Origin: Skeletonema tropicum
Lineage: Eukaryota > Bacillariophyta > Thalassiosirophyceae > Thalassiosirales > Thalassiosiraceae
DNA: 64,000 bases
Direction of reading: 5' to 3'
Assembly (NCBI GenBank): GCA_037178625.1
Contig: CM074135.1
Span: 2,916,001-2,980,000 of the forward strand
The translations under genes and the position numbers were made by a program. The notes below the pieces were generated by a model. It saw only the letters and a list, made by a program, of their open reading frames with translations, was not told the DNA's origin and did no database searches. This document shows, piece after piece, positions 1 through 64,000 of this stretch. Each line of letters begins with the position of its first letter. Position 1 is the stretch's first letter.

Positions 1-29
1 CGGTGCCTTTGATTCAACAAATAGTCGAG

Positions 30-2849
30 ATGGAACTTACTGAACATGTCTCTAAGCCATCACAGTCGCCCACACAGGGTCACGGTGAGATGATGGAGCA
101 GATTGAGGATGAAGATGGCCCTGCACCCCGTCCATTTAATTCTGCAGAGTTTGAGGATGAACCAAAACCAGAGATTGATTTCGGGACGGAATCAAACGAC
201 GCAGATGGGCCGTCTCTCCCTCTCGCTTTTCAGCGAGATTCTCTGACTGATGCTGATGGGGAAGAAAAGAAGGTGGCAGCATCACAAATATCAGCATCCA
301 ATAATCGTCCTCATGAAGCGACCACTGTCGATGTTGCAGATGCAGAAAGAATTGAAAACAGAACGATTGGGGGGGATCCAGATGGTGTTCAGCAAATAAT
401 TGACGATGACGAAAATCAATCTCCTGGGGGCGAAGAAAATTTGCAGCAGCGATCTCTTGGACCCCCCGGAAACAATGCTACCAGTGGCGATGATTATGCT
501 CATCAGGTCTTACCAACAGCGGCAGAGAGAAACCCGTCGTTGCACATTCTAGAAGCATGGATGGTTGAAGAAGAAAAGGAGGAGGATTATGTTGCACCTC
601 CTCAGGCTGCTGTTGAAACTGTTTCTGTTGTCACTCCGGGTGGTCATGATACTGTGTATGAAGCAACTCCCCTTGAGCCCGAACTTCCGTGGTGGAAGCA
701 GAGGCAAATCAAAATGCTATTGGTGATTATTTTCTCATTGGTTACAGTTTCTGCTGCCAGTCTTGGGTATACATTTTTACGTCCCCCTGATACTGCTGAC
801 GAAATTATGAGCTTCTCTCCTTCTCAATCTCCAACCAAGCGTAATTATGCATGCTTTGCTGAACGTGGCAGACTCAAGTCTGCTGTTGATCGGTATGTCC
901 AAGAAGGCTGTAATGAAGGTTCAGACTTTTGCCCTGATAGTATTGTTGGAAGGTATGGTTGGCCGATTGGATCGTGGTGTGTTGACGACGTAACTGACAT
1001 GGCAAGCTTATTTGATGGTCTCAATACTTTTGACGAAGACATATCTGGGTGGAATGTTGGTCAAGTTACCGATATGAATCGAGTGTTCTTTGGGGCTTCA
1101 TCATTCAATCAGGATTTATCATCTTGGAATATGTCATCTGCTACAAACGCGAGAGAAATGTTCAAGGGGGCAATCTCCTTCAACCAAAATCTCTGTGCGT
1201 GGGAAGATACCTTTCCTTACAGCAATGCAAAGGATATATTTGTGGATTCGGGCTGCACTATCACGGTACATCAAGGCCCATTCTGTGCTTCCTTTTGTAA
1301 CGAGGTACCTCCGACAGATTGCTTTACCACCCGGGATGAGCTCAAGGCTGCAGTTGATCAATATGTTCAAGGGCTCTGGGGTGAAGATGACAGATCGAAA
1401 AATGGGTGGCCGATTGGGTCTTGGTGTGTTGAAAATGTGACTGACATGTCAGAATTGTTTCAGGATCTTCGTGCATTTGACGAAGACATCTCAGGGTGGA
1501 ATGTTGGTCAAGTAACTAAGATGGATGGAATGTTCCGATATGCTTCATCATTCAACCAGGATTTGTCGAATTGGAATTGGCATACGTCGTCTGTTACAAG
1601 TTTTTACGGCATGTTCTATGAAGCAACATCTTTTAATGGGGACATCTCGTCTTGGAACACCTCTGCAGTGACTGATATGAGTTGGATGTTCTGGGGAGCT
1701 TCATCATTCAAGCAAGAAGATTTGTCTCGCTGGGATACTTCAGCTGCCGATACTATGGAGTCCATGTTTGAAGGAGCATCATCCTTCAATGGTGACATCT
1801 CGTCTTGGAACACGTCTGCAGTGACTGATATGAGTTACATGTTCTGGGGAGCTTCATCATTCAAGCAAGAAGATTTGTCTCGCTGGGATACTTCTGCCGT
1901 TCAAACTATGAAGTCCATGTTCAATAGAGCATCATCGTTTGATGGCGACATCTCGTCTTGGAACACCTCTGCAGTGACTGATATGAGTTACATGTTCTAT
2001 GAAGCATCGTCATTCAACCAAGAAGATCTGCCTCGCTGGGATACTTCAGTTGTCAATACTATGGAGTCCATGTTTGAAGGAGCATCATCCTTCAATGATG
2101 ACATCTCGTCTTGGAATACAGCTGCAGTGACTGATATGAGTTACATGTTCTGGGGAGCTTCATCATTCAAGCAAGATGATTTGTCTCGCTGGGATACTTC
2201 TGCCGTTCAAACTATGAAGTCCATGTTCAATAGAGCATCATCCTTTGATGGCGACATCTCGTCTTGGAACACCTCTGCAGTGACTGATATGAGTTACATG
2301 TTCTACAGAGCTTCATCATTCAATCAAGATGATTTGTCTCGCTGGGATACGTCAGCTGTCAATACTATGGAGTCCATGTTTGAAGGAGCATCATCCTTCA
2401 ATGATGACATCTCGTCTTGGAACACGTCTGCAGTGACTGATATGAGTTACATGTTCTGGGGAGCTTCATCATTCAAGCAAGATGATTTGTCTCGCTGGGA
2501 TACTTCTGCCGTTCAAACTATGAAGTCCATGTTCAATAGAGCATCATCCTTTGATGGTGACATCTCGTCTTGGAATACAGCTTCAGTGACTGATATGAGT
2601 TACATGTTCTATGGAGCTTCATCTTTCAATCAAGAAGGTTTGTCTCGCTGGGACATTTCAGCTGTAACTTATATGATGGAGATGTTCTATGAAGCATCCT
2701 CATTCAACCAAAATCTGTGTGCATGGAAGGATAACTTCCTTTACAGCAATGCAACTGCTATCTTCGTGGATTCGGGCTGCAAATTTCAAGACAGTCCACG
2801 CATTGAACAGGGAGGGCCATTCTGTGCTTCCTCTTGCACCGATAGTTAA
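30..2849 (+). CDS. DUF285 (BspA-type) repeat single-pass membrane protein
   Basis: The frame is open from nt 3 at the window edge; the first ATG is at nt 30, so the true 5' end may lie outside. About 220 acidic, low-complexity residues are followed by one strong hydrophobic segment (about residues 229-250, beginning KMLLVIIF). Next come two related modules, each with LK-AVD-YVQ and WPIGSWCV, and then roughly 17 DUF285 units of about 25 residues of the form [16 protein letters not shown]. The protein closes with Cys-rich segments (NLCAW..., FCASSC). This suggests type II topology with the repeat domain outside the cell or in a vesicle lumen. DUF285 proteins occur in bacteria, Mycoplasma and diatoms, usually as surface repeat proteins; the ligand is unknown. 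The 51-aa repeat pairs are almost identical at DNA level, pointing to recent internal duplication. Confidence 0.85.
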
Positions 2850-3775
2850 TGAGCAGAATCTAGTGAATGGGCAAGATAACTTTTGCATTTGTAGCGCGTC
2901 ATTGAGTGCTTTCTTGCTATATTGTATCATCTTCCCTAACCAATTCCACTTTTAGGTTGGTCATACCTGGTGGTTGATGCGAAGATCAGATATTCCCTAT
3001 CGTATTGCCACACAGGGTAGCCTGCCCAACAACCTCCTTCACTCTCCTCGTCTTTATCATCCTCGTCACAATCATTTAGAAAAGCTTCCAGCCCACCATC
3101 ATCACTCCTCATTCTCTTTCATTAGCATCGTTGTTAGCACTCTCGTCTTGCAAATGTTTGTTGTTCGTGCCAACTTTCTCTTTTAGCATGCTTAGCAGGT
3201 GAATGCGAATAAATCCAGCCATTGTTGGTAACGATGAGTGCCATCAAGTTGGCAACCGAAACGGTGTGCATGATTTTGAAGGTAAATGATCTTGTTGTGG
3301 TGATGTAAGAAGTGTAATGGTAGTGGTCGAGGCGGCGATGCATTTTACTTTTATATATGTTGGGAGGTTTCATTGATGAGACAGATTGTAACTCTAGAGA
3401 AGTCGAGTGACTGAGTTGATGTCGAGTGAAGTGTATGGCAGAAGGAGTGTCTCCTACCAGCAGGCAGGCAATCACGACTGCTGGCATGCTAACTAAACTA
3501 GAAATTATTTTTCATCGGTTACATCATTCAGTTAGGGATACTAATAATTATTGTATGCAGCAGCAGCAGCGCAGCGATTAAGCTATTCAATTATCCATCC
3601 CATTTCCCCGTTACCTTTTCGTGGCCCGGCATAGAAGTAATCTTTATACTCGCCACATCTCTCTCTTCCCAATATTCCTCCTAGTAACTTTCATCATCAC
3701 CACTGCTCTCTTCTTCCTCCTCCCCTTCAAACGTGTGAGATGGCAATGAGACGAGGAAAGAAAAGACATGATTCA
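2850..3775. other. intergenic, no gene supported
   Basis: Short open frames exist on both strands but none resembles a known family or carries a convincing start. A short CAG/GCAG tract lies near 3557-3575 and a pyrimidine-rich stretch near 3660-3725. I see nothing else. Confidence 0.5.
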
Positions 3776-4589
3776 TCACGAGATCTTAGGCAGAGCAAGT
3801 TGGAGTGAAGATGCAGCCTTGTCCAACACGCGTTGATGCTCCGCCTTGTAGCGAACAATCTTGCCAAGGACTGATCTAATCCACCTGCGTATCGCCTGAG
3901 CCCTTTCATTCGAATCGTCGCCATAACGTCTCGCGCCTCCAAGAATCCGATTGATTGAATCAATTTCTGTATTCATGTCATTTCTCCAGTCCTCCACATT
4001 CAAAGCGTCGACAGTTTTTTGAAGTACTGCTATCTCAATCAGCTCAATGTGCCTCAACTTATTACACCATGCGAATATATTATCGCGAGTAATCATGCCA
4101 TCTTTCAATGGGATGGTAATGTGCTCCAGAGAGTAGCATCTGTTGAATACCAATCTCTCAATTTCTTCCAGCTTGCTACCAAATTTCGCGACCATTAGGG
4201 ATTTACAATCTTCAAATGCCTTCACCTCAACGGTCGTGGCGGACGGCAGGTTGATGCTCCTCAAAGATTTGCAGCCTTGGAATGCCGCTCCTTCAATATT
4301 TTCCAACTTGCCACATTCGACATTCGACATCCCTCAGGGCTTCACACTCATTGAATGCACACCTCTCAACAATTTTGACGCCCCGCATGATGACTCGCCG
4401 CAAAGAAGGGCAGCCACAGAATGCGTATCTCTCAATCTTTTCGACTTTATCATGACAAACTAATGTAACGATGTAACGATGGTCACGGAATGCGTGTTCA
4501 CGGACGAATGTACAATCTTCAGCCACGGTGACACGAGTTGCACCATAGGGGATACGTTCGCCGTCTGCGCCGGTGTAAATGAACCTCAT
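3776..4589 (-). pseudogene. LRR_5 (BspA-type) leucine-rich repeat protein, frameshifted
   Basis: The start is taken at the ATG at 4589 (MRFIYTGADGERIPYG), because the frame above it has only a GTG. LRR_5 repeats follow (VEKIERYAFCGCPSLRRV, and so on), then a C-terminal helical region ending ALPKIS. The diatom family I recall has this architecture: N-terminal YTG...G, five or six LRR_5 units, and an IRTWIRSVL-like tail, here IRRWIRSVLGKIVRYKAEH. The frame is broken near residue 90. A 7-bp sequence (ACATTCG on the plus strand) is present twice in tandem at 4313-4326, and removing one copy would align the two halves. It is either a young pseudogene or an assembly error. Otherwise the gene is complete, with no other stop, and intronless. 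Confidence 0.75.
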
Positions 4590-5327
4590 GATATTATTAT
4601 TATCGCCATCGGCCGCCAATGTTGGTAAATACACAACACTAACAATGACTCCGCTCCTTGGCACTCACTAGCTAAAAGCTGGTGCCGTTTTCAGCGTTTT
4701 TCGTTTTTATCCCATTTTTTGGCAGTTGGAAGTTAGTTGGACCACGGGTTGGACGGAAGTCTGGATGGATTGGAAGCTGGAAGCGATTTTGGCGCGCCGA
4801 CAGCTGTCAAGATATTTATTGTCTCGCAGCTCCAAAGACAACATAGCTAATACTTAATACTTAGCTACTGCAAGGCTACTGCATCACTGTTCACCGTGAA
4901 GATGATAAGATTGCGACTGCCACAAACGAGGAGACTCTAGCTCGAGAAACTGTTGTTGGCTGCTCAGTATTGTCCTCATCGTCGACCACCCGGAAGAATA
5001 GATTGAAGCGCTGATCAGCTAGTAGCGCAAGGATTTTAACTTGTGAAAGGAGTTCTCTGCATCCATTATTTTGTCAAATAGACAAGACGACGCTGTTCTA
5101 CACAGATCCACCTCAATATCATCGCCTTGAGCTTGTTATCTGGCTATCTTGTTGTAGTAATAATCACTTGCCCATCTGGACTGCATAAAATTCGCTACAA
5201 ATCTCATTTCTTGACCGCAAACAGCGAAAATCACATCGACATACAATAAGAGAATTGCTAGGAGCATAGCAGTTCATCACCGCGTAGTGTCTCATTTCAA
5301 GCTGCACGCTAAAGTGTGAACAATATA
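4590..5327. other. intergenic, no gene supported
   Basis: This is the upstream region of the minus-strand LRR_5 gene and of a small plus-strand open frame. I see no recognisable gene, RNA or repeat. Confidence 0.45.
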
Positions 5328-5561
5328 ATGTCGAATCCCACCAGTGCTCTGCATTATAAAATGATCCAAAACATCATAGAAGTAGTGAAGCACATCCAAT
5401 CCCAAAGCGCCTTTTGGATAGCACGGTTCACGATTGTGTACTTGGGGAATCCGGTCCTTTTCTTTTTGACCATTGCCACCATGTTTGTGTGTGGGGCTTT
5501 CGGTTATTTCTGTGATACGTATCACTGGTATGCAAGAGAAGAAAAGCATCGGGATGGTTGA
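5328..5561 (+). CDS. possible small single-pass membrane protein (77 aa)
   Basis: An ATG at 5328 opens 77 codons (MSNPTSALHYKMIQN...). There is one hydrophobic segment at about residues 42-62 (NPVLFFLTIATMFVCGAFGY) and a charged tail (WYAREEKHRDG). I recognise no family. The last ~60 bp (5489-5550) belong to a repeat found four more times in the window (near 26966, 53341, 55039 and 57570). Those other copies have a longer segment (GCTACGGTAAAC) where this copy has GATACG, which would change the C-terminus and stop early. This copy may be the source gene of the repeat, or the frame may be fortuitous. Confidence 0.3.
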   Translation: MSNPTSALHYKMIQNIIEVVKHIQSQSAFWIARFTIVYLGNPVLFFLTIATMFVCGAFGYFCDTYHWYAREEKHRDG

Positions 5562-5875
5562 AAGTTCCGACGCAAAAAAATGACGAGATTTGGGATTTTA
5601 GGGGGCTTTTGTGAATTTACCCCAAAATAATAATGCGAATAAATCATGGACAAATGGTTATTTCATGTTCATAATCGGATACTTAGATCCCATTTCTGCT
5701 CACAAATGATGGGGGCATAAGTAAGGGGGCTAACCACAGCTTTCAAAAGCGAGGAAGGTTGCATGCAGTTTTATCCAACTAGAGCAACTGCAGTAGTGCA
5801 AATTCGAACAACTCCTACTCTCTACTCTATCTAGCTTGAAGGGAATACATCATAATACAATACGTTTCAGAAACG
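5562..5875. other. upstream region of the ATPase gene
   Basis: Non-coding. It contains a weak version of the GGGGGC...CCCCAAAA motif (about 5598-5635) that also flanks several LRR genes downstream. I could identify no clear core promoter. Confidence 0.35.
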
Positions 5876-8800
5876 ATGAGCAAAAAGATACTAATGGCAG
5901 CAGCCGACGCAGCCGCCGCAAAAGAGGAAGACGCCCATACATTAATTGCTCTTCGCGATTGGATCAAAACATGTGACGCCACGGCTGCGAAGGTGTCTTT
6001 GATTCAAAAGGTCACCGTTGCCTATGGAATTGTTGAGCTGCTGATACACTGTCCGGAGAATAATGTGGTGCTGTATAATAATAATGATGATGATGCGCAG
6101 CAGATTGAAACTGATAATTTTGAAGTTAAAGTTCGCAAAAAAGAAGAGAGGCCATCGTCATCGTCGTCACGTTCATCATTTTGGGAGGACGTACGGGGGG
6201 TGAGCATGAAATCCTCTGGTCTATTTCTATCGATTGAAGAGTCATCCTATCTAAGCTCTTTATTCGACGACGATAATGATGGGGGAGAAGAAACTACTAA
6301 TGATGGAAAAATAACGGGGAGATATTTAGAAGTGGAACTTCTTGATGCTTCCAACAGCAACAACAAGAAGAAGGATTGTCACCGCAGTAATAGTGCGGAT
6401 GTAGCTGAGAAGGAACTAATGAGCGTGCAGCATTGTCATTATTTATTGGCGAAACTTCTCTATCAGCTCTTTACACATGAGACCTTTCCGGTTGATACTA
6501 CTGTTACTAAACATCCAGATGATGATGAAGAAGATGATAATACTAATGAAGAGCCCCTTCCCAAAAAACAAAAGAAAATGTCAATAGATGTATCCAGCAG
6601 TCTTCTTGCCATGAAACGGATGAAACAGTTGGGGTTGCCGGCATCGATTTGTCGAATGGTCCAACATCTTTTCGATAGTAGTGCTTCTTCTGAGAATAGT
6701 GGTGCTGCGAGGGATGCGTACAAAACATTGGGGGAGGTGGGGAAAGATTTACACCTGCTGCTCTTCGATCCGGAACGTTTCCTGTTTGACAAGGAGGAGG
6801 CGGGGGGTGAGAACAATAATATGCAGCTCCTCTACCGGAAAGAAAAGCTCTATGGACGAGACAAAGAGGAGACTCTTATCACCGACACATTTTGCAGAGT
6901 AACACGGGGGAAAAGCGAGGCATTCTTCATCGGAGGGTTCTCGGGATCGGGGAAGAGTATGCTTGTGGATACGTTGAGAGTGAGGGTGAATTATGTGGGG
7001 GGATATGTCATCAAACATAAATTTGATGCCATATCACAGGATAGACCCCTGTCGGGTGTTATATCCGCAGTGAATCAATTATGCTTCAAGATCAAAAATA
7101 GGCTATCCTCCCAACGTTTGGCGGCGCTTTCCAAGAAGCTCAGGGATGATTTTGGAGCGGATATTGGCTTACTTGCAAGAATGTTGCCGAATATATCATG
7201 TGTGCTTTCGCCGGAGTTTGGTGGTGGCATCCATACAGAAAAGGTGGAAGATGGGAGTGTCAGCGACAAAATGCAAGCACAAAGTGTTTCCTTTACTCTG
7301 TTGCGTTTCATTCGATTAGTGTCAAGTCCAACACGCCCCATCATGGTAAGTGAATTGATTGACACAACTGGCAGAGGTTTGCTTTTCTCTTTCTCTCTAG
7401 AAGAAAAAAAACTAACTCATCGTTAATAATCCCTTGATTCGTTACAGCTCTTTTTGGACGACCTGCAGTGGGCAGATGACACGGCGCTCGACGTAATCCA
7501 CACATTCCTATCTGACAAAATGGGTACTTGCATGTTCTTCGTTGGCACCTACAGGGATAACGAGGTCCAGGTTGGAGATGCTCTTTTCGACTTGATGGAG
7601 AAGCTAGAGATTAGCAACGTGCCAACAAACAAAGTCTCTTTGACGGGATTGGATGAAGAGAATGTCAACGAAATGATATCGGATGCATTGTGTCTATATC
7701 CACGCATAACAAAGTCGCTTTCAGACATTGTGTTTCAAAAGACAAAAGGCAACCCATTTTTCGTGCTGGAATTCATGCAATCGTTACAGTCTCGTGGCCT
7801 GCTTCAATATGACTCCAGTGAGAAGCGATGGGTTTGGGATGAAGATACAATCCTTGCAGAGGAAATCACGGATAATGTACTGCACCTGCTTTCGAAGAAA
7901 ATGAATCGTTTATCGAAAGACATGCAGTTGCTGCTCAAAGTCATGGCCTGTTTTGGGACAAGTACAGATGAGTCGGTGATTGACTACCTGAGTGAATCAC
8001 CTGAGTATGCAGGCGTTCGAAAAGGGTTGGAGGGAGCGATTAATGACGGATTTGTTGAAGTGAATGCAGAGGGGAAATTCAAGTTTGTTCATGACAAGGT
8101 TCGTGAGGCGGCATACGATCTAATTCCCGACAAAGATAAGAGAGAGGTATGTGTTGTATCATGTTCATGTAATGCTTTGTGTACTTTGCTGCTCATTGTG
8201 TGATCTAATGTAATGGCACAGCTTCACTACCATTTAGGCAAAACGTTGTTCTCAATTTGTGAGGGCAAGAATACGGGGGGCTTAACTTTACTTATCGCTA
8301 GCCAGATAAATCACGGGAAAGAAACTATCGAGAAAGATGATGCGTTGTGCATGCCGGTCGTGAAGTTGAATATGATGGCTGGGCAGATGGCGCTCGACGG
8401 CTGTGATCACAAAATGGCTTACGTCTACTTCCTTGCCGCTGCATCTTTGATTTCCGACGACAGTTGGGAAAGCTACTACGATTTGACTTTACGTCTGAAT
8501 TTCTTTATGGCAAGAGCGGCCAACTCATCTTGTAAATATGACGAAGCAGAGCTCACTTTGCGAACGATATTTGAAAGAGCGCGGTGCTTGAAAGATAAAC
8601 TGCCTGCTTACTTTTTGCTGGCTGAGAGTAAGTGCATATTTGTCTTTGTTTCAATCTTTCCACTTTGATCTTTTGATCCTCACACACAAACACACACACA
8701 CACACAAACACCTCATTCTAGTCTTCGTTGCCCAAGGCCGCATGGTTGAGGCGTATACTACATGCTCTTCTATTTTGACTCAACTTGGGGAGGAGTCAGT

Positions 8801-10234
8801 ACCTGAAACAGTTACGCCCGAGAAAGTTAGGAGTATGATTCCCGAAACCTTTGAGATGTACGCGGAAGTTTATGGCGATGATTTGCTCAGGAAGGAAAAA
8901 GATAACTCTCTCTGTTACATCATGAAATTTTATAGTATCATGGCAACGGCTGCGCATTTCTTCAGACCTTCACATATTTCGGTGTACATTGTCTGCAAAA
9001 TGGTCCAACTGAGTTTACGACATGGAGTGTGCCCAGATACCCCATTAGTTATGATGCAACTGTCGTCAATGGTTGTCAGCTTCGACAACGTTGCCTTTGT
9101 TCGGTAAGGTGTTTGAGATGTGTTCCCAGCTTCTATTTGTTGCGTCCTCATTGTGGCTAAATTCCACTTGTTGTTTCCTTGCAGCCGTATGGCACAGAAC
9201 GCCATGGTATTGGCGGAGAGGTTTGGCTTATCCGATGAAACTGCCAAGGTTAAACTTTTCTTTCATAGGGGATGTGGGCAATTTGACTCCTATCATGTGG
9301 GTGCAGCTCAGCTTCGCAAATTGTTCCCGTCATGTCTGTCATCTGGTAATGCCAACATAGCCTTCTACTGTGCAAGCCAAGGGGCTCAATTCTCCACTAT
9401 TGGTGCTGAAAAAGATTTAACTTCGCTGCTAAAGGAGATGGACTATTATCTCCATCAATTGGAGACCTACAAAAGTGAGATGGCCAGATATTGTTTACTT
9501 TGCTATCGTGAGACAATATCTACTTTGATCGACAAAGGTCAAACAACTGCTATTACAGCCAGATTAGCTTACGCAGATGTTAGTGATCCAGGAAATAAGC
9601 TTCTTGAGGTGTTTTACTTTCACCAGGTGTTCAGAAACTTCTGGTTGGGTTATTCTGAGAGGTGTCAGCACTACGTCCACAAGTATGGAGAAATTCTACG
9701 CCCAAGGCATTTTGAATCATACATCATCAAATTCTACCACGGCAAGTGCCAAACTTTGTATTTTTGATCGCATCATACTTATGCCAGGGAGTTACTCACT
9801 TGACATTTTCTTCTCCCAATGCAGGTCTTAATACACTTGATATGATGAGGAAAAAGAAGGCGAAGACTATTAATCATGCCAAGCTGGTAGAAGTTGGTGA
9901 AATCATCAAATCATTGAGGGTCGCAGCATCACATGCTGAGTCCAATTTTAGTCATAAACTCGAGCTGCTGGAGGCAGAAAACAATGGATTTCACCATCAT
10001 CATTACGAGGCTAGGAAATCCTACGATGCCGCCATCAAGGCGGCTCGAAAGAATAAATTTATTCATGAGCAGGGATTGTCCTGTGAGAAGGCTGGGCTCT
10101 ACTACAAAAGTATGCATGAGCATGAAAAAGCGTTGGAGTACTTGAAACAGTCCCGTGAATGTTATGAAAAATGGGGATCGTCTGTGAAGGTAGAATTTAT
10201 CGAGAGGGAACTGCAGAAACTTAATAACAAGTGA
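5876..10234 (+). CDS. AAA/STAND-type ATPase with helical-repeat tail, six exons
   Basis: My exon model is 5876-7345, 7448-8146, 8222-8627, 8722-9103, 9185-9741 and 9825-10234, giving 1307 aa. All joins keep frame, for example PIM|LFLDDLQWAD and HG|LNTLDMM. Introns are 75-102 bp; four are GT-AG and the fifth (9742-9824) must be GC-AG. Residues 1-330 are acidic, low-complexity and variable. A predicted-ATPase domain (AAA_16-like) follows, with Walker A GFSGSGKS at about 354-361 and Walker B LFLDDLQWAD at about 491-500, then a winged-helix-like stretch (LHLLSKKMNRLSKDMQLLL). The C-terminal ~600 residues are alpha-helical and TPR-like (YYKSMHEHEKALEYLKQSR). The family resembles the ATPase module of MalT/STAND regulators, where ATP binding controls oligomerisation; the diatom role is unknown. 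Intron 3 contains a CA microsatellite near 8681-8704. Confidence 0.85.
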
Positions 10235-10407
10235 AAGTGAAAGGTGATTCCCTCGGTTTAGCTGTTGTTGCGACGACCGAATCTATGTACATAACATGTC
10301 AACCCTCAGTACTGTATGTATTCTCATTCCGCACTTGCAGCAATAATGCAAGAAAGCATATCCAGAGCCAAAGCCTGTAAGAAAGAAGTAATAATTATCG
10401 TGATAGT

Positions 10408-11829
10408 TCATTGTATTCTAGAAAGAGTAAGCTCGCGAGTAGAGTATACTCCATTCAAGACAAACTGCATGCTTTCCAGATGCAGACCATACAGAGGCAA
10501 TTGCTCATTGAACATGGCTCTGTCCATGCTGTCCATGTACATTATACATCGTTCCACCTTCGTATCCTGAATTGGGAATACGACCAACGTTGGATTGTTG
10601 TAAGTGCTTTCCTCACGAAGTCTATTAGCGCATTCGTAAGCAAGCCATATCATGTCTTTCTTTCGTTCGAGCTTATCAATCTCCAATTGTACAGAACTCA
10701 TTTCTGCCTTGAACTTCCTGTCATCCGATGTCAATGGATCAAGTCTATTGGTGATACTAGAAGTACGACGCCGTGCAATGATGCAAGAGTTTGCATTGCA
10801 GCACCCTGGGGCCACTTTTTTCCAGTCAATGTCCAATTGTATATCTCCCTCCTCAAAAAATAGAACGGGAGGAGGGCATAGAAAGCGTCCAACATGTACT
10901 GATGATGCCTTATCTAGAGCTGTGTATTTGTGAAGCCATGAACAAGTTCTGTCGTAGTGAACCCTATTAAGATCTTCTGCCTCTTCGGAGTTCCTAAACG
11001 GAACAAGCGATTCATAAATTGTCTCATCCCAAGCACCGCCCGGTATTTGATTTGTTATTCCAGCACCAACTTTTTCGCGAATAATACGTAACTCCCCCAC
11101 TGGAACCAAGTTTCTCAAGTCTCTGCCATCATTCATGCACAGACCGTATGGGCTGTTGGTCGCTTCAATTTTAACGACTCCAGTTGGCAATATCGGATCT
11201 CCTGTGTCAAAATCCTCAGATTTTCTTTGAACTCTGCTCCTTTCCACAAAACTATAGTTGCCTCCAAAAGGGATCACATCAATTTCGTCCATGCAAGGGT
11301 GCATTGTGACATTCCCAGTAAGTCGTCCAGAGGAGTTGCAAGATATGTTGACAGTGCCTCGAGCTGTTCGATGATGCTTCCCGAAGTACTGAGGCGCGTC
11401 TCCTGCATAAAAAATAATATCATAATCCCCCTCTATATCCTCCGTTTTTAGATTTGAATCGCTGAATAAATGATCGGGTATTAGCGTTTCGTCGTTAATA
11501 GTCTTGTATGGTCTGTTGCTATCCGCTGCAGCTTCACCTTCTAACAGTTCTAGTTTTGCATCGGAGAACTTCCCCATAACTTCGTCAAAATTTTCCTGGT
11601 AAACGCCGTCAAAGAAACCATCAACGGATTCCCATGCATATTGACCTCCATCGCCACTCCTCCAACTGAGTATTTCTGTTATATACTCGTAACTTATACC
11701 GAACCCTTTTGTACATACACGTCTTTGACGTTTGTCGATATGTTCCACATTTTCTAAGCGAAAGTCGGAGGGAGGCCTGGTACGTCGAACAAAGGACCAA
11801 AACCCCTCATCATCACCAGCTTCATCCAT
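10408..11829 (-). CDS. unknown protein, 473 aa, intronless
   Basis: A single uninterrupted frame starts at the ATG at 11829 (MDEAGDDEGFWSFVRRTRP). I do not recognise the family. The middle (about 130-260) is rich in beta-type sequence with Gly/Thr-containing turns (GDYDIIFYAGDAPQYFG, GTVNISCNSSGRLTGNV). The C-terminal ~90 residues are predicted helical or coiled coil (KAEMSSVQLEIDKLERKKD) and end in a hydrophilic tail. There is no signal peptide or membrane segment, so it is probably soluble. It converges with the ATPase gene, whose stop lies 174 bp away. A 46-bp hairpin lies about 60 bp upstream of its start (11892-11937) and could be regulatory. Confidence 0.7.
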   Translation of the reverse strand: MDEAGDDEGFWSFVRRTRPPSDFRLENVEHIDKRQRRVCTKGFGISYEYITEILSWRSGDGGQYAWESVDGFFDGVYQENFDEVMGKFSDAKLELLEGEAAADSNRPYKTINDETLIPDHLFSDSNLKTEDIEGDYDIIFYAGDAPQYFGKHHRTARGTVNISCNSSGRLTGNVTMHPCMDEIDVIPFGGNYSFVERSRVQRKSEDFDTGDPILPTGVVKIEATNSPYGLCMNDGRDLRNLVPVGELRIIREKVGAGITNQIPGGAWDETIYESLVPFRNSEEAEDLNRVHYDRTCSWLHKYTALDKASSVHVGRFLCPPPVLFFEEGDIQLDIDWKKVAPGCCNANSCIIARRRTSSITNRLDPLTSDDRKFKAEMSSVQLEIDKLERKKDMIWLAYECANRLREESTYNNPTLVVFPIQDTKVERCIMYMDSMDRAMFNEQLPLYGLHLESMQFVLNGVYSTRELTLSRIQ

Positions 11830-11891
11830 TCTGTATCTTGTGCTGAGGGGAAGGAGTGTTAGTTAGTTGTTGTTGCAAGGACTGCGGTTCT

Positions 11892-11937
11892 GCGGTCGGC
11901 GGCAACTTTACTTAGAACGAAAGTTCCCGCCGACCGC
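11892..11937. repeat. palindromic element 1 (18-bp arms)
   Basis: Left arm 11892-11909 (GCGGTCGGCGGCAACTTT) pairs with right arm 11920-11937 with one mismatch across a 10-nt loop. The sequence continuing to the right (CGCTAAATCATCGACAAC) is repeated, inverted, at element 2 near 20944-21007. Both elements lie just 5' of a minus-strand gene start. Confidence 0.75.
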
Positions 11938-12055
11938 TAAATCATCGACAACTCGAAAGGCACACGGGGCACGCACGTATTTACGAGCTCGACCAAATTC
12001 CAATCAGAGGATCTAAGCTGAGTCTAAAAACTAAGCTAAGCACATACTAATTCCT

Positions 12056-13153
12056 ATGTATAATTCCGGCTGTAGCCGAATGCTGGAGAACGATTTTGCA
12101 GAAAACAATCATGATGGCCGCTGTTTCCCCTACGTTTCCGCTAGTATTTCGATGTCAATAATACCACCTCCACATCGATACCATGGCGCAAAACTCTCAC
12201 AAAAAGAAATCCGACGCAGCATGGCTAAAACAATGAAAGAATTCGCACTATTTAGGGTGAGGAGGAGCTCCTTGCAAAGGAGACACAACATGGTACACAA
12301 TAGGTACACAATCTACAAAAAGATTCTTGAATGCCCAATCAGAGTAGAGAAACAGCTCAGCGCTGGTGGATCTACACTCGTATTTGTCAAACTACTGCCA
12401 TGTACTTGTGGCTATAATCACACTCTGCACGAACATCTGCTGCATTCAAGAGTGTGTCGTTTGATGAGTCGCTACAGCTCTAAAATGAATTGGCAGGCCG
12501 TGCTGGAATTGATACGAGTTCAAGAAGGTATATCTATGAGAGACTGCTTCAAGAAGCAGCTGGTAAAGAGTACGAAGCTTGGCGTCTGGGGTTGATCCAG
12601 GATCCAGGATGCATATATTGCCGGAACGACTGTGCCTCCACTTCACCGTGTGGGTTTTGAAAGTGCAAAAGCATTGGCAAATAACATCATGAAAGCTGTA
12701 GGGAACGCGCCTTTGAGATGTGGAACCAGCGATGAAATGAGCCAACAATTTGCTACCCAAGTGCAATCTCTGTTAGATAGCACTACCCATAAAGAAAGAA
12801 TGTCTTGACTTTCAACGCGGTGGAATGGGGGCCGCCATCGGTGCTACCTCTCTCTCTGTGTGTGTATGTTCCTGCTGCTGCGATGGGTAGACAAGTGGTT
12901 GAAGCTCCGACATTGGGACAAGTAACAAACGAAGTAAGAGACGAATTGGCAACAAAGCCGTCACCCAAGAAGAAAAGAAGAACTAATGTACCAAAAGTTA
13001 TTGATCCGGTATTGGAAAGTAGAAGAGAGGCTGCTGCACCTAACAATGCGTGAGAAGGGAGTTACACAAGAACAAATCATTGAAAATAGGATACGATGCC
13101 AAGTCTGCTTCACGCTGCTGGAGTTTCAGTATCAAAACGTGGGAAGTGTATAA
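12056..13153 (+). pseudogene. degraded coding region, family not recognised
   Basis: One frame runs from the ATG at 12056 to a TGA at 12806-12808, interrupted once by an in-frame TGA at 12593-12595. The segment after that stop still reads like protein (ESAKALANNIMKAVGNAPL). In the same area a second frame also looks protein-like (KEYEAWRLGLIQDPGCIYC), and further down two more short pieces do (EAPTLGQVTNEVRDELA, then MREKGVTQEQIIENRIRC at 13046-13153), each in a different frame. The simplest reading is one old gene broken by several indels. I could find no intron set that joins the pieces cleanly. I recognise no domain; the Cys-rich CIYCRNDC piece could be metal-binding. Confidence 0.3.
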
Positions 13154-13500
13154 AAGGCTCAAATTTGAATGGTTATCGACCACGAATTATACCACAATTA
13201 CGGTAAAAAACGAGATGAAAGTAAAAGTGATTATATAAAGCGAAGGTACGAAGAGTCAAAGGCAGGCAAATAGTGCATAATAAGCGAAGAAGGAGCAATT
13301 GCATCATCTTCCTCTCTTTTCGTAGGAGTATCGTAGATTCTGAGGCTCGCTTCGCTCGCCTTTCTTCCCCTCTTTCCCCCCGCTTTTTTCCTCTCTTTTC
13401 CCCCGACCCGAGCTCGGGCGTGCGTGCGTGAGGAGGAGAAAGTAGTGAGTACAGAATGCGGTGCATGGTGCATGCATCGATCAAGCAACTGAGAGTCGCT

Positions 13501-13563
13501 TGGTAGAAATGGTGAGTGAGAGTGAGTCTTGCAGCATTAAGGGGCAGTGGGGAGGGGTTTGAT
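13501..13563 (+). pseudogene. relic of the LRR-family C-terminal tail
   Basis: The DNA from 13501 (GTAGAAATGGTGAGTGAGAG) to the TGA near 13560 matches the last codons of LRR copy A (16918-16997), with the middle of the tail deleted. In both places GTGGGGAGGGG leads into TTGATC. It is the leftmost trace of the family in this window. It is short, so the match needs an alignment to be sure. Confidence 0.45.
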
Positions 13564-13792
13564 CTTTGTGGTGCCAAACCCAAATGTAATGTTAATGTGA
13601 CAAGTTAATCGACGAAATTGCAACGCAACTCCCAAACCCAAAGTTGCAACTCTAGGCACAACTCATAGTGTGGTACGAGCAAATTCTCAGACGCCTCGTA
13701 AGTGATACATATCGATGTAAAGACGCCCTCGTAAGTGATACATTTAAGTACCTACCCTGAAAAACAGAAAAATATTTTAAAATATTCATCTC

Positions 13793-13818
13793 ACCTTGAC
13801 CTTGACCTTGACCTTGAC
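13793..13818. repeat. hexanucleotide microsatellite (CTTGAC)n
   Basis: Four tandem copies of a 6-bp unit (ACCTTG) lie in the upstream region of the MYND gene. The rest of 13154-13989 is pyrimidine/purine-skewed, low-complexity DNA without a supported gene, apart from the tail relic at 13501. Confidence 0.7.
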
Positions 13819-13989
13819 ACCGACGCTGCCCTCGCTCGATAGGCCGAACCGAGTATGCAGATGCAGACCTCTACTGCAACATCATAACTAACTCCCTCTG
13901 TCTTGGTTCCGTACAAATCGGACAAGAACAAGAACGTGAACAGAGAACGAGCAGATAATTTTTTGACGTTACAGCTCACAGCTTCTAGC

Positions 13990-14733
13990 ATGGGGAGGAA
14001 GCGCAATCAAGGCAAGGCCAGGAAGGCAGCCAAAGAGCAACAGCAATCACTTGATATGTATTTGATGCAAAAGATGCGGGCCGATGGTACACTATGCACG
14101 CATGGTTTCGATCGTCGTCTTCGTTCTTCCGAAGATTTTTGCTTTAAATTCGTGGACGCATTTAGGCAATCATTTTATGAAGCTGCCGGAGGCGCCGGTC
14201 GTCTCATTGCGGATTGCCTCTTGGATGCTAGAGAAGCTACGAAGGATAAATTTGCCATTGTGTGGGATGATTGTGCCAACATGGAATTCACGATGTCAAT
14301 CTTTTTGTGTAATGGAACGCAACACATTCTGGACAATTAATATGACACTGCCCGCGAGGTTGCTGCTTTTGCGAGGTATCTCCAGCACCACATCGCTGTT
14401 GAGTTGAAACAATCTCAAGCTCTACATCACAAAGTTCTAGACGCGTATAAAGCCGACGTCCACACACTCGTAAAGTTCTTCAGGAAGCGTATTCCCTGCT
14501 CCGGCTTGGATGAGAAGTACGAAGAAGTGAAGGATATCACAAAGATGAGTGTGTGCTACAACCCTCAATGTATCAATCTTGATGGGAAGGTAGAACGCAG
14601 CAACACAGTGTGTTGCAGTCGATGCCGATGTGTAACACATTGTTCCCGTGAGTGCCAAAAATCGCACTGGAAAACACACAAGCCTCAATGCGAGAGGAAC
14701 GCTGCATTAAAGACTGAATTCGAAGCCAAATAG
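13990..14733 (+). pseudogene. MYND-finger protein with in-frame stop
   Basis: The start is set at the ATG at 13990 (MGRKRNQGKARKAAKEQQQ), which matches the usual beginning of this diatom family as I know it. The frame stays open across 13990-14733 except for one TAA at 14338-14340. Before the stop the sequence reads FLCNGTQHILDN and after it YDTAREVAAFARYLQHHIAV; family members normally have a Lys (or Gly-Lys) at that point, so a single AAA-to-TAA change would explain it. Downstream are IPCSGLDEKYEEV and a MYND zinc finger (CYNPQC...CCSRCRCVTHCSREC...HWKTHKPQC) with the expected Cys/His ligands. MYND fingers bind short Pro-rich peptides. The product is either a truncated 116-aa protein without the finger, or the gene is dead. 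Confidence 0.75.
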
Positions 14734-15725
14734 CAGAATAATATTTTAGCATCGCATCGAGGGTAGGTAATTTCTGATAGGATGCTCTTCTCTTCACATT
14801 CACATGACTTATCAATAGGATTATTTCGTAGATGCATTCAATACTCTGGAAATGTTGTACAAGCCTAAGTCCACCCATTTCGCCCCAGAGAGATCACTCT
14901 CTGGCTACAACGTACCTTAAAAAGAATCCAACAATCAGGCTAAATAATAAATCTGCCTTTCATGATTGGAGCAGAATTCTTTTTCACAGAGTTGGGTGAT
15001 GTACTAGTTCCAGTACCATTACCATCCGCACGAGCAAACCTTATTGAAGAGGCAACCAATTTCCCTTTCACACAATGCCGGATCGGAGCATATTGAAGAG
15101 ATTAGCCGTCGGATGACTGCTCAGCACTAGAGCATTGGGTTGTTGCGCGTAAAACCTCTCTCTCTCTCTATCTCTCTAAATCTAACTCTAACTCTAAGTA
15201 ACTCTAACCAATGCCGAAACCCCACCAATGCGAAGAGTGCATTCAATAGTACGTAGCAAGTAGCCAGTAGGCAGTATTTTGACGATGTTCAATAAAATTG
15301 TTGGGTAACCACTATCCTATCTTTGAGATTAGTAGCAGTGTATCTACAAATACCGAAGCTGAAGCTGAAGCTTAAGTATTTCAACCAAAGTGAAGTTGTA
15401 CCTCTAGAGGCCCTTGTAAGTAGGTCGCCTCGACATACAGTCGAATATTATTTTGGACAACCACAAAGATGGCGGGGCAAAACTAGGACAAAGTATGTCC
15501 GCTCCTCTTTCTTCGGAATTGATCGACTTCTATTCTCGGAAATACAGAGAAGTGGGACCAGTCGACAGTCGAGACGAACGCGGACCCCGAGCCCGCCAAA
15601 AGAAGGCTCCTTCTAAAGGCAATGATGATGATGTATGTAACTAACATCCTGCCACCCAACATCATTGTTGCGAATATCAGCTGCAGAATCAGAGTCAATA
15701 GTGACGGCTAAGGCAATCCTTGAAG
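14734..15725. other. intergenic, low-complexity patches
   Basis: I support no gene. A (CT)n stretch followed by a CTAACT-rich run lies at about 15158-15210. Short open frames at 15323-15644 have no recognisable content. Confidence 0.45.
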
Positions 15726-16970
15726 ATGGAAGCTACAATGTGGCAGATTGAGTGGCAGAGGGTCAGGGAAAATCATCCTCATACAGAATTGTTGTCGGGT
15801 TGTGGCGGAGATGATCACATCAATGATATGTCAGATGTCAACTGGGAGGAACTCGGTCGTGACATATCAAATAACACCCACTTAATCACTGTTCATTATC
15901 ACGCAGGCGCCCTCAACGATCATAAGATGTCATATTTCTTTCGAGGATTGACAGGGAGCAATTCTATGGAAGAGGTGTTGCTGCCTGGAAATGGAATAAG
16001 CGCAGTAGGAGTTCGGAGCATGGTGCCATTCTTACACAATTCAAGCAATCTCATGTATTTGTATCTCCAGGACAACAACATTCAATCAGAGGGATTCAAT
16101 ATGCTGTTGAGTGCATTGAGTGACAGTCCAATTAAAGAGCTAAGTTGCGAAAGATGTGGCATTGAATCGATTGAGATTGACAGCGACTGCTACCCCAAAC
16201 ATTTGAAGGAGTTGTATTTAGAAGACAACAAAATCAACGCTGATGGATGCCGTGGATTAGCCAAATTGCTTCGGGGGGGAGGCACTGTACTGAGTGATCT
16301 ATTCCTTTACAACAATGAAATTGATGACGACGGCGTTGCTGTTTTGGTCGATGCCCTACGAAAGAATACGTTACTGAAGACTTTGAATTTGCAGGGTAAT
16401 TATAGCATATCAAAACAAGGACGTATAATGTTGCTGAAGCTAGTGAATGACGTATCAAGCATCGAAGCGACTTTGCAATCCAACCATACCTTGAAATTTA
16501 TTCATGCTGACTTCTTAACTGGAGAATTAACTCTTCTCAAAGAGGCCACAAGCATTAACAGAGACGAATCCTACTCAGAAGCAGCAGCTGGCAAAGAGAA
16601 GGTGATTCAAACACAACTACATAGCGCGACGAAAGCAACACTGGCAGAACTGCAGGACACCAACCATTCTTCGTACAGCGAGATCCAACCTATTCACTTG
16701 CCAGAAGTGCTCTCATTGGTTGGCCGACATCATGATCAGGGAGAGCTGTATGTGGCATTGAAATCGTCGATAGCAGGAGTGATCTCTACGGTTAATAGGA
16801 AGCAGTGTCTAGAACAACAATGGAGATATCACAATTCCATAGTAGCTGAGCATAAAGCAGCGATGGAGGCAATAGAAGCTGAACTTGCATCGATAAATGC
16901 AGCAGAGGGTCATGCAGTAGATGTGGGGAGTGAGAGCGAGTCTCGCAGCAACAAGAGGCGCCGAACGTAG
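15726..16970 (+). CDS. RNI-type LRR family, copy A (414 aa)
   Basis: The ATG is at 15726; the upstream in-frame TTG is not used. Architecture shared by the family: an ELGRDISNNTHL cap at about 40-55; seven or eight ribonuclease-inhibitor-like LRRs to about residue 265, including a CxxCG-containing unit (LSCERCGIESIEID) that replaces the normal strand-turn; a conserved link (SYSEIQPIHLPEVLSLVGRHH, then SSIAGVISTVNRKQC); a coiled coil (EHKAAMEAIEAELASI); and a basic tail (NKRRRT). There is no signal peptide, so it is cytosolic or, given the basic tail, perhaps nuclear. Specific to A: it lacks the acidic 20-residue N-terminus of its relatives, and its Trp-rich tail is cut off by a TGG-to-TAG change (the codons after the stop still read WQGLWGGA). 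LRRs of this type bind proteins; the partner is unknown. Confidence 0.9.
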   Translation: MEATMWQIEWQRVRENHPHTELLSGCGGDDHINDMSDVNWEELGRDISNNTHLITVHYHAGALNDHKMSYFFRGLTGSNSMEEVLLPGNGISAVGVRSMVPFLHNSSNLMYLYLQDNNIQSEGFNMLLSALSDSPIKELSCERCGIESIEIDSDCYPKHLKELYLEDNKINADGCRGLAKLLRGGGTVLSDLFLYNNEIDDDGVAVLVDALRKNTLLKTLNLQGNYSISKQGRIMLLKLVNDVSSIEATLQSNHTLKFIHADFLTGELTLLKEATSINRDESYSEAAAGKEKVIQTQLHSATKATLAELQDTNHSSYSEIQPIHLPEVLSLVGRHHDQGELYVALKSSIAGVISTVNRKQCLEQQWRYHNSIVAEHKAAMEAIEAELASINAAEGHAVDVGSESESRSNKRRRT

Positions 16971-17050
16971 TGGCAGGGGCTGTGGGGAGGGGCTTGATCA
17001 TCAATGGTTTCACTTTGTGTGGTTTATTCCATAAAAAAGAAGAATTTTAA

Positions 17051-18887
17051 TTACCAGTTAATCAAAGTAGTTGGCGTCGAAACGAACATTGCACCAAATC
17101 CCAACCATGCAACTGCAAGGTTCACAAACTTTTTGGGGCTTCCAATCTTCCCTTTACCCAGCTCATTCTCAATCAATGGTGGTAATACAAATGTTAGCGG
17201 GCGGGCAGCCAAACAATCCACCCATGATACTTGCCACCTTGTCAAGATCATCCATGGCTAGAACGGCAAAATTGAAAGTGATACTACCACCATTGAAGAG
17301 ATGACATTCCGTGTTCCGTCGGATATCTCACTGTAGCTCCCCTTCAACATTTTGGATGCACTGCGTTTCACATCACTTCACGTTGTTTTAGGCATCATCT
17401 TCTGTACGGAAGCACACACAATCTCCAACGAAGGAAAATCTGAAGAGGAAATGTAAATACGACTGCCAAGCTGTATTCCAGCTGTATCAAAGTGGCCAGC
17501 AATCCCTGCGGCAAATTCGTCGTCATGACTGTGCGTACGCTATCTCCAATTGCAATTGCCATCTAGAACGAGACAATCCCAACGATGACTTTGCGATACA
17601 TGGATGAGAAGTTTTGCTTGTCTTCGGGAGTGTTCACGGCTTCAATCAATGGGACCAATAATGTAATTGATCCTTCAAACCACAACACACTTGCTCCTAG
17701 AAAGATAAATCAACAATGTAGATAGAATGCATGTAAAGATTTAGCACGATACCATCTCTTCAAGAAATGAGGTTGACTCATCTCCAGCAACATTACTCTC
17801 CTTTCCCATTTGTCGCACGGCCAACCCCAAACACGATGCTAGACAAAAGAGAATCAACACATTTGCCATTAAATTCGTCACAGTCAATCGTCGAATGTCT
17901 CTAAAATACAACTCAGCGGTATCTGAATAATCATAAGAAGTAACCACACAGTGGTGGGTATATATCGACATTGCATAGAAGCAACGCCGACATTCGTAAA
18001 TTCTGTGGGACGAATATGATAGGTAAGACAAACTCCACTGTGCATCAGGGTGATTCCAATCTGAACGAGAAGCTGTCCTCGCTTTCCCCATGCACGAGAT
18101 ATGCCAATTCTGGATAGGAAAGTGCAATTCTTTGACGTCGCTGTTGCTGTTCTTTCGGCTTTTCTTGTCGACGCAACATCTCCACCTTCCAACATTCCAA
18201 CAAGCAACCACTACTCCACAAAAACATTACAGTCGATAAAAACATCAATGGTATGGCAACAAGATATCCTGCCCCTGCAAATCCATGTGGTAAGTAGAGA
18301 ATGGCTGGCCCAACCATTCCCTTGATAATTCCAAGTGCAGCTGAGGAGAGTGTCCCACCGAGTCCGTGAGCGTGTGGATCTTCATCTATGATGATGTGGG
18401 CGCCTGCTCCTCTCCTCATCCTCAAATTCTTCTAAAATGGGCAGTCTTGTCAAGAGCAATCCAACCGTAGACGATGATGACTCTTGCTCATTACATGACA
18501 GCAATACTCGCTTCTCATCAATCGTGCCAGCAAATACATCATCATCGGCTTCTTCTTCTTCATGCGGTGTCCCCAACGAAGCACACTAATCCTCATCACC
18601 TCAAACCCAATACTAAACGATTTCACCCGTCCATAACTTTTCTTCAATTTCAATGACGACTCGTTCAATGTATCCAATGCATATTCTGGTACACGTAGAC
18701 GTATTTGAGGACGGCGTGGGCGTTGAACGAGAGAGAGACCGAATTCTTTTGCGAGTGTGGCGAGGCGGGCTGGAGTCTTCGGCCGGCTGTGTAGGTTTGG
18801 AGTAGTGAGCTGTAGGTGTAGGTGGTGGTTGGTGTCACCGGCTGCGGATGATTCACTGCTGTGTCGATCGTTGGGATTGTCCATCAT
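17051..18887 (-). pseudogene. amino-acid/auxin permease (AAAP) family, decayed
   Basis: Reading from 18887 (MDNPNDRHSSES), the AAAP signature appears in pieces across several frames. The first transmembrane segments are at about 18350-18200 (GIIKGMVGPAILYLPHGF). LSYPELAYLVHG follows, then after a frameshift near 18050 LLVQIGITLMHSGVCLTY, then after another FRDIRRLTVTNLMANVLIL. The stretch ASVLWFEGSITLLVPLIEAV with YRKVIVGIV at about 17700-17575 is next, interrupted by a TAG, and then the end (VNLAVAWLGFGAMF) at 17051. Frameshifts also occur near 18580 and 18425 in the acidic N-terminal region. At least four disruptions make a functional transporter very unlikely. An intact relative would be an 11-TM proton-coupled amino-acid carrier. 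It lies tail-to-tail with LRR copy A. Confidence 0.8.
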
Positions 18888-19563
18888 GTGTATAATGTTG
18901 AACTCTGAAGACACAGTGTGAGCAGACCACAGATAACGAAAGATGTGTGTAGTTGTCTACAATCTCTTATAAAGAATTGAATTTGCTTGATGGGAAGCCT
19001 TCCACCTTTCCTATCCCGGGATAAATGAAGCTTGTGTTTGATATATAATATGAGGGGCGTTCCAACTACGACGTTGTTTGGTTCTTTTGTACCCTCATTC
19101 CATCGATTCTGTAGTGTGCTTGTAGCTTGTATGTAGCGGGAAGCTTCTTTCCCGGTTCCCGGTGAGGGTGGATGCGGAGTTGACATTATGTCGCAGTATC
19201 TTTTGATTTCCCATTGCCTTTCTCAAAATGAAGACACTATGCACTCGGCCAATAGTGTACAAAACCCTATGCCAACCATTAAGACGGCCATATCTCCAAA
19301 AGCATGATAGTCACAACAGCGGACGAATATGTGGCATAATCGCAAGAGGACGTAGAATAAGATTTCGGTGCGATCGATGTGCTGACTAGCTCATTCGAGC
19401 GTGAAAAGATGAATTTCCAGGATCTGAGAGGTGTAAATTTGCAGATGCTATCATTCAGCCAGCTCAATTGTGGCAGCAGATGCTCAGAGCAATGGAACGT
19501 CAGGAACTTCTTATGCTTGCTTATGCTCATGTGCCCGTGCCACCTGCTCTCAGACTCTCATAA
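18888..19563. other. intergenic, no gene supported
   Basis: Between the dead permease and LRR copy B. I see no recognisable gene, RNA or repeat. Confidence 0.4.
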
Positions 19564-20865
19564 TCAAGCCCCTCCCCCTCCCCAAAGCCCCCACCACCAC
19601 GTTCGGCGTCTCTTGTTGCTACGAGGCTCATTCCTGACATCTACTACGCGACCCTCTGCCGCTTCGATTGTCGCAATTTCAGCTTCTATTACCTCCACTT
19701 TGTCTCTGTGCTCAGCTATCATTGCATTGTGGTAATTCCTTTGTTGTTCTAGACACTGCTTCCTATTTATTGTAGATATAACTCCTGCTATGGATGATTT
19801 CAATGCCACGTATAGCTCTCCCTGATCATGATTCTTACCTACCAACGAGAGCACTTCGGGCAAGTGGAGAGGGTTAATCTCGCTGTACATAGAATGACCT
19901 ACTCTCTGTAGTTCTGCCAACTCTGCTCTTTTCCTGTGATGTAGCTGCAATTTGATCACCTTTGCCCTAGCAGCTGCTGCTGGGCTGCGGTTGCCTTCCT
20001 CTCGGTTGATCTGCATAGCCATATTGAGATGTTCGTCCGTAAGTGTATCCAATGAGTCCACAAAGAGATAACTCAAGGTATGGTTGGATTGCAGAGTTGC
20101 TTTGATGCTAGAGATGTTATTCACGAGCTCCAACAACATGCACTGTCCTTGTTTTGATATACCATTATTCCTATCAAGATTCAGCACAAACAAAGATGTG
20201 TTCTTTTGAAGGGCGTCAACTAAAATGCCCACTCCTTCATCGTCAATTTTATTGTTAGCGAGATATAGATCAGTTAGCGCAGAATTTTCACCCTGCAGTA
20301 GTTTTGCCAGTCCACGGCATCCATCACTGTTGATTTTGTTGCATTCCAAATTTAGCTCCTGTAAATGCTTGGGGATATGCTCATCGTCAATTTCAATCGA
20401 TTCGATGCCACAACCCTCACAACGCAACTCTTTAATTGGGCTATTTCGTAACGCCCTCAGCAGCATATTAAATCCTTCTGATTGTAAATCATTATTATCG
20501 AGATCCAAAAACATGAGATTGCTAGCATTTTGTAAGAATGGCACCAAACTCCGCACTGCTGCCACGCTTAACTGATTGTCGTGAAGATGCAATTTTTCTA
20601 TTGAGTTGCTCCCTGTCAGTCCCCGGAAGAAAAGCGTCATCTTGTAATCATTGAGTGCGTTATCGTAAAGAACTACTTCTGTCAAGTGGGTGTTGTTTGA
20701 TATATCGCGACCAAGCTCCTCCCAATCCTCGTCGGTCATATTTTGGACGTAATTATCATAGCCGTGTAGATCTAACTCCGTCGCATAAGGATCATTTTCC
20801 TGGATCATCTGCCATTCGGCGAGCCACTCTTGGTCCTCGTTGGGATTACTGTCGTTACCGTCCAT
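19564..20865 (-). CDS. RNI-type LRR family, copy B (433 aa)
   Basis: ATG at 20865 (MDGNDSNPNEDQEWLAEWQ). B carries the full acidic N-terminus, the complete LRR block, and the complete C-terminus ending TWWWGLWGGGGA, so I use it as the reference for an undamaged member. Its CxxCG unit reads LRCEGCGIESIEID. The stop is followed on the minus strand by a GC-rich flank. Upstream, 91 bp from the start, is palindromic element 2 (20956-21007), related to the element in front of the unknown gene at 10408-11829. The twelve bases before the start (CCAGCAGAATGG with the ATG) are shared with copies D and E, suggesting that the 5' leader was duplicated with the gene. Confidence 0.92.
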   Translation of the reverse strand: MDGNDSNPNEDQEWLAEWQMIQENDPYATELDLHGYDNYVQNMTDEDWEELGRDISNNTHLTEVVLYDNALNDYKMTLFFRGLTGSNSIEKLHLHDNQLSVAAVRSLVPFLQNASNLMFLDLDNNDLQSEGFNMLLRALRNSPIKELRCEGCGIESIEIDDEHIPKHLQELNLECNKINSDGCRGLAKLLQGENSALTDLYLANNKIDDEGVGILVDALQKNTSLFVLNLDRNNGISKQGQCMLLELVNNISSIKATLQSNHTLSYLFVDSLDTLTDEHLNMAMQINREEGNRSPAAAARAKVIKLQLHHRKRAELAELQRVGHSMYSEINPLHLPEVLSLVGKNHDQGELYVALKSSIAGVISTINRKQCLEQQRNYHNAMIAEHRDKVEVIEAEIATIEAAEGRVVDVRNEPRSNKRRRTWWWGLWGGGGA

Positions 20866-20955
20866 TCTGCTGGCCCGCTACTGTAGTGTAGGTGTGTAGT
20901 TCTTTTCACGCATCATGTTATCGTGGTAGGAGTAGATCTCGTGGTTGTCGATGAT

Positions 20956-21007
20956 TTAGCGGTCGGTGGCAAGTTCTGTTCGAACAAAAGATGCTGCCGA
21001 CCGCTAA
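20956..21007. repeat. palindromic element 2
   Basis: TTAGCGGTCGGTGGCA at 20956-20971 pairs with TGCTGCCGACCGCTAA at 20992-21007 with two mismatches. The preceding GTTGTCGATGAT is shared with element 1 (11892-11955) in opposite orientation. It sits in the divergent region between LRR copy B (minus) and copy C (plus). I see nothing else in 20866-21400. Confidence 0.7.
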
Positions 21008-21400
21008 CGAAATCTTTGCCTTGCTCACACATTAGCCTGCATCTTGTAAATGTCTAATGCTGGCTATTTTCTCGAAGGCAGCATGAATATTATGGATCAT
21101 CGTCTCTATCCACAGTAATTATCTGCGAGTTGGGCGAGACTGCACGACGGGAAAATCGTAATTATCGGGCTGCATCTGGAATCATTGATCTAGCATCGAT
21201 AGAATTTCAATTATATGGACTGCTCAACTAACTGCAGTGTCTGTTTATTCTTAAGAAACATCTGCTATTGAAGCCTTTGTAGGCCGAGGGCAGAGCAGCA
21301 TTTCTGTCTGTTGATAGGCCTGTTATAGGCAAGATACAAATAGTTTTACAAGACACAACATTATCTCTTCTAATACAGCAGCGTTGAAAAGTCTAGAGCA

Positions 21401-22702
21401 ATGGACAACGACGATGAAGATAACAACAGCTCCGTAGCTTCTCTAAACGAGGCCGAGGTGTGGCTGGCCAAATGGTTGGCCGTCTTGCAGAGTATCAGGG
21501 AAAATGATCCAGATACGACGTCATTATTGGAGAATGGAGATTATAGACACATGATAAACATGACCGACGAGGAATGGGTGCAGCTTGGTCGAGATATATC
21601 GAGCAACACCCACTTGGAAACTATCAGTCTTTACGATGGCATCCTCGACGATCATCAGTTATCGCTATTGTTCAGGGGGTTGACTAGGAGCAGTTCCATA
21701 AATTACATGCGCATAAATAATAATGGGTTGAGCGCAGCAGGAGTCGGGAGTATCATGCCATTTCTACAACATGCAGATTCTCTACTAGAGTTGAACATCA
21801 GTTGTAACAATATTCAATCGGAAGGGTTCAACTCATTGGTGCGAGCGTTGACTGAAAGTTCCGTCGATACGCTGTATTGCAATGATTGCGGCATCCACTC
21901 GATTGAGATTGATAGCTATTGCTTCCCCAAACACCTGACAGTATTAAATTTATGCAATAACATGATCAACTACGATGGATGCCGTGGACTAGCAAAATTG
22001 CTGAAGGGGAGAGATTCTACGTTGAGGCATCTATATCTCCTTAGCAACAAAATTGATGACGAAGGAGTGGGAGCACTTGCTGACGCCCTTCAAAACAATA
22101 CATCACTGTTGACTCTAGACTTAAGGAAAAATCATGACATATCAAAGCAGGGACAAATTGTGCTGTTGAAGCTAGTGAATGACATCTCTAGCATCAAAGC
22201 AACATTGCAATCAAATCACACCTTGAAAATTCTCACTCTACAGCCAGTGGATGCAGCAATTCGGAGGAATATCAATATGGCAACAAGCATCAAAAATGAT
22301 AAAAAGAACCCAGATGCAGCTCGAAGAATGAAGATGATTCAGACACAGCTACAAAGTGAAAGAAGAGAGGAGTTGGCGCATTTGCAGGGAGTAATCCATT
22401 CATTGTACAGTGAGATCAACCCTCTCCATCTTCCAGAGGTACTTGCATTGGTGGGACAGCAACATGGTCAGGCAGAACTGTATGTGGCGTTGAAATCATC
22501 GATAGCAGGAGTGATATCTACAGTGAACAGGAAGCAGTGTCTACTACAGCAAAGGGTGTATTATAGTGCCAAAATAGATGCCATAGACGCTGAAATTGCC
22601 ACAATTGAAGGGGCAGAGGCAAGTGTGGAAGATATCAGGAATGAGTCTCGCAGCAACAAAAGACGCCGAAAGTGGTGGTGGGGACTGTGGGGAAGTGCTT
22701 AA
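21401..22702 (+). CDS. RNI-type LRR family, copy C (433 aa)
   Basis: ATG at 21401 (MDNDDEDNNSSVASLNEAEV). C is the most diverged of the left-hand copies in the LRR surface: its Cys unit is LYCNDCGIHSIEIDS and its first LRRs read HLETISLYDGILDDHQ. The coiled coil is about eight residues shorter than in B. It ends in an intact NKRRRKWWWGLWGSA tail. The segment EGAEASVEDIRNESRS before the tail is almost the same in copy D and in the plus-strand tail fragments at 33.6, 36.4 and 39.5 kb, so C, D and these fragments form one subgroup. B and C are divergently transcribed from a 535-bp spacer. Confidence 0.92.
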   Translation: MDNDDEDNNSSVASLNEAEVWLAKWLAVLQSIRENDPDTTSLLENGDYRHMINMTDEEWVQLGRDISSNTHLETISLYDGILDDHQLSLLFRGLTRSSSINYMRINNNGLSAAGVGSIMPFLQHADSLLELNISCNNIQSEGFNSLVRALTESSVDTLYCNDCGIHSIEIDSYCFPKHLTVLNLCNNMINYDGCRGLAKLLKGRDSTLRHLYLLSNKIDDEGVGALADALQNNTSLLTLDLRKNHDISKQGQIVLLKLVNDISSIKATLQSNHTLKILTLQPVDAAIRRNINMATSIKNDKKNPDAARRMKMIQTQLQSERREELAHLQGVIHSLYSEINPLHLPEVLALVGQQHGQAELYVALKSSIAGVISTVNRKQCLLQQRVYYSAKIDAIDAEIATIEGAEASVEDIRNESRSNKRRRKWWWGLWGSA

Positions 22703-22936
22703 TGAATTTCACTTCGTCTGTGATATAATTAGTAATACTAAATTTTCTAGCTAATACTGATATCGTTCGTTGGCCACAGTCAGATAAGTTTCTGGCAGCT
22801 GATAACCAAAGAGCCCAGATCTGAGACTGAGAAGTAGAAGAGGATAGAGAATCGCAAAGCCAAAAGCTATTGTAAATCATGAGGAGGAATATTTGGTTAT
22901 GCAAACGCTATCGATGAGCTAATTCTCCCGCTCACA
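22703..22936. repeat. shared LRR 3' flank, copy 1
   Basis: The sequence after copy C (ATTTCACTTCGTCTGTGA..., then ATCGTTCGTTGGCCACAGTC at about 22760) recurs after the tail fragments ending at 33860, 36596 and 39677. It also recurs inverted after copy D (about 25330-25546). It ends in GATCGATGAGCT/CCGCTCAC-like sequence, directly against the stop of the next minus-strand copy. Confidence 0.8.
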
Positions 22937-23118
22937 TCACATTCGGCGTCTTTTATTGGTGCGAAGAGAATCACTCCTCACATCCACTTCACGACCCTCT
23001 GCCTCTGCTGCTTCGATTGCCGCAATTTCAGCTTCTACCTCTTCCATTTTGGCTCTATACTCAGCTATCATTGTGTTGTAGTATGTTTTTTCCTGTTGTA
23101 GACACTGCTTCCGGAGCC
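22937..23118 (-). pseudogene. RNI-LRR family, C-terminal tail fragment
   Basis: The minus strand encodes the last ~58 residues of the family (RKQCLQQEKTYYNTMIAEYR...TNKRRRM). Homology stops abruptly near 23118, where unrelated sequence begins. The LRR block is absent. The tail lacks the Trp peptide because the flank junction supplies an early stop. Confidence 0.75.
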
Positions 23119-23571
23119 AACCCTGCAAATGTGCACAGGCACGAGAGGCCGACGTTCGGGACTCCAAACAGTTGAGTAGCGATAGGAAGCGTGTAATCAA
23201 GATTCAATCATCTCGTTCGGGGGAGCTTGATGTAGCAGGTACAAAATGTCACATCCAGAAAATCTAAAATGGCAACGGCGCCGGGTCGCGAAAGATGCAT
23301 TTACAGTTGGTGCAGTCCCAATCTATCGCTGTCATTTTGCTAGGGTACCAGACCTTAATTGTGTTCCATGTTCAATCGATCGCATGATAGCATTGTTAGA
23401 ATGAAAGAAGCAGTATTGATAGTTATAGAAGTAAGGATGTCAATAGGTTATATTATGTTAGTACCATCTAGAATAGACGCGCGGCTCGGGGTTAGAGTGA
23501 AACTTGGGTAAACCATACAAGTGCATTCTAACATATCATGTGTTACACTTCTTTTGCCCCAAAATGTGTGT
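23119..23571. other. intergenic, no gene supported
   Basis: From the break point of the tail fragment to the 3' end of the spermidine-synthase-like gene. I see no recognisable element. Confidence 0.4.
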
Positions 23572-24820
23572 CTAAGCCTTTAGCACGACAGAATCCTTCC
23601 CATAAATGACCTCTTCAACCCACAAAGGGAGGTCGAATGCTGATCGATGGATACGAGGGTGATAATACAATGTCTCGCCTGTCAGCTGTTTGTATTGAGC
23701 AATAACTCGCTTCCAATTCACTTCTGGCGAGGTATCCATTTTGTATTCGCAATCATCAGAGGAGACGCATGTATCATCCTTGATTTTGCGAGCATGGGCG
23801 ACGAAGAATCCAATTTGACCTGTGGGGTATGTCCCAATACTGATGCTTCCATACCGTGGCTTCTCGAAACCCTTCTCATGGAGAATGTTGCCCCACTTGC
23901 GAATGGATTCGAGATTACTGGGTATGTTGTAGGTCTCAGCCTGCATCACCAACACCCCCTCATTGGGCTTCAGCAGCCTAAAAAGGCTCTGAAAGTGTGA
24001 CTCCTCAAACAGCACCGAGCTGGGTAGAGTTTCAATGTTGCCATCCTCGTCATACCAGAAGGGATCACTCGCATCCTGTATGATCACGTGATAGCTCTTT
24101 TCGGACTGCTTGACATACTCCGCACCATCTCCAATAACCAAGTTAACTCTCTCATCATTCCAAACATTCTCAGCCCATGGAAAGAATTTCTGAGATATAT
24201 TGACAACTCCTTCGTCCAGCTCTACATGATCAATGGATCCAATTTGAGGATACTTTAGAAGCTCCGAAACTACGTATCCATCGCCTCCTCCTACGACTAA
24301 CGCCCGCATTGGGTCATCATCCTTCCCATCACGACGGGCGAGGTATTCCATTACGGGAACATGGGCCAGCATTTCATTGTAATGAGGCGCATCCCTTTCG
24401 GTCAGCTGTAGGCAATCATCGAGGACGAATACCTTACATTTACATGAGAGGGTAAGATTAGTTGATCAGGTATCGTTTTGCAAACATGGTACATAACGCT
24501 ACTACACTGCAATTGAGATGACCCACATCCTTTGCACGTACCTTGCCAAAGTGATCGCTGTTGAACACTTCGATGTTCTGGAATGTGGATTGCAGTGAGG
24601 CTAGCGGCGGGTTGTCGACGATTATCGTTTGCGCCCAGTCAACTTCATCCTCGTCCTCAATGATCGCCCTCCAGTCTCTATTGCCGTCGTCTTCTCCTTC
24701 GGCGCCATTGCTGAGTCTCGATTGTTCGAGCCTCGTCAAAGTTGAGACATCTTCTCCTGCCGCGAGGGTCAATCGCAGCAATACCGCAGTGAGTAGGTGT
24801 AGCATCTTGGGCGTCATCAT
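23572..24820 (-). CDS. spermidine/spermine-synthase-fold protein, two exons
   Basis: Exon 1 is 24820-24542 and exon 2 is 24432-23572, with a 109-bp GT-AG intron at 24541-24433, giving 379 aa. The join reads HFGK|VFVLDDCLQL in phase 0. The start is the first ATG (24820); above it the frame has only a GTG. Residues 1-22 (MMTPKMLHLLTAVLLRLTLA) look like a signal peptide or anchor, unusual for a cytosolic polyamine enzyme. The catalytic fold shows Q-L-T-E-x-D...Y-x-E near the exon join, the SAM-type GGGDG loop (ALVVGGGDGYVVSEL), DHVELDEGVV, and DASDPF in place of the usual DSSDPxGP. The enzyme would transfer aminopropyl from decarboxylated SAM to putrescine or spermidine; diatoms also use such enzymes for the long-chain polyamines of silica deposition, where secretion would make sense (inference). 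The missing GP after DASDPF could alter substrate choice. Confidence 0.85.
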
Positions 24821-25546
24821 GTGGAGAAAAAAAATCACTCAGAGACAACACCCATAAAGTATACTCTTGCAACACGAGTCTCAAAGCAAGGCAATAAGCT
24901 GAAAGAACAGGTGGCCGCTCAATGAAGGTTCAATGTTCAATGGCGAGTGCGTAACAACCTGAGATTTATGTCATAACTTCTTTTACTTACATCATTGGCG
25001 TTGACCAAAATTCAAACGCCGAAACCTACTTATTCCGACGCATGTACATGAAAAAAGGAAGCGGCACCCACAAAATTTATTTTCCTGATTCCTGATTCTC
25101 AATCGTCACAGAAATATGTACAATATCTCGATAACCTTGTAAGTAAAGCCCCACTCACAAACAGACCCGCAGTAGGGGAGTAGACAGTGTATTGCATTTA
25201 CCCAGGCCATTTGGCTTTGACCACCAATACATTCAATGGACGAGTGATTCTCTCCGCACAAATAAAAGACGTCAATGTGATGTGAGCGGGGGAATTTGTT
25301 CATCGATCAGCTTCTAACATCAAGTTTATCAAGTATTCCGTACGTATTTCTCCCCATGATTTACGATGGCTTTTCATTGCTTTCACTCTGGGCTTTGCTA
25401 TTCTCTATCCTCTTCTACTTCTCAGCTATGGGCTCTTTGTTATACACGCAACCACAACCTTATCTCTTACTGTTGGCAACAGACGATATTAGAATCAGCT
25501 AGAAAGTTTAGCATTACCCATTATATCACAGACGACGTGAAATTGA
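24821..25546. other. intergenic with inverted copy of the LRR 3' flank
   Basis: From about 25256 to 25546 this is the inverted counterpart of 22703-22936 (GTGAGCGGGGGAATTTGTTC near 25283, then CACAGACGACGTGAAATTGA near 25530). It is the 3' flank of copy D. The left part (24821-25255) shows nothing recognisable. Confidence 0.65.
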
Positions 25547-26821
25547 TCAAGCCCTTCCCCACAATCCCCACCACCACTTTCGGCGTCTTTTGCTGCTGCG
25601 AGACTCATTCCTGATGTCTTCTAGACTTGCCTCTGCTCCTTCAGTTGTGGCAATTTCAGCTTCAATGCCATCTATTCCAGCCCTGTGATATGCCCTTTGT
25701 TGTTGTAAGCACTGGTTCCTATTTACTGTAGATATCACTCCAGCTATCGATGATTTCAATGCCACATACAGCTCTCCCTGACCATGATGTCGGCCTACCA
25801 ATGCAATAACTTCGGGCAAGTGAAGAGGATTGATTTCGCTGTATATCGATTGACCTACTCCTTGGAATCCTGCCATCTTTGTTCTTACACCGCTATGTAA
25901 CTGTGTCTTAATCACCTTTGCCCTAGCAGCAGCTGCTGGGTTGCGGTTGCCTTCCTCTCGGTTGATAGAAGTAGTCGTAAAGATATACGCCTGAATATAT
26001 ATGTATTTCACTGAAACCAATGGGTCCACATAGAGACGTTTCAAGGTATGGTTGGATTGAAATGTTGCTTTGATGCTAGAGATGTTATTTACAAGCTTCA
26101 ACAACAAGCTCTGTCCTTGTTTTGATATACCATTATTCCTCGCCAGATCTAAAGAAACCAATGATGTATTCTTTTGAAGCGCGTGAACAAGGATGCCCAC
26201 TCCTTCATCGTCGATTTGATTGGCATCGAGATGTAGGTGAGTTAGCGTGGAATCACTCCCCTGCAGCAATTTTGCTAATCCACGACATCCATCAGCGTTG
26301 ATGATGTTATCATGTAACCATAACTTCTTCAAATGTTTGGGTTTTTGCTCGCTGTCAATCTCAATCGATTCGATGTCGCATCCATCGCAACGCAGCCATT
26401 TAATAGGACTGTCACGTAATGCCCTCAGCAGCATATTAAATCCTTCCGATTGTATATTATTACCATTGAGGATCAAATACATGAGATTTTTAGCACTCTG
26501 TAAAAATGGCACCATGCTTCGAACCCCTGCTGCAGTTAACTGATTTTCACACAACTGCATACTTCCGATAGAGCTGCTCCTAGTCAATCCCCGGAAGAAA
26601 AATGACATTTTGCGATCATTGAGGGCGCCTTCAGTAAGACGGACATATTGCAAGTAGGTGTTGCTCGATATATCCCGACCAAGCTGTTCCCAGTCCACGT
26701 TGGTCATAATATTTTGCTCGAGGCGAAGATGCAATTTCGTCGTATGAGGATCATTTTCATTTATCCTCTGCCATGCGGCGAACCGATCGTATTCGTGGGG
26801 ACCACCTTCGTTATTGTCCAT
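25547..26821 (-). CDS. RNI-type LRR family, copy D (424 aa)
   Basis: ATG at 26821 (MDNNEGGPHEYDRFAAWQR); further upstream the frame continues but has only a GTG. The Cys unit is LRCDGCDIESIEID, with an Asp where other copies have Gly. The linker after the LRRs carries an insertion (VKYIYIQAYIFTTTSINREE). The tail is intact (SKRRRKWWWGLWGRA). The coiled coil is short, as in copy C. C and D face each other across the spermidine-synthase-like gene with matching 3' flanks, forming a large imperfect palindrome. Confidence 0.9.
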   Translation of the reverse strand: MDNNEGGPHEYDRFAAWQRINENDPHTTKLHLRLEQNIMTNVDWEQLGRDISSNTYLQYVRLTEGALNDRKMSFFFRGLTRSSSIGSMQLCENQLTAAGVRSMVPFLQSAKNLMYLILNGNNIQSEGFNMLLRALRDSPIKWLRCDGCDIESIEIDSEQKPKHLKKLWLHDNIINADGCRGLAKLLQGSDSTLTHLHLDANQIDDEGVGILVHALQKNTSLVSLDLARNNGISKQGQSLLLKLVNNISSIKATFQSNHTLKRLYVDPLVSVKYIYIQAYIFTTTSINREEGNRNPAAAARAKVIKTQLHSGVRTKMAGFQGVGQSIYSEINPLHLPEVIALVGRHHGQGELYVALKSSIAGVISTVNRNQCLQQQRAYHRAGIDGIEAEIATTEGAEASLEDIRNESRSSKRRRKWWWGLWGRA

Positions 26822-26965
26822 TCTGCTGGGCGCTGGGTGGCAGCCTGAATGCGGGCTACGACCATAACGTACACGTTGACTACACAAACAGCTGCAACAT
26901 GAAAACACACATGAGGGTTGACGGGTTTGTTTGAAATAATTGTACTTATCGGAGTAGTGCAGGAT

Positions 26966-27017
26966 ATTTCTGTGCTACGGTAAACTACGTATCACTGGTA
27001 TTGTACACAAGAAAAGT
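26966..27017 (+). repeat. dispersed ~60-bp repeat, copy 2
   Basis: ATTTCTGTGCTACGGTAAAC followed by TACGTATCACTGGTATTGTA and CAAGAAAAGTAT. This is one of five plus-oriented copies (others near 5489, 53341, 55039, 57570). It contains no coding sequence of its own; in the first copy the same segment forms the end of a small open frame. Confidence 0.75.
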
Positions 27018-27049
27018 ATGGAATCTTTCTCAGAAGTGTTGGTTTGGTT

Positions 27050-27200
27050 TTTAGGGGGCCCAATCCGGGAAAAAGTCTTTCCCCCAAAATACCCCCGAGA
27101 CAAGGGAAGTGGACACCAGAGGCTGTTCTGGTGTCCATTTATTGCTTCTAAATGTCTATTTTGGGGAAATCTTGAAGCGGGCCGCATGCGCATCCAGCAA
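27050..27200. repeat. GGGGGCC element with hairpin, copy 1
   Basis: It runs from TTAGGGGGCCC (about 27051) through CCCCCAAAATACCCCCGAGA, a perfect 11-bp hairpin (TGGACACCAGA at 27110-27120 with TCTGGTGTCCA at 27127-27137), and GGGGAAATCTTGAAGCGGG. Related blocks lie at the same place, upstream of a minus-strand LRR copy, at 35545 and 38265. Confidence 0.7.
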
Positions 27201-27503
27201 CCTGGGCTCACATCGTTTGTGTTTTGCAGTGCTTGTTCCCACGAGTAGACCTAAAGTGATGGAGAGGCGCAAATTAGAGTTACATGGTGGAGAGGAATAT
27301 CAAGTATTGCGGTGGGAAGCTTCTTTTATTGCACTGGATGTCAATGTCAATGTCGTCATCCTGATCCCCTGGTCGCTTCTGCTGCTTCTTAATTGCTGGC
27401 TCTGTCTCTACTTTGCTGTGCTAACTTGCACTTGCAACCTAAAAAATTAAGACTGTAGTTTAGAACAATAATTGAACAAGATCAACTTATGCTACTGCTA
27501 TTC

Positions 27504-27720
27504 TCAATTGCAATATCCCACTACTCTACCAACCCTCCTCTGCTGCTCGATCGTTGCAATTTCAATTTCAGCTTCAGCTTCTATAGCTTCCACTTCAGCT
27601 CTATGCTTAATATTACTATTATGGCTCTGTGATATGCCTTTGTTGTTGTAGACACTGCTTCCAATTCCTATAGATATAACTCCAGCTATCGATGATTTCA
27701 ATTTCAATGCCACGGCCACG
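27504..27720 (-). pseudogene. RNI-LRR family, decayed C-terminal tail
   Basis: The recognisable parts are KLKSSIAGVIS (about 27700) and the coiled coil AEVEAIEAEAEIEIATIE, with a frame break between them at the CLQQQ segment. The basic tail is gone. The DNA to its left (about 27320-27500, TTTTATTGCACTGG...) is shared with 35745-35940 and 38530-38760, where equivalent tails follow. The 27810-28192 spacer that precedes the next gene shows an (ACACCT)n run at about 27758-27784 at its left side and nothing else. Confidence 0.65.
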
Positions 27721-28192
27721 AAAAGTAGTGGTAGTGATTTTAAAGTTAAAGTGGGTGTATCTACACCTACACCTACACCTACACTCTCTAGAGTACAAAC
27801 TAATAACAAATTGAATTTGCTTGCTAGCGTCCAATGTCCAACAACACAACGTAGCTTCCTTGTGTTCCAGGTGGTTAGGCTGGTGAGCAGGTAGGGATTC
27901 GCTTACTCTGTTGCACATGACCCCGTAAATAAGTAGTGAGAAAGTACATACATTACTTTTATGTAGATGTTGCACATGACATGAGTGTAAGTTGAAGAAG
28001 AGCTGGTGCGAAGTTTTTCATACCAGTTCCTACAGTTTTGTGATGGAACAAGGCGAAAAGCCTCTCTTTCATCCGCATGCAGCATCTCGCATCTATGTAT
28101 ATTATAGTAGTCTTTGGGGTGTTGGGTGCATAAGTAAGAAGTAGTAAAGGCGTCTCTTTGTCGATACAAACATCATCAATATTATTGAGGAC

Positions 28193-31100
28193 ATGGACGG
28201 CACCACTGTCACTGCAGACGACGCCGCTGCGATGGAGAATCATCGCCGCATGCTCCTGGGGCAGCTAGCTACTATCCGCTCTCTGATGCACAAAAATAAC
28301 GATGACTTTCGTGACAACATCGGCGTCGAAGATGTTGGGAAGGAAGGCATGCCGCGCAAAAAAAGTAAAATTTCGACGGAGCTGATTTTGGCAGTGATGT
28401 TGGACGTCATCATGCTCCTACATTTATTTGATGAGGATGACGGAGTCATGATGCCGTCGTCGGTATTTTCTGATGAAACGGCATCCGATCAGCAACAGTT
28501 GATGTTGACGAGTGACGCCATCGCAGCTACCGCAGAGATGACGATGAATAGGACAGCAGCGGCAGTAACTAAGATAGAGGAGGAGCGAGCGGTGGAGTCG
28601 GATTCCATCGCCGCCGCAAAGAAGAAGAAGATGAAAAGAACAGCGGCTTCAAAGAATAGGAAGAGACGTAACAAGCGGAAGAACAGGAACAAGGGAGAGG
28701 GAGCCGCCAAGCAGAATAAGAAGACGAAGCTTACATCATGGTCATGGTTCGGTGGAATTATTTCACTCATTATGATGGTCACCTTCGGCAGCTCCGTCAC
28801 GAAGTTAACTTTCCCTCTCTCACTGATTCATCAAAGTGATGGAGCGGAGGGAGGGGAAGTCCCCCCAGCCATGCAACCGTCTGCATCTCGATCTCTTCGT
28901 CAAAATCAAAAGCACCATCGGCAGCGATCAATTTCGCGCGACATTATCAGTCCCTCGCCAGCCAATCTGCCGCCTACAATCTTCTCACCGACTGCGGCTA
29001 CTAGCAATCTTCGTATGAAATCAGAAGAATTAAGATCATCGACATGCTATGACACGCCCAACTGGAGGGATATGGATGGTACAGAATGTTATATCTATGA
29101 AATATATTTCGATCCAGGATGTCCTAATACTGACAGCTGGGCAGGACCTATGGGACCAGCGACTGTTAACTGCTGTCATTGCGGTGGGGGTAGCAGTACT
29201 CTTTCTCCTACCATGTCTAAAACCACCTACAGCTACAGCCCTTTTCCTACAGAAATACGCTTTCTCCCACCTCCCCCAACCCCTGCTTGGACTCTCCCAA
29301 CCCCAAACAATTATTTTGGTCTTCCTACTATAGCATTTGATGTTGACGACTTACCCCCGACTACTCCTAGTCCTACCTACTCCCCCAAACCATCAAGCTC
29401 TCCCACAACATCAAGCTCTCCCACAACATCAACATCTCCAACAATCTTTCCATCAATTTCATCAAATCCAACACAATTTTGCTTGAACACGCCCAAGTGG
29501 AGGGATAATTTTGAAAATGGGTGTGACTTTTATGAAAAGAAGACTACGCTTTGTCCTAAATCTAAAGACTGGGCAGGGAGTATGGGATCAGCGACGGATA
29601 ACTGCTGCGAATGTAGTGATAGTGGAGGCACCCGCACTGTAAGTCGAATTTATTCTTTTGTGTGAAATGAAGCTGAACGAATCATGTGTCTAATACAATT
29701 TTTGTCAAATCTCAATCACAATTACTTCAGTGTGAGGATTTCGTGTCAAAGTGTAAGGACTACTTTGACATCTTGGGTATTGAAAATGGTATTGTCTCAC
29801 AATATTGTGCAGAAGCAGAGTCTTGTTCCTGTGGAGACCATGACTACAACTTTGTTCCTGATGTGAGAAAGGACTACCAAAAGACGGTTGGGTTGTATAA
29901 TGAGTGCAGGTGCAACTTTTGGTCCAAACTATGTGAAGATAAAGATATCGAAGCGGGAGAAGCTTGTGATTATGCGGCTGAATATTGCTGCGGAGATTAC
30001 CGAGATAAGGAAATTGATTACGTTGCGTTAATTTTAGGGAATGACGATGACGATGGATATCTCGACATCGTCCTCAACTATCCGAACAATGCTACATGCT
30101 ACTGTGATTTCTTCATGTACGCTGAAAATGAATTTGGATATGTGTTGAAGACAAAGGCATTGAATACAAACAAAGAGTTGAGGAATCCTTGTAAAGGGGT
30201 CGATTTAAGTGCAAGCTACAGCGACAGTAGTGGCGATGTCGATGAGAGGACAAGTCTGGAGGCGATGTACAATAAAATGGATGGTCCGAACTGGAAGAAA
30301 AACGATGGTTGGATGAACGAGACAGTGCATCATTGTCACTGGTATGGAATATCTTGCGGCGTCGACGGACGCATCATCAGTATTGATTTGAGGGACAACA
30401 ATCTTGCAGGCCAATTTCCAATTTACCGCGACCACAGCTACGTCTACCCATCGAATGGCGAAGAAAGGGAATACACAAACACCAATTACGGTTTGGCAAA
30501 TCTTTACAAGCTTCAATTCGTCGACTTGGCAGATAACAAGCTCACTGGTATGATCGACTATGCTCCACTCTACAATCTTCCTTCACTTGCACACTTCGAT
30601 GTTTCGGGAAACCAGCTAAGCGGAGAAATAAATGCACTTGTCTCTCCAGCGCTAACGTATGCGAACTTTCGCAGCAACAACTTCACGTCTATGCGTCGTT
30701 TCGACGAGTACAAGGGATCCTACCAAACACTACGCTTTTGCGACGTGAGTAGCAATGCTATCCAGATAAATGCCACAGACAGCCTAAAGAATTTTCCACC
30801 CCACATCGAGCAATTATTTGCATCAAACAATAATTTTTACGGGAGCCTGCCAAAATCGATGAATAACCTTCCAAAGTTGCGTCAATTTAACATGTCATGC
30901 AATGCTCTCACCGGGAGTCTTCCAGAGTCAATGAATAATCTTCCACAGTTGCGACAATTCGATATCTCGTCCAACGCTCTCTCCGGGCTGCTGCCAGGCT
31001 TTGCAGATTCGATTTTGACTCTCAAAGAGCTACACATGTCCAACCAAACGATTGGCTTTACTGGATCAATTCCAGAAGATATGTGGAGATTCCAATCCCT

Positions 31101-33533
31101 CAAAATATTGAATCTAGCCGGCAACAAGCTAGAAGGTACTGTTCCACCCTTCATTGGAAATATGGCAGTGTTGGAAGTGTTTGATTTGTCTAACAACCTT
31201 CTGAAAAGCTCGATTCCTCCCGAGCTTGGAATGCTTCAAGGTGAGTATCACGGTCTGTTACATCTTGCATCTGCATGATAAATCATATGTGCTCACACTA
31301 ATCTTAACACTTTTGTTGTCACTTGATGTTAACGGCTCTTATGCGGTCATGTTCGCAGGTGTGTTGAAACACCTTGATCTTTCTAACAATACCTTTTCCG
31401 GAGTTATACCTTCTGAGATTGGGCAGCTTCAGGGCGCTTCTGTCTTTTTGAAATTGAAAGACGACAACTCTTACAATGAATCCAAGACTGCTCCTCTGAG
31501 TCTTTGTGTGTTGCGTAGTGTCGAGTACTTTGATCTAGTAAATGACACGGCATTATGTCCAGTCGAACGAAATGCCTTGAGCGAATTTTATGATGCGTCC
31601 AAGGGTGCAGAGTGGACAAATGATACCAATTGGCTGGATGAGTATGAACGCTACTGCGGCTGGCATGGAGTCATTTGCGACGACATGAGTAACGTGCTAA
31701 ACTTAGAACTTGCCAACAATGGCTTGTCTGGGAGATTGAGCGAGAGCATTGGAAATCTAACTTCCATCAAAAAAATGGACTTGAGTGATAATGACATGAA
31801 GGTGATGCCTACCTGCTAAAAACTTGATGCATTGCGACCTTTCTTTCCTTTGTTGCTAACACACTCTCTCACAAAACAACACCGTCCTTCTCACACTCGA
31901 CAACATAGGGATCGATTCCAACAGAGATAGGCCTGCTTTCCGACCTCACTTATCTGCGTCTCTGTTACAATGCTTTCACAGGAACGCCACCTGAACACCT
32001 AGCAAATTTGACAAAACTTGAACTCCTTCAGCTTCAAAGCAACAGGATTACTAAAATGCCTGCGATACCAAGATTGACCGGGACTGAATATGGAGATTCC
32101 ACATTCGTGACAGACTGTGGAGTGCCCTCTGCCTTTGATGCGGCTCTTGTGTGCACAAATTGTACCATGTGTTGTGAGTTTCATATTCTAATGATGCTCA
32201 ATTCGCATTGTTTGTTTGAAATACCTCTCACCAACTTTCATTGACATTACGCCCTAGGTAATGCAAATGAGGATTGCTATCCCCAACGAGACACGCTAGT
32301 TGTTAAAATGGGCCTTAAGAACTATGGCATATTTGCTGCTGTGCTCATTGTTTGCTTCGTTGTATTTTGTTGCGTGGTCGCCCTATTTTTATATCACTCC
32401 CGCAAGCGCAAGAATCGTGGAAACGCTGTAGAAATGTCAGCCCAAAGGAGACTTGAAGATAACCAATTTGCTTTGAGGAAAGTTGGCAAAGAATCAGTAT
32501 ATTCGTACATAGTTACGGACAAGCGTCCTGGTTGGCTGGCAGCTTTTGTCACACTTGGCATACAGTTTGGAATTCTCGTCATATTTGTCTTAGTGTCGGA
32601 AACCAACTTGCAGGACGACAATATCGACATAGAATTCACCTGGAAATGCCCTCGCGACTCACATACGTGCGATAACAAAGCCGATTTGGCCACCGCTGGC
32701 TGGTGTATTTTTACTCTGTTAATGATTGCCTTTCTTGCAAAAGATATGATAAATGGATGCAAGTTGATTTATTACTCATCCAAAACTAGGCACTCCCTCG
32801 GCTCAAGGATTCGATATTTCGTGGGTGGGACGGGCTTGTGTTCAATTACATTATACGCCTTATTTGTAAGTTATTGCAATGATGTTTGTCATTATTTGTC
32901 CCTCATCGTGATATACCTGATATTGATAACATGTTTGTCCGTCTGACCACACTCACTCAGGTTAGTACCGTATACAACAATGCAATCGCCACAAGCAATA
33001 CTGAAATTATTGTCAACTCAGTAGTTGTGTTATTCATAATGGAAATAGACGAGTGTATCTTCTCTGCATTGGGGGCAATCAACGAGAAATGGACAGAACA
33101 TGCATCTGGTGGTTCAGAATCTAGTTCAAGTGCAGATGCAAATGTGGAAGCAGAAAAGGAAGGCAAAATCGAGGAATTGAAAGAGGAAATTGCACTTCAA
33201 AACGCTAAGATTGCATCTCAACAGGAGGAGCTCATGCTTCAGAAGGATCAGATGGCGAGACAAAATGGCGAGATAGCATTGCTCCGCGAGACAGTGCAAA
33301 AAATGCAAGATTCTCATCCTGGGTTAGTCACATCATCCGAAAGCATTGCTCAATGTGCTGCAGATGAAAGCTTGACTGTACTTTTAGCCGAGTCGGAAGA
33401 TACACTTCAGATGGGGCAGATGTCGCCACCCAACATATGGAGATTACATTGCTCCGAGCACGATGCAGAGAAGGGAGAAGAGGGGGCACAAGCAGGAGTG
33501 GCTACATCCGACTGTGATACCTGCTCCGAATAA
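28193..33533 (+). CDS. large LRR membrane protein with Cys-rich modules, six exons
   Basis: My model is 28193-29638, 29731-31240, 31359-31801, 31909-32173, 32258-32865 and 32961-33533, giving 1614 aa. Every join restores an LRR or domain reading (MLQ|GVLKHLDLS, NDMK|GSIPTEIG). The N-terminus is basic and cytosolic, with a hydrophobic segment at about 183-207. Two copies of a stramenopile Cys module follow (W-R-D...DG..C...CC-x-CGGG; starts near 285 and 430), separated by a Pro/Ser/Thr-rich linker (SPTTSSSPTTSTSPT). A Cys-rich region comes next, then two plant-like LRR blocks, each opening with a capping motif (NWKKNDGW...WYGISC, near 652, and WTNDTNW...WHGVIC). Five hydrophobic segments lie at about 1244-1460 and a coiled coil (EEIALQNAKIASQQEELM) ends the protein. 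It looks like a surface receptor or adhesion protein; no kinase domain is present. Confidence 0.85.
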
Positions 33534-33657
33534 TTTTAAAGGGGAGAAGCGAAGCCAAAGCAAGATTAATGCCTTTTTTGTCGCTAACGCACCCCTGCTG
33601 TGACCAACTTCATTTGAAACAATGCTCGATTCACGATGACTCATTAGTTCTAGTGAT

Positions 33658-33860
33658 GTGGCGATGAAATCATCGATAGCAAGAGTGAGCTGAAGCAGTG
33701 CCTGGCACAAAAAAGGGCACATCACAGGGCTAGAATAGCGGCGATGGAAGCTATAATTGCCACAATTGAAGAAGCAGAGGAACATGAAGAAGGTATCAGG
33801 AATGAGTCTCGCAGCAAAAGACGCCGAAAGTGGTGGTGGAGACTGTGGAGAGGGGCTTAA
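33658..33860 (+). pseudogene. RNI-LRR family, tail fragment (unit 1)
   Basis: It begins at the codons for VA(L/M)KSSIA and ends with the full tail (RRKWWWRLWRGA, stop at 33858-33860), but a small deletion after SSIA causes an early stop, so it is not translatable as a unit. The sequence immediately before it (GATTCACGATGACTCATTAG) is also found before the fragments at 36.4 and 39.5 kb, so the truncation happened once and was then copied. Confidence 0.8.
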
Positions 33861-34146
33861 TGAATTTCACTTCGTCTGTGAGTTAATGAGTAATTCTAAT
33901 TTTTGTAGCTAATAATGATATCGTTCGTGCCCACAGTCAGATAAGTTTGGGCTACAAGTGAAACACGAATAGCCCAGAGACGAGAAGCAGAAAAGGATAC
34001 GATAGAGCAAAGCCCAGAGCAAAAGCAACAATTCGTAAATCATGAGGAAGAATACTAGTTTATACAAGATGTTAGACGCTGATCGATGAGCTGAATTCCC
34101 CCGCTCACAATGGTTCGACACTGATCGATGAGCTGAATTCCCCCGC
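33861..34146. repeat. shared LRR 3' flank, copy 2
   Basis: Equivalent to 22703-22936 and extending further. The last part holds two direct copies of GATCGATGAGCTGAATTCCC (near 34080 and 34121). The second runs straight into the stop codon of LRR copy E on the minus strand. Confidence 0.8.
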
Positions 34147-35436
34147 TCACTTTCGGCGTCTTTTGTTCCTGGGAAGAGACTCATTCCCCATATCCACTGC
34201 ACGACCCTCTGCCTCCGCTGCCTCAATTGTCGCAAGTTCAGCTTCCACCTCCCTCACTTTGGTTCTACACTCAGCTATCATGGCGTTGTAGTACACTCTT
34301 TGCTGTTGTAGACACTGCTTCCTGTTCACAGTAGATATCACTCCCGCTATCGATGATTTCAATGCCATGTACAGCTCTCCCTGATCATGATTCTTACCTA
34401 CCAATGCAAGCACTTCGGGTAAGTGCAGAGGATTGATCTCGCTGTACAAAGATTGACTTATTCCTTGTAGTTCTGCCAACTCTGCTCTTACACCGCTATG
34501 TAGCTGTGTTTGAATCACCTTTGCCCTACCAGCAGCTGCTGGGTTGCTGCTGCCTTCCTTTCTATTGATCTGAGTAGCCCTGTGGATATGCGCCTGAATA
34601 TCTATGTCTGTAACCAATGGGCTCACAAAGAGATTTTTCAAGCTATGGTTGGATTGCAGAGTTGCTTCGATGTTAGAGATGTCATTCACGAGCTTCAGCA
34701 ACATGCACTGTCCTTGTTCTGATATACCATCATTCCTCTGAAGATTCAACCAAGTCAATGATGTATTCTTTTGAAGGGCATCAACAAGTATTTCCACTCC
34801 TTCATCGTCGATGTTATTGTTAGCGAGATGTAGATCAGATAGAGTTGAATCTGCCCCCTGCAGCAATTTGGCCAATCCACGGCATCCATCAGCGTTGATT
34901 TTGTTCCGAACTAAATTCAGATGTGTCAAATGCTTGAGGACATTTTCGCTGTCAATCTCAATTGACTCGATGCCACATCTATCGCAAAACAGCCGTCTAA
35001 TGGGGCTATTTCGTAACGCCCTCACCAGCAAATTAAATCCTTCCGATTGTAAATCATTATCTTCGAGTTCCAAACATTTGAGATAGGGTGCATTTTGTAA
35101 AAATGGCATCATGCTGCGAACTCCTGCTGCGCTTAATCCATTACGGTGCAAACTCATCCGTTCAATAGAAATGCTCCCTGTCGATCCCCGGAAGAAAAAT
35201 GATATCTTATGATCGTTGAGGGCGTCATGGCAAAGAGTTACTTCTATCAAGTGTGTGTTGTTGGATACATCACGCCCGAGCTCTTCCCATTCCTCGTCTG
35301 TGAAATTTTGGGTGTGATGTTGATCGCCGTCTAGATCTAACTCCGTCGTATCAGGATCATCTTCCTTGATCCTCTGCAAAGTGGCATTGTAATCCTCTTC
35401 GTCCTCCTCGCTGAGATTACTGTCGCTATCGTCCAT
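34147..35436 (-). CDS. RNI-type LRR family, copy E (429 aa)
   Basis: ATG at 35436 (MDDSDSNLSEEDEEDYNATL); an in-frame TTG further up is ignored. The LRR block is complete; the Cys unit is LFCDRCGIESIEIDS. The protein ends directly after NKRRRK, because the CCGCTCAC flank junction provides the TGA where copies B-D continue into WWWGLWG. Linker and coiled coil are complete (AYNAMIAECRTKVREVEAEL-like). On the minus strand its 5' side leads into GGGGGCC element copy 2. Confidence 0.9.
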   Translation of the reverse strand: MDDSDSNLSEEDEEDYNATLQRIKEDDPDTTELDLDGDQHHTQNFTDEEWEELGRDVSNNTHLIEVTLCHDALNDHKISFFFRGSTGSISIERMSLHRNGLSAAGVRSMMPFLQNAPYLKCLELEDNDLQSEGFNLLVRALRNSPIRRLFCDRCGIESIEIDSENVLKHLTHLNLVRNKINADGCRGLAKLLQGADSTLSDLHLANNNIDDEGVEILVDALQKNTSLTWLNLQRNDGISEQGQCMLLKLVNDISNIEATLQSNHSLKNLFVSPLVTDIDIQAHIHRATQINRKEGSSNPAAAGRAKVIQTQLHSGVRAELAELQGISQSLYSEINPLHLPEVLALVGKNHDQGELYMALKSSIAGVISTVNRKQCLQQQRVYYNAMIAECRTKVREVEAELATIEAAEAEGRAVDMGNESLPRNKRRRK

Positions 35437-35544
35437 TCTGCTGGCCGGCTGCCACAAGCCACAACAGTGTACAATAGCAAAAGATGTTATGTTATGATGT
35501 TGTGTTGTTTGAGTTGGATGGATGCGGCGCGGGGCACCAGCCTT

Positions 35545-35645
35545 TGTTTAGGGGGCCAAAAGCCCCAAATACCCCCAAGATTTTAAAGGATACCTAAAGT
35601 CTATGTTGGGGATAATCTGGCCTTTCAAAGCGGGGGAGCCCGCAT
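35545..35645. repeat. GGGGGCC element, copy 2 (hairpin lost)
   Basis: TTAGGGGGCCAAAAGCCCC, then AAATACCCCCAAGATTTT and TTGGGGATAATCTGGC...CAAAGCGGGGGAGCCC. The hairpin of copies 1 and 3 has been deleted down to a remnant (GGATACCTAAAG). The following block (35740-35940) is the TTTTATTGCACTGGGTGTCA sequence shared with the other two units. Confidence 0.7.
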
Positions 35646-35944
35646 CCAACCAAACTTGTGCGATCCAGTACTTCTTTTTATCTACACATGAGACCAGATT
35701 GAATATCCAGATATTTTCAGATAGTCCTTCTGATCGACTTCTTTTATTGCACTGGGTGTCAATTTCATCTTGGTTCGCTTCTGCTTCTTCTTCTTCATTG
35801 CTGGCTCTAACTTAATGCTCGGCTAACTTTGCGACCTAAAACAAAAGTGATGAGTGGAGAGTTACAGCAATAATTGAACAAGATCAACTTCAATTGCTAT
35901 TGCTATTGCTACTGCTAGTCTTAATTGAAATACCCACTGCTAAA

Positions 35945-36217
35945 CTAACTCTCTCCTGCTTCGAACGTTGCAATTTTAGCTTCTATCGCCTCCACTTCAG
36001 CTCTATGCTCAGCTATTATGGCTCTGTGATATGCCCTTTGTTGCTGTAGGCATTGCTTCCTGTTTACTGTAGATAACACTGGACCTATCGATGAATCAAA
36101 TGCAATATATATCTCTGTCTCATCATAATTCTTACCTCCCAATGAGAGCACTTTGGATAGGTGAAGAGGATTGATCTCGCTGTACAAGGAATGGTTGATG
36201 TCCTGTAGTTCTGCCAA
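35945..36217 (-). pseudogene. RNI-LRR family, longer C-terminal fragment
   Basis: An open frame covers the linker and coiled coil (MAELQDINHSLYSEINPLHL to IEAKIATFEAGES), without LRRs and without the basic tail. The signature IAFDSSIGPVLST replaces VALKSSIAGVIST of the full-length copies. The same change is seen in the fragment at 38.8 kb, so these two descend from one another. An ATG is present at the start, but expression is doubtful. Confidence 0.75.
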
Positions 36218-36389
36218 CTCTGCTCTTCTATCACTATCTCTAGAGCTATAAATTTATAGTATTGATATGCGCCTAAATATCTATGTCTGTGACAGATGAG
36301 TCCAATGAGTCTACTGCTCACTCGCGCTGATCGACCGAGATTCCTTTGACACAATGCTCGATTCACGATGACTCATTAGTGTTAGTGAT

Positions 36390-36596
36390 GTGGCGATGAA
36401 ATCATCGATAGCAGGAGTGAGCACGAAGCAGTGCCTGAAACAACAAAGGGCACATCACAGGGCTAGAATAGCGGTGATAGAAGCTGAAATTGTCACAATT
36501 GAAGAAGCAGAGGAATATGAAGAAGGTATCAGGAATGAGTCTCGCAGCAAAAGACGACGCCGAAAGTGGTGGTGGAGACTGTGGAGAGGGGCTTAA
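36390..36596 (+). pseudogene. RNI-LRR family, tail fragment (unit 2)
   Basis: This is the only plus-strand fragment that stays open: from MKSSIAGVSTKQC (ATG 36396) to RKWWWRLWRGA (stop 36594-36596), 66 codons. Compared with full copies it lacks the residues ISTVNR between SSIAGV and KQC. If expressed it would make a small peptide consisting of the coiled coil, the basic stretch and the Trp tail. Confidence 0.75.
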
Positions 36597-36974
36597 TCAA
36601 TTTCACTTTGATTGTGAGTTAATGAGTAATACTAAACAATCTAGCTAATACTAATATCGTTCGTTGGTCACAGTCAGATAAGTTTGTGGCAGCATGCGAA
36701 ACAAAGCGCAGAGACGAGACGTATGAAAGGATAGAGCAAAGCCCAGAGCAAAAGCAATAATTCGTAAATCATGAGGAAGAATACTAGTTTATACCAGATT
36801 TTAGACGCTGATCGATGAGCTCATTCTTCCCGCTCACAATGGTTCGATACTGATCGATGAGCTGAATTCCCCCGCTCACTTTTGGTGTCTTTTATTGGTG
36901 CCAAGAGAATCACTTCCCCGCATCCACTGCACGAACCTCAACCTCCGCTGCTTCGATTGCCGCAATTTCAGCTT
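36597..36974. repeat. shared LRR 3' flank, copy 3
   Basis: Matches 33861-34146. It again contains a double GATCGATGAGCT/CCGCTCAC block (near 36810 and 36854). The right part, about 36880-36974, is the out-of-frame remainder of the copy F C-terminus. Confidence 0.8.
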
Positions 36975-38186
36975 CTATTGCCTCCATTTGGCTCTATACT
37001 CGGCTATTATGGCACTGCAGTACGCTTTTTCCTGTTGTAGACACTGCTTCCTATTCAAAGTAGATATCACCCCAGCTATCGATGATTTCAATGCCAAATA
37101 CAGCTCTCCCTGATCATGATGTTTACCTACCAATGCAAGCACTTCGGGTAAGTGAAGAGGGTTGATCTCGCTGTACACAGAATGACTTGTTCCTTGGAAT
37201 CCTGCCAACTCTGCTCTTATACCGCTATGTAGCTGTGTCTTAATCACCTTCGCCCTAGCAGCAGCTGCTGGGTTGCAGTTGCCTTCCTCTCTATTGATCT
37301 GAGTAGCCCTGTCGATATGCGCCTGAATATCTATGTCTGTAACCAATCGGTCCACTGTGAGATACTTCAAGGTATGGTTGGATTGCAGAGTTGCTTCGAT
37401 GTTAGAGAAGTTATTCACGAGCTTCAGCAACATGCTCTGTCCTTGTTTTGATATACCATCATTACTCTGAAGATTCAACCAATTCAACGATGTATTGTTT
37501 TGAAGGGCACCAATAAGTGTTTCCACTGCTTCATCATCGATTTTATTTGCAGTGAGACGTAGATCAGTTAGCGTAACATCCCCCCCGTGCAGCAATGTGG
37601 CTAATCCACGGCATCCATCAGCGTTGATTTTGTTACCATCTAAATATAACCTCTTCAAATGTTTGGGTTTTTGCTCGTTGTCAATCTCAATCGATTCGAT
37701 GCCACAATCCTCACAACTCAGCGTTTCAATTGGGCTATTTTGTAACGCCCTCAGCAGCATATTAAATCCTTCCGATTGTAAATCATTAACATCGAGATCC
37801 AAACACATGAGATTGTTAGCATTTTGTAAAAATGGCACCATGCTGCGAACTCCTGCTGCGCTTAATCCATTACGGTACAAACTTATTTGTTCGATAGAGC
37901 TGCTCCCTGTTAATCCCTGAAACAAAAATGATATCTTGTGATCGTTGAGGGCGCCTTCGGTAAGAATTACATCTTTCAAGTATGTGTTGCTTGAAATATC
38001 ACGCCCGAGCTCCTCCCATTCCTCGTCTGTCATATTTTGGATGTAGTGCTCATCGCCGTGTAGATCATCGCCGTGTAGATCGCCATGTAGCTCTAACAAT
38101 ATAGCATCAGGATCATTTTCCTTGATCCTCTGCCAGTGGGCGATCCACTCTTCATCCTCGTCGGGATTGCTGTCGTTATCGTCCAT
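36975..38186 (-). CDS. RNI-type LRR family, copy F (403 aa, C-terminus truncated)
   Basis: ATG at 38186 (MDDNDSNPDEDEEWIAHWQR). LRR block and linker are complete; the Cys unit is LSCEDCGIESIEID. The N-terminal region has a short in-frame tandem expansion (LHGDLHGDDLHGDEH), the product of a 15-18-bp DNA repeat near 38050-38095. The protein stops at AIIAEYRAKWRQ: a run of four A in other copies (GCCAAAATGG) is three here (near 36986-36990), which shifts the frame and removes coiled coil and basic tail. The lost part is still readable downstream in the other frame, so the deletion is recent, or is a sequencing error. Confidence 0.88.
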   Translation of the reverse strand: MDDNDSNPDEDEEWIAHWQRIKENDPDAILLELHGDLHGDDLHGDEHYIQNMTDEEWEELGRDISSNTYLKDVILTEGALNDHKISFLFQGLTGSSSIEQISLYRNGLSAAGVRSMVPFLQNANNLMCLDLDVNDLQSEGFNMLLRALQNSPIETLSCEDCGIESIEIDNEQKPKHLKRLYLDGNKINADGCRGLATLLHGGDVTLTDLRLTANKIDDEAVETLIGALQNNTSLNWLNLQSNDGISKQGQSMLLKLVNNFSNIEATLQSNHTLKYLTVDRLVTDIDIQAHIDRATQINREEGNCNPAAAARAKVIKTQLHSGIRAELAGFQGTSHSVYSEINPLHLPEVLALVGKHHDQGELYLALKSSIAGVISTLNRKQCLQQEKAYCSAIIAEYRAKWRQ

Positions 38187-38264
38187 CCTGCTGGCAAGCT
38201 AAAGCCACATTAAATAGCGAAGATATGTTGTTGGTTTGAATTTTGAATTTTGATTGGGGGTGTT

Positions 38265-38410
38265 TGGCTAGAGGGGGGCCGAATGCCCCAAGCGCCCCCA
38301 AGACAAGATAAATGGATATCAGAGGCAGTTCTGGTATCCATTTATTGCTTCAAAATGTCTACGTTGGGGATAATCTGGCGTCTTTCAAAGCGGGGGAGCC
38401 CAGAGCCCCC
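38265..38410. repeat. GGGGGCC element with hairpin, copy 3
   Basis: GAGGGGGGCCGAATGCCCC, GCGCCCCCAAGACAAGATAA, and a hairpin TGGATATCAGA (38313-38323) with TCTGGTATCCA (38330-38340). Relative to copy 1, one base pair has changed on both sides (C-G to T-A) and a second became a T-G wobble. GTTGGGGATAATCTGGCGTC and AAAGCGGGGGAGCCC follow. Confidence 0.72.
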
Positions 38411-38754
38411 GTCCATCCATAGCTCGATAGGAGTACAATCGTTGATCTTTAAATGAGAGAGATAGTGGATATTAGGTACTCGAGGAGTATTTATCATCAT
38501 CTTCTCTGGAGATGGTCCTTCATGATTGACTTCTTTAATTGCACTGGGTGTCAATGTCATCCTTAGTTCGCTTCTGCTGCTTCTTCTTCATTGCTGGCTC
38601 TAGCTCTATGCTCTGTGCTATAACTTGCAACCAAAAAAACAGTGATGAGTAAGTGCTGCAGCAATAATTGAACAAAATCAACTTCAATTGCTATTGCTAT
38701 TGCTATCGCTACTGCTAGTCTTAATTGAAATACACGCTGCTATACTGACCCTTT

Positions 38755-39045
38755 GAAGCATCGATCATTGCAATTTCAGCTTCTATCACCTCCACTTCAG
38801 CTCTATGCTCAGCTATTATTATTATGGCTCTGTGATATGCACTTTGTTGATGTAGGCCCTCTGCTTCCTGTTTGCCGTAGATAACACTGGACCTATCGAT
38901 GAATCAAATGCAATATACATCTCTGTCTGATCATAATTCTTACCTACCAATGAGAGCACTTTGGGTAGGTGAAGAGGATTGATGTCGCTGTACAAGGAAT
39001 GGTTGATGTCCTGTATTTCTGCCAACTCTGCTCTTTTATAGCTAT
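38755..39045 (-). pseudogene. RNI-LRR family, C-terminal fragment
   Basis: This corresponds to the fragment at 35945-36217 (AELAEIQDINHSLYSDINPL, IAFDSSIGPVLST), with a frameshift at the KQCLQQQ region, after which the coiled coil continues in another frame. No LRRs, no basic tail. Confidence 0.72.
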
Positions 39046-39309
39046 CTAGAATCAGTGAGTCCATGAGTCTATTGCAGTGGTAAATTAAAGGTGGTTACTA
39101 CGTTGGATGCAGCATATATTGATCACAAATCAACTAAATGAAGTAAAGGACTTGCATATCTATCTACCCCGCCAGAAGAGGATAGAGAATCTCGAAGTCG
39201 AAGTTGCAAGAGCAATGAAAATTATCGTAAATGATGCGAGGAGTATTTAGATGCAATGCGCTAGAGAGTTAGGAGATAAAATGACATAGATGGTAAGACA
39301 GTCTCCCAT

Positions 39310-39440
39310 GCTTTCATTAAGTCCATTTCCACAGTAAGTCTCCACCACTCTCGGCGCCTTTTTGTTCCTGTGAAGAGACCCATTACCCATAGCAGCTGCA
39401 TGACCCTCTGCTGCTTCGATTATCGCAATTTCAGCTTCTA
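39310..39440 (-). pseudogene. RNI-LRR family, short tail fragment
   Basis: It contains only VEAEIAIIEAAEGHAAAMGN and a damaged basic tail (LHRNKKAPRVVETYCG: the frame changes inside NKRRR). It lies head-to-head with the plus-strand fragment starting at 39488. Confidence 0.65.
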
Positions 39441-39487
39441 CACTCTGCTTTGTTTGATTCACGATACGATGACTCATTAGTTAGCAA

Positions 39488-39677
39488 TGTGGCGTTGAAA
39501 TCATCGATAGCAGGAGTGACCACGAAGCAGTGTCCGACACAACAAAGGGCACATCACAGGGCTAGAACTAGAATAGCGGCGATGGAAGCTGTAATTGCCA
39601 CAATTAAAGAAGCAGAGGAACATGAAGCAGGTATCAGGAATGAGTCTCGCAGCAACAGAAGACGCCGAAAGTGGTAG
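39488..39677 (+). pseudogene. RNI-LRR family, tail fragment (unit 3)
   Basis: Same left junction and same internal deletion as the fragments at 33.66 and 36.39 kb (VALKSSIAGVTTKQCPTQQR). The Trp tail is interrupted by TAG directly after RRRKW; the codons beyond still read WRLWRGA. A second in-frame change (RARTRIAAMEA) marks a small duplication. Confidence 0.75.
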
Positions 39678-39957
39678 TGGAGGCTGTGGAGAGGGGCTTA
39701 ATCAATTTCACTTCGACTGTGAGTTAATGAGTAATGCTTAAGTATCTAGCTAATACTGATATCGTTCGTTGGCCACAGTCAGATAAGTTTGGGCTACAAG
39801 TGAAACACGAAGTGCCCAGAGACGAGACGCAGAAAAGGATATGATAGAGCAAAGCCCAGAGCAAAAGCAATAAAAAGCTGTCGTGAATCATGGGGAGGAA
39901 GACTTGGTTGCACAAGATGTTAGACGCTGATCGATGAGCTGAATTCCCCCGCTCACA
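39678..39957. repeat. shared LRR 3' flank, copy 4
   Basis: It contains ATCGTTCGTTGGCCACAGTC and a single GATCGATGAGCTGAATTCCC copy (near 39929) abutting the stop of LRR copy G. Confidence 0.8.
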
Positions 39958-41274
39958 TCACATTCGGCGTCTTTTATTGGTGCGAAGAGACTCATTCCCC
40001 ATATCCACTGTACGACCCTCTGCCTCTGCTGCTTCGATTGTCGCAATTTCAGCTTCTATTACCTCCATTTTGGCTCTATACTCGGCTATTATGGCACTGC
40101 AGTACTCTTTTTCCTGTTGTAGACACTGCTTCCTATTCACAGTAGATATTACTCCTGCTATCGATGATTTCAATGCCAAATACAGCTCTCCCTGATCATG
40201 ATAACGACAGACTAATGCAATCACTTCAGGTAAGTGAAGAGGGTTGATCTCGCCGCACAACGATTGACTTACCCCTTGTAGTTCTGCCAACTCTGCTCTT
40301 ACACCGCTATGTAGCTGTGTCTTAATCATCTTTGCCCTACCAACAGCTGCTGGGTTGCGGGTGCCTTCCTCTCGGTTGATCTGCGTTGCCCTGCGGATAC
40401 GCACCTGAATATTTATTTCTGTAACGAGTGAGTCCACAAAGAGATACTTCAAGGTATGATTGGATTGCAGAGTTGCTTCGATGCTAGAGATGTCATTCAC
40501 GAGCTTCAGCAACATGCACTGTCCTTGTTCTGATATACCATCATTACTCTCAAGATTCAGCCATTTCAATGATTTATTATTTCGAAGGACACCAACAAGG
40601 ATGCTCACTCCTTCATCGTCGATTTTATTGCCAGCGAGATGTAGATCAGTTAGCGTAGAACCCATCCCGTGCAGCAATTTTCCCAATTCACGGCATCCAT
40701 CAGCGTTGATGTTGTTTTCACTTAAAGTCAGATATTTCAAATGTTTGGGTATATGTTCGTTTTCAATGTCAATCGATTCGATGCCACATCGAACGCAATG
40801 CAGCTTTTCGATAGGGCTATTTCGTAACGCCCTCAGCAGCAAATTGAATCCTTCCGATTGTAAATTGTTACCATAGAGATTCAAACTCCAGAGATTGCTT
40901 GCACTCTGTAAAAATGGCACCATGCTCCGAATTCCTGCCACGCTGAACTGATTGTCGTTAAGATAAAATTTTTCTATTGAGTCGCTCCTCGTCAATCCTC
41001 GGATGAAGAGCGTCATCTTATGATCGTTGAGGGCTCCTGTGGAAAGACTTGCTTCTCTCAATTGGGTGTTGTTTGATACATCACGACCAAGCCGCTCCCA
41101 TTGCTCGTCGGTCATATCATCGATGTAATTATTATTGCCGCTACCACATAACTCCATCGTATCAGGATCATTTTCCCTGATCCTCTGCCACAAGTCGAGC
41201 CACCTCTCTTCCTCGTTGAGAGAAGCGTCGGACCCACTGTCTTCTTCGTAGGGAATGCTGTCGTCACTGTCCAT
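39958..41274 (-). CDS. RNI-type LRR family, copy G (438 aa)
   Basis: ATG at 41274 (MDSDDSIPYEEDSGSDASLN). It is the longest copy, with an extended acidic N-terminus resembling that of copy C (ASLNE-E-W). The Cys unit is LHCVRCGIESIDIEN, identical in its CVRCG core to copy I, which is otherwise distant. The linker has ALVCRYHDQGELYLALKSSI. It ends at TNKRRRM, cut short by the flank junction like copy E and the 22.9-kb fragment. Downstream of its 5' end the duplicated units stop, and single-copy sequence and a hAT remnant follow. Confidence 0.9.
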   Translation of the reverse strand: MDSDDSIPYEEDSGSDASLNEEERWLDLWQRIRENDPDTMELCGSGNNNYIDDMTDEQWERLGRDVSNNTQLREASLSTGALNDHKMTLFIRGLTRSDSIEKFYLNDNQFSVAGIRSMVPFLQSASNLWSLNLYGNNLQSEGFNLLLRALRNSPIEKLHCVRCGIESIDIENEHIPKHLKYLTLSENNINADGCRELGKLLHGMGSTLTDLHLAGNKIDDEGVSILVGVLRNNKSLKWLNLESNDGISEQGQCMLLKLVNDISSIEATLQSNHTLKYLFVDSLVTEINIQVRIRRATQINREEGTRNPAAVGRAKMIKTQLHSGVRAELAELQGVSQSLCGEINPLHLPEVIALVCRYHDQGELYLALKSSIAGVISTVNRKQCLQQEKEYCSAIIAEYRAKMEVIEAEIATIEAAEAEGRTVDMGNESLRTNKRRRM

Positions 41275-41468
41275 TCTGATGGCTGCTCTGTCTCTGAATG
41301 ACTCTACAGAGAATTAGAACGAAGGACACCTAAGTAGTTTGCGTGGTTATGCTATCCTATTCTTCAACCCCACACCTGTCCCCCAATGATCTCCTATCCA
41401 ATAATAAATGCCCATAACAACAACACAACACAAAAAAGAAGTTAATCGTAACCATAACCCTGTCTCTC

Positions 41469-42194
41469 TAGGGTTTCGGGGGTTGGTCACTCAGAAATCT
41501 GGATTGGGCAGTCATTGGGCACTGGACAGAAAAGTGCCCGTTTAGTTGCCATTCCCAGTTAAATTCGGCTGCACAATTTTTCAATCCTATCTTTCTTGTG
41601 ACACTCTCCGATGCAGACGTAGAATCGAAGCTTCATTTCCTTGCAGATAAACTTGATGCATTCGGATACAGACATTTTTCGAATAAATTCATTCATTCGT
41701 TGAAGAAGGAAATGCACGAGGTTGTAAAAGAGGCAAGAAGAGATCATGATCTTGGGAGGCTGAAGCCTTCGGACCTGTACAAGACAAGGTTGCAAAGACG
41801 AATTAAACGAAAAGAGGGCACTGTTGATGAGTTTAAGAAGGATCCAAGTGAATACGCAGAAAGGATTTGGCAATGGTGGGGACCAAGATGCAAAATGTTC
41901 CCAAAAGCATTACATGGCAATACGGTTGGTTGTTCTCACACAAACATCAAGTTGCTTTATTGAACGAGTGTTCTTGAAGTTGAAACTGGTTCGTGACGCA
42001 GAGGGCGACAACCTCTTAGAGGATATCACTGAAATTCGTCGTCTATTACAATGCAATGGGTAAGCTGAAGTTTAAACCATGATTACTTGCCAGTACTAGC
42101 TCTAGTAGAACTGAGTGACCAGTGAGTGCCCTGAGTGCCCAAATTGGGCTCAGAAAAGTGGGCGGTTGGGCACTGACCAACCCCCGAAACCCTA
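41469..42194 (+). mobile_element. hAT-type DNA transposon remnant
   Basis: Perfect 21-bp terminal inverted repeats (core GGGTTTCGGGGGTTGGTCA) lie at 41469-41489 and 42174-42194. They enclose 684 bp with a decayed transposase end. ACCCTGTCT occurs just outside both ends (about 41457 and 42195), but offset by 4 bp on the left, so I do not claim a clean target-site duplication. At 726 bp it is an internally deleted copy. Confidence 0.6.
41598..42063 (+). pseudogene. hAT transposase C-terminal remnant
   Basis: There are two overlapping frames. The first reads DKLDAFGYRHFSNKFIHSL and on to a Trp-rich WQWWGPRC; the second carries the recognisable end (RLVVLTQTSSCFIERVFLK, then LVRDAEGDNLLEDITEIR). 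It resembles the SSxxxERxFS...R..L..D...L motif of the hAT dimerisation domain. A frameshift near 41925 separates the two. The N-terminal catalytic part is missing. Confidence 0.5.
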
Positions 42195-44624
42195 ACCCTG
42201 TCTTTCTCGGCGACCTTTTTTGGTATCTAAAAGGGCGGCCTAAAGTTAGCCGTAATGCACAATTTTTACTCCCATTTGGGATCAAAAACCGATTTTGCCT
42301 CCCACCGCGCTCCACCTCAAATTTTTTTGCTCCCATTTGGGAGCAAAAATCGTCTCGGCGGAGTGTAGCCATTACTACACCAATACTACGCCGATCCCCT
42401 CCGTTCAAAGACCAATATTATTCCATTTGGTTAGTTCAGAGTGCATCTGCAACTTGGGTTGGCCACATTCCAACCACTCGCCGAGATAGTAGGGGTGTCA
42501 AATCAGTTGCATCGGTGTTGGTGGGCGGCTGACGAGGCGATTTTGAATTTTGAATAAAAAAATCACACATCTCACAAAAAGCATCCTCACCATGATGCAT
42601 CACATGGCATTATTGGCCATGAAATAAATAATAGCAACAACTCCAACAAGTAGCCTGCCCCAAAATTTTGTGCTGGATCCATTTTTGAGGTCGGCGGGGC
42701 CTGAATATCAACGGATACAACAGTATAACGACGTTAACACAATACATGTAAATTCGGCACATTCGACATCACCAGAACCGGCCTCATATATTCACACCGA
42801 CGCAAATACGATGCCATCAAGCAATAATAACTGTTACTATATACACATGCCGAAGTAATGGTGACTTGGTGGCCGCTGCATTGCCCATTGAATTGAGAAC
42901 ATCACGCATTCGCTGCGCAGCGGCATGTGTATGGAGAGCATGCCGATCACCCACTTGGCCCCTGTGTGTGGAGCAACAATCAATGCATTGAAGTAAAAAA
43001 ACATCAACCCTCGTCCCAACCACATAATAAGTGGCAAATGGTGTGATATTCCTGGCAGATAATGACACATACCTCCCCCAAACACTATGTCAGAGAAGTA
43101 AGTTCATAACAATCACCAGAGGGCACATAATCAATAAAACAGAAAGCAATCAATCATTTCAAGCAGCCAAAGATGCCCCAAAACCGTTATGTATGTGTAT
43201 TGAGTGAAATGGAAGCGTATTATGAAGTGTATCACTCCTGACATGGCCAAAGTAGAGTATAATTAAGTGTAATATGATGATTTTATGCACCTAATGGTGA
43301 GTATTATTTCTCTTTATAGACAACGATTCATAGCAAGCCCTACCGGAATTCCAATGATATTAGCTTTGGGATAATAATCGCACCATAGGTGTATCCGTTT
43401 CGTGTGTGGCGTTAGGGGTGTAGGAGCAGAGGTCATCATGGAGAACATCCTGGTGAGACCAGAATTGGAGGCGAGGAGGGGAAAGAGGCGAGAGTAACAG
43501 AGGTCCCGTAGATATTGCACGTAGGAATTGGTTCAATTTTTTTGCTCCCATTTGGGAGTAAAAAATCAGCCAATTTTGTTGAAGTCAAAAACACGTCGAT
43601 CATGATCATGCCATGCCCTACCAAAGGCATTTATGCCACCGTAGTGACCAAATATGAACTCAAACATTTTAGGCGATGGTATTAGCCAAATTTTATTGTG
43701 CCGGCACTAGCTGTAAGTCGACTGGAACCCTCCATACTAATGTGCTGGAAAGTGCCATTTTTGCTCCCATTTTCGCTCCCATTGGGCTGCATTACAGATA
43801 GAGCCCCGAATTTTATTTCCGCTATTCCTACATGATATAGACATAACCCTGACATTTACCAATGATACAGCCCTTTCGAGTGTGTTCATCGGGTCTTGCA
43901 TATGAAAGAATCATATAAATATCTTATTTTCTCGCCGAGATAAGCATTTTTGTCGGCCAATAGTTACAATAGTAACTACTGGACAAATTTTTTGGCTAAC
44001 AAACTCTAGCTTACAATGGAATCACTTTCTCCCGTATGGCTGATGGAGCCCAAACTAAGTGAATAAGATTTAACATTTTGCGATATAGCCGAAAACGATC
44101 CTCGTCGTTTCCGACATGAAGTAGAGTACATGTGCCAGCTTCCGTCCCTGGAGGGGGAGGTGTGGAAAATGGTTTTGTTCCTCTGAAAAGGTTTTGGCGG
44201 GAATAAAGCTTCAGGCCCCTTCATTCAGGCCAAAACGCACCATCCTTCACATGGTTTCACGCTAACTTGGTTTGCTTCATTGATAGTGGCTGTAAGAGCT
44301 GCTATCTGTTACATGTAAGCAGAAGTACTTATATCACATAATATTGAACCAGCGGCTTCTTTCTGCATGCACATAATGACGTACGTGTACCATACGAGTT
44401 GGTTTTCCGTGAACACATTGAACACTTGGTGTAGAAAAAAGATTTTGCAGTGGAAAGTACATAATTTACTTCAGTGATGGTAAAGTACACGGGTTTGCTT
44501 CAAACTCCAAGTAGGATATGTAGCAGAGATAGAGAAGCGATTCTTAGCATCGAGCATCGACTGCAAAAGATAGATTTGGATCTCCAACATCGCCTTGCGT
44601 TAAGAACAGCAAAATCAGGTCCTT
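42195..44624. other. long intergenic region with repeated palindrome
   Basis: I support no gene. The palindrome TTTTGCTCCCATTTGGGAGC occurs near 42324-42352, with variants near 42256 (ACTCCCATTTGGGATCAAAA), 43540-43565 and 43755-43785. The remainder is AT-rich with short unrelated open frames. The right end is the 3' flank of the MFS transporter. Confidence 0.5.
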
Positions 44625-46683
44625 CTACCAGTCCTTCACATACTTATTGAGGCTATCATACTTCAAATTCTTCCTCATGAAATTCTCGGTAGCTCTATCA
44701 GCATACGATCCACTCGAGCAGGCTGATTCAGATTTTATTAGATTCGTGCTCTCATCTCCTGGGTTGTTGTTGTTCTCCACGTCGTTATCATTGTCACGTT
44801 TGGGTGCACCTAACCGAATTTCCGCAATCAACAACACTACAGTCCCAAGCCCAACAATTGTCGCCATGACATAAAACATAAGTACCGACCCGAAGGCCTC
44901 TTGAATATGCCCCCCAACAAACAAGCCAGTCACCATTCCACCATAATTGACAAATATTAATAGTCCCTGTCCAGTGGCTTCAAATCCCTTTGGTGCGATT
45001 TGTGCAATGTATTCGACGCTTCCAGCTTTACCTCCCGCGTACGAGATGCCATGGAGAGTTTCCAATAGTAAGACGACTGACATGTGTGGTGCTATAGTGT
45101 AGCCGATTATTCTCACTACATACGCGAAACCGGCTGCCAGGAGGAGCTTTCCTGGACCGTAAGTTTGTAGGAAGCGAGGTGCCAAGTAGAATATCGGAAT
45201 TTCAAATAACTGTATGCGAATGCGAGTAATAGAGAATTGAACAAACGAAGTAAAAGATGAGTGATATTGACATGAGTAAATAATGCATCCAACCATGTCA
45301 AGTCAAAGGAACATCTCCAAAAGCAATGAAATATGTCTCATGATCACTACTCACGACGGTGAATACCACAGTCAAGCCATTCATGGCATTGGACGAGCCC
45401 AACGTATCAAAGAATAAAAATGCAAGATTATCCACAATAGAGATCCCAACAGCCAATGAAAACACAAAGAATAACAGCGCCTTTCCATATCCCGACTGAC
45501 ATATAAGTTGGAATAGTTGCAGTGCAGACGTTTTGTTGGTGTTGGTTTCATCATCTTGCGCTTGATGGAATGATGATGAAGTATTTCTCTCACTCAACGA
45601 TGTCTCTCGTTTTCGTTGCTCTGCATCCATATAACTAATAACGCCATTCCAATCATCATCATCTCCCACTCGAACTAGTAGCGATGACTGTGCCAATGAC
45701 GATGATGATGATTCTTCCTCCATCGGATCAACAACAACATCATCAACAGCAGTAACAAACACACCAGTCGTATCCCTCCTCAGCCCCACCAAATAAACTC
45801 CAATCGCCACATACGACAACACCGCCGACACCACAGTCATGACATACAAAAATCCAAACCCATAACGATCCATCCCCACACCGACACATAGACTCCCCAA
45901 TCCCCAAAATGCCGCACCGTACATCCGTTCCTTGCCAAAGTCTGCCTGAGATGCCCCGTCGATGCAGTCGAGATGGGCTAGTGCGAGTCCATCGAGGCAG
46001 GGTGCCATGATGGCGAGGGAGAGAGCGTAGATGCACCGCATGGATATTTGCCATGCTAGTTCGTATGGAAATTGCTGTACTACTGGATGATGTTGTGGAT
46101 GTTGTTGTGATGAATAATATTGCGTGTAGAGTGATGGCACGGCGTGTCCCAAAATAGCGCAAGTTCCCAGTAATATCGAATAGCTCAATACTTTTAATCG
46201 GCCCAGTCCCCAGCAACTACCGCCAATGTTGTTACTGTTGTTGATATTCGCATTACCATTATTCTGATCAGCAGCAGACGATTGTTGTTGATGATGATGT
46301 TGCCGATATCGTCGCTGCCTACAATCCAACTCATCGTATCTGCGTTGTTGACACCGTCTCTCCTCCTCATCACTCCATCTCCCGCCATATCCAGCAAATA
46401 CCGCCACAATCGCATATTGTACCGCCAATGTCATCCCCACAACTCCGTCGGTAAATAGTGCGGGTGATAAATCTTGGAGGAAGGGAGCGATGAATTTCCC
46501 ACCGGTGATTGTGTTCCATGTGAAGAGGGCTGAGTAGAGGAGGCGGGGGCGGTAGGCGGTAATGTTATTGTTGTTAGTGTTGGATGATGTTGTGACGTCG
46601 TGATTTAGGCCGCCGAGGAAGGCAGCAGCAGCGGCCTTGGAAGACTGGTTTGATGGAGGTGGACTGATGTTTGATAGTGGCAT
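44625..46683 (-). CDS. major facilitator superfamily transporter (MFS_1-like), two exons
   Basis: Exon 1 is 46683-45355 and exon 2 is 45209-44625, with a 145-bp GT-AG intron, phase 0 (VVFTV|LFEIPIFYLAPRF), giving 637 aa. The first helix pair (RPRLLYSALFTWNTITGGKF, then VGMTLAVQYAIVAVFAGYGG) ends in the MFS loop-2 motif GGRWSDEEERR. There are about 12 hydrophobic segments. Long insertions rich in Gln/Asn/His (about 130-165) and Ser/Asp (about 320-390) fall in cytosolic loops. The C-terminal half has GKLLLAAGFAYVVRIIGYTI and NYGGMVTGLFVGG. It is closest to the MFS_1_like/MFSD6-type group; the substrate cannot be read from sequence. The tail is acidic and low-complexity. A conserved 43-bp element lies 81-123 bp upstream of the start. 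Confidence 0.85.
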
Positions 46684-46763
46684 CGTGATTATTATTGTGG
46701 CCCGCTAACATACTGATACTGCTGCGCCATTGTGGAGGTGTCAACGAAAGATATTTTTGATGG

Positions 46764-46806
46764 ACGAGAACGGTAGGTATGGCGGACTTTTTGAGACAGG
46801 TGTCTT
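46764..46806. promoter_or_regulatory. conserved upstream element, copy 1
   Basis: A 43-bp sequence containing GCGGACTTTTTGAGACAGG and the inverted repeat AGAC-AGGT-GTCT. It is identical to 53483-53525 and similar to 62375-62408. It lies upstream of the MFS gene, here inverted relative to the gene. It could be a promoter or regulator site, or a short repeat. Confidence 0.5.
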
Positions 46807-47574
46807 AGCTAGCACACAACGTTCTACCTAAATCATGGGCCGTGGGTCTCTTTCTGAGTATTTGCAAAGCGGCACCAAGGCGGCACCATTTGGGGCGGGG
46901 TGCATCGCATCGCCGGCCGGCCGCCGCGAACTACAACATATATTATGTACATACACTGGTCTGCTAGACCCCCGCCCCCTCCAAATCACAGCCTAGCCAA
47001 AATATTTATATCCCCTTGTTATTTCTACTAGCATTTACTAGATAAAGTTAGACCCCCCTAGATCAGGCTAGCCAAAATTTTTAGACCCCCCGGGGGATTT
47101 AGTTCGCGGCACCTCCTATTACGCCGTCCCCTCGATCGCATCATATTATTTCATCGTCACAACATGTATCATTGTAGAGGATGACAGAGTCAATAAAAAT
47201 GTTGTCGTGCAGCGGTGGAGATCGTTATTTTCACCAAAGGACACAAGATATGTCAAGGCGCTACCTGATACGAGAGAGGCACGAGATAATTTATTCCGCA
47301 GTCGCCGTCGGTAGACACGGACTAATTGAGGCTACCGGTGGCAGTATGGGCCAATGGGACCATCGGTGGCGGAGGGGGCATAGGGGGAGATGATGTGGCC
47401 GTCATGGTCGTTCTTTTGTGTTCATGATTTTGACCGGCGCGGCTAGCAGACTCAAACTTTCGCATGGATTTTTGGCGGAATATTTTACAAAAGAGTCAAT
47501 CCTCTGGAATCCTTTCTTGTTTTTAACCCTTTCCGGGTAAATTACAACGGGGTCACCACCAATCAATTCACAAT
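46807..47574. other. intergenic, no gene supported
   Basis: Two related blocks (TAGACCCCC ... GCCTAGCCAAAAT/GGCTAGCCAAAAT) lie near 46967-47013 and 47049-47096. I see nothing else recognisable. Confidence 0.4.
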
Positions 47575-47877
47575 GCGAGGGATTTTGGCGAGGGATTTTG
47601 GCGAGGGATTTTGGCGAGGGATTTTGGCGAGGGATTTTGGCGAGGGATTTTGGCGAGGGATTTTGGCGAGGGATTTTGGCGAGGGATTTTGGCGAGGGAT
47701 TTTGGCGAGGGATTTTGGCGAGGGATTTTGGCGAGGGATTTTGGCGAGGGATTTTGGCGAGGGATTTTGGCGAGGGATTTTGGCGAGGGATTTTGGCGAG
47801 GGATTTTGGCGAGGGATTTTGGCGAGGGATTTTGGCGAGGGATTTTGGCGAGGGATTTTGGCGAGGGATTTTGGCGA
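47575..47877. repeat. 13-bp minisatellite, about 23 copies
   Basis: The unit GCGAGGGATTTTG is tandemly repeated without visible variants over 303 bp. Because 13 is not a multiple of 3 and the unit lacks stops in most frames, long meaningless open frames appear on both strands. An imperfect hairpin (15-bp arms, 47887-47901 and 47934-47948) follows directly. Confidence 0.95.
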
Positions 47878-47886
47878 ACAAATCCC

Positions 47887-47948
47887 GTCGCTAACATGTC
47901 AGACTATCGCTGAAATGTCATCAGACTATGACTTGACATGTCAGCGAC
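47887..47948. repeat. hairpin beside the minisatellite
   Basis: GTCGCTAACATGTCA (47887-47901) pairs with TGACATGTCAGCGAC (47934-47948) with one mismatch and a 32-nt loop. It may be the end of a small transposable element that brought in the tandem array. Confidence 0.55.
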
Positions 47949-48882
47949 GAAATTTTATCGCTAAACTTGTGCCCTCCATCCAAACTCCAAACTGATTCGA
48001 TCACAATTCACAATGGCATTGCTGTAGAAATAGCACATGAGCAAGTCGGAATACTATCATTACTATCGAAATAACAACATGATAATCACTGCTCGGCCGA
48101 GGGCCTCACAAAGAAGCGACATGACAATCAGACTCATCAAGATTGGTTGGCACATGTAAAATCTAAAAAAAAGCGACCACTTGATGAAATAAGATCCACT
48201 AATACTCACTGCTCGTCCTCGCTGCCGCTCGCCCTCACCCCCGACAAGAACGCTTCGCTGAAGAGCGACAACTTTATGGGGCGTCATAATCAACTGTCCT
48301 CGACTCCGCTCGGACAACATTATAGCCATCATCATTCCATTCCACCGCCGCCACATAATGGTATCGTATCATTCATGTTGCGGCGGTGGTGATAAACCTA
48401 ATCACCACCGCCGCCACAATATCAACAAACACTTCTCCTAATTACCACCACCGCCGCAACGTTACATTTGACGGCTCCTTCGCCTGGCGGCTGACTCGGT
48501 TCTTGATTGTTTGTTCATCTTGCGGCGGCAGTGATGATGAGGATTGTTTGTATTATTGTGGTGACGAGTGAGCCGTCAGGCGAAGGAGCAGTATGACTAT
48601 TGCACAACAAAAACAACAATCAACCATCGTCACCGCCGCCGCAATACACAACAATACAGTGAGCCATAAGGCGAAGGCGTGATGATGATGATGGTTGATT
48701 GTGGCGGCGGTGGAATGATGATTTTGAATTGAAGGCGAGCCGGCCGCAGGTTGGTGAGCCGAGTGGGGAAGTAGTACACCGATAATGATAATTGGCCGAG
48801 CGAAGCGAGACAGTGGAAGAACAGTACCCTTACTCCACCGCCGCCAATACAAATCGAGTGAGACGGAGGCGAGGGAGCTGGA

Positions 48883-49170
48883 TGACACAGGATGCGATAT
48901 TTCGCGTATGTACGGATTCTATACAGTTATGTTATGGTAGGGTATCTAAGATACATTGTATGTAAGAGGTTGCGCTTTGAGAGGCTTTTGAAGCAAATCA
49001 CGCTTGATCTCATAGAGAGGAAAAGAAATAAAATAAACAACAGTCAATTGACGCATCGGAACGATTTCTGAGGAGAAATCTGGAGCAATCCACTTCCTTG
49101 TTGGAGAGATCTGACAGAACCGCTATTACTACGCAACCCTCTTACTGCTGCAAGTCTGCGCAAGTTAAGA
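48883..49170 (+). repeat. 5' LTR
   Basis: 288 bp, identical to the right LTR. It does not end in the usual CA. The sequence after it (GATTAATCAGTCGTCGTG) should hold the primer-binding site, but it is not the common initiator-tRNA type, so the primer is unclear. Confidence 0.9.
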
Positions 49171-49566
49171 GATTAATCAGTCGTCGTGTAGTTTCTATCT
49201 TCAATCAAATCTGGTTGAATATTTGAGCTTCCGGCGTTTCCACCGAAGTAAGTTAGACAAGTATGTTTCACACCTTCTGTGGCTGTTAATTTGTCGCTGC
49301 CAACCTGAAATCTTGGGAGTTTGGTCATAGGTCTTCCCATCAGCAACCTGTAGGGCAGATAGAGCTTCAGCGAGTGGACTTCTAACACAGCCACAATCTG
49401 AGGACGGGCGTGGACCCACAACGGAGCAAGTCTGTTTCAACCTGTGACTTACCAAAGCGAAGGAAACGTCTAACTAAATCTAGATTCATTTCTGTTCGAT
49501 TGGGAGAACAAAACCTAGTTACAGTAACACTTTTATCGTCTTCATCACGGTCACACAACTTCAATT

Positions 49567-50142
49567 ATGGGGCGGCGTGGTAGTGCTAATGATGAGTTAC
49601 TCCGAAGAAGACTCGATCATGTTTCGAAGGAATGGTTTGACAATGAACATTTCTTCCTTAGCATTCTTGTAAAAGAGGGTATCAAAACTTGGTACGATTA
49701 TGTCGACTTCGTCGTTAACCTAGACGAAATCAACGCAATGAAGAATCGGAACCGCTCAGGGAGTTCGGATGAGGATGATATCGATGAGTATGACGGCTAC
49801 ATCCCACCGACGTGGAGGAGGCTGATGCTATATAGCTTATCGTATGTCAATGAATTGCAAATTGAGAAAGGAGTTTCTAATAATGGATTGGTCGATATCA
49901 CGGGTGTCACTATCCGCGAATTTGACAACTATATCGATGGATGTCCTCCGATCATCAAGGTGTTCACAAACGACCTTGCAAGAGAACACGCGCAGCGAAA
50001 GTTGAACGCCGCGAGCAGGAGCTGCGCAGAGTTCAGTTGGAAGCCGACGCTGCTCAAGCTAAATTTGACATCGCATGGGATAAGGCCTATGGTCAATCTG
50101 GTGCAAGGACAAATTCTATTCGGAGTTCGCGAGGTTCTGTAA
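49567..50142 (+). CDS. retrotransposon gag-like protein, N-terminal part
   Basis: ATG at 49567 (MGRRGSANDELLRRRLDHVS). It is open for 191 codons, but from about 49995 the coding character moves to another frame (VERREQELRRVQLEADAAQA, a good coiled coil, running to about 50300). The last ~50 residues here are therefore probably not native. I recognise no named domain in the first part (LVKEGIKTWYDYVDFVVNLD). Confidence 0.55.
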   Translation: MGRRGSANDELLRRRLDHVSKEWFDNEHFFLSILVKEGIKTWYDYVDFVVNLDEINAMKNRNRSGSSDEDDIDEYDGYIPPTWRRLMLYSLSYVNELQIEKGVSNNGLVDITGVTIREFDNYIDGCPPIIKVFTNDLAREHAQRKLNAASRSCAEFSWKPTLLKLNLTSHGIRPMVNLVQGQILFGVREVL

Positions 50143-50284
50143 ATACTCCGCGTCCAAATAAGTCCGAAAACTTCTCCTACGGTCCGAGCAGACAGGAGCA
50201 GTGCGTTGACACAGATGGAGTTGAGGATAACCCTTTTGAGGCAGGAGACAATTCTTCAGAGGCAAGGGATAACCTTCCAAGTGA

Positions 50285-52456
50285 GGCTCATTTCTACACA
50301 GGCCTAGAGGTTTTACTGGTGGCAAGACCCAATCTACCAGCCGATCTTCGCCCCAACAATCACAAGACAGTTCTCATGGCGGCCATGTACCTTTCATTGG
50401 ATCATTGCCTTCTTCCAAACCATCTTCCAAACGCAGTAAGAAGAAGAAGAAGAAAAAGAAGCCTTATGGTGGCGGCGGTGACGGCGGTAGTAGTGGAGGC
50501 AGCAGTGATAGCAGCGGCAGAACCAGCAGCATTCCTTCCCACATCAGCACATCGATTCCGGACAGCAAGAGTGGAAGAAGCCCCTACCGTGGTGCATACA
50601 GAAAACACCAGCCAAGGTCGAAGTTGAAGTTTGATCCAACCTGTTTTCCCCAACATTCAGATCAAACGGCGTGGACAACATATGCACACGGGTTTGCAGC
50701 CGTTCTCAAGTCATTCAATATGCAGGAGCTCATCGATCCCACCTTCCGCCCAATCGCTCGACACAAGGAGGCATTCAAGCTGGACAACTCGACACTTTAC
50801 TATATCCTCAATTCAACGGTGAAAAGTCACAAGGGACGTGAATTTGTTCTCAGTGAAGCAGATACTTTTGATGGGCAGAAAGTGTGGACGAAGATGGCAC
50901 AATATTACTCCGGTTCTGGATCTATCGCTGCTGAGCATGCGAAGAACGAGGTGTACAACCGCATCAACACCCCGCTTGATGTACACTCCAAACGTGTCCG
51001 TCTTGTCCCTACTATTGCAAAATGGGAAACAGATGTCACTGAGTTCATGCTTCGTAGTGGCACGCCGCTTCTGTCCAAGGAGAAATTTGAGATGTTCAAA
51101 CGTTTCATCAGTGGTGTGAAGGAATTGGATAATGTTGTTTCCTTGAGTACTCTGACCCAGTCTATTGTTCACAGCAGAGGGGGAGGAAGTCGCACATTGA
51201 GCCCTGATGAGCTTTTGGCTGCGTATAAGCAGGAAGCAAGCATGGTCGACGCTCGCAACAAAAGAGATATGGTATCACGTCGTCATCAGATTGTCAATGA
51301 GTGCAGAAATGTCAACCATACTCGTGCTGCATACCAAAAGGCTGGGTATGAAATCAATACCATTGATTTTGGGGGTGTAACGGATGACAAATTGGATGAT
51401 GACCAGTGGTATGACGTAATGATGTCCAGCTTAGGGGAGCGAAGAAAGGGATTCTTGCCGGGAGATGCGCACCGCCAGCTCACTCCAGAAGAAAAGAAGT
51501 ATTGGGAGAAGTTCTCGGAGGAGTCGAAGGAACTTATCATGACTGCTCGAGGTGTACCAAATGTCAAGCCTCCGCCTCGTCGTCGTAATGGTGGTGATGC
51601 CTTTCGTTCTAACACATCTCGTGTGCCCAATACTCCCGTAGCCCAAGGTGCCACAGCGAATGTCACTGAGCAATCTCAGGTCAACAACACTGAAGTTGGT
51701 TATGATGATTTGGCTTCCATCCCTGCAGACGCTCCCGAAGTACAGGCCAATTACGCAGAGCTATGGGAAAATGTCTACAATGTGAACATGACCTCCATCC
51801 AAGACAGTGATGATTTTCGTCAGAATGGCACAGAATTTATTGACCTACTAGAGAAGAATCGCGAGGTGAATGAAACTCATTTTGAAGTGAATCAAACTAG
51901 CGAACTTGAACCATTCCGTCTACCTCGATTCCTCTCGCAGCCGAAGAAGAAATCCACTACGCCACGAGTCACTTTCGCTGATGAGTCTGTATCAGAAATG
52001 GGGAGCGAGGCTAAGGCTGATAGTGTTTCTCAGTCGGGGAGTGTGATGAAGGTTGATAGTATCTCTCAGCCGGAGAGTGTGACTACAATTGATATCCAGT
52101 TCCATGATATTCAGTCTGATGACGGTACCACAACACAATTGCTCGTACCATCGAATTGTCTCACGCAAGTGAATGAATCACGCAAGGGAAATGTATGTAA
52201 GCAGGAAGGCAAGCAACTTGATGAAGTCTCACAAGAGCTTAGTCCAGCCCAGCACAAGTCTGTGCCTTACAACATCTCTTTCACTGGATCTTCCATTCTC
52301 GATGCGTGGCAAGAGTCTTACCCGATTGGTACTCAGGATGTCTATGATGCCAACACTCATCTTACTGATGGCAGTTCTGAGAAGATTTATGGGGAGGATA
52401 CTGACACAACTGAGCTCATTCATCACCGACATTTCAGATGGCGAAACTTGGAATGA
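50285..52456 (+). CDS. retrotransposon gag-like protein, main part
   Basis: The frame opens after a TGA near 50282 and has no early ATG, so it should be joined to upstream frames by frameshift or by repair of indels. A Lys-rich run (KRSKKKKKKKK), a Gly/Ser linker and a gag-like helical domain follow (WTTYAHGFAAVLKSFNMQEL, then KVWTKMAQYYSGSGSIAAEH). Later comes LTPEEKKYWEKFSEESKELI, a motif I associate with gag regions of diatom Copia-type elements. There is no zinc knuckle. The Ser/Thr-rich C-terminus ends at the TGA at 52454-52456, 90 bp before the right LTR. Confidence 0.6.
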   Translation, partial: GSFLHRPRGFTGGKTQSTSRSSPQQSQDSSHGGHVPFIGSLPSSKPSSKRSKKKKKKKKPYGGGGDGGSSGGSSDSSGRTSSIPSHISTSIPDSKSGRSPYRGAYRKHQPRSKLKFDPTCFPQHSDQTAWTTYAHGFAAVLKSFNMQELIDPTFRPIARHKEAFKLDNSTLYYILNSTVKSHKGREFVLSEADTFDGQKVWTKMAQYYSGSGSIAAEHAKNEVYNRINTPLDVHSKRVRLVPTIAKWETDVTEFMLRSGTPLLSKEKFEMFKRFISGVKELDNVVSLSTLTQSIVHSRGGGSRTLSPDELLAAYKQEASMVDARNKRDMVSRRHQIVNECRNVNHTRAAYQKAGYEINTIDFGGVTDDKLDDDQWYDVMMSSLGERRKGFLPGDAHRQLTPEEKKYWEKFSEESKELIMTARGVPNVKPPPRRRNGGDAFRSNTSRVPNTPVAQGATANVTEQSQVNNTEVGYDDLASIPADAPEVQANYAELWENVYNVNMTSIQDSDDFRQNGTEFIDLLEKNREVNETHFEVNQTSELEPFRLPRFLSQPKKKSTTPRVTFADESVSEMGSEAKADSVSQSGSVMKVDSISQPESVTTIDIQFHDIQSDDGTTTQLLVPSNCLTQVNESRKGNVCKQEGKQLDEVSQELSPAQHKSVPYNISFTGSSILDAWQESYPIGTQDVYDANTHLTDGSSEKIYGEDTDTTELIHHRHFRWRNLE

Positions 52457-52546
52457 ATGTTATGGGGAGAGGGAATATGGGGAGAAGTTATCTGGACAAT
52501 ACAGTCCGAACAATCTATGGGGAGAAACTGTCGAATCGTAGGGGAG

Positions 52547-52834
52547 TGACACAGGATGCGATATTTCGCGTATGTACGGATTCTATACAGTTATGTTATG
52601 GTAGGGTATCTAAGATACATTGTATGTAAGAGGTTGCGCTTTGAGAGGCTTTTGAAGCAAATCACGCTTGATCTCATAGAGAGGAAAAGAAATAAAATAA
52701 ACAACAGTCAATTGACGCATCGGAACGATTTCTGAGGAGAAATCTGGAGCAATCCACTTCCTTGTTGGAGAGATCTGACAGAACCGCTATTACTACGCAA
52801 CCCTCTTACTGCTGCAAGTCTGCGCAAGTTAAGA
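52547..52834 (+). repeat. 3' LTR
   Basis: Same 288-bp sequence as 48883-49170; followed by the CTGGA target duplication. Confidence 0.9.
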
Positions 52835-53340
52835 CTGGATGATTACTCCTTTACTAACATTATTGGCGGCGGTGGTGGAAATGATATTGAAGCGAGTGAG
52901 CCGCAAGGCGAAGGAGCCGTCAAATGTAATGTTGATGATATTATTGGTGGTGGTATTGACGGCGGTGGAGGATGATACGTCGATTTTCTATTCTTTTCTT
53001 GAAATTCCAAAATTATGGGGGCGACTGATCGATATTGGTCTCGAAACTACATACAATCGATAGAGCGCAATGAGAGCTTTCCGAATCACTACTCATCGTC
53101 GTGATACAACCATTAGAACGGAAGATATAAAGGAAAATGTAAATCTGGAGAGGATTGGATAGTTGGTATTCCTTTTATTCCCTTGGTAGTGATAGACGGC
53201 CAAGAATGAGAATATAGGCGCTGGAACAATTCCAGAGGAAGGGATTCGTTCTGCATTAAATTTAATGGCCTCCATAACGCAATGAGCCACTTTTCGTCCT
53301 CCTCCGATACCATCTGGAGGTAAGTAGGTGTCGTTGTGTA

Positions 53341-53413
53341 GTGTGGGGCTTTAGGTTATTTCTGTGCTACGGTAAACTACGTATCACTGGTATTGTAAAC
53401 AAGAAAAGTATCT
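53341..53413 (+). repeat. dispersed ~60-bp repeat, copy 3
   Basis: GTGTGGGGCTTTAGGTTATT followed by the same core as the 26966 copy, running through CAAGAAAAGTATCTG. It is the longest of the later copies. It lies 266 bp before LRR copy H. A (GGGTTC)n run lies at 53565-53595. The rest of 52940-53678 shows no gene. Confidence 0.75.
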
Positions 53414-53482
53414 GTAGATGGCTGAGAAGACTCTTGAGTCGACTGAGAGCTACTTCTTTGTGAAGTATATATGTAGATCTGC

Positions 53483-53525
53483 ACGAGAACGGTAGGTATG
53501 GCGGACTTTTTGAGACAGGTGTCTT
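53483..53525. promoter_or_regulatory. conserved upstream element, copy 2
   Basis: Identical over 43 bp to 46764-46806. It ends 153 bp before the start of LRR copy H. Confidence 0.55.
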
Positions 53526-53678
53526 TGCACACATCAAGATTCAAGATAGCTATGGATAATGGATAGGGTTCGGGTTCGGGTTCGGGTTCGGTTCGCTTGT
53601 GGGTGCAAGACTAAGAATGGATGGAGAAGCACGAAAGTATGGAACTATGGAGGCGGGCAACGCACCTTATAACTAAAG

Positions 53679-54983
53679 ATGGAGGAGATGGTAAACGACA
53701 ACGAAGAGAGCTCATCGCAGGATGATGATAATTCGGTCAGCACCATCTTGAAAGTGAAGGAAAATGATCCTGATACGACAGAATTAGAACGGGGTGGCAC
53801 TGATATCCAAAATATGACCGACGAGGAATTGGAAGAGCTCGGTCGCGATATTTCAAACAACACCCACTTGAGAGATTTGACTCTTGCTGGGGTTTACGAT
53901 GGGCAAAAGATGTCATTTTTCTTCGAGGGATTGACAAGAAGTAGTTCCATCCAACAAATAAGTTTGTGCAGTAATGGATTAAGTGTGGTAGCAGTGAGGA
54001 GCATGGTGCCATTCTTACAAAATGCTAACAATCTCATACATGTGGATCTCGATGTTAATGATTTACAATCGGAAGGATTCAATATGCTGCTGAGGGCGTT
54101 ACGAAATAGTCCAATTAAAGAGCTGCATTGTGAGGGTTGTGGCATCGAATCGATTGAGATTGACGACGAGCATATTCCCGTGCATTTACAGGAGCTAAAT
54201 TTGGAATGCAACATCATCAACAGTGATGGATGCCGTGGATTAGCCAAATTGCTTCAGAGGGAAAATTCCGCGCTAACTTTTCTATATCTCGCTAACAATA
54301 AAATCGACGATGAAGGAGTGGGCATTTTAGTTGATGCCCTTCAAAAGAACACATCATTGTTTATGTTGAATCTTGAGAGGAATAATGGTATATCAAAACA
54401 AGGACAGTGCATGTTGTTGAAGCTTGTGAATAACATCTCTAGCATCAAAGCAACTCTGCAATCCAATCACACCTTGAGGTATCTCTTTGTGAGCTCATTG
54501 GTTACACACATAGATATTCAGGAACATCTCAATATGGCTACACAGATCAACCGAGAGGAAGGCAACCGCAACCCAGCAGCTGCTGCTAGGGCAAAGGTGA
54601 TTAAGACACAGCTCGATAGCGGTGTAAGAGCAGAGTTGGCAGGATTACAGGGAGTAGGTCATTCTGTGTACAGCGAGATTAACCCTCTTCACTTACCCGA
54701 AGTTATTGCATTGGTAGGCCGACATTATGGTCAGGGAGAGCTGTATGTGGCATTGAAATCATCGATAGCTGGAGTTATATCTACAATAAATAGGAAGCAG
54801 TGTCTAGAACAGCATAGGAGTTACCACAATGCCATGATAGCTGAGCATAGAGTCAAAGTAGAGGCAATTGAAGCTGAGCTTGCGACAATCGAAGCAGCAG
54901 AGGCAGAGGGTCAGCGGAGAGGGATTGCGGAGCATGGTGCAAATTGGCAGAAATATGAAGAAAATTTGGAGGTCAAATTTTAG
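53679..54983 (+). CDS. RNI-type LRR family, copy H (434 aa)
   Basis: ATG at 53679 (MEEMVNDNEESSSQDDDNSV). With I and J it forms a right-hand subgroup whose N-terminus reads MEE/MEV...DDDSVSTI...KENDP. Its LRR block, however, is very close to copy B (ELHCEGCGIESIEIDDEHIP against ELRCEGCGIESIEIDDEHIP), which suggests gene conversion or a chimera. The C-terminus is abnormal: after EAAEAEG it runs QRRGIAEHGANWQKYEENLE instead of the basic tail, so the family's NKRRR stretch is absent. The end has been replaced by foreign sequence. Confidence 0.9.
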   Translation: MEEMVNDNEESSSQDDDNSVSTILKVKENDPDTTELERGGTDIQNMTDEELEELGRDISNNTHLRDLTLAGVYDGQKMSFFFEGLTRSSSIQQISLCSNGLSVVAVRSMVPFLQNANNLIHVDLDVNDLQSEGFNMLLRALRNSPIKELHCEGCGIESIEIDDEHIPVHLQELNLECNIINSDGCRGLAKLLQRENSALTFLYLANNKIDDEGVGILVDALQKNTSLFMLNLERNNGISKQGQCMLLKLVNNISSIKATLQSNHTLRYLFVSSLVTHIDIQEHLNMATQINREEGNRNPAAAARAKVIKTQLDSGVRAELAGLQGVGHSVYSEINPLHLPEVIALVGRHYGQGELYVALKSSIAGVISTINRKQCLEQHRSYHNAMIAEHRVKVEAIEAELATIEAAEAEGQRRGIAEHGANWQKYEENLEVKF

Positions 54984-56590
54984 CGTGGACACAGTTGGCA
55001 TCGTGATCGTGCTATTTGTGATACTGCCGTTGAATGAATGGGGCTTTAGGTTATTTCTGTGCTACGGTAAACCACGTATCACTGGTATTTTGATTGAGGT
55101 GTCAATTAAAGATATCAGATAGTAAAAAGTGTGGGGCTTTACTTCGGTATGTAGCTAGAAAATGTGCGTACTCGTTTGTGCGTACTTTGTGCGCACTTTT
55201 CATACTGAAATCCTACGTGCATAACAAGTTGTTCAACCCTTGGCTAGTACTCACAGGGCCTCAACTCCTTTTCTACACACAGTCACAACACCACTCAATA
55301 AACTCCATTCCGGCCAAGTTGCCGCATGGCATGATGCCACATCGCTGCTGTTCGAACAACAACCACCACGACCACCGCTACTACTAATACTCCTCCAAAT
55401 TAATGGAGGATCATTTCGCTGTTATTTCTAAGCTTCGGCCGCTCCTCCAATTAATTATTCATCGTCAGGTAGCCTCCCCCCTCCAACAAGCCCGCTTCTG
55501 GAGTGAATGAACGAGCACGCACAAAACAAGCACGCACAATCAAATTAATTTGCCATGCCCATTACTCTCGCCATAAGTAATACTAATGTTAACAACAGGC
55601 CCATACAAGCCTCTGATATTGTCGCACCTTGCCTAATGCAGTGCTGGGAAAATGTAATGACACATACTCTCTCTCAGGTGGTACTCCAGCCTGAATTCCT
55701 CTTCAATTGTCTGCTTCCTCCAACAGATTACTGTTACTTCAATTTTTTTCTAATGCTATCAAAAGATTCTCATTACGTTACTCTTATCTATTCCCAAGGA
55801 AGTCACAAACTTTTATACCCCGCCAGAGGAGTGAGAAGGTAGTGGTTTGTGGGACAGGTTCGGCAGGTACGGACATTCTAAAGAGTACAATACGCACAAA
55901 ATCATGTCATTCCTCAGGGACTCCCTAAAGTGCGCACAAAATAATAAAATAGTCCAAGGACTCCCTAAGTACCGTACGTTTGCTTTCAGAAGGTCGAGCT
56001 TGACGTCAATTCTTGGAGTTAGCGGACAAGTAAGGTATCTATGAGATTCTACGGACCATATAAATAACATTGATGCTCTGAAATAGGGTCAATAACCATG
56101 TAGTTACCGAGTTATGGCTGGTCGTAGGGAGCCATTTTTCACCATGGTTGTGTCGTTTTAGATGCCATAATCGGAGGTGAGTCAGGGCAAAAGACTTAGT
56201 TTTACCTATTTAATAAATGTAGGGGTGAAAATACTTAATCTTATACCGTTATGATGGGACAAGATCTAACTATAAAACTCGAATTCAATGCAATTCGCTG
56301 AGAGCTCAAGCTTGTGGGATCGAAGCTTTCGTCCTGTACAGACTCATCAGGAGATCAGCGCTGAAGGCGGGGCTGTGGCGAATTGCGATGTGCTACGTGT
56401 AAACGACTTACGCACTTGCATTCGAGCAATCTTAGCCTCACACCTCGGTTGTTTATTTCAGTTGGGTCAGTCTTTCCCAACGGCTTTCCAAATTGATCTT
56501 TGTAGATCATCTGTCGCATCTGTGATTGGATGTGACAGGTACTGGTAGAGTCAATTCGGATGCCAACGTCATCATTATCAGAAAGATAGT
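54984..56590. other. intergenic with dispersed repeat
   Basis: A further copy of the ~60-bp repeat lies at about 55039-55090 (GGGGCTTTAGGTTATTTCTG). I support no gene. The short open frames at 55094-55928 have no recognisable content. Confidence 0.45.
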
Positions 56591-56652
56591 ATTTCCACTC
56601 CAACGCGAAAAAGAAGGCAGCGAAGCTGTCTTCTTTGCGTTGGAGCGGAAAT
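56591..56652. repeat. strong imperfect hairpin
   Basis: ATTTCCACTCCAACGC plus an A/G-rich run (56591-56620) pairs with 56626-56652 (CTGTCTTCTTTGCGTTGGAG and on) with about 24 paired bases, one mismatch in the outer part and small bulges. It sits just beyond the end of the reverse-transcriptase remnant, so it may belong to that element's 3' region. Confidence 0.6.
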
Positions 56653-56693
56653 AAAAAGGGGGTTACTTGCATCGGCCTGATCTAGGTAGGTCA

Positions 56694-57149
56694 TTACTTT
56701 TTCAAGTAGCTCGATACGTTCACCCCCGGTCTCTTTCCGATGTCTCGATACGATAAAAAGTTTCCAAGATTTGGAGCCCGATGGTTGCAAATCATCAAGC
56801 GGTCAATGGGGATCTTGGATTGGTCAAGGTTCTCCAGTTCATTCAACGGTGGCTTTCCAGCGGGTTCCAGGATGGTCTCCTTGAACAGTTTCTGGATTGT
56901 AGAGGCCGACGGATCATCAGGGTGAATGACTCTGTGTAGCCGAACACACCGTGACAGTGAGTCATTTCGGTTCTGGATGATTTCTTGTCGCTCTTCGTTA
57001 CTACGTTGAAGGTATTTCCTTGCGTTCTTGGCTGCATTCTTAATGAGGGGGACGATGTCCGTCCTGTTATAGCCACGGTCTTCAAGGCGGTGGAGAAAGT
57101 TCAGAGTATGAGTCATGCGAAGCGAGCGCAGCGAGCGGAGCATCTCCAT
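56694..57149 (-). pseudogene. reverse-transcriptase protein, C-terminal fragment
   Basis: The open frame reads THTLNFLHRLEDRGYNRTDI, then IHPDDPSASTIQKLFKETI, then DRLMICNHRAPNLGNFLSYR and ends VSSYLKK. I know this series (RGY..., YHP..PS, R.PNL.+.LS.R) from the region behind the RT domain in repetitive diatom RT proteins, so this is most likely the 3' stub of a retroelement. The catalytic YxDD part is absent. The element class cannot be fixed from the fragment. Confidence 0.45.
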
Positions 57150-57569
57150 GGGTAAGATGAGCCGAGCGGAGCGATACGATGTTCTAAGTGGAGCGTTGCT
57201 CTCACAGAGAAATATTCAGTTTAAGTCAGATGCGTACAGTGTCGGTCCTAATAAGAAAGATATGGAATTAGTATATGGGTACCAGGTACTGTCACACAGA
57301 CAAAATAAACTGATCTTTCTCGAGTAGGGTAAAATAGGCTTGAAAACCACTTTTGAAGTAGAGGAGTGCAAAAATATTTATTTTGGGCTTCGACGCGCCA
57401 CTCTACTCACATTCCGACGTGTGGCGTGACGAAAAGAATTTTCAAAAAATTCCTTCTGGAAGCTACAAAAAGTGGTTTTCAAACTTTTGCTCGACTTTTC
57501 AAAGCAAACGTACGGTAAATTAAATTGCGCACAAGTGCGAACAAACAGGGTACGCACATTTCATCATTC

Positions 57570-57640
57570 TCATTTATTTCTGTGCTACGGGGAACCACAT
57601 ACAAATCACTCGTGTTGTAAGCAAGAAAAACATCTGTGGA
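57570..57640 (+). repeat. dispersed ~60-bp repeat, copy 5
   Basis: CATTTATTTCTGTGCTACGG, then a diverged middle and GTAAGCAAGAAAAACATCTG. It is the most diverged of the five copies. The rest of 57150-57690 shows no gene. Confidence 0.65.
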
Positions 57641-57691
57641 TGACGCAGCTGGAGAACCGAACCCCAGATACATAGCAGATAGCATAGTGGA

Positions 57692-57857
57692 TCTACCGTG
57701 GTTGCCCGCCTTGGTACTTGCCCGTCCACAGTAGTTGCCCCTGGAAACTCCGGACACAGAAAGTCCGGACACTAACAGATAAGGTATTCCGTAGTTGCCC
57801 GTCCACCGTGATTGCCTGCCCCGGCGAGCAGACACACCCGCGGGCAACTACGGTGGA
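57692..57857. mobile_element. MITE-like element (166 bp)
   Basis: The terminal inverted repeats are 57692-57709 (TCTACCGTGGTTGCCCGC) and 57840-57857 with 2 mismatches in 18. Inside, the same motif occurs twice more in direct orientation (near 57731, 57790) as sub-terminal repeats, plus two TCCGGAC blocks. It is too short to code. No clear target-site duplication. Confidence 0.55.
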
Positions 57858-57987
57858 CTCATATTATGTTGATGATTTGCTTTCGTGGAGTTGCTTCCAC
57901 AAAATTAATTGATGGATTGAGAATGGAGATGGATAATATAAGTGCTTGTGATGGACGCAATTTAGCAACTTAAAGCCACCCTGAAAG

Positions 57988-59301
57988 ATGGAGGAGATGA
58001 ATTACGACAGCGACGGATCGGAGAATGACGATGATTCGGTCAGCACTATCATGAGAGTCAAGGAAAATGATCCTAATACGATTACATTAGAACGGGTTGG
58101 CACGGCTGTTGATGATATACAAAATATGATTGATGATTTCCAAAATATGACCGACGATGAATTGGAAGAGTTCGGTCGTGATATTTCAAGCAACACATAC
58201 TTGAAATTTGTAACTCTTTGTGATGACGCCCTTAACGATCGCAGAATGTCACTGCTCTTCCGGGGATTGATAAGAAGTAGTTCCATCCAACGAATGAGTT
58301 TGTGCAGTAATGGATTAAGCGCAGCAGGAGTTCGCAGCATGATGCCATTCTTACAGAGTGCTAGCAATCTTACGTATTTGGACCTCAGTGACAACAATAT
58401 TCAATCAGAAGGATTTAAGACGCTGTTCCGGGGATTGTGTGATAGCCCAATAAAAATGCTGCGTTGCGTTCGATGTGGCATCGAATCGATTGAAATTGAC
58501 AGCGAACACAAACCCAAACATTTGACACAGTTACATTTAGAAATAAACAACATCAACGCAGATGGGTGCCGTGGATTTGCCCAATATCTTCAGGGAGGAG
58601 ATTCTACGCTAACTCATCTATATCTCCGTCACAATAAAATCGGCGACGAAGGAGTGGAAATACTTGTTGATGTCCTTCAACACAATACATCATTGAAGTG
58701 GTTGAATCTTCTTGGTAATGATGGTATATCAAAACAAGGGCACATCGCGATGCTGAAGCTCGTGAACAACATTTCTAGCATCGAAGCAACATTGCAATCC
58801 AATCATACTTTGAAGTATCTCTTGGTGGACCCATTGGTTACAGTTACAGACATGGATATTGAGGCACATTATAATGTGGCGATGGATATTAACCAAAAGA
58901 CAGTCAACTCAGAAGCAGCTGGAAGGATGAAGGTGATCAAGTCGCAGCTACATAGAGGTGTAAGAGCAGAGTTGGCGGAACTGCAGGGAGTAAGTCATTC
59001 TGTGTACAGCGAGATTAACCCTCTTCACTTACCCGAAGTTATTGCATTGGTAGGTAAACATCATGGGCATGGAGAGCTGTATGTGGCATTGAAATCATCA
59101 ATAGCGGGAATGATATCGACAGTGAACAGGGAGCAGTGCCTGAAACAGAGAAAGATACACCACAATGCCATGATAGCTGAGCATAGAGCCAAAGTGGAGG
59201 CGATAGAAGCTGAACTTGCGACAATCGAAGCAGCAAAGGGACGTGCATTGGATATTGGGCGTGAGTCTCCTCGCAGCAACAAAAGAAGTCGCTTCGGATA
59301 A
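57988..59301 (+). CDS. RNI-type LRR family, copy I (437 aa)
   Basis: ATG at 57988 (MEEMNYDSDGSENDDDSVST). The region before the cap has an internal duplication (DIQNMIDDFQNMTDDE). The Cys unit is LRCVRCGIESIEIDS. The linker contains AGMISTVNREQCLKQRKIHH, with Met in place of Val and Glu in place of Lys. The tail is basic but altered (SNKRSRFG) and no Trp codons follow. The 22 bp before the ATG (AAAGCC-CCCTGAAAG) are nearly identical to those before copy J, so the leader was duplicated with the gene. Confidence 0.92.
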   Translation: MEEMNYDSDGSENDDDSVSTIMRVKENDPNTITLERVGTAVDDIQNMIDDFQNMTDDELEEFGRDISSNTYLKFVTLCDDALNDRRMSLLFRGLIRSSSIQRMSLCSNGLSAAGVRSMMPFLQSASNLTYLDLSDNNIQSEGFKTLFRGLCDSPIKMLRCVRCGIESIEIDSEHKPKHLTQLHLEINNINADGCRGFAQYLQGGDSTLTHLYLRHNKIGDEGVEILVDVLQHNTSLKWLNLLGNDGISKQGHIAMLKLVNNISSIEATLQSNHTLKYLLVDPLVTVTDMDIEAHYNVAMDINQKTVNSEAAGRMKVIKSQLHRGVRAELAELQGVSHSVYSEINPLHLPEVIALVGKHHGHGELYVALKSSIAGMISTVNREQCLKQRKIHHNAMIAEHRAKVEAIEAELATIEAAKGRALDIGRESPRSNKRSRFG

Positions 59302-62300
59302 GTATCGCTAGGGATAAGACGATTAACTTGTAACATTTTTTGTTAGTATTAACGCTTCTTTATCATTGGGATCTCCTACTACTACCCTTCCTCGGACTTT
59401 TAGATCAGAATGAGCAGAAACAATAATACGAATATATGAGACAGGCATACGTTCATGGTTTTGTCATTGGATAGATAGATTATTTTAGTTACTGCCACCA
59501 GGTTGCGGTAGGTACATCATAGGTGCCTACTGGGGCAATTTTTTCAGGCTGTGGGCTTCAACAAATTTGGGGGCGAGAAAAGGGGAGAAAAAAGAGGAGA
59601 AAACTCGCCGGCACAAACATCCATGGCCGGCGGAGACGTCGACGCTCCGGAGAGGGTACTTATCATCGAAGTCATTACAATGCACTGGTGAGCCCTTTGG
59701 CATTATCTATACCACACAAGCGCCAAGCCAGGTTGGTGACGATTCCGATGTAGATGATGAGGAGCTCGACAGAATGGCGGCAGCCGCTGCGGATGATCTC
59801 TCCGATGATGGACTTGATGCTGGAGTGTAGGCTGCCATCGATATGCCTCCTTCTTCGAGTTGGTTGTCGAAACTCGCTGGAAGAAATCGTTCCACAGAGA
59901 GAATGCATTCAAACGACGAGTGGAATACTTTAAAGACAATGTCGGTCGATAACTACTCTGGAATAAGATTGACTGACTTCGCTACAAGCTGGAACAACTG
60001 GGTCGATACTCTTGGGCATTCCAAGCCAACAGTGACGCACAAGTGCCAGTCATCTTCAGGAGGCCTATAAAACTATGAAGAGCAGGGTGGTAGAGGCAGC
60101 CACTCTTCGTCCTCACACCAAGGCTATCCACAGTGCTCCTGCAAGAATAACTGGTATAATGTTCATTGCAGTTATATTTAATAACGTAGCATATGTGTAG
60201 CAGTAACCGCTCTACTGAGCGCATAGACGCATTCTAAACAATATTTGATTGATAAACTGCTATGGAGTAGCATTTGTGCACTATGTGAAGTGAGGTGGTG
60301 AAAATTGAGCAAAATTACAAGCATCGTAACTATGTAATAATAAGACAGCGACCGTTGCAGTTACCAGCCTATGGGGTGCAACAATGAAATCTGCATGATA
60401 TTTTGGTATTGCGGGTAATCTAGATTACTATTTGACTCACCATCAGTGGCGTTTTATGCGTCGTGAAGTTGATGTAATATTGCATCATTGCGCCGACATC
60501 GAGTTGCAGCGGTAGCAAGTTTCGCAAGGGGGCAAGCCCCATGCCCTCCAGCAAGAGATCTGGAATGTCACGTTAATGATGGGTGTCAACAAATGTGATG
60601 GAACGGATCTTGAATTTTAACTAATCCCACATAGACGAGAGTTGCATTGTGTGATTATAGCGTGACGAGAGTTGCATCTTCTACGTGACGATGCAAGCCT
60701 GAGAACGTTGCCCCTTACGGTGGAACAGAACTATTTTTTTGCCTAGTAAAAGTTGCTGTTTATCTAGTGAAGATGGTCCCGTAGACCAACGGTAGGAATT
60801 AATATACCCCCATGCGAAAACAAATTCGGCCAAATCAAGTCACGCATTCACTTTTTTGCCCACGGGTAGGAAAAGTGGCCGTTTGGATCTTCACACTTTC
60901 TCCAACATTCACCAACCACAAACGGCCAATGACACAACCACCATGATGCCATTGTGGACTGCCTATTAGCACAAAATCGGCTTCTTACCAAGCGACAATA
61001 ATGAGATATTTGCTAGACAAGCCTATTTGTAGATCGGCTGCAACAAAATTGTCGCTTGGTACGACTTACTGTAGGAGAGAATAGCCATCCCCACAACGTA
61101 ACGGAAATTGGTCGATGCAACTGATGTTGTCGACTAATGCCTCGGATAATCATCGTTATCACCATTTACGATGCCACCACGACGCACCTACCAGCGGTAT
61201 ATGTCCATAGGGAAGCGACAGTGTCTTGGTAGCCGCTCAATCGCCCGATTTTGTCGGAATGAAGGGCGGTAACTCTGTGTCGACATATTTTTCATATTTT
61301 TTATTATCCGCACTGCTGTGCAATAAGAAGATACAATAAACCACTGATGAAGGCAACCAACCCGCTCCCTCGACTCTAATATGGTTATAGACGACGGCTT
61401 AGCACTCTGGAGCGGTAGATAAGGTCCACACGACGTCGCCTACACGTTACAGAAAATATATAAAAATTCGTTTCCGTCGAACACAACAATCAACTGACAA
61501 TTAATTCAAACGGCGTAGATATCGATCAAAGAAACATCAATACATCATTATCATGATAGTATGCATCCGTGGGAATAATATTACTAATGTATGTTGAGGG
61601 AAACATCATATTTATCAAGTATTACATTTATAATAATTTACATAAAATAATAACAAATAATAACATAGTTTATCTGATATTAAACTCTAACATGATGAAC
61701 CACCAACACATAGAAGTCTTATATTACAATTATATGATCGTAGGACTCATGGATAACCACTCATTTGCAGTCAATGGCTCTTCATAAGGTAGATTATTGT
61801 ATACACTCTGGGAAGGAAAATAGATTGTTTCTCACCAATAGAATTTGCTTGATCATGTTTTAGGTGATGTTTATGAACAGCCCAAGTATCAAAAGACGTC
61901 CCCCATATATCATTTATCGATTTTATGCGAGGAAACCCTCCCCTTATATGTATATCATCACGTAAACGTCCGTGGGAGGGATGAAAGGAGGTGAAAGTTG
62001 TGGATTTTATGACATTTATGGCGACGTTATAATCTTCATTTTCGATACATCAACTGAGTATTGCCGTCGTTGTCACTTAGATTATGATGTATACGATCGG
62101 ATAAGCCTAGTATAGTAGGTGTATTTATTCGCTGTGCATAACTGTGGCCCTAGGAGTGGATGACATCATGGTGAGGGTGTAAAAGATGATATTCGGAGGG
62201 TGGATTTGAGTGGTACCGATTAGCGAATTTGAGGCTACGATAGGAATTGGCCCTTTACGTACGGCCAAAAAAGCGATTGTACGTTAGGAATAGTACTTGA

Positions 62301-62548
62301 AGTTAGTTCTGTTCCACCTTACTTACTGGCAGAAATCATCACTCTATGCCTCCTCTTTCATTCATATCGTGGGTACGAGCGTGGCGGACTTTTTGAGACA
62401 GGCGTCTCATGCGATAGGAGGTGATACTCCTACGAGCGAGCGTACTTAGCTTGTAGCTTGATACCTAATACTTGATACTACAACTTGAAATGCTTATGGT
62501 ATGATGGAGGCGAGCAACTCAAATTCTTACTTAAAGCCGCCCTGAAAG
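59302..62548. other. long gene-poor region
   Basis: I support no gene over 3.2 kb. A protein-like but broken stretch (TDFATSWNNWVDTLGHSKPT, about 59965-60025) is unrecognised. A 14-bp perfect stem (TACCAAGCGACAAT) lies at 60986-60999/61048-61061. A 15-bp inverted pair (GGTGGAACAGAACTA) at 60719-60733/62304-62318 may bound a 1.6-kb non-coding element. The 61500-61800 part is very AT-rich. Confidence 0.45.
62375..62408. promoter_or_regulatory. conserved upstream element, copy 3
   Basis: GCGGACTTTTTGAGACAGG again, here followed by CGTCTC, giving a perfect GAGAC-AGGC-GTCTC inverted repeat. It ends 140 bp before LRR copy J. The left half is shorter than in copies 1 and 2. Confidence 0.55.
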
Positions 62549-63841
62549 ATGGAAGTGATTTATAACGACAGCGAAGGATCGGAGAATGACGATGATTCGG
62601 TCAGCACCATCTTGAGAGTGAAGGAAAACGATCCTTACACGACGCAATTAGAACGGGGTGGCACTGATGCTGATGATATCCAAAATATGACCGACGTTGA
62701 ATGGGAAGAGCTCGGTCGTGATATATCAAACAACACTCACTTGAGAGATTTAGATCTCAACAATAGCGACCTCAACGATCACAAGATGGCAATTTTCTTC
62801 CGGGGATTGACGAGGAGCAGTTCTGTCGAACAAATTTGTTTGTACAGTAATGAATTCAGTGCAGCAGGAGTTCACAGCATGGTCCCATTTTTACAGAATG
62901 CTTACAATCTCATATTTTTGGATCTCAGTGGCAACAATTTTCAATCGGAAGGATTTAATACACTGTTGAGGGCATTGCAAAACAGCCCTGTTAAAGAACT
63001 GTCGTGCGATGGTTGTGGCATCGAATCGATTGAGGAGAATATTCCTCAAAACTTGACAGAGTTACATTTAGATGACAACATTATCAACGCAGATGGGTGC
63101 CGTAGATTAGCCACATTGCTTCAGGGGGGAGATTCTGCGCTAACTCATCTATATCTCAATGGCAATAAAATCGGCGACGAAGGAGTGGAAATACTTGTTG
63201 ATGCCCTTCAAAATAATAAGTCATTGGAAGCTTTGGATCTCAGGGATACTGATGGTATATCAAAACGAGGTCAAATCATGCTACTGAAGCTTGTGAATGA
63301 CATCTCTAGCATCAAAGCAACATTGCAATCCAACCATACCTTAAAATATATCAGTGTGGACCCACGGACAGAAGTGGACCCATTGGCTACAGACTTGGAT
63401 ATTGAGGTACATATCAATATGGTTGCACAGATCAACCAACAGCAAGACAACCCAGAAGTAGCTGGCTGGATGAAGATCATTGACACCCAGTTGCATAGCG
63501 GGAAGAGAGCAGAATTGGCGAAACTGCAGGGAGTAAGTCATTCTGTGTACAGCGAAATCAACCCTCTTCACCTACCCGAGGTGCTTGCATTGGTAGGTAA
63601 ACATCATGGGCATGGAGAGCTTTATGTGGCATTGAAATCATCAATAGCGGGAGTGATATCGACAGTGAACAGGAAGCAGTGTGTACAACAGCAAATTGCG
63701 CATTATAGTGCCAAAATAGCTGAGTATCGGGCTAAACTGGAGTCGGCAGAAGCTGAACTTGCGACGATGGAAGCAGCAGAGGGTCATGTAGTGGACATGG
63801 GAAGCGAGTCTCCTCGCAGCGGCAAAAGGCGACGCTCCTGA
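62549..63841 (+). CDS. RNI-type LRR family, copy J (430 aa)
   Basis: ATG at 62549 (MEVIYNDSEGSENDDDSVST). The Cys unit is LSCDGCGIESIEENIPQNLT: the segment between SIE and IP is several residues shorter than in other copies. The linker after the LRRs has an insertion (DPRTEVDPLATDLDIEVHIN). It ends SGKRRRS with no Trp peptide. I and J share KHHGHGELYVALKSSIAG, a His in place of the usual Asp or Gln. It is the last family member before the window ends; the cluster may continue beyond. Confidence 0.92.
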   Translation: MEVIYNDSEGSENDDDSVSTILRVKENDPYTTQLERGGTDADDIQNMTDVEWEELGRDISNNTHLRDLDLNNSDLNDHKMAIFFRGLTRSSSVEQICLYSNEFSAAGVHSMVPFLQNAYNLIFLDLSGNNFQSEGFNTLLRALQNSPVKELSCDGCGIESIEENIPQNLTELHLDDNIINADGCRRLATLLQGGDSALTHLYLNGNKIGDEGVEILVDALQNNKSLEALDLRDTDGISKRGQIMLLKLVNDISSIKATLQSNHTLKYISVDPRTEVDPLATDLDIEVHINMVAQINQQQDNPEVAGWMKIIDTQLHSGKRAELAKLQGVSHSVYSEINPLHLPEVLALVGKHHGHGELYVALKSSIAGVISTVNRKQCVQQQIAHYSAKIAEYRAKLESAEAELATMEAAEGHVVDMGSESPRSGKRRRS

Positions 63842-64000
63842 GAGATAACTTGTTTACAACACTTCAAAATGGCTAGAGAGAGACTGAAAGGTTTAACATG
63901 TATCTGTATTCGTTAGTATGTCAAGCTTCATCAGCCACAGGGGACTCCTCTGACTTGCAGTATGATCTGAGAAACTACTGTGGAAGCAATACATGTCGGT

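What the first reader, a model, noticed from the sequence alone, without database searches (positions are those of the whole stretch)
13501..63841. Local expansion of an intronless RNI-type LRR family: ten full copies and at least nine relics
Copies A-J share one architecture: acidic N-terminus, RNI-like LRRs, a linker (LPEVLALVG...SSIAGVISTVNRKQC), a coiled coil and a basic tail. They lie on both strands, mixed with truncated tails, over 50 kb, while unrelated genes here have introns. Clustered, rapidly duplicating LRR genes with many pseudogenes are how immune and recognition families look in plants and animals. A recognition role here is inference.
Basis: partly seen in the sequence, partly recalled or inferred. 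Interest (0 to 1): 0.85.

Follow-up and report, generated by a model that had tools for sequence, protein, structure and literature searches.

The report
Diatom LRR repertoire with hypervariable face
A diatom carries dozens of related leucine-rich-repeat genes, most of them on one chromosome arm, whose predicted binding face changes fast under selection while most of the protein stays constant, as expected of a recognition repertoire, though what they recognise is not known.

Summary
The observation mostly holds. The window (Skeletonema tropicum chromosome 9) has ten full-length single-frame copies, eight well-supported C-terminal relics and one weak one. They are not assembly duplicates (closest pair 84% identical). 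Genome-wide there are at least 102 matching pieces, 78 on chromosome 9, nearly all in its last ~0.7 Mb.

The key result: the model is an RNI-type LRR arc with eight repeat strands, a helical linker and a 59-residue helix; most copies end in a KRRR-type tail. The 40 strand positions expected to face the concave side are hypervariable (15% mean pairwise identity in 130 sequences; other LRR positions 71%). Codon models give them dN/dS 1.75-2.2 (window ten p=5e-5; 40 copies p=5e-9) against about 0.3 elsewhere in the LRR; cruder counts are weaker. A single-copy chromosome-11 relative shows the reverse: there these positions are the more conserved. Copies are mosaics.

Best explanation: an intracellular recognition repertoire (variable LRR, constant helical module), most likely driven by an antagonist. 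Selection on the binding face is supported; location, ligand and immune role are inferred. No NB-ARC/NACHT, kinase or ROC match in the four copies scanned.

The parts
15726..16970 (+). copy A, full-length family member (414 aa), ends NKRRRT
   Evidence: ORF and family profile
19564..20865 (-). copy B (433 aa), tail KRRRT plus WWWGLWG extension; LRR4-8 closest to H (91%)
21401..22702 (+). copy C (433 aa), WWWGLWG tail
22942..23113 (-). C-terminal relic (E residues 372-429), convergent with copy C
   Evidence: nhmmer E 1.9e-31; tblastn
25547..26821 (-). copy D (424 aa), WWWGLWG tail
27486..27713 (-). C-terminal relic (residues 357-426)
   Evidence: nhmmer E 2.3e-27
33609..36239 (.). tandem unit (relic + / gene E / relic -), 81% identical to 36341-39047; further partial copy at 39466-41188
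   Evidence: self-comparison
33656..33828 (+). C-terminal relic (residues 356-429), first of three tandem copies
   Evidence: nhmmer E 1.3e-24
34147..35436 (-). copy E (429 aa), reference copy of the model
35903..36238 (-). C-terminal relic (residues 313-426)
   Evidence: nhmmer E 1.8e-72
36388..36564 (+). C-terminal relic, second tandem copy
   Evidence: nhmmer E 4e-28
36975..38186 (-). copy F (403 aa), early stop removes the basic tail
38703..39049 (-). C-terminal relic (residues 312-426)
   Evidence: nhmmer E 1.3e-67
39351..39443 (-). short C-terminal relic (residues 396-429)
   Evidence: nhmmer E 6.5e-12
39487..39669 (+). C-terminal relic, third tandem copy
   Evidence: nhmmer E 1e-28
39958..41274 (-). 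copy G (438 aa)
53679..54983 (+). copy H (434 aa), altered last ~23 residues, no basic tail
57988..59301 (+). copy I (437 aa)
62549..63841 (+). copy J (430 aa)
13374..13616 (-). possible decayed relic, weak
   Evidence: tblastn E 0.019, 34% over 83 residues, search of 3.8 kb only; not found by nhmmer

Best explanation
A lineage-specific repertoire of intracellular recognition proteins. Each gene makes a small RNI-type LRR arc whose concave face binds a ligand, joined to a constant module (helical linker, long helix that may oligomerise, basic NLS-like tail). Duplication and exchange between copies, followed by selection on the concave residues, keep making new specificities, while failed copies decay to tail relics. 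The most likely driver is an antagonist (virus, intracellular parasite or mobile element) whose product is bound in the cytosol or nucleus. Shown by computation: the family, its cluster, a confident fold prediction, mosaicism, selection on the expected concave positions, and a conserved single-copy relative. Inferred: cellular location, oligomerisation, ligand, signalling and the immune role.
For: Codon model (my own implementation, one rate class per set of sites), tree built only from the other LRR codons: concave omega 2.19 in the window ten (p=5.1e-5), 4.00 in the seven-copy E/F/G group (p=2.9e-6; 2.08 if the synonymous rate is held at that of the other LRR sites), 2.02 in the 20-copy clade (p=3.2e-7), 1.75 in 40 copies (p=5.2e-9); other LRR positions 0.31-0.46. 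These sets overlap, so the p-values are not independent. With a separate tree for each of four LRR segments, as a recombination control, omega is 1.77-2.56 at concave and 0.32-0.39 at other positions in both sets tried (20 and 40 copies; p 0.0002-0.013); six random sets of 40 other positions give 0.30-0.51. Site by site, 10 of 40 concave, 0 of 175 other LRR and 3 of 214 remaining positions have P(beta>alpha)>0.9. Synonymous divergence is alike at concave and other LRR positions (dS 0.65 and 0.67, window ten), which argues against a local mutation hot spot. 120 homologues from other sources show the same pattern: concave identity 0.156 against 0.708. The model puts a strand at offsets +2 to +4 of each of the eight repeats, where these positions lie. 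Single-copy relative: concave identity 0.84 against 0.69 for other LRR positions in 18 rows. Mosaicism: trees of residues 1-274 and 296-412 reject each other (AU p 4.8e-49 and 1.1e-5). Basic motif in the last 35 residues in 32 of 42 S. tropicum copies and 90 of 120 homologues. MMETSP transcript records exist for family members, so some members are transcribed.
Against: No ligand, infection response or localisation is known for any copy. No signalling domain was recognised in the C-terminal part. Simple NG86 counts are weaker: window ten concave omega 1.25 with bootstrap interval 0.83-1.88 on concave dS and 1.21 (0.98-1.51) on LRR-wide dS, and pooled over all 40 copies it is 0.96, below 1, where dS is near 1 and saturating. 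Two of eight close pairs compared show no concave excess (C9_2888827/C9_3010078 and C4_8922/C9_2845260). Other parts also vary freely: the N-terminus (omega 0.59) and a spacer at 275-300 (1.03) in the window ten. The concave positions were set by the LRR motif, but after I had seen the variability profile, and two of the eight repeats were placed by eye because the motif pattern matched only six. Recombination weakens any tree-based estimate; segment trees only reduce this. The one Skeletonema LRR gene I saw in print is induced in the sexual condition, not by infection (PMC6678668 passage); whether it is of this family is unknown.
Confidence: 0.5

Rival explanations
1. Binders of an endogenous, co-expanding or fast-changing set of host proteins (inhibitor or adaptor family, in the manner of RNase inhibitor or LRR substrate adaptors); diversity follows partner turnover, not pathogens.
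For: RNase inhibitor is among the best sequence and fold matches. Intracellular make-up with a conserved linker. The single-copy relative keeps its concave positions, as a binder of one conserved host partner would.
Against: No partner family is known, and none was looked for. Omega near 2 over the whole concave set is more typical of conflict than of adaptors (general knowledge).
Confidence: 0.22
2. Self/non-self or mating recognition, under diversifying or balancing selection.
For: An LRR gene of S. marinoi has logFC 10.5 and 7.5 at two times in the sexual condition (PMC6678668 passage); two LRR proteins are mating-type biased in Pseudo-nitzschia (PMC6261938 passages).
Against: Those Pseudo-nitzschia proteins have a transmembrane region; by hydropathy 41 of 42 copies here have none. 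The S. marinoi gene was described as similar to numerous T. oceanica proteins and was not shown to be of this family.
Confidence: 0.12
3. Unstable chromosome-arm family with relaxed constraint: diversity is drift in partly dead genes.
For: Relics and disrupted copies are common here and genome-wide. Pooled NG86 omega at concave positions over 40 copies is 0.96, which alone would fit neutrality.
Against: Other LRR positions and the linker of the same frames are under purifying selection (omega 0.20-0.24 by NG86; 0.31-0.46 for other LRR positions by codon model), and codon models put concave positions above neutrality. Drift in dead genes cannot give both in one exon.
Confidence: 0.05
4. Assembly or haplotype duplicates inflate the family.
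For: Elsewhere there are near-identical pairs: chr3 pair 100% over 4248 bp, chr6 pair 99.7% over 1887 bp, and parts of chr4:1-30 kb at 95.5-96.9% to chr9 in three of four compared stretches; the authors mention possibly redundant allelic sequence (PMC11032307 passage).
Against: Within the window the best CDS pair is 84% identical.
Confidence: 0.02

Closest known systems
Brown algal LRR-ROCO candidate immune receptors (PMC11378527, passages seen)
   Same: Stramenopile LRR genes with positively selected sites on the concave side (four sites per repeat reported there) and shuffling of LRR sequence.
   Different: Those have ROC-COR domains, one LRR per 72-bp exon and alternative splicing. Here: no ROC-COR match in four copies scanned, a single open frame, RNI-type repeats, a C-terminal helix and basic tail.
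Ribonuclease inhibitor (PDB 4per, 2bex, 1dfj)
   Same: RNI-type repeats, no signal peptide, concave binding face (the last from general knowledge); among the top sequence and fold matches.
   Different: Shorter arc; added linker, helix and basic tail; multigene family. Fold matches cover the arc only and are modest (TM-score at most 0.51 in the 50 rows shown). No evidence of RNase binding.
NLR receptors, LRR part only (NLRP3, NLRP9, NLRX1 structures)
   Same: LRR domain of the same class.
   Different: No NB-ARC or NACHT match in the four copies scanned; whole protein only about 430 aa.
Tandem-expanded LRR families of Seminavis robusta (PMC7335047, three passages seen)
   Same: Tandemly duplicated LRR genes in a diatom genome.
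   Different: The passages seen speak of expansion and high-temperature response and do not mention concave-face selection; relatedness to this family was not tested.
Single-copy chromosome-11 relative (L054) and its orthologue-like rows, including Thalassiosira profunda P0217
   Same: Alignable LRR and linker; the T. profunda row has a C-terminal extension with a KRPR motif.
   Different: Single copy in S. tropicum (next match 38% identical), concave positions conserved, and the Skeletonema-like rows end before the long helix.

Membership tests
RNI-type LRR proteins | Repeats with LxxLxLxxN strand followed by a helix; RNI-like fold | tested here: met
   LRR_6 above its cut-off in 3 of 4 copies scanned (H below, 18.1 against 23.4); model with repeat strands alternating with helices, mean pLDDT 88; RNase inhibitor among the top matches
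NLR (NB-ARC/NACHT-LRR) receptors | NB-ARC or NACHT domain | tested here: not met
   No such Pfam match in 4 of the 10 copies, scanned at E<=1
LRR receptor kinases / receptor-like proteins / TLRs | Signal peptide and transmembrane segment | tested here: not met
   Hydropathy proxy only: 19-residue mean over 1.6 in 1 of 42 S. tropicum copies and 1 of 120 homologues; hydrophobic N-terminus in 0 of 42 and 1 of 120
LRR-ROCO | ROC-COR GTPase domain | tested here: not met
   No match in 4 of the 10 copies scanned
Lamprey VLR | LRRNT/LRRCT caps, secreted or membrane-anchored, assembled somatically (from memory) | tested here: not met
   No cap domains in 4 copies scanned; no hydrophobic N-terminus; somatic assembly not testable
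RanGAP (name given to some homologues by a source) | Catalytic arginine and Ran binding (from memory) | not tested
   The label comes from source names; a RanGAP1 complex (9b62) appears only at rank 39
Candidate immune LRR repertoire (functional class) | Diversifying selection at ligand-facing LRR sites | tested here: met
   Codon models; NG86 counts alone are inconclusive
Candidate immune LRR repertoire (functional class) | Response to or protection against an antagonist | not testable with these tools
   No expression or infection data

The most novel reading that the evidence does not exclude
This is an intracellular, nuclear-targeted recognition repertoire of a diatom: dozens of genes that share a constant oligomerising module and a selected, variable LRR face, related to a conserved single-copy binder and refreshed by exchange between copies. 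It would be, as far as my searches of the held library show, the first such candidate immune repertoire described in diatoms, of a build with no NB-ARC, kinase or membrane part.
Probability: 0.33. Interest if true: 0.9.

Novelty: new variant of a known kind. Interest (0 to 1): 0.72.

Why it matters
Diatoms are major marine primary producers attacked by viruses and eukaryotic parasites, and how a single-celled alga recognises attackers is poorly known (general knowledge). This family gives a concrete candidate to test: the sites to change, the copies to follow and a natural control (the conserved single-copy relative) are named. The contrast between a conserved and a hypervariable binding face in one gene family is also a clean case for how a recognition repertoire can grow out of an ordinary binder.

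Tried and rejected
Assembly duplicates: rejected for the window (max 84% CDS identity). Viral origin or spread: 196 stretches in viral contigs matched a pattern, none was confirmed by tblastn. Retroposition: considered because the genes have one frame and all eight firm relics are 3' pieces; I did not test poly-A tails or target sites. The tandem units with flanks show at least some segmental duplication, and few exons per gene is usual in this genome. One shared expression site: the 400 bp upstream are not alike across the ten copies except parts of D/F, E/F and H/I/J, so a common promoter cassette is not supported. C-terminal module: no PDB sequence match below E 0.4, no Pfam match above cut-off, no fold match at E<=0.001; its separate model is poor (pTM 0.42), and in the full model residues ~331-380 have lower confidence (block means 59-74). 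NCBIfam gave no match near a cut-off. Homologues carry Pfam accessions PF27087 and PF27089 in the precomputed column; the local Pfam library did not return them, so I do not know what they describe. Literature: no held paper has Skeletonema, leucine-rich repeat and gene family expansion together; listings 19, 20, 50, 51, 52 (titles and starts of abstracts, at most 20 rows each) showed none on this family. (likelihood optimisation) is void: for three of its four data sets, and for the rate of the other LRR sites in all four, the optimiser stayed at its start; it was repeated with a proper start.

Rows dropped before counts: the second chr3 and chr6 copies (100% and 99.6% identical) were left out of the 40-copy analyses; founder-type rows P0201 (identical), P0213 and P0220 (partial) were left out of the 18, and rows P0221-P0235 were not treated as founder orthologues; alignment A3 left out 7 of 42 C-terminal pieces. 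Only the best 120 of 497 hits and 120 of 192 were listed. Of the S. tropicum pieces, 46 fetched loci were used for the 42 full frames; others among the 102 were not fetched. Genome-wide counts are lower bounds by the tool's note, and one broken gene can count as several pieces.
Full report
What the window is. The genome behind the window has 78,392,479 bases in 125 contigs and the window is C9:2916001-2980000. Contigs C3 and C4 are 4,895,999 and 4,763,068 bases long, the lengths of StrChr3 and StrChr4 of the Skeletonema tropicum assembly (passages of PMC11032307). So the window lies on S. tropicum chromosome 9. That contig is 3,169,793 bases long, which puts the window about 190-254 kb from its end.

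Observation. Ten full-length open frames of 403-438 aa are present on both strands. A DNA profile of the family finds these ten and eight further pieces at E<=1e-3, and nothing in one reversed and four shuffled windows. All eight pieces come from the C-terminal part (residue 312 onward of copy E). A ninth possible piece near 13.4-13.6 kb is weak. Identity between the ten coding sequences is 65-84%, so they are paralogues and not assembly copies. E, F and G form a tandem array: 33609-36239 is 81% identical to 36341-39047, and 39466-41188 is a further partial copy. Relics inside that array were copied along with the genes.

Extent. A search with copy E gives 102 matching pieces, a lower bound: 78 on chromosome 9 between 2.10 and 3.06 Mb (76 of them beyond 2.47 Mb) and 24 on chromosomes 3, 4, 6, 7, 8, 11, 18, 21, 22 and 23 (my count of the rows; one broken gene may give several pieces). 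From the window and 46 fetched loci I took 42 full-length open frames, 34 of them on chromosome 9. Some copies elsewhere are near-identical pairs that may be redundant assembly or recent exchange (chr3 pair 100%, chr6 pair 99.7%, four stretches of chr4:1-30 kb against chr9 at 90.4-96.9%).

Relatives. Of 497 database hits the best 120 are listed; where a species is given it is Skeletonema (S. marinoi, S. dohrnii, S. menzelii), and some are MMETSP transcript records, so members are transcribed in some strains. In a tree of 76 proteins (40 S. tropicum, 30 from other named Skeletonema, T. profunda and five unnamed founder-type rows), 20 S. tropicum copies, B-J of the window among them, form one clade (support 95/93), while close S. 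marinoi/S. dohrnii pairs occur elsewhere. The bootstrap had not settled, and unnamed homologues at 65-67% identity (P0001-P0003) were not in the tree, so 'S. tropicum only' holds for the rows used. Turnover looks fast within the genus.

A conserved single-copy relative. The chromosome-11 member (L054) is about 36% identical to the family. It is single-copy in S. tropicum: the next match in the genome is 38% identical. It has rows at 71-89% identity that look like Skeletonema orthologues (one named S. menzelii) and rows at 51-56%, among them T. profunda. Its linker aligns with that of the family; the T. profunda row has a C-terminal extension with a KRPR motif, while the Skeletonema-like rows end earlier.

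Fold. AlphaFold gives mean pLDDT 88 and pTM 0.77: a first strand at 32-36, then repeat strands at 65-69, 93-95, 121-123, 148-150, 172-174, 201-203, 229-231 and 268-270 with helices between them, helices from 280 to 349, one helix at 353-411 and a low-confidence tail from 414. Ribonuclease inhibitor, NLR LRR domains and axonemal LRR proteins are the main fold matches, with modest TM-scores (at most 0.51 by query length among rows of LRR proteins shown). The C-terminal module alone has no match.

Selection. I took the five x residues of LxxLxLxxN in each of eight repeats, 40 positions, as the concave set. The set was fixed before the model came back but after I had seen the variability profile, and two repeats were placed by eye. 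In 130 sequences their mean pairwise identity is 0.153 (0.156 in the 120 homologues alone) against 0.708 at the other 175 LRR positions; in 18 rows of the single-copy relative the order is reversed, 0.84 against 0.69. A FUBAR-like analysis of 40 copies finds P(beta>alpha)>0.9 at 10 of 40 concave, 0 of 175 other LRR and 3 of 214 remaining positions. With a tree from non-concave codons, concave omega is 2.19 (window ten, p=5.1e-5), 4.00 (seven copies of the E/F/G group, p=2.9e-6), 2.02 (clade of 20, p=3.2e-7) and 1.75 (40 copies, p=5.2e-9); other LRR positions give 0.31-0.46. With a tree per segment (kappa fixed at 2.5, all codons of the segment in the tree) concave omega is 1.77-2.56, p 0.0002-0.013, and other positions 0.32-0.39.

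Results that pull the other way. Simple NG86 counts are weaker: window ten 1.25 (0.83-1.88) on concave dS and 1.21 (0.98-1.51) on LRR-wide dS; E/F/G 1.62 (0.86-3.39) and 2.18 (1.50-3.32); five closest pairs 1.37 (0.91-2.15) and 1.54 (1.18-2.02). Pooled over 40 copies it is 0.96, with dS near 1. Two of eight close pairs show no concave excess. The N-terminus and a spacer at 275-300 also vary (omega 0.59 and 1.03 in the window ten; 0.54 and 0.62 in 40). All agree that concave positions evolve four to five times faster, relative to synonymous change, than the rest of the LRR; that they exceed neutrality rests on the codon models. Synonymous divergence is alike at concave and other positions (0.65 and 0.67), so a local mutation hot spot is unlikely.

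Mosaicism. The nearest neighbour of a copy changes along its length: B is closest to H at 91% in LRR4-8 but to other copies in the N-terminus, LRR1-3, linker and coil; trees of residues 1-274 and 296-412 reject each other, and 5 of 10 well-supported splits of the second conflict with the first. Exchange between copies is the simplest reading.

How it probably works. The pattern is a variable binding face on a constant body. By hydropathy the body has no membrane part in 41 of 42 copies, and 32 of 42 carry a basic motif near the end, so I place it in the cytosol or nucleus (inferred). The long helix suggests self-association (inferred). The ligand is something that changes quickly: an antagonist most likely (0.5), a changing host partner next (0.22), mating recognition less so (0.12).

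Comparison. Brown algal LRR-ROCO genes are the nearest precedent I found in stramenopiles: positive selection on the concave side of shuffled LRR exons (passages of PMC11378527). The present family differs in domain build and gene structure. Tandem LRR expansion in a diatom is already in print for Seminavis robusta (passages of PMC7335047), so expansion alone is not new. The selected face, the constant module and the conserved single-copy relative are what I did not find described (searches, listings only apart from the papers named).

Noticed in passing
window 48883-52834: Young LTR element: two identical 288-bp repeats (48883-49170, 52547-52834), flanked on both sides by CTGGA (48878-48882 and 52835-52839), with a 578-aa frame between them that has no Pfam match at E<=0.001.
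   Followed up: partly
window 30-2849: DUF285 (BspA-like) protein with internal repeats 73-89% alike and, by eye, one hydrophobic stretch ahead of them.
   Followed up: partly
window 30115-31278: An LRR frame of another class (LRR_1, LRR_8) lies among the RNI-type copies, with a hydrophobic frame close by (32308-32946); possibly one multi-exon receptor gene.
   Followed up: no
window 23572-24372: Spermine/spermidine synthase domain protein between copies C and D.
   Followed up: no
copies B, C, D and C9:2820238-2821632: A WWWGLWG extension follows the KRRR tail in only these 4 of the 42 full frames. B is only 69% and 74% identical in DNA to C and D, so the extension may have moved between copies; not tested.
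   Followed up: partly
chr4:1-30 kb and chr9:2.836-2.870 Mb: Three of four compared stretches are 95.5-96.9% identical, flanks included; the fourth, with one gene pair, falls to 90.4% and has 27 of 100 nonsynonymous sites changed at concave positions. Divergent haplotypes or exchange between chromosome ends.
   Followed up: partly
P0132 (database homologue): Matched by an H-type lectin model (E 6.8e-6), but the stretch (147-186) overlaps an LRR match (151-191), so it may be spurious.
   Followed up: no
C18 and C21 of the genome: Several more distant LRR frames (27-43% identical to the chr11 relative) on chromosomes 18 and 21.
   Followed up: no
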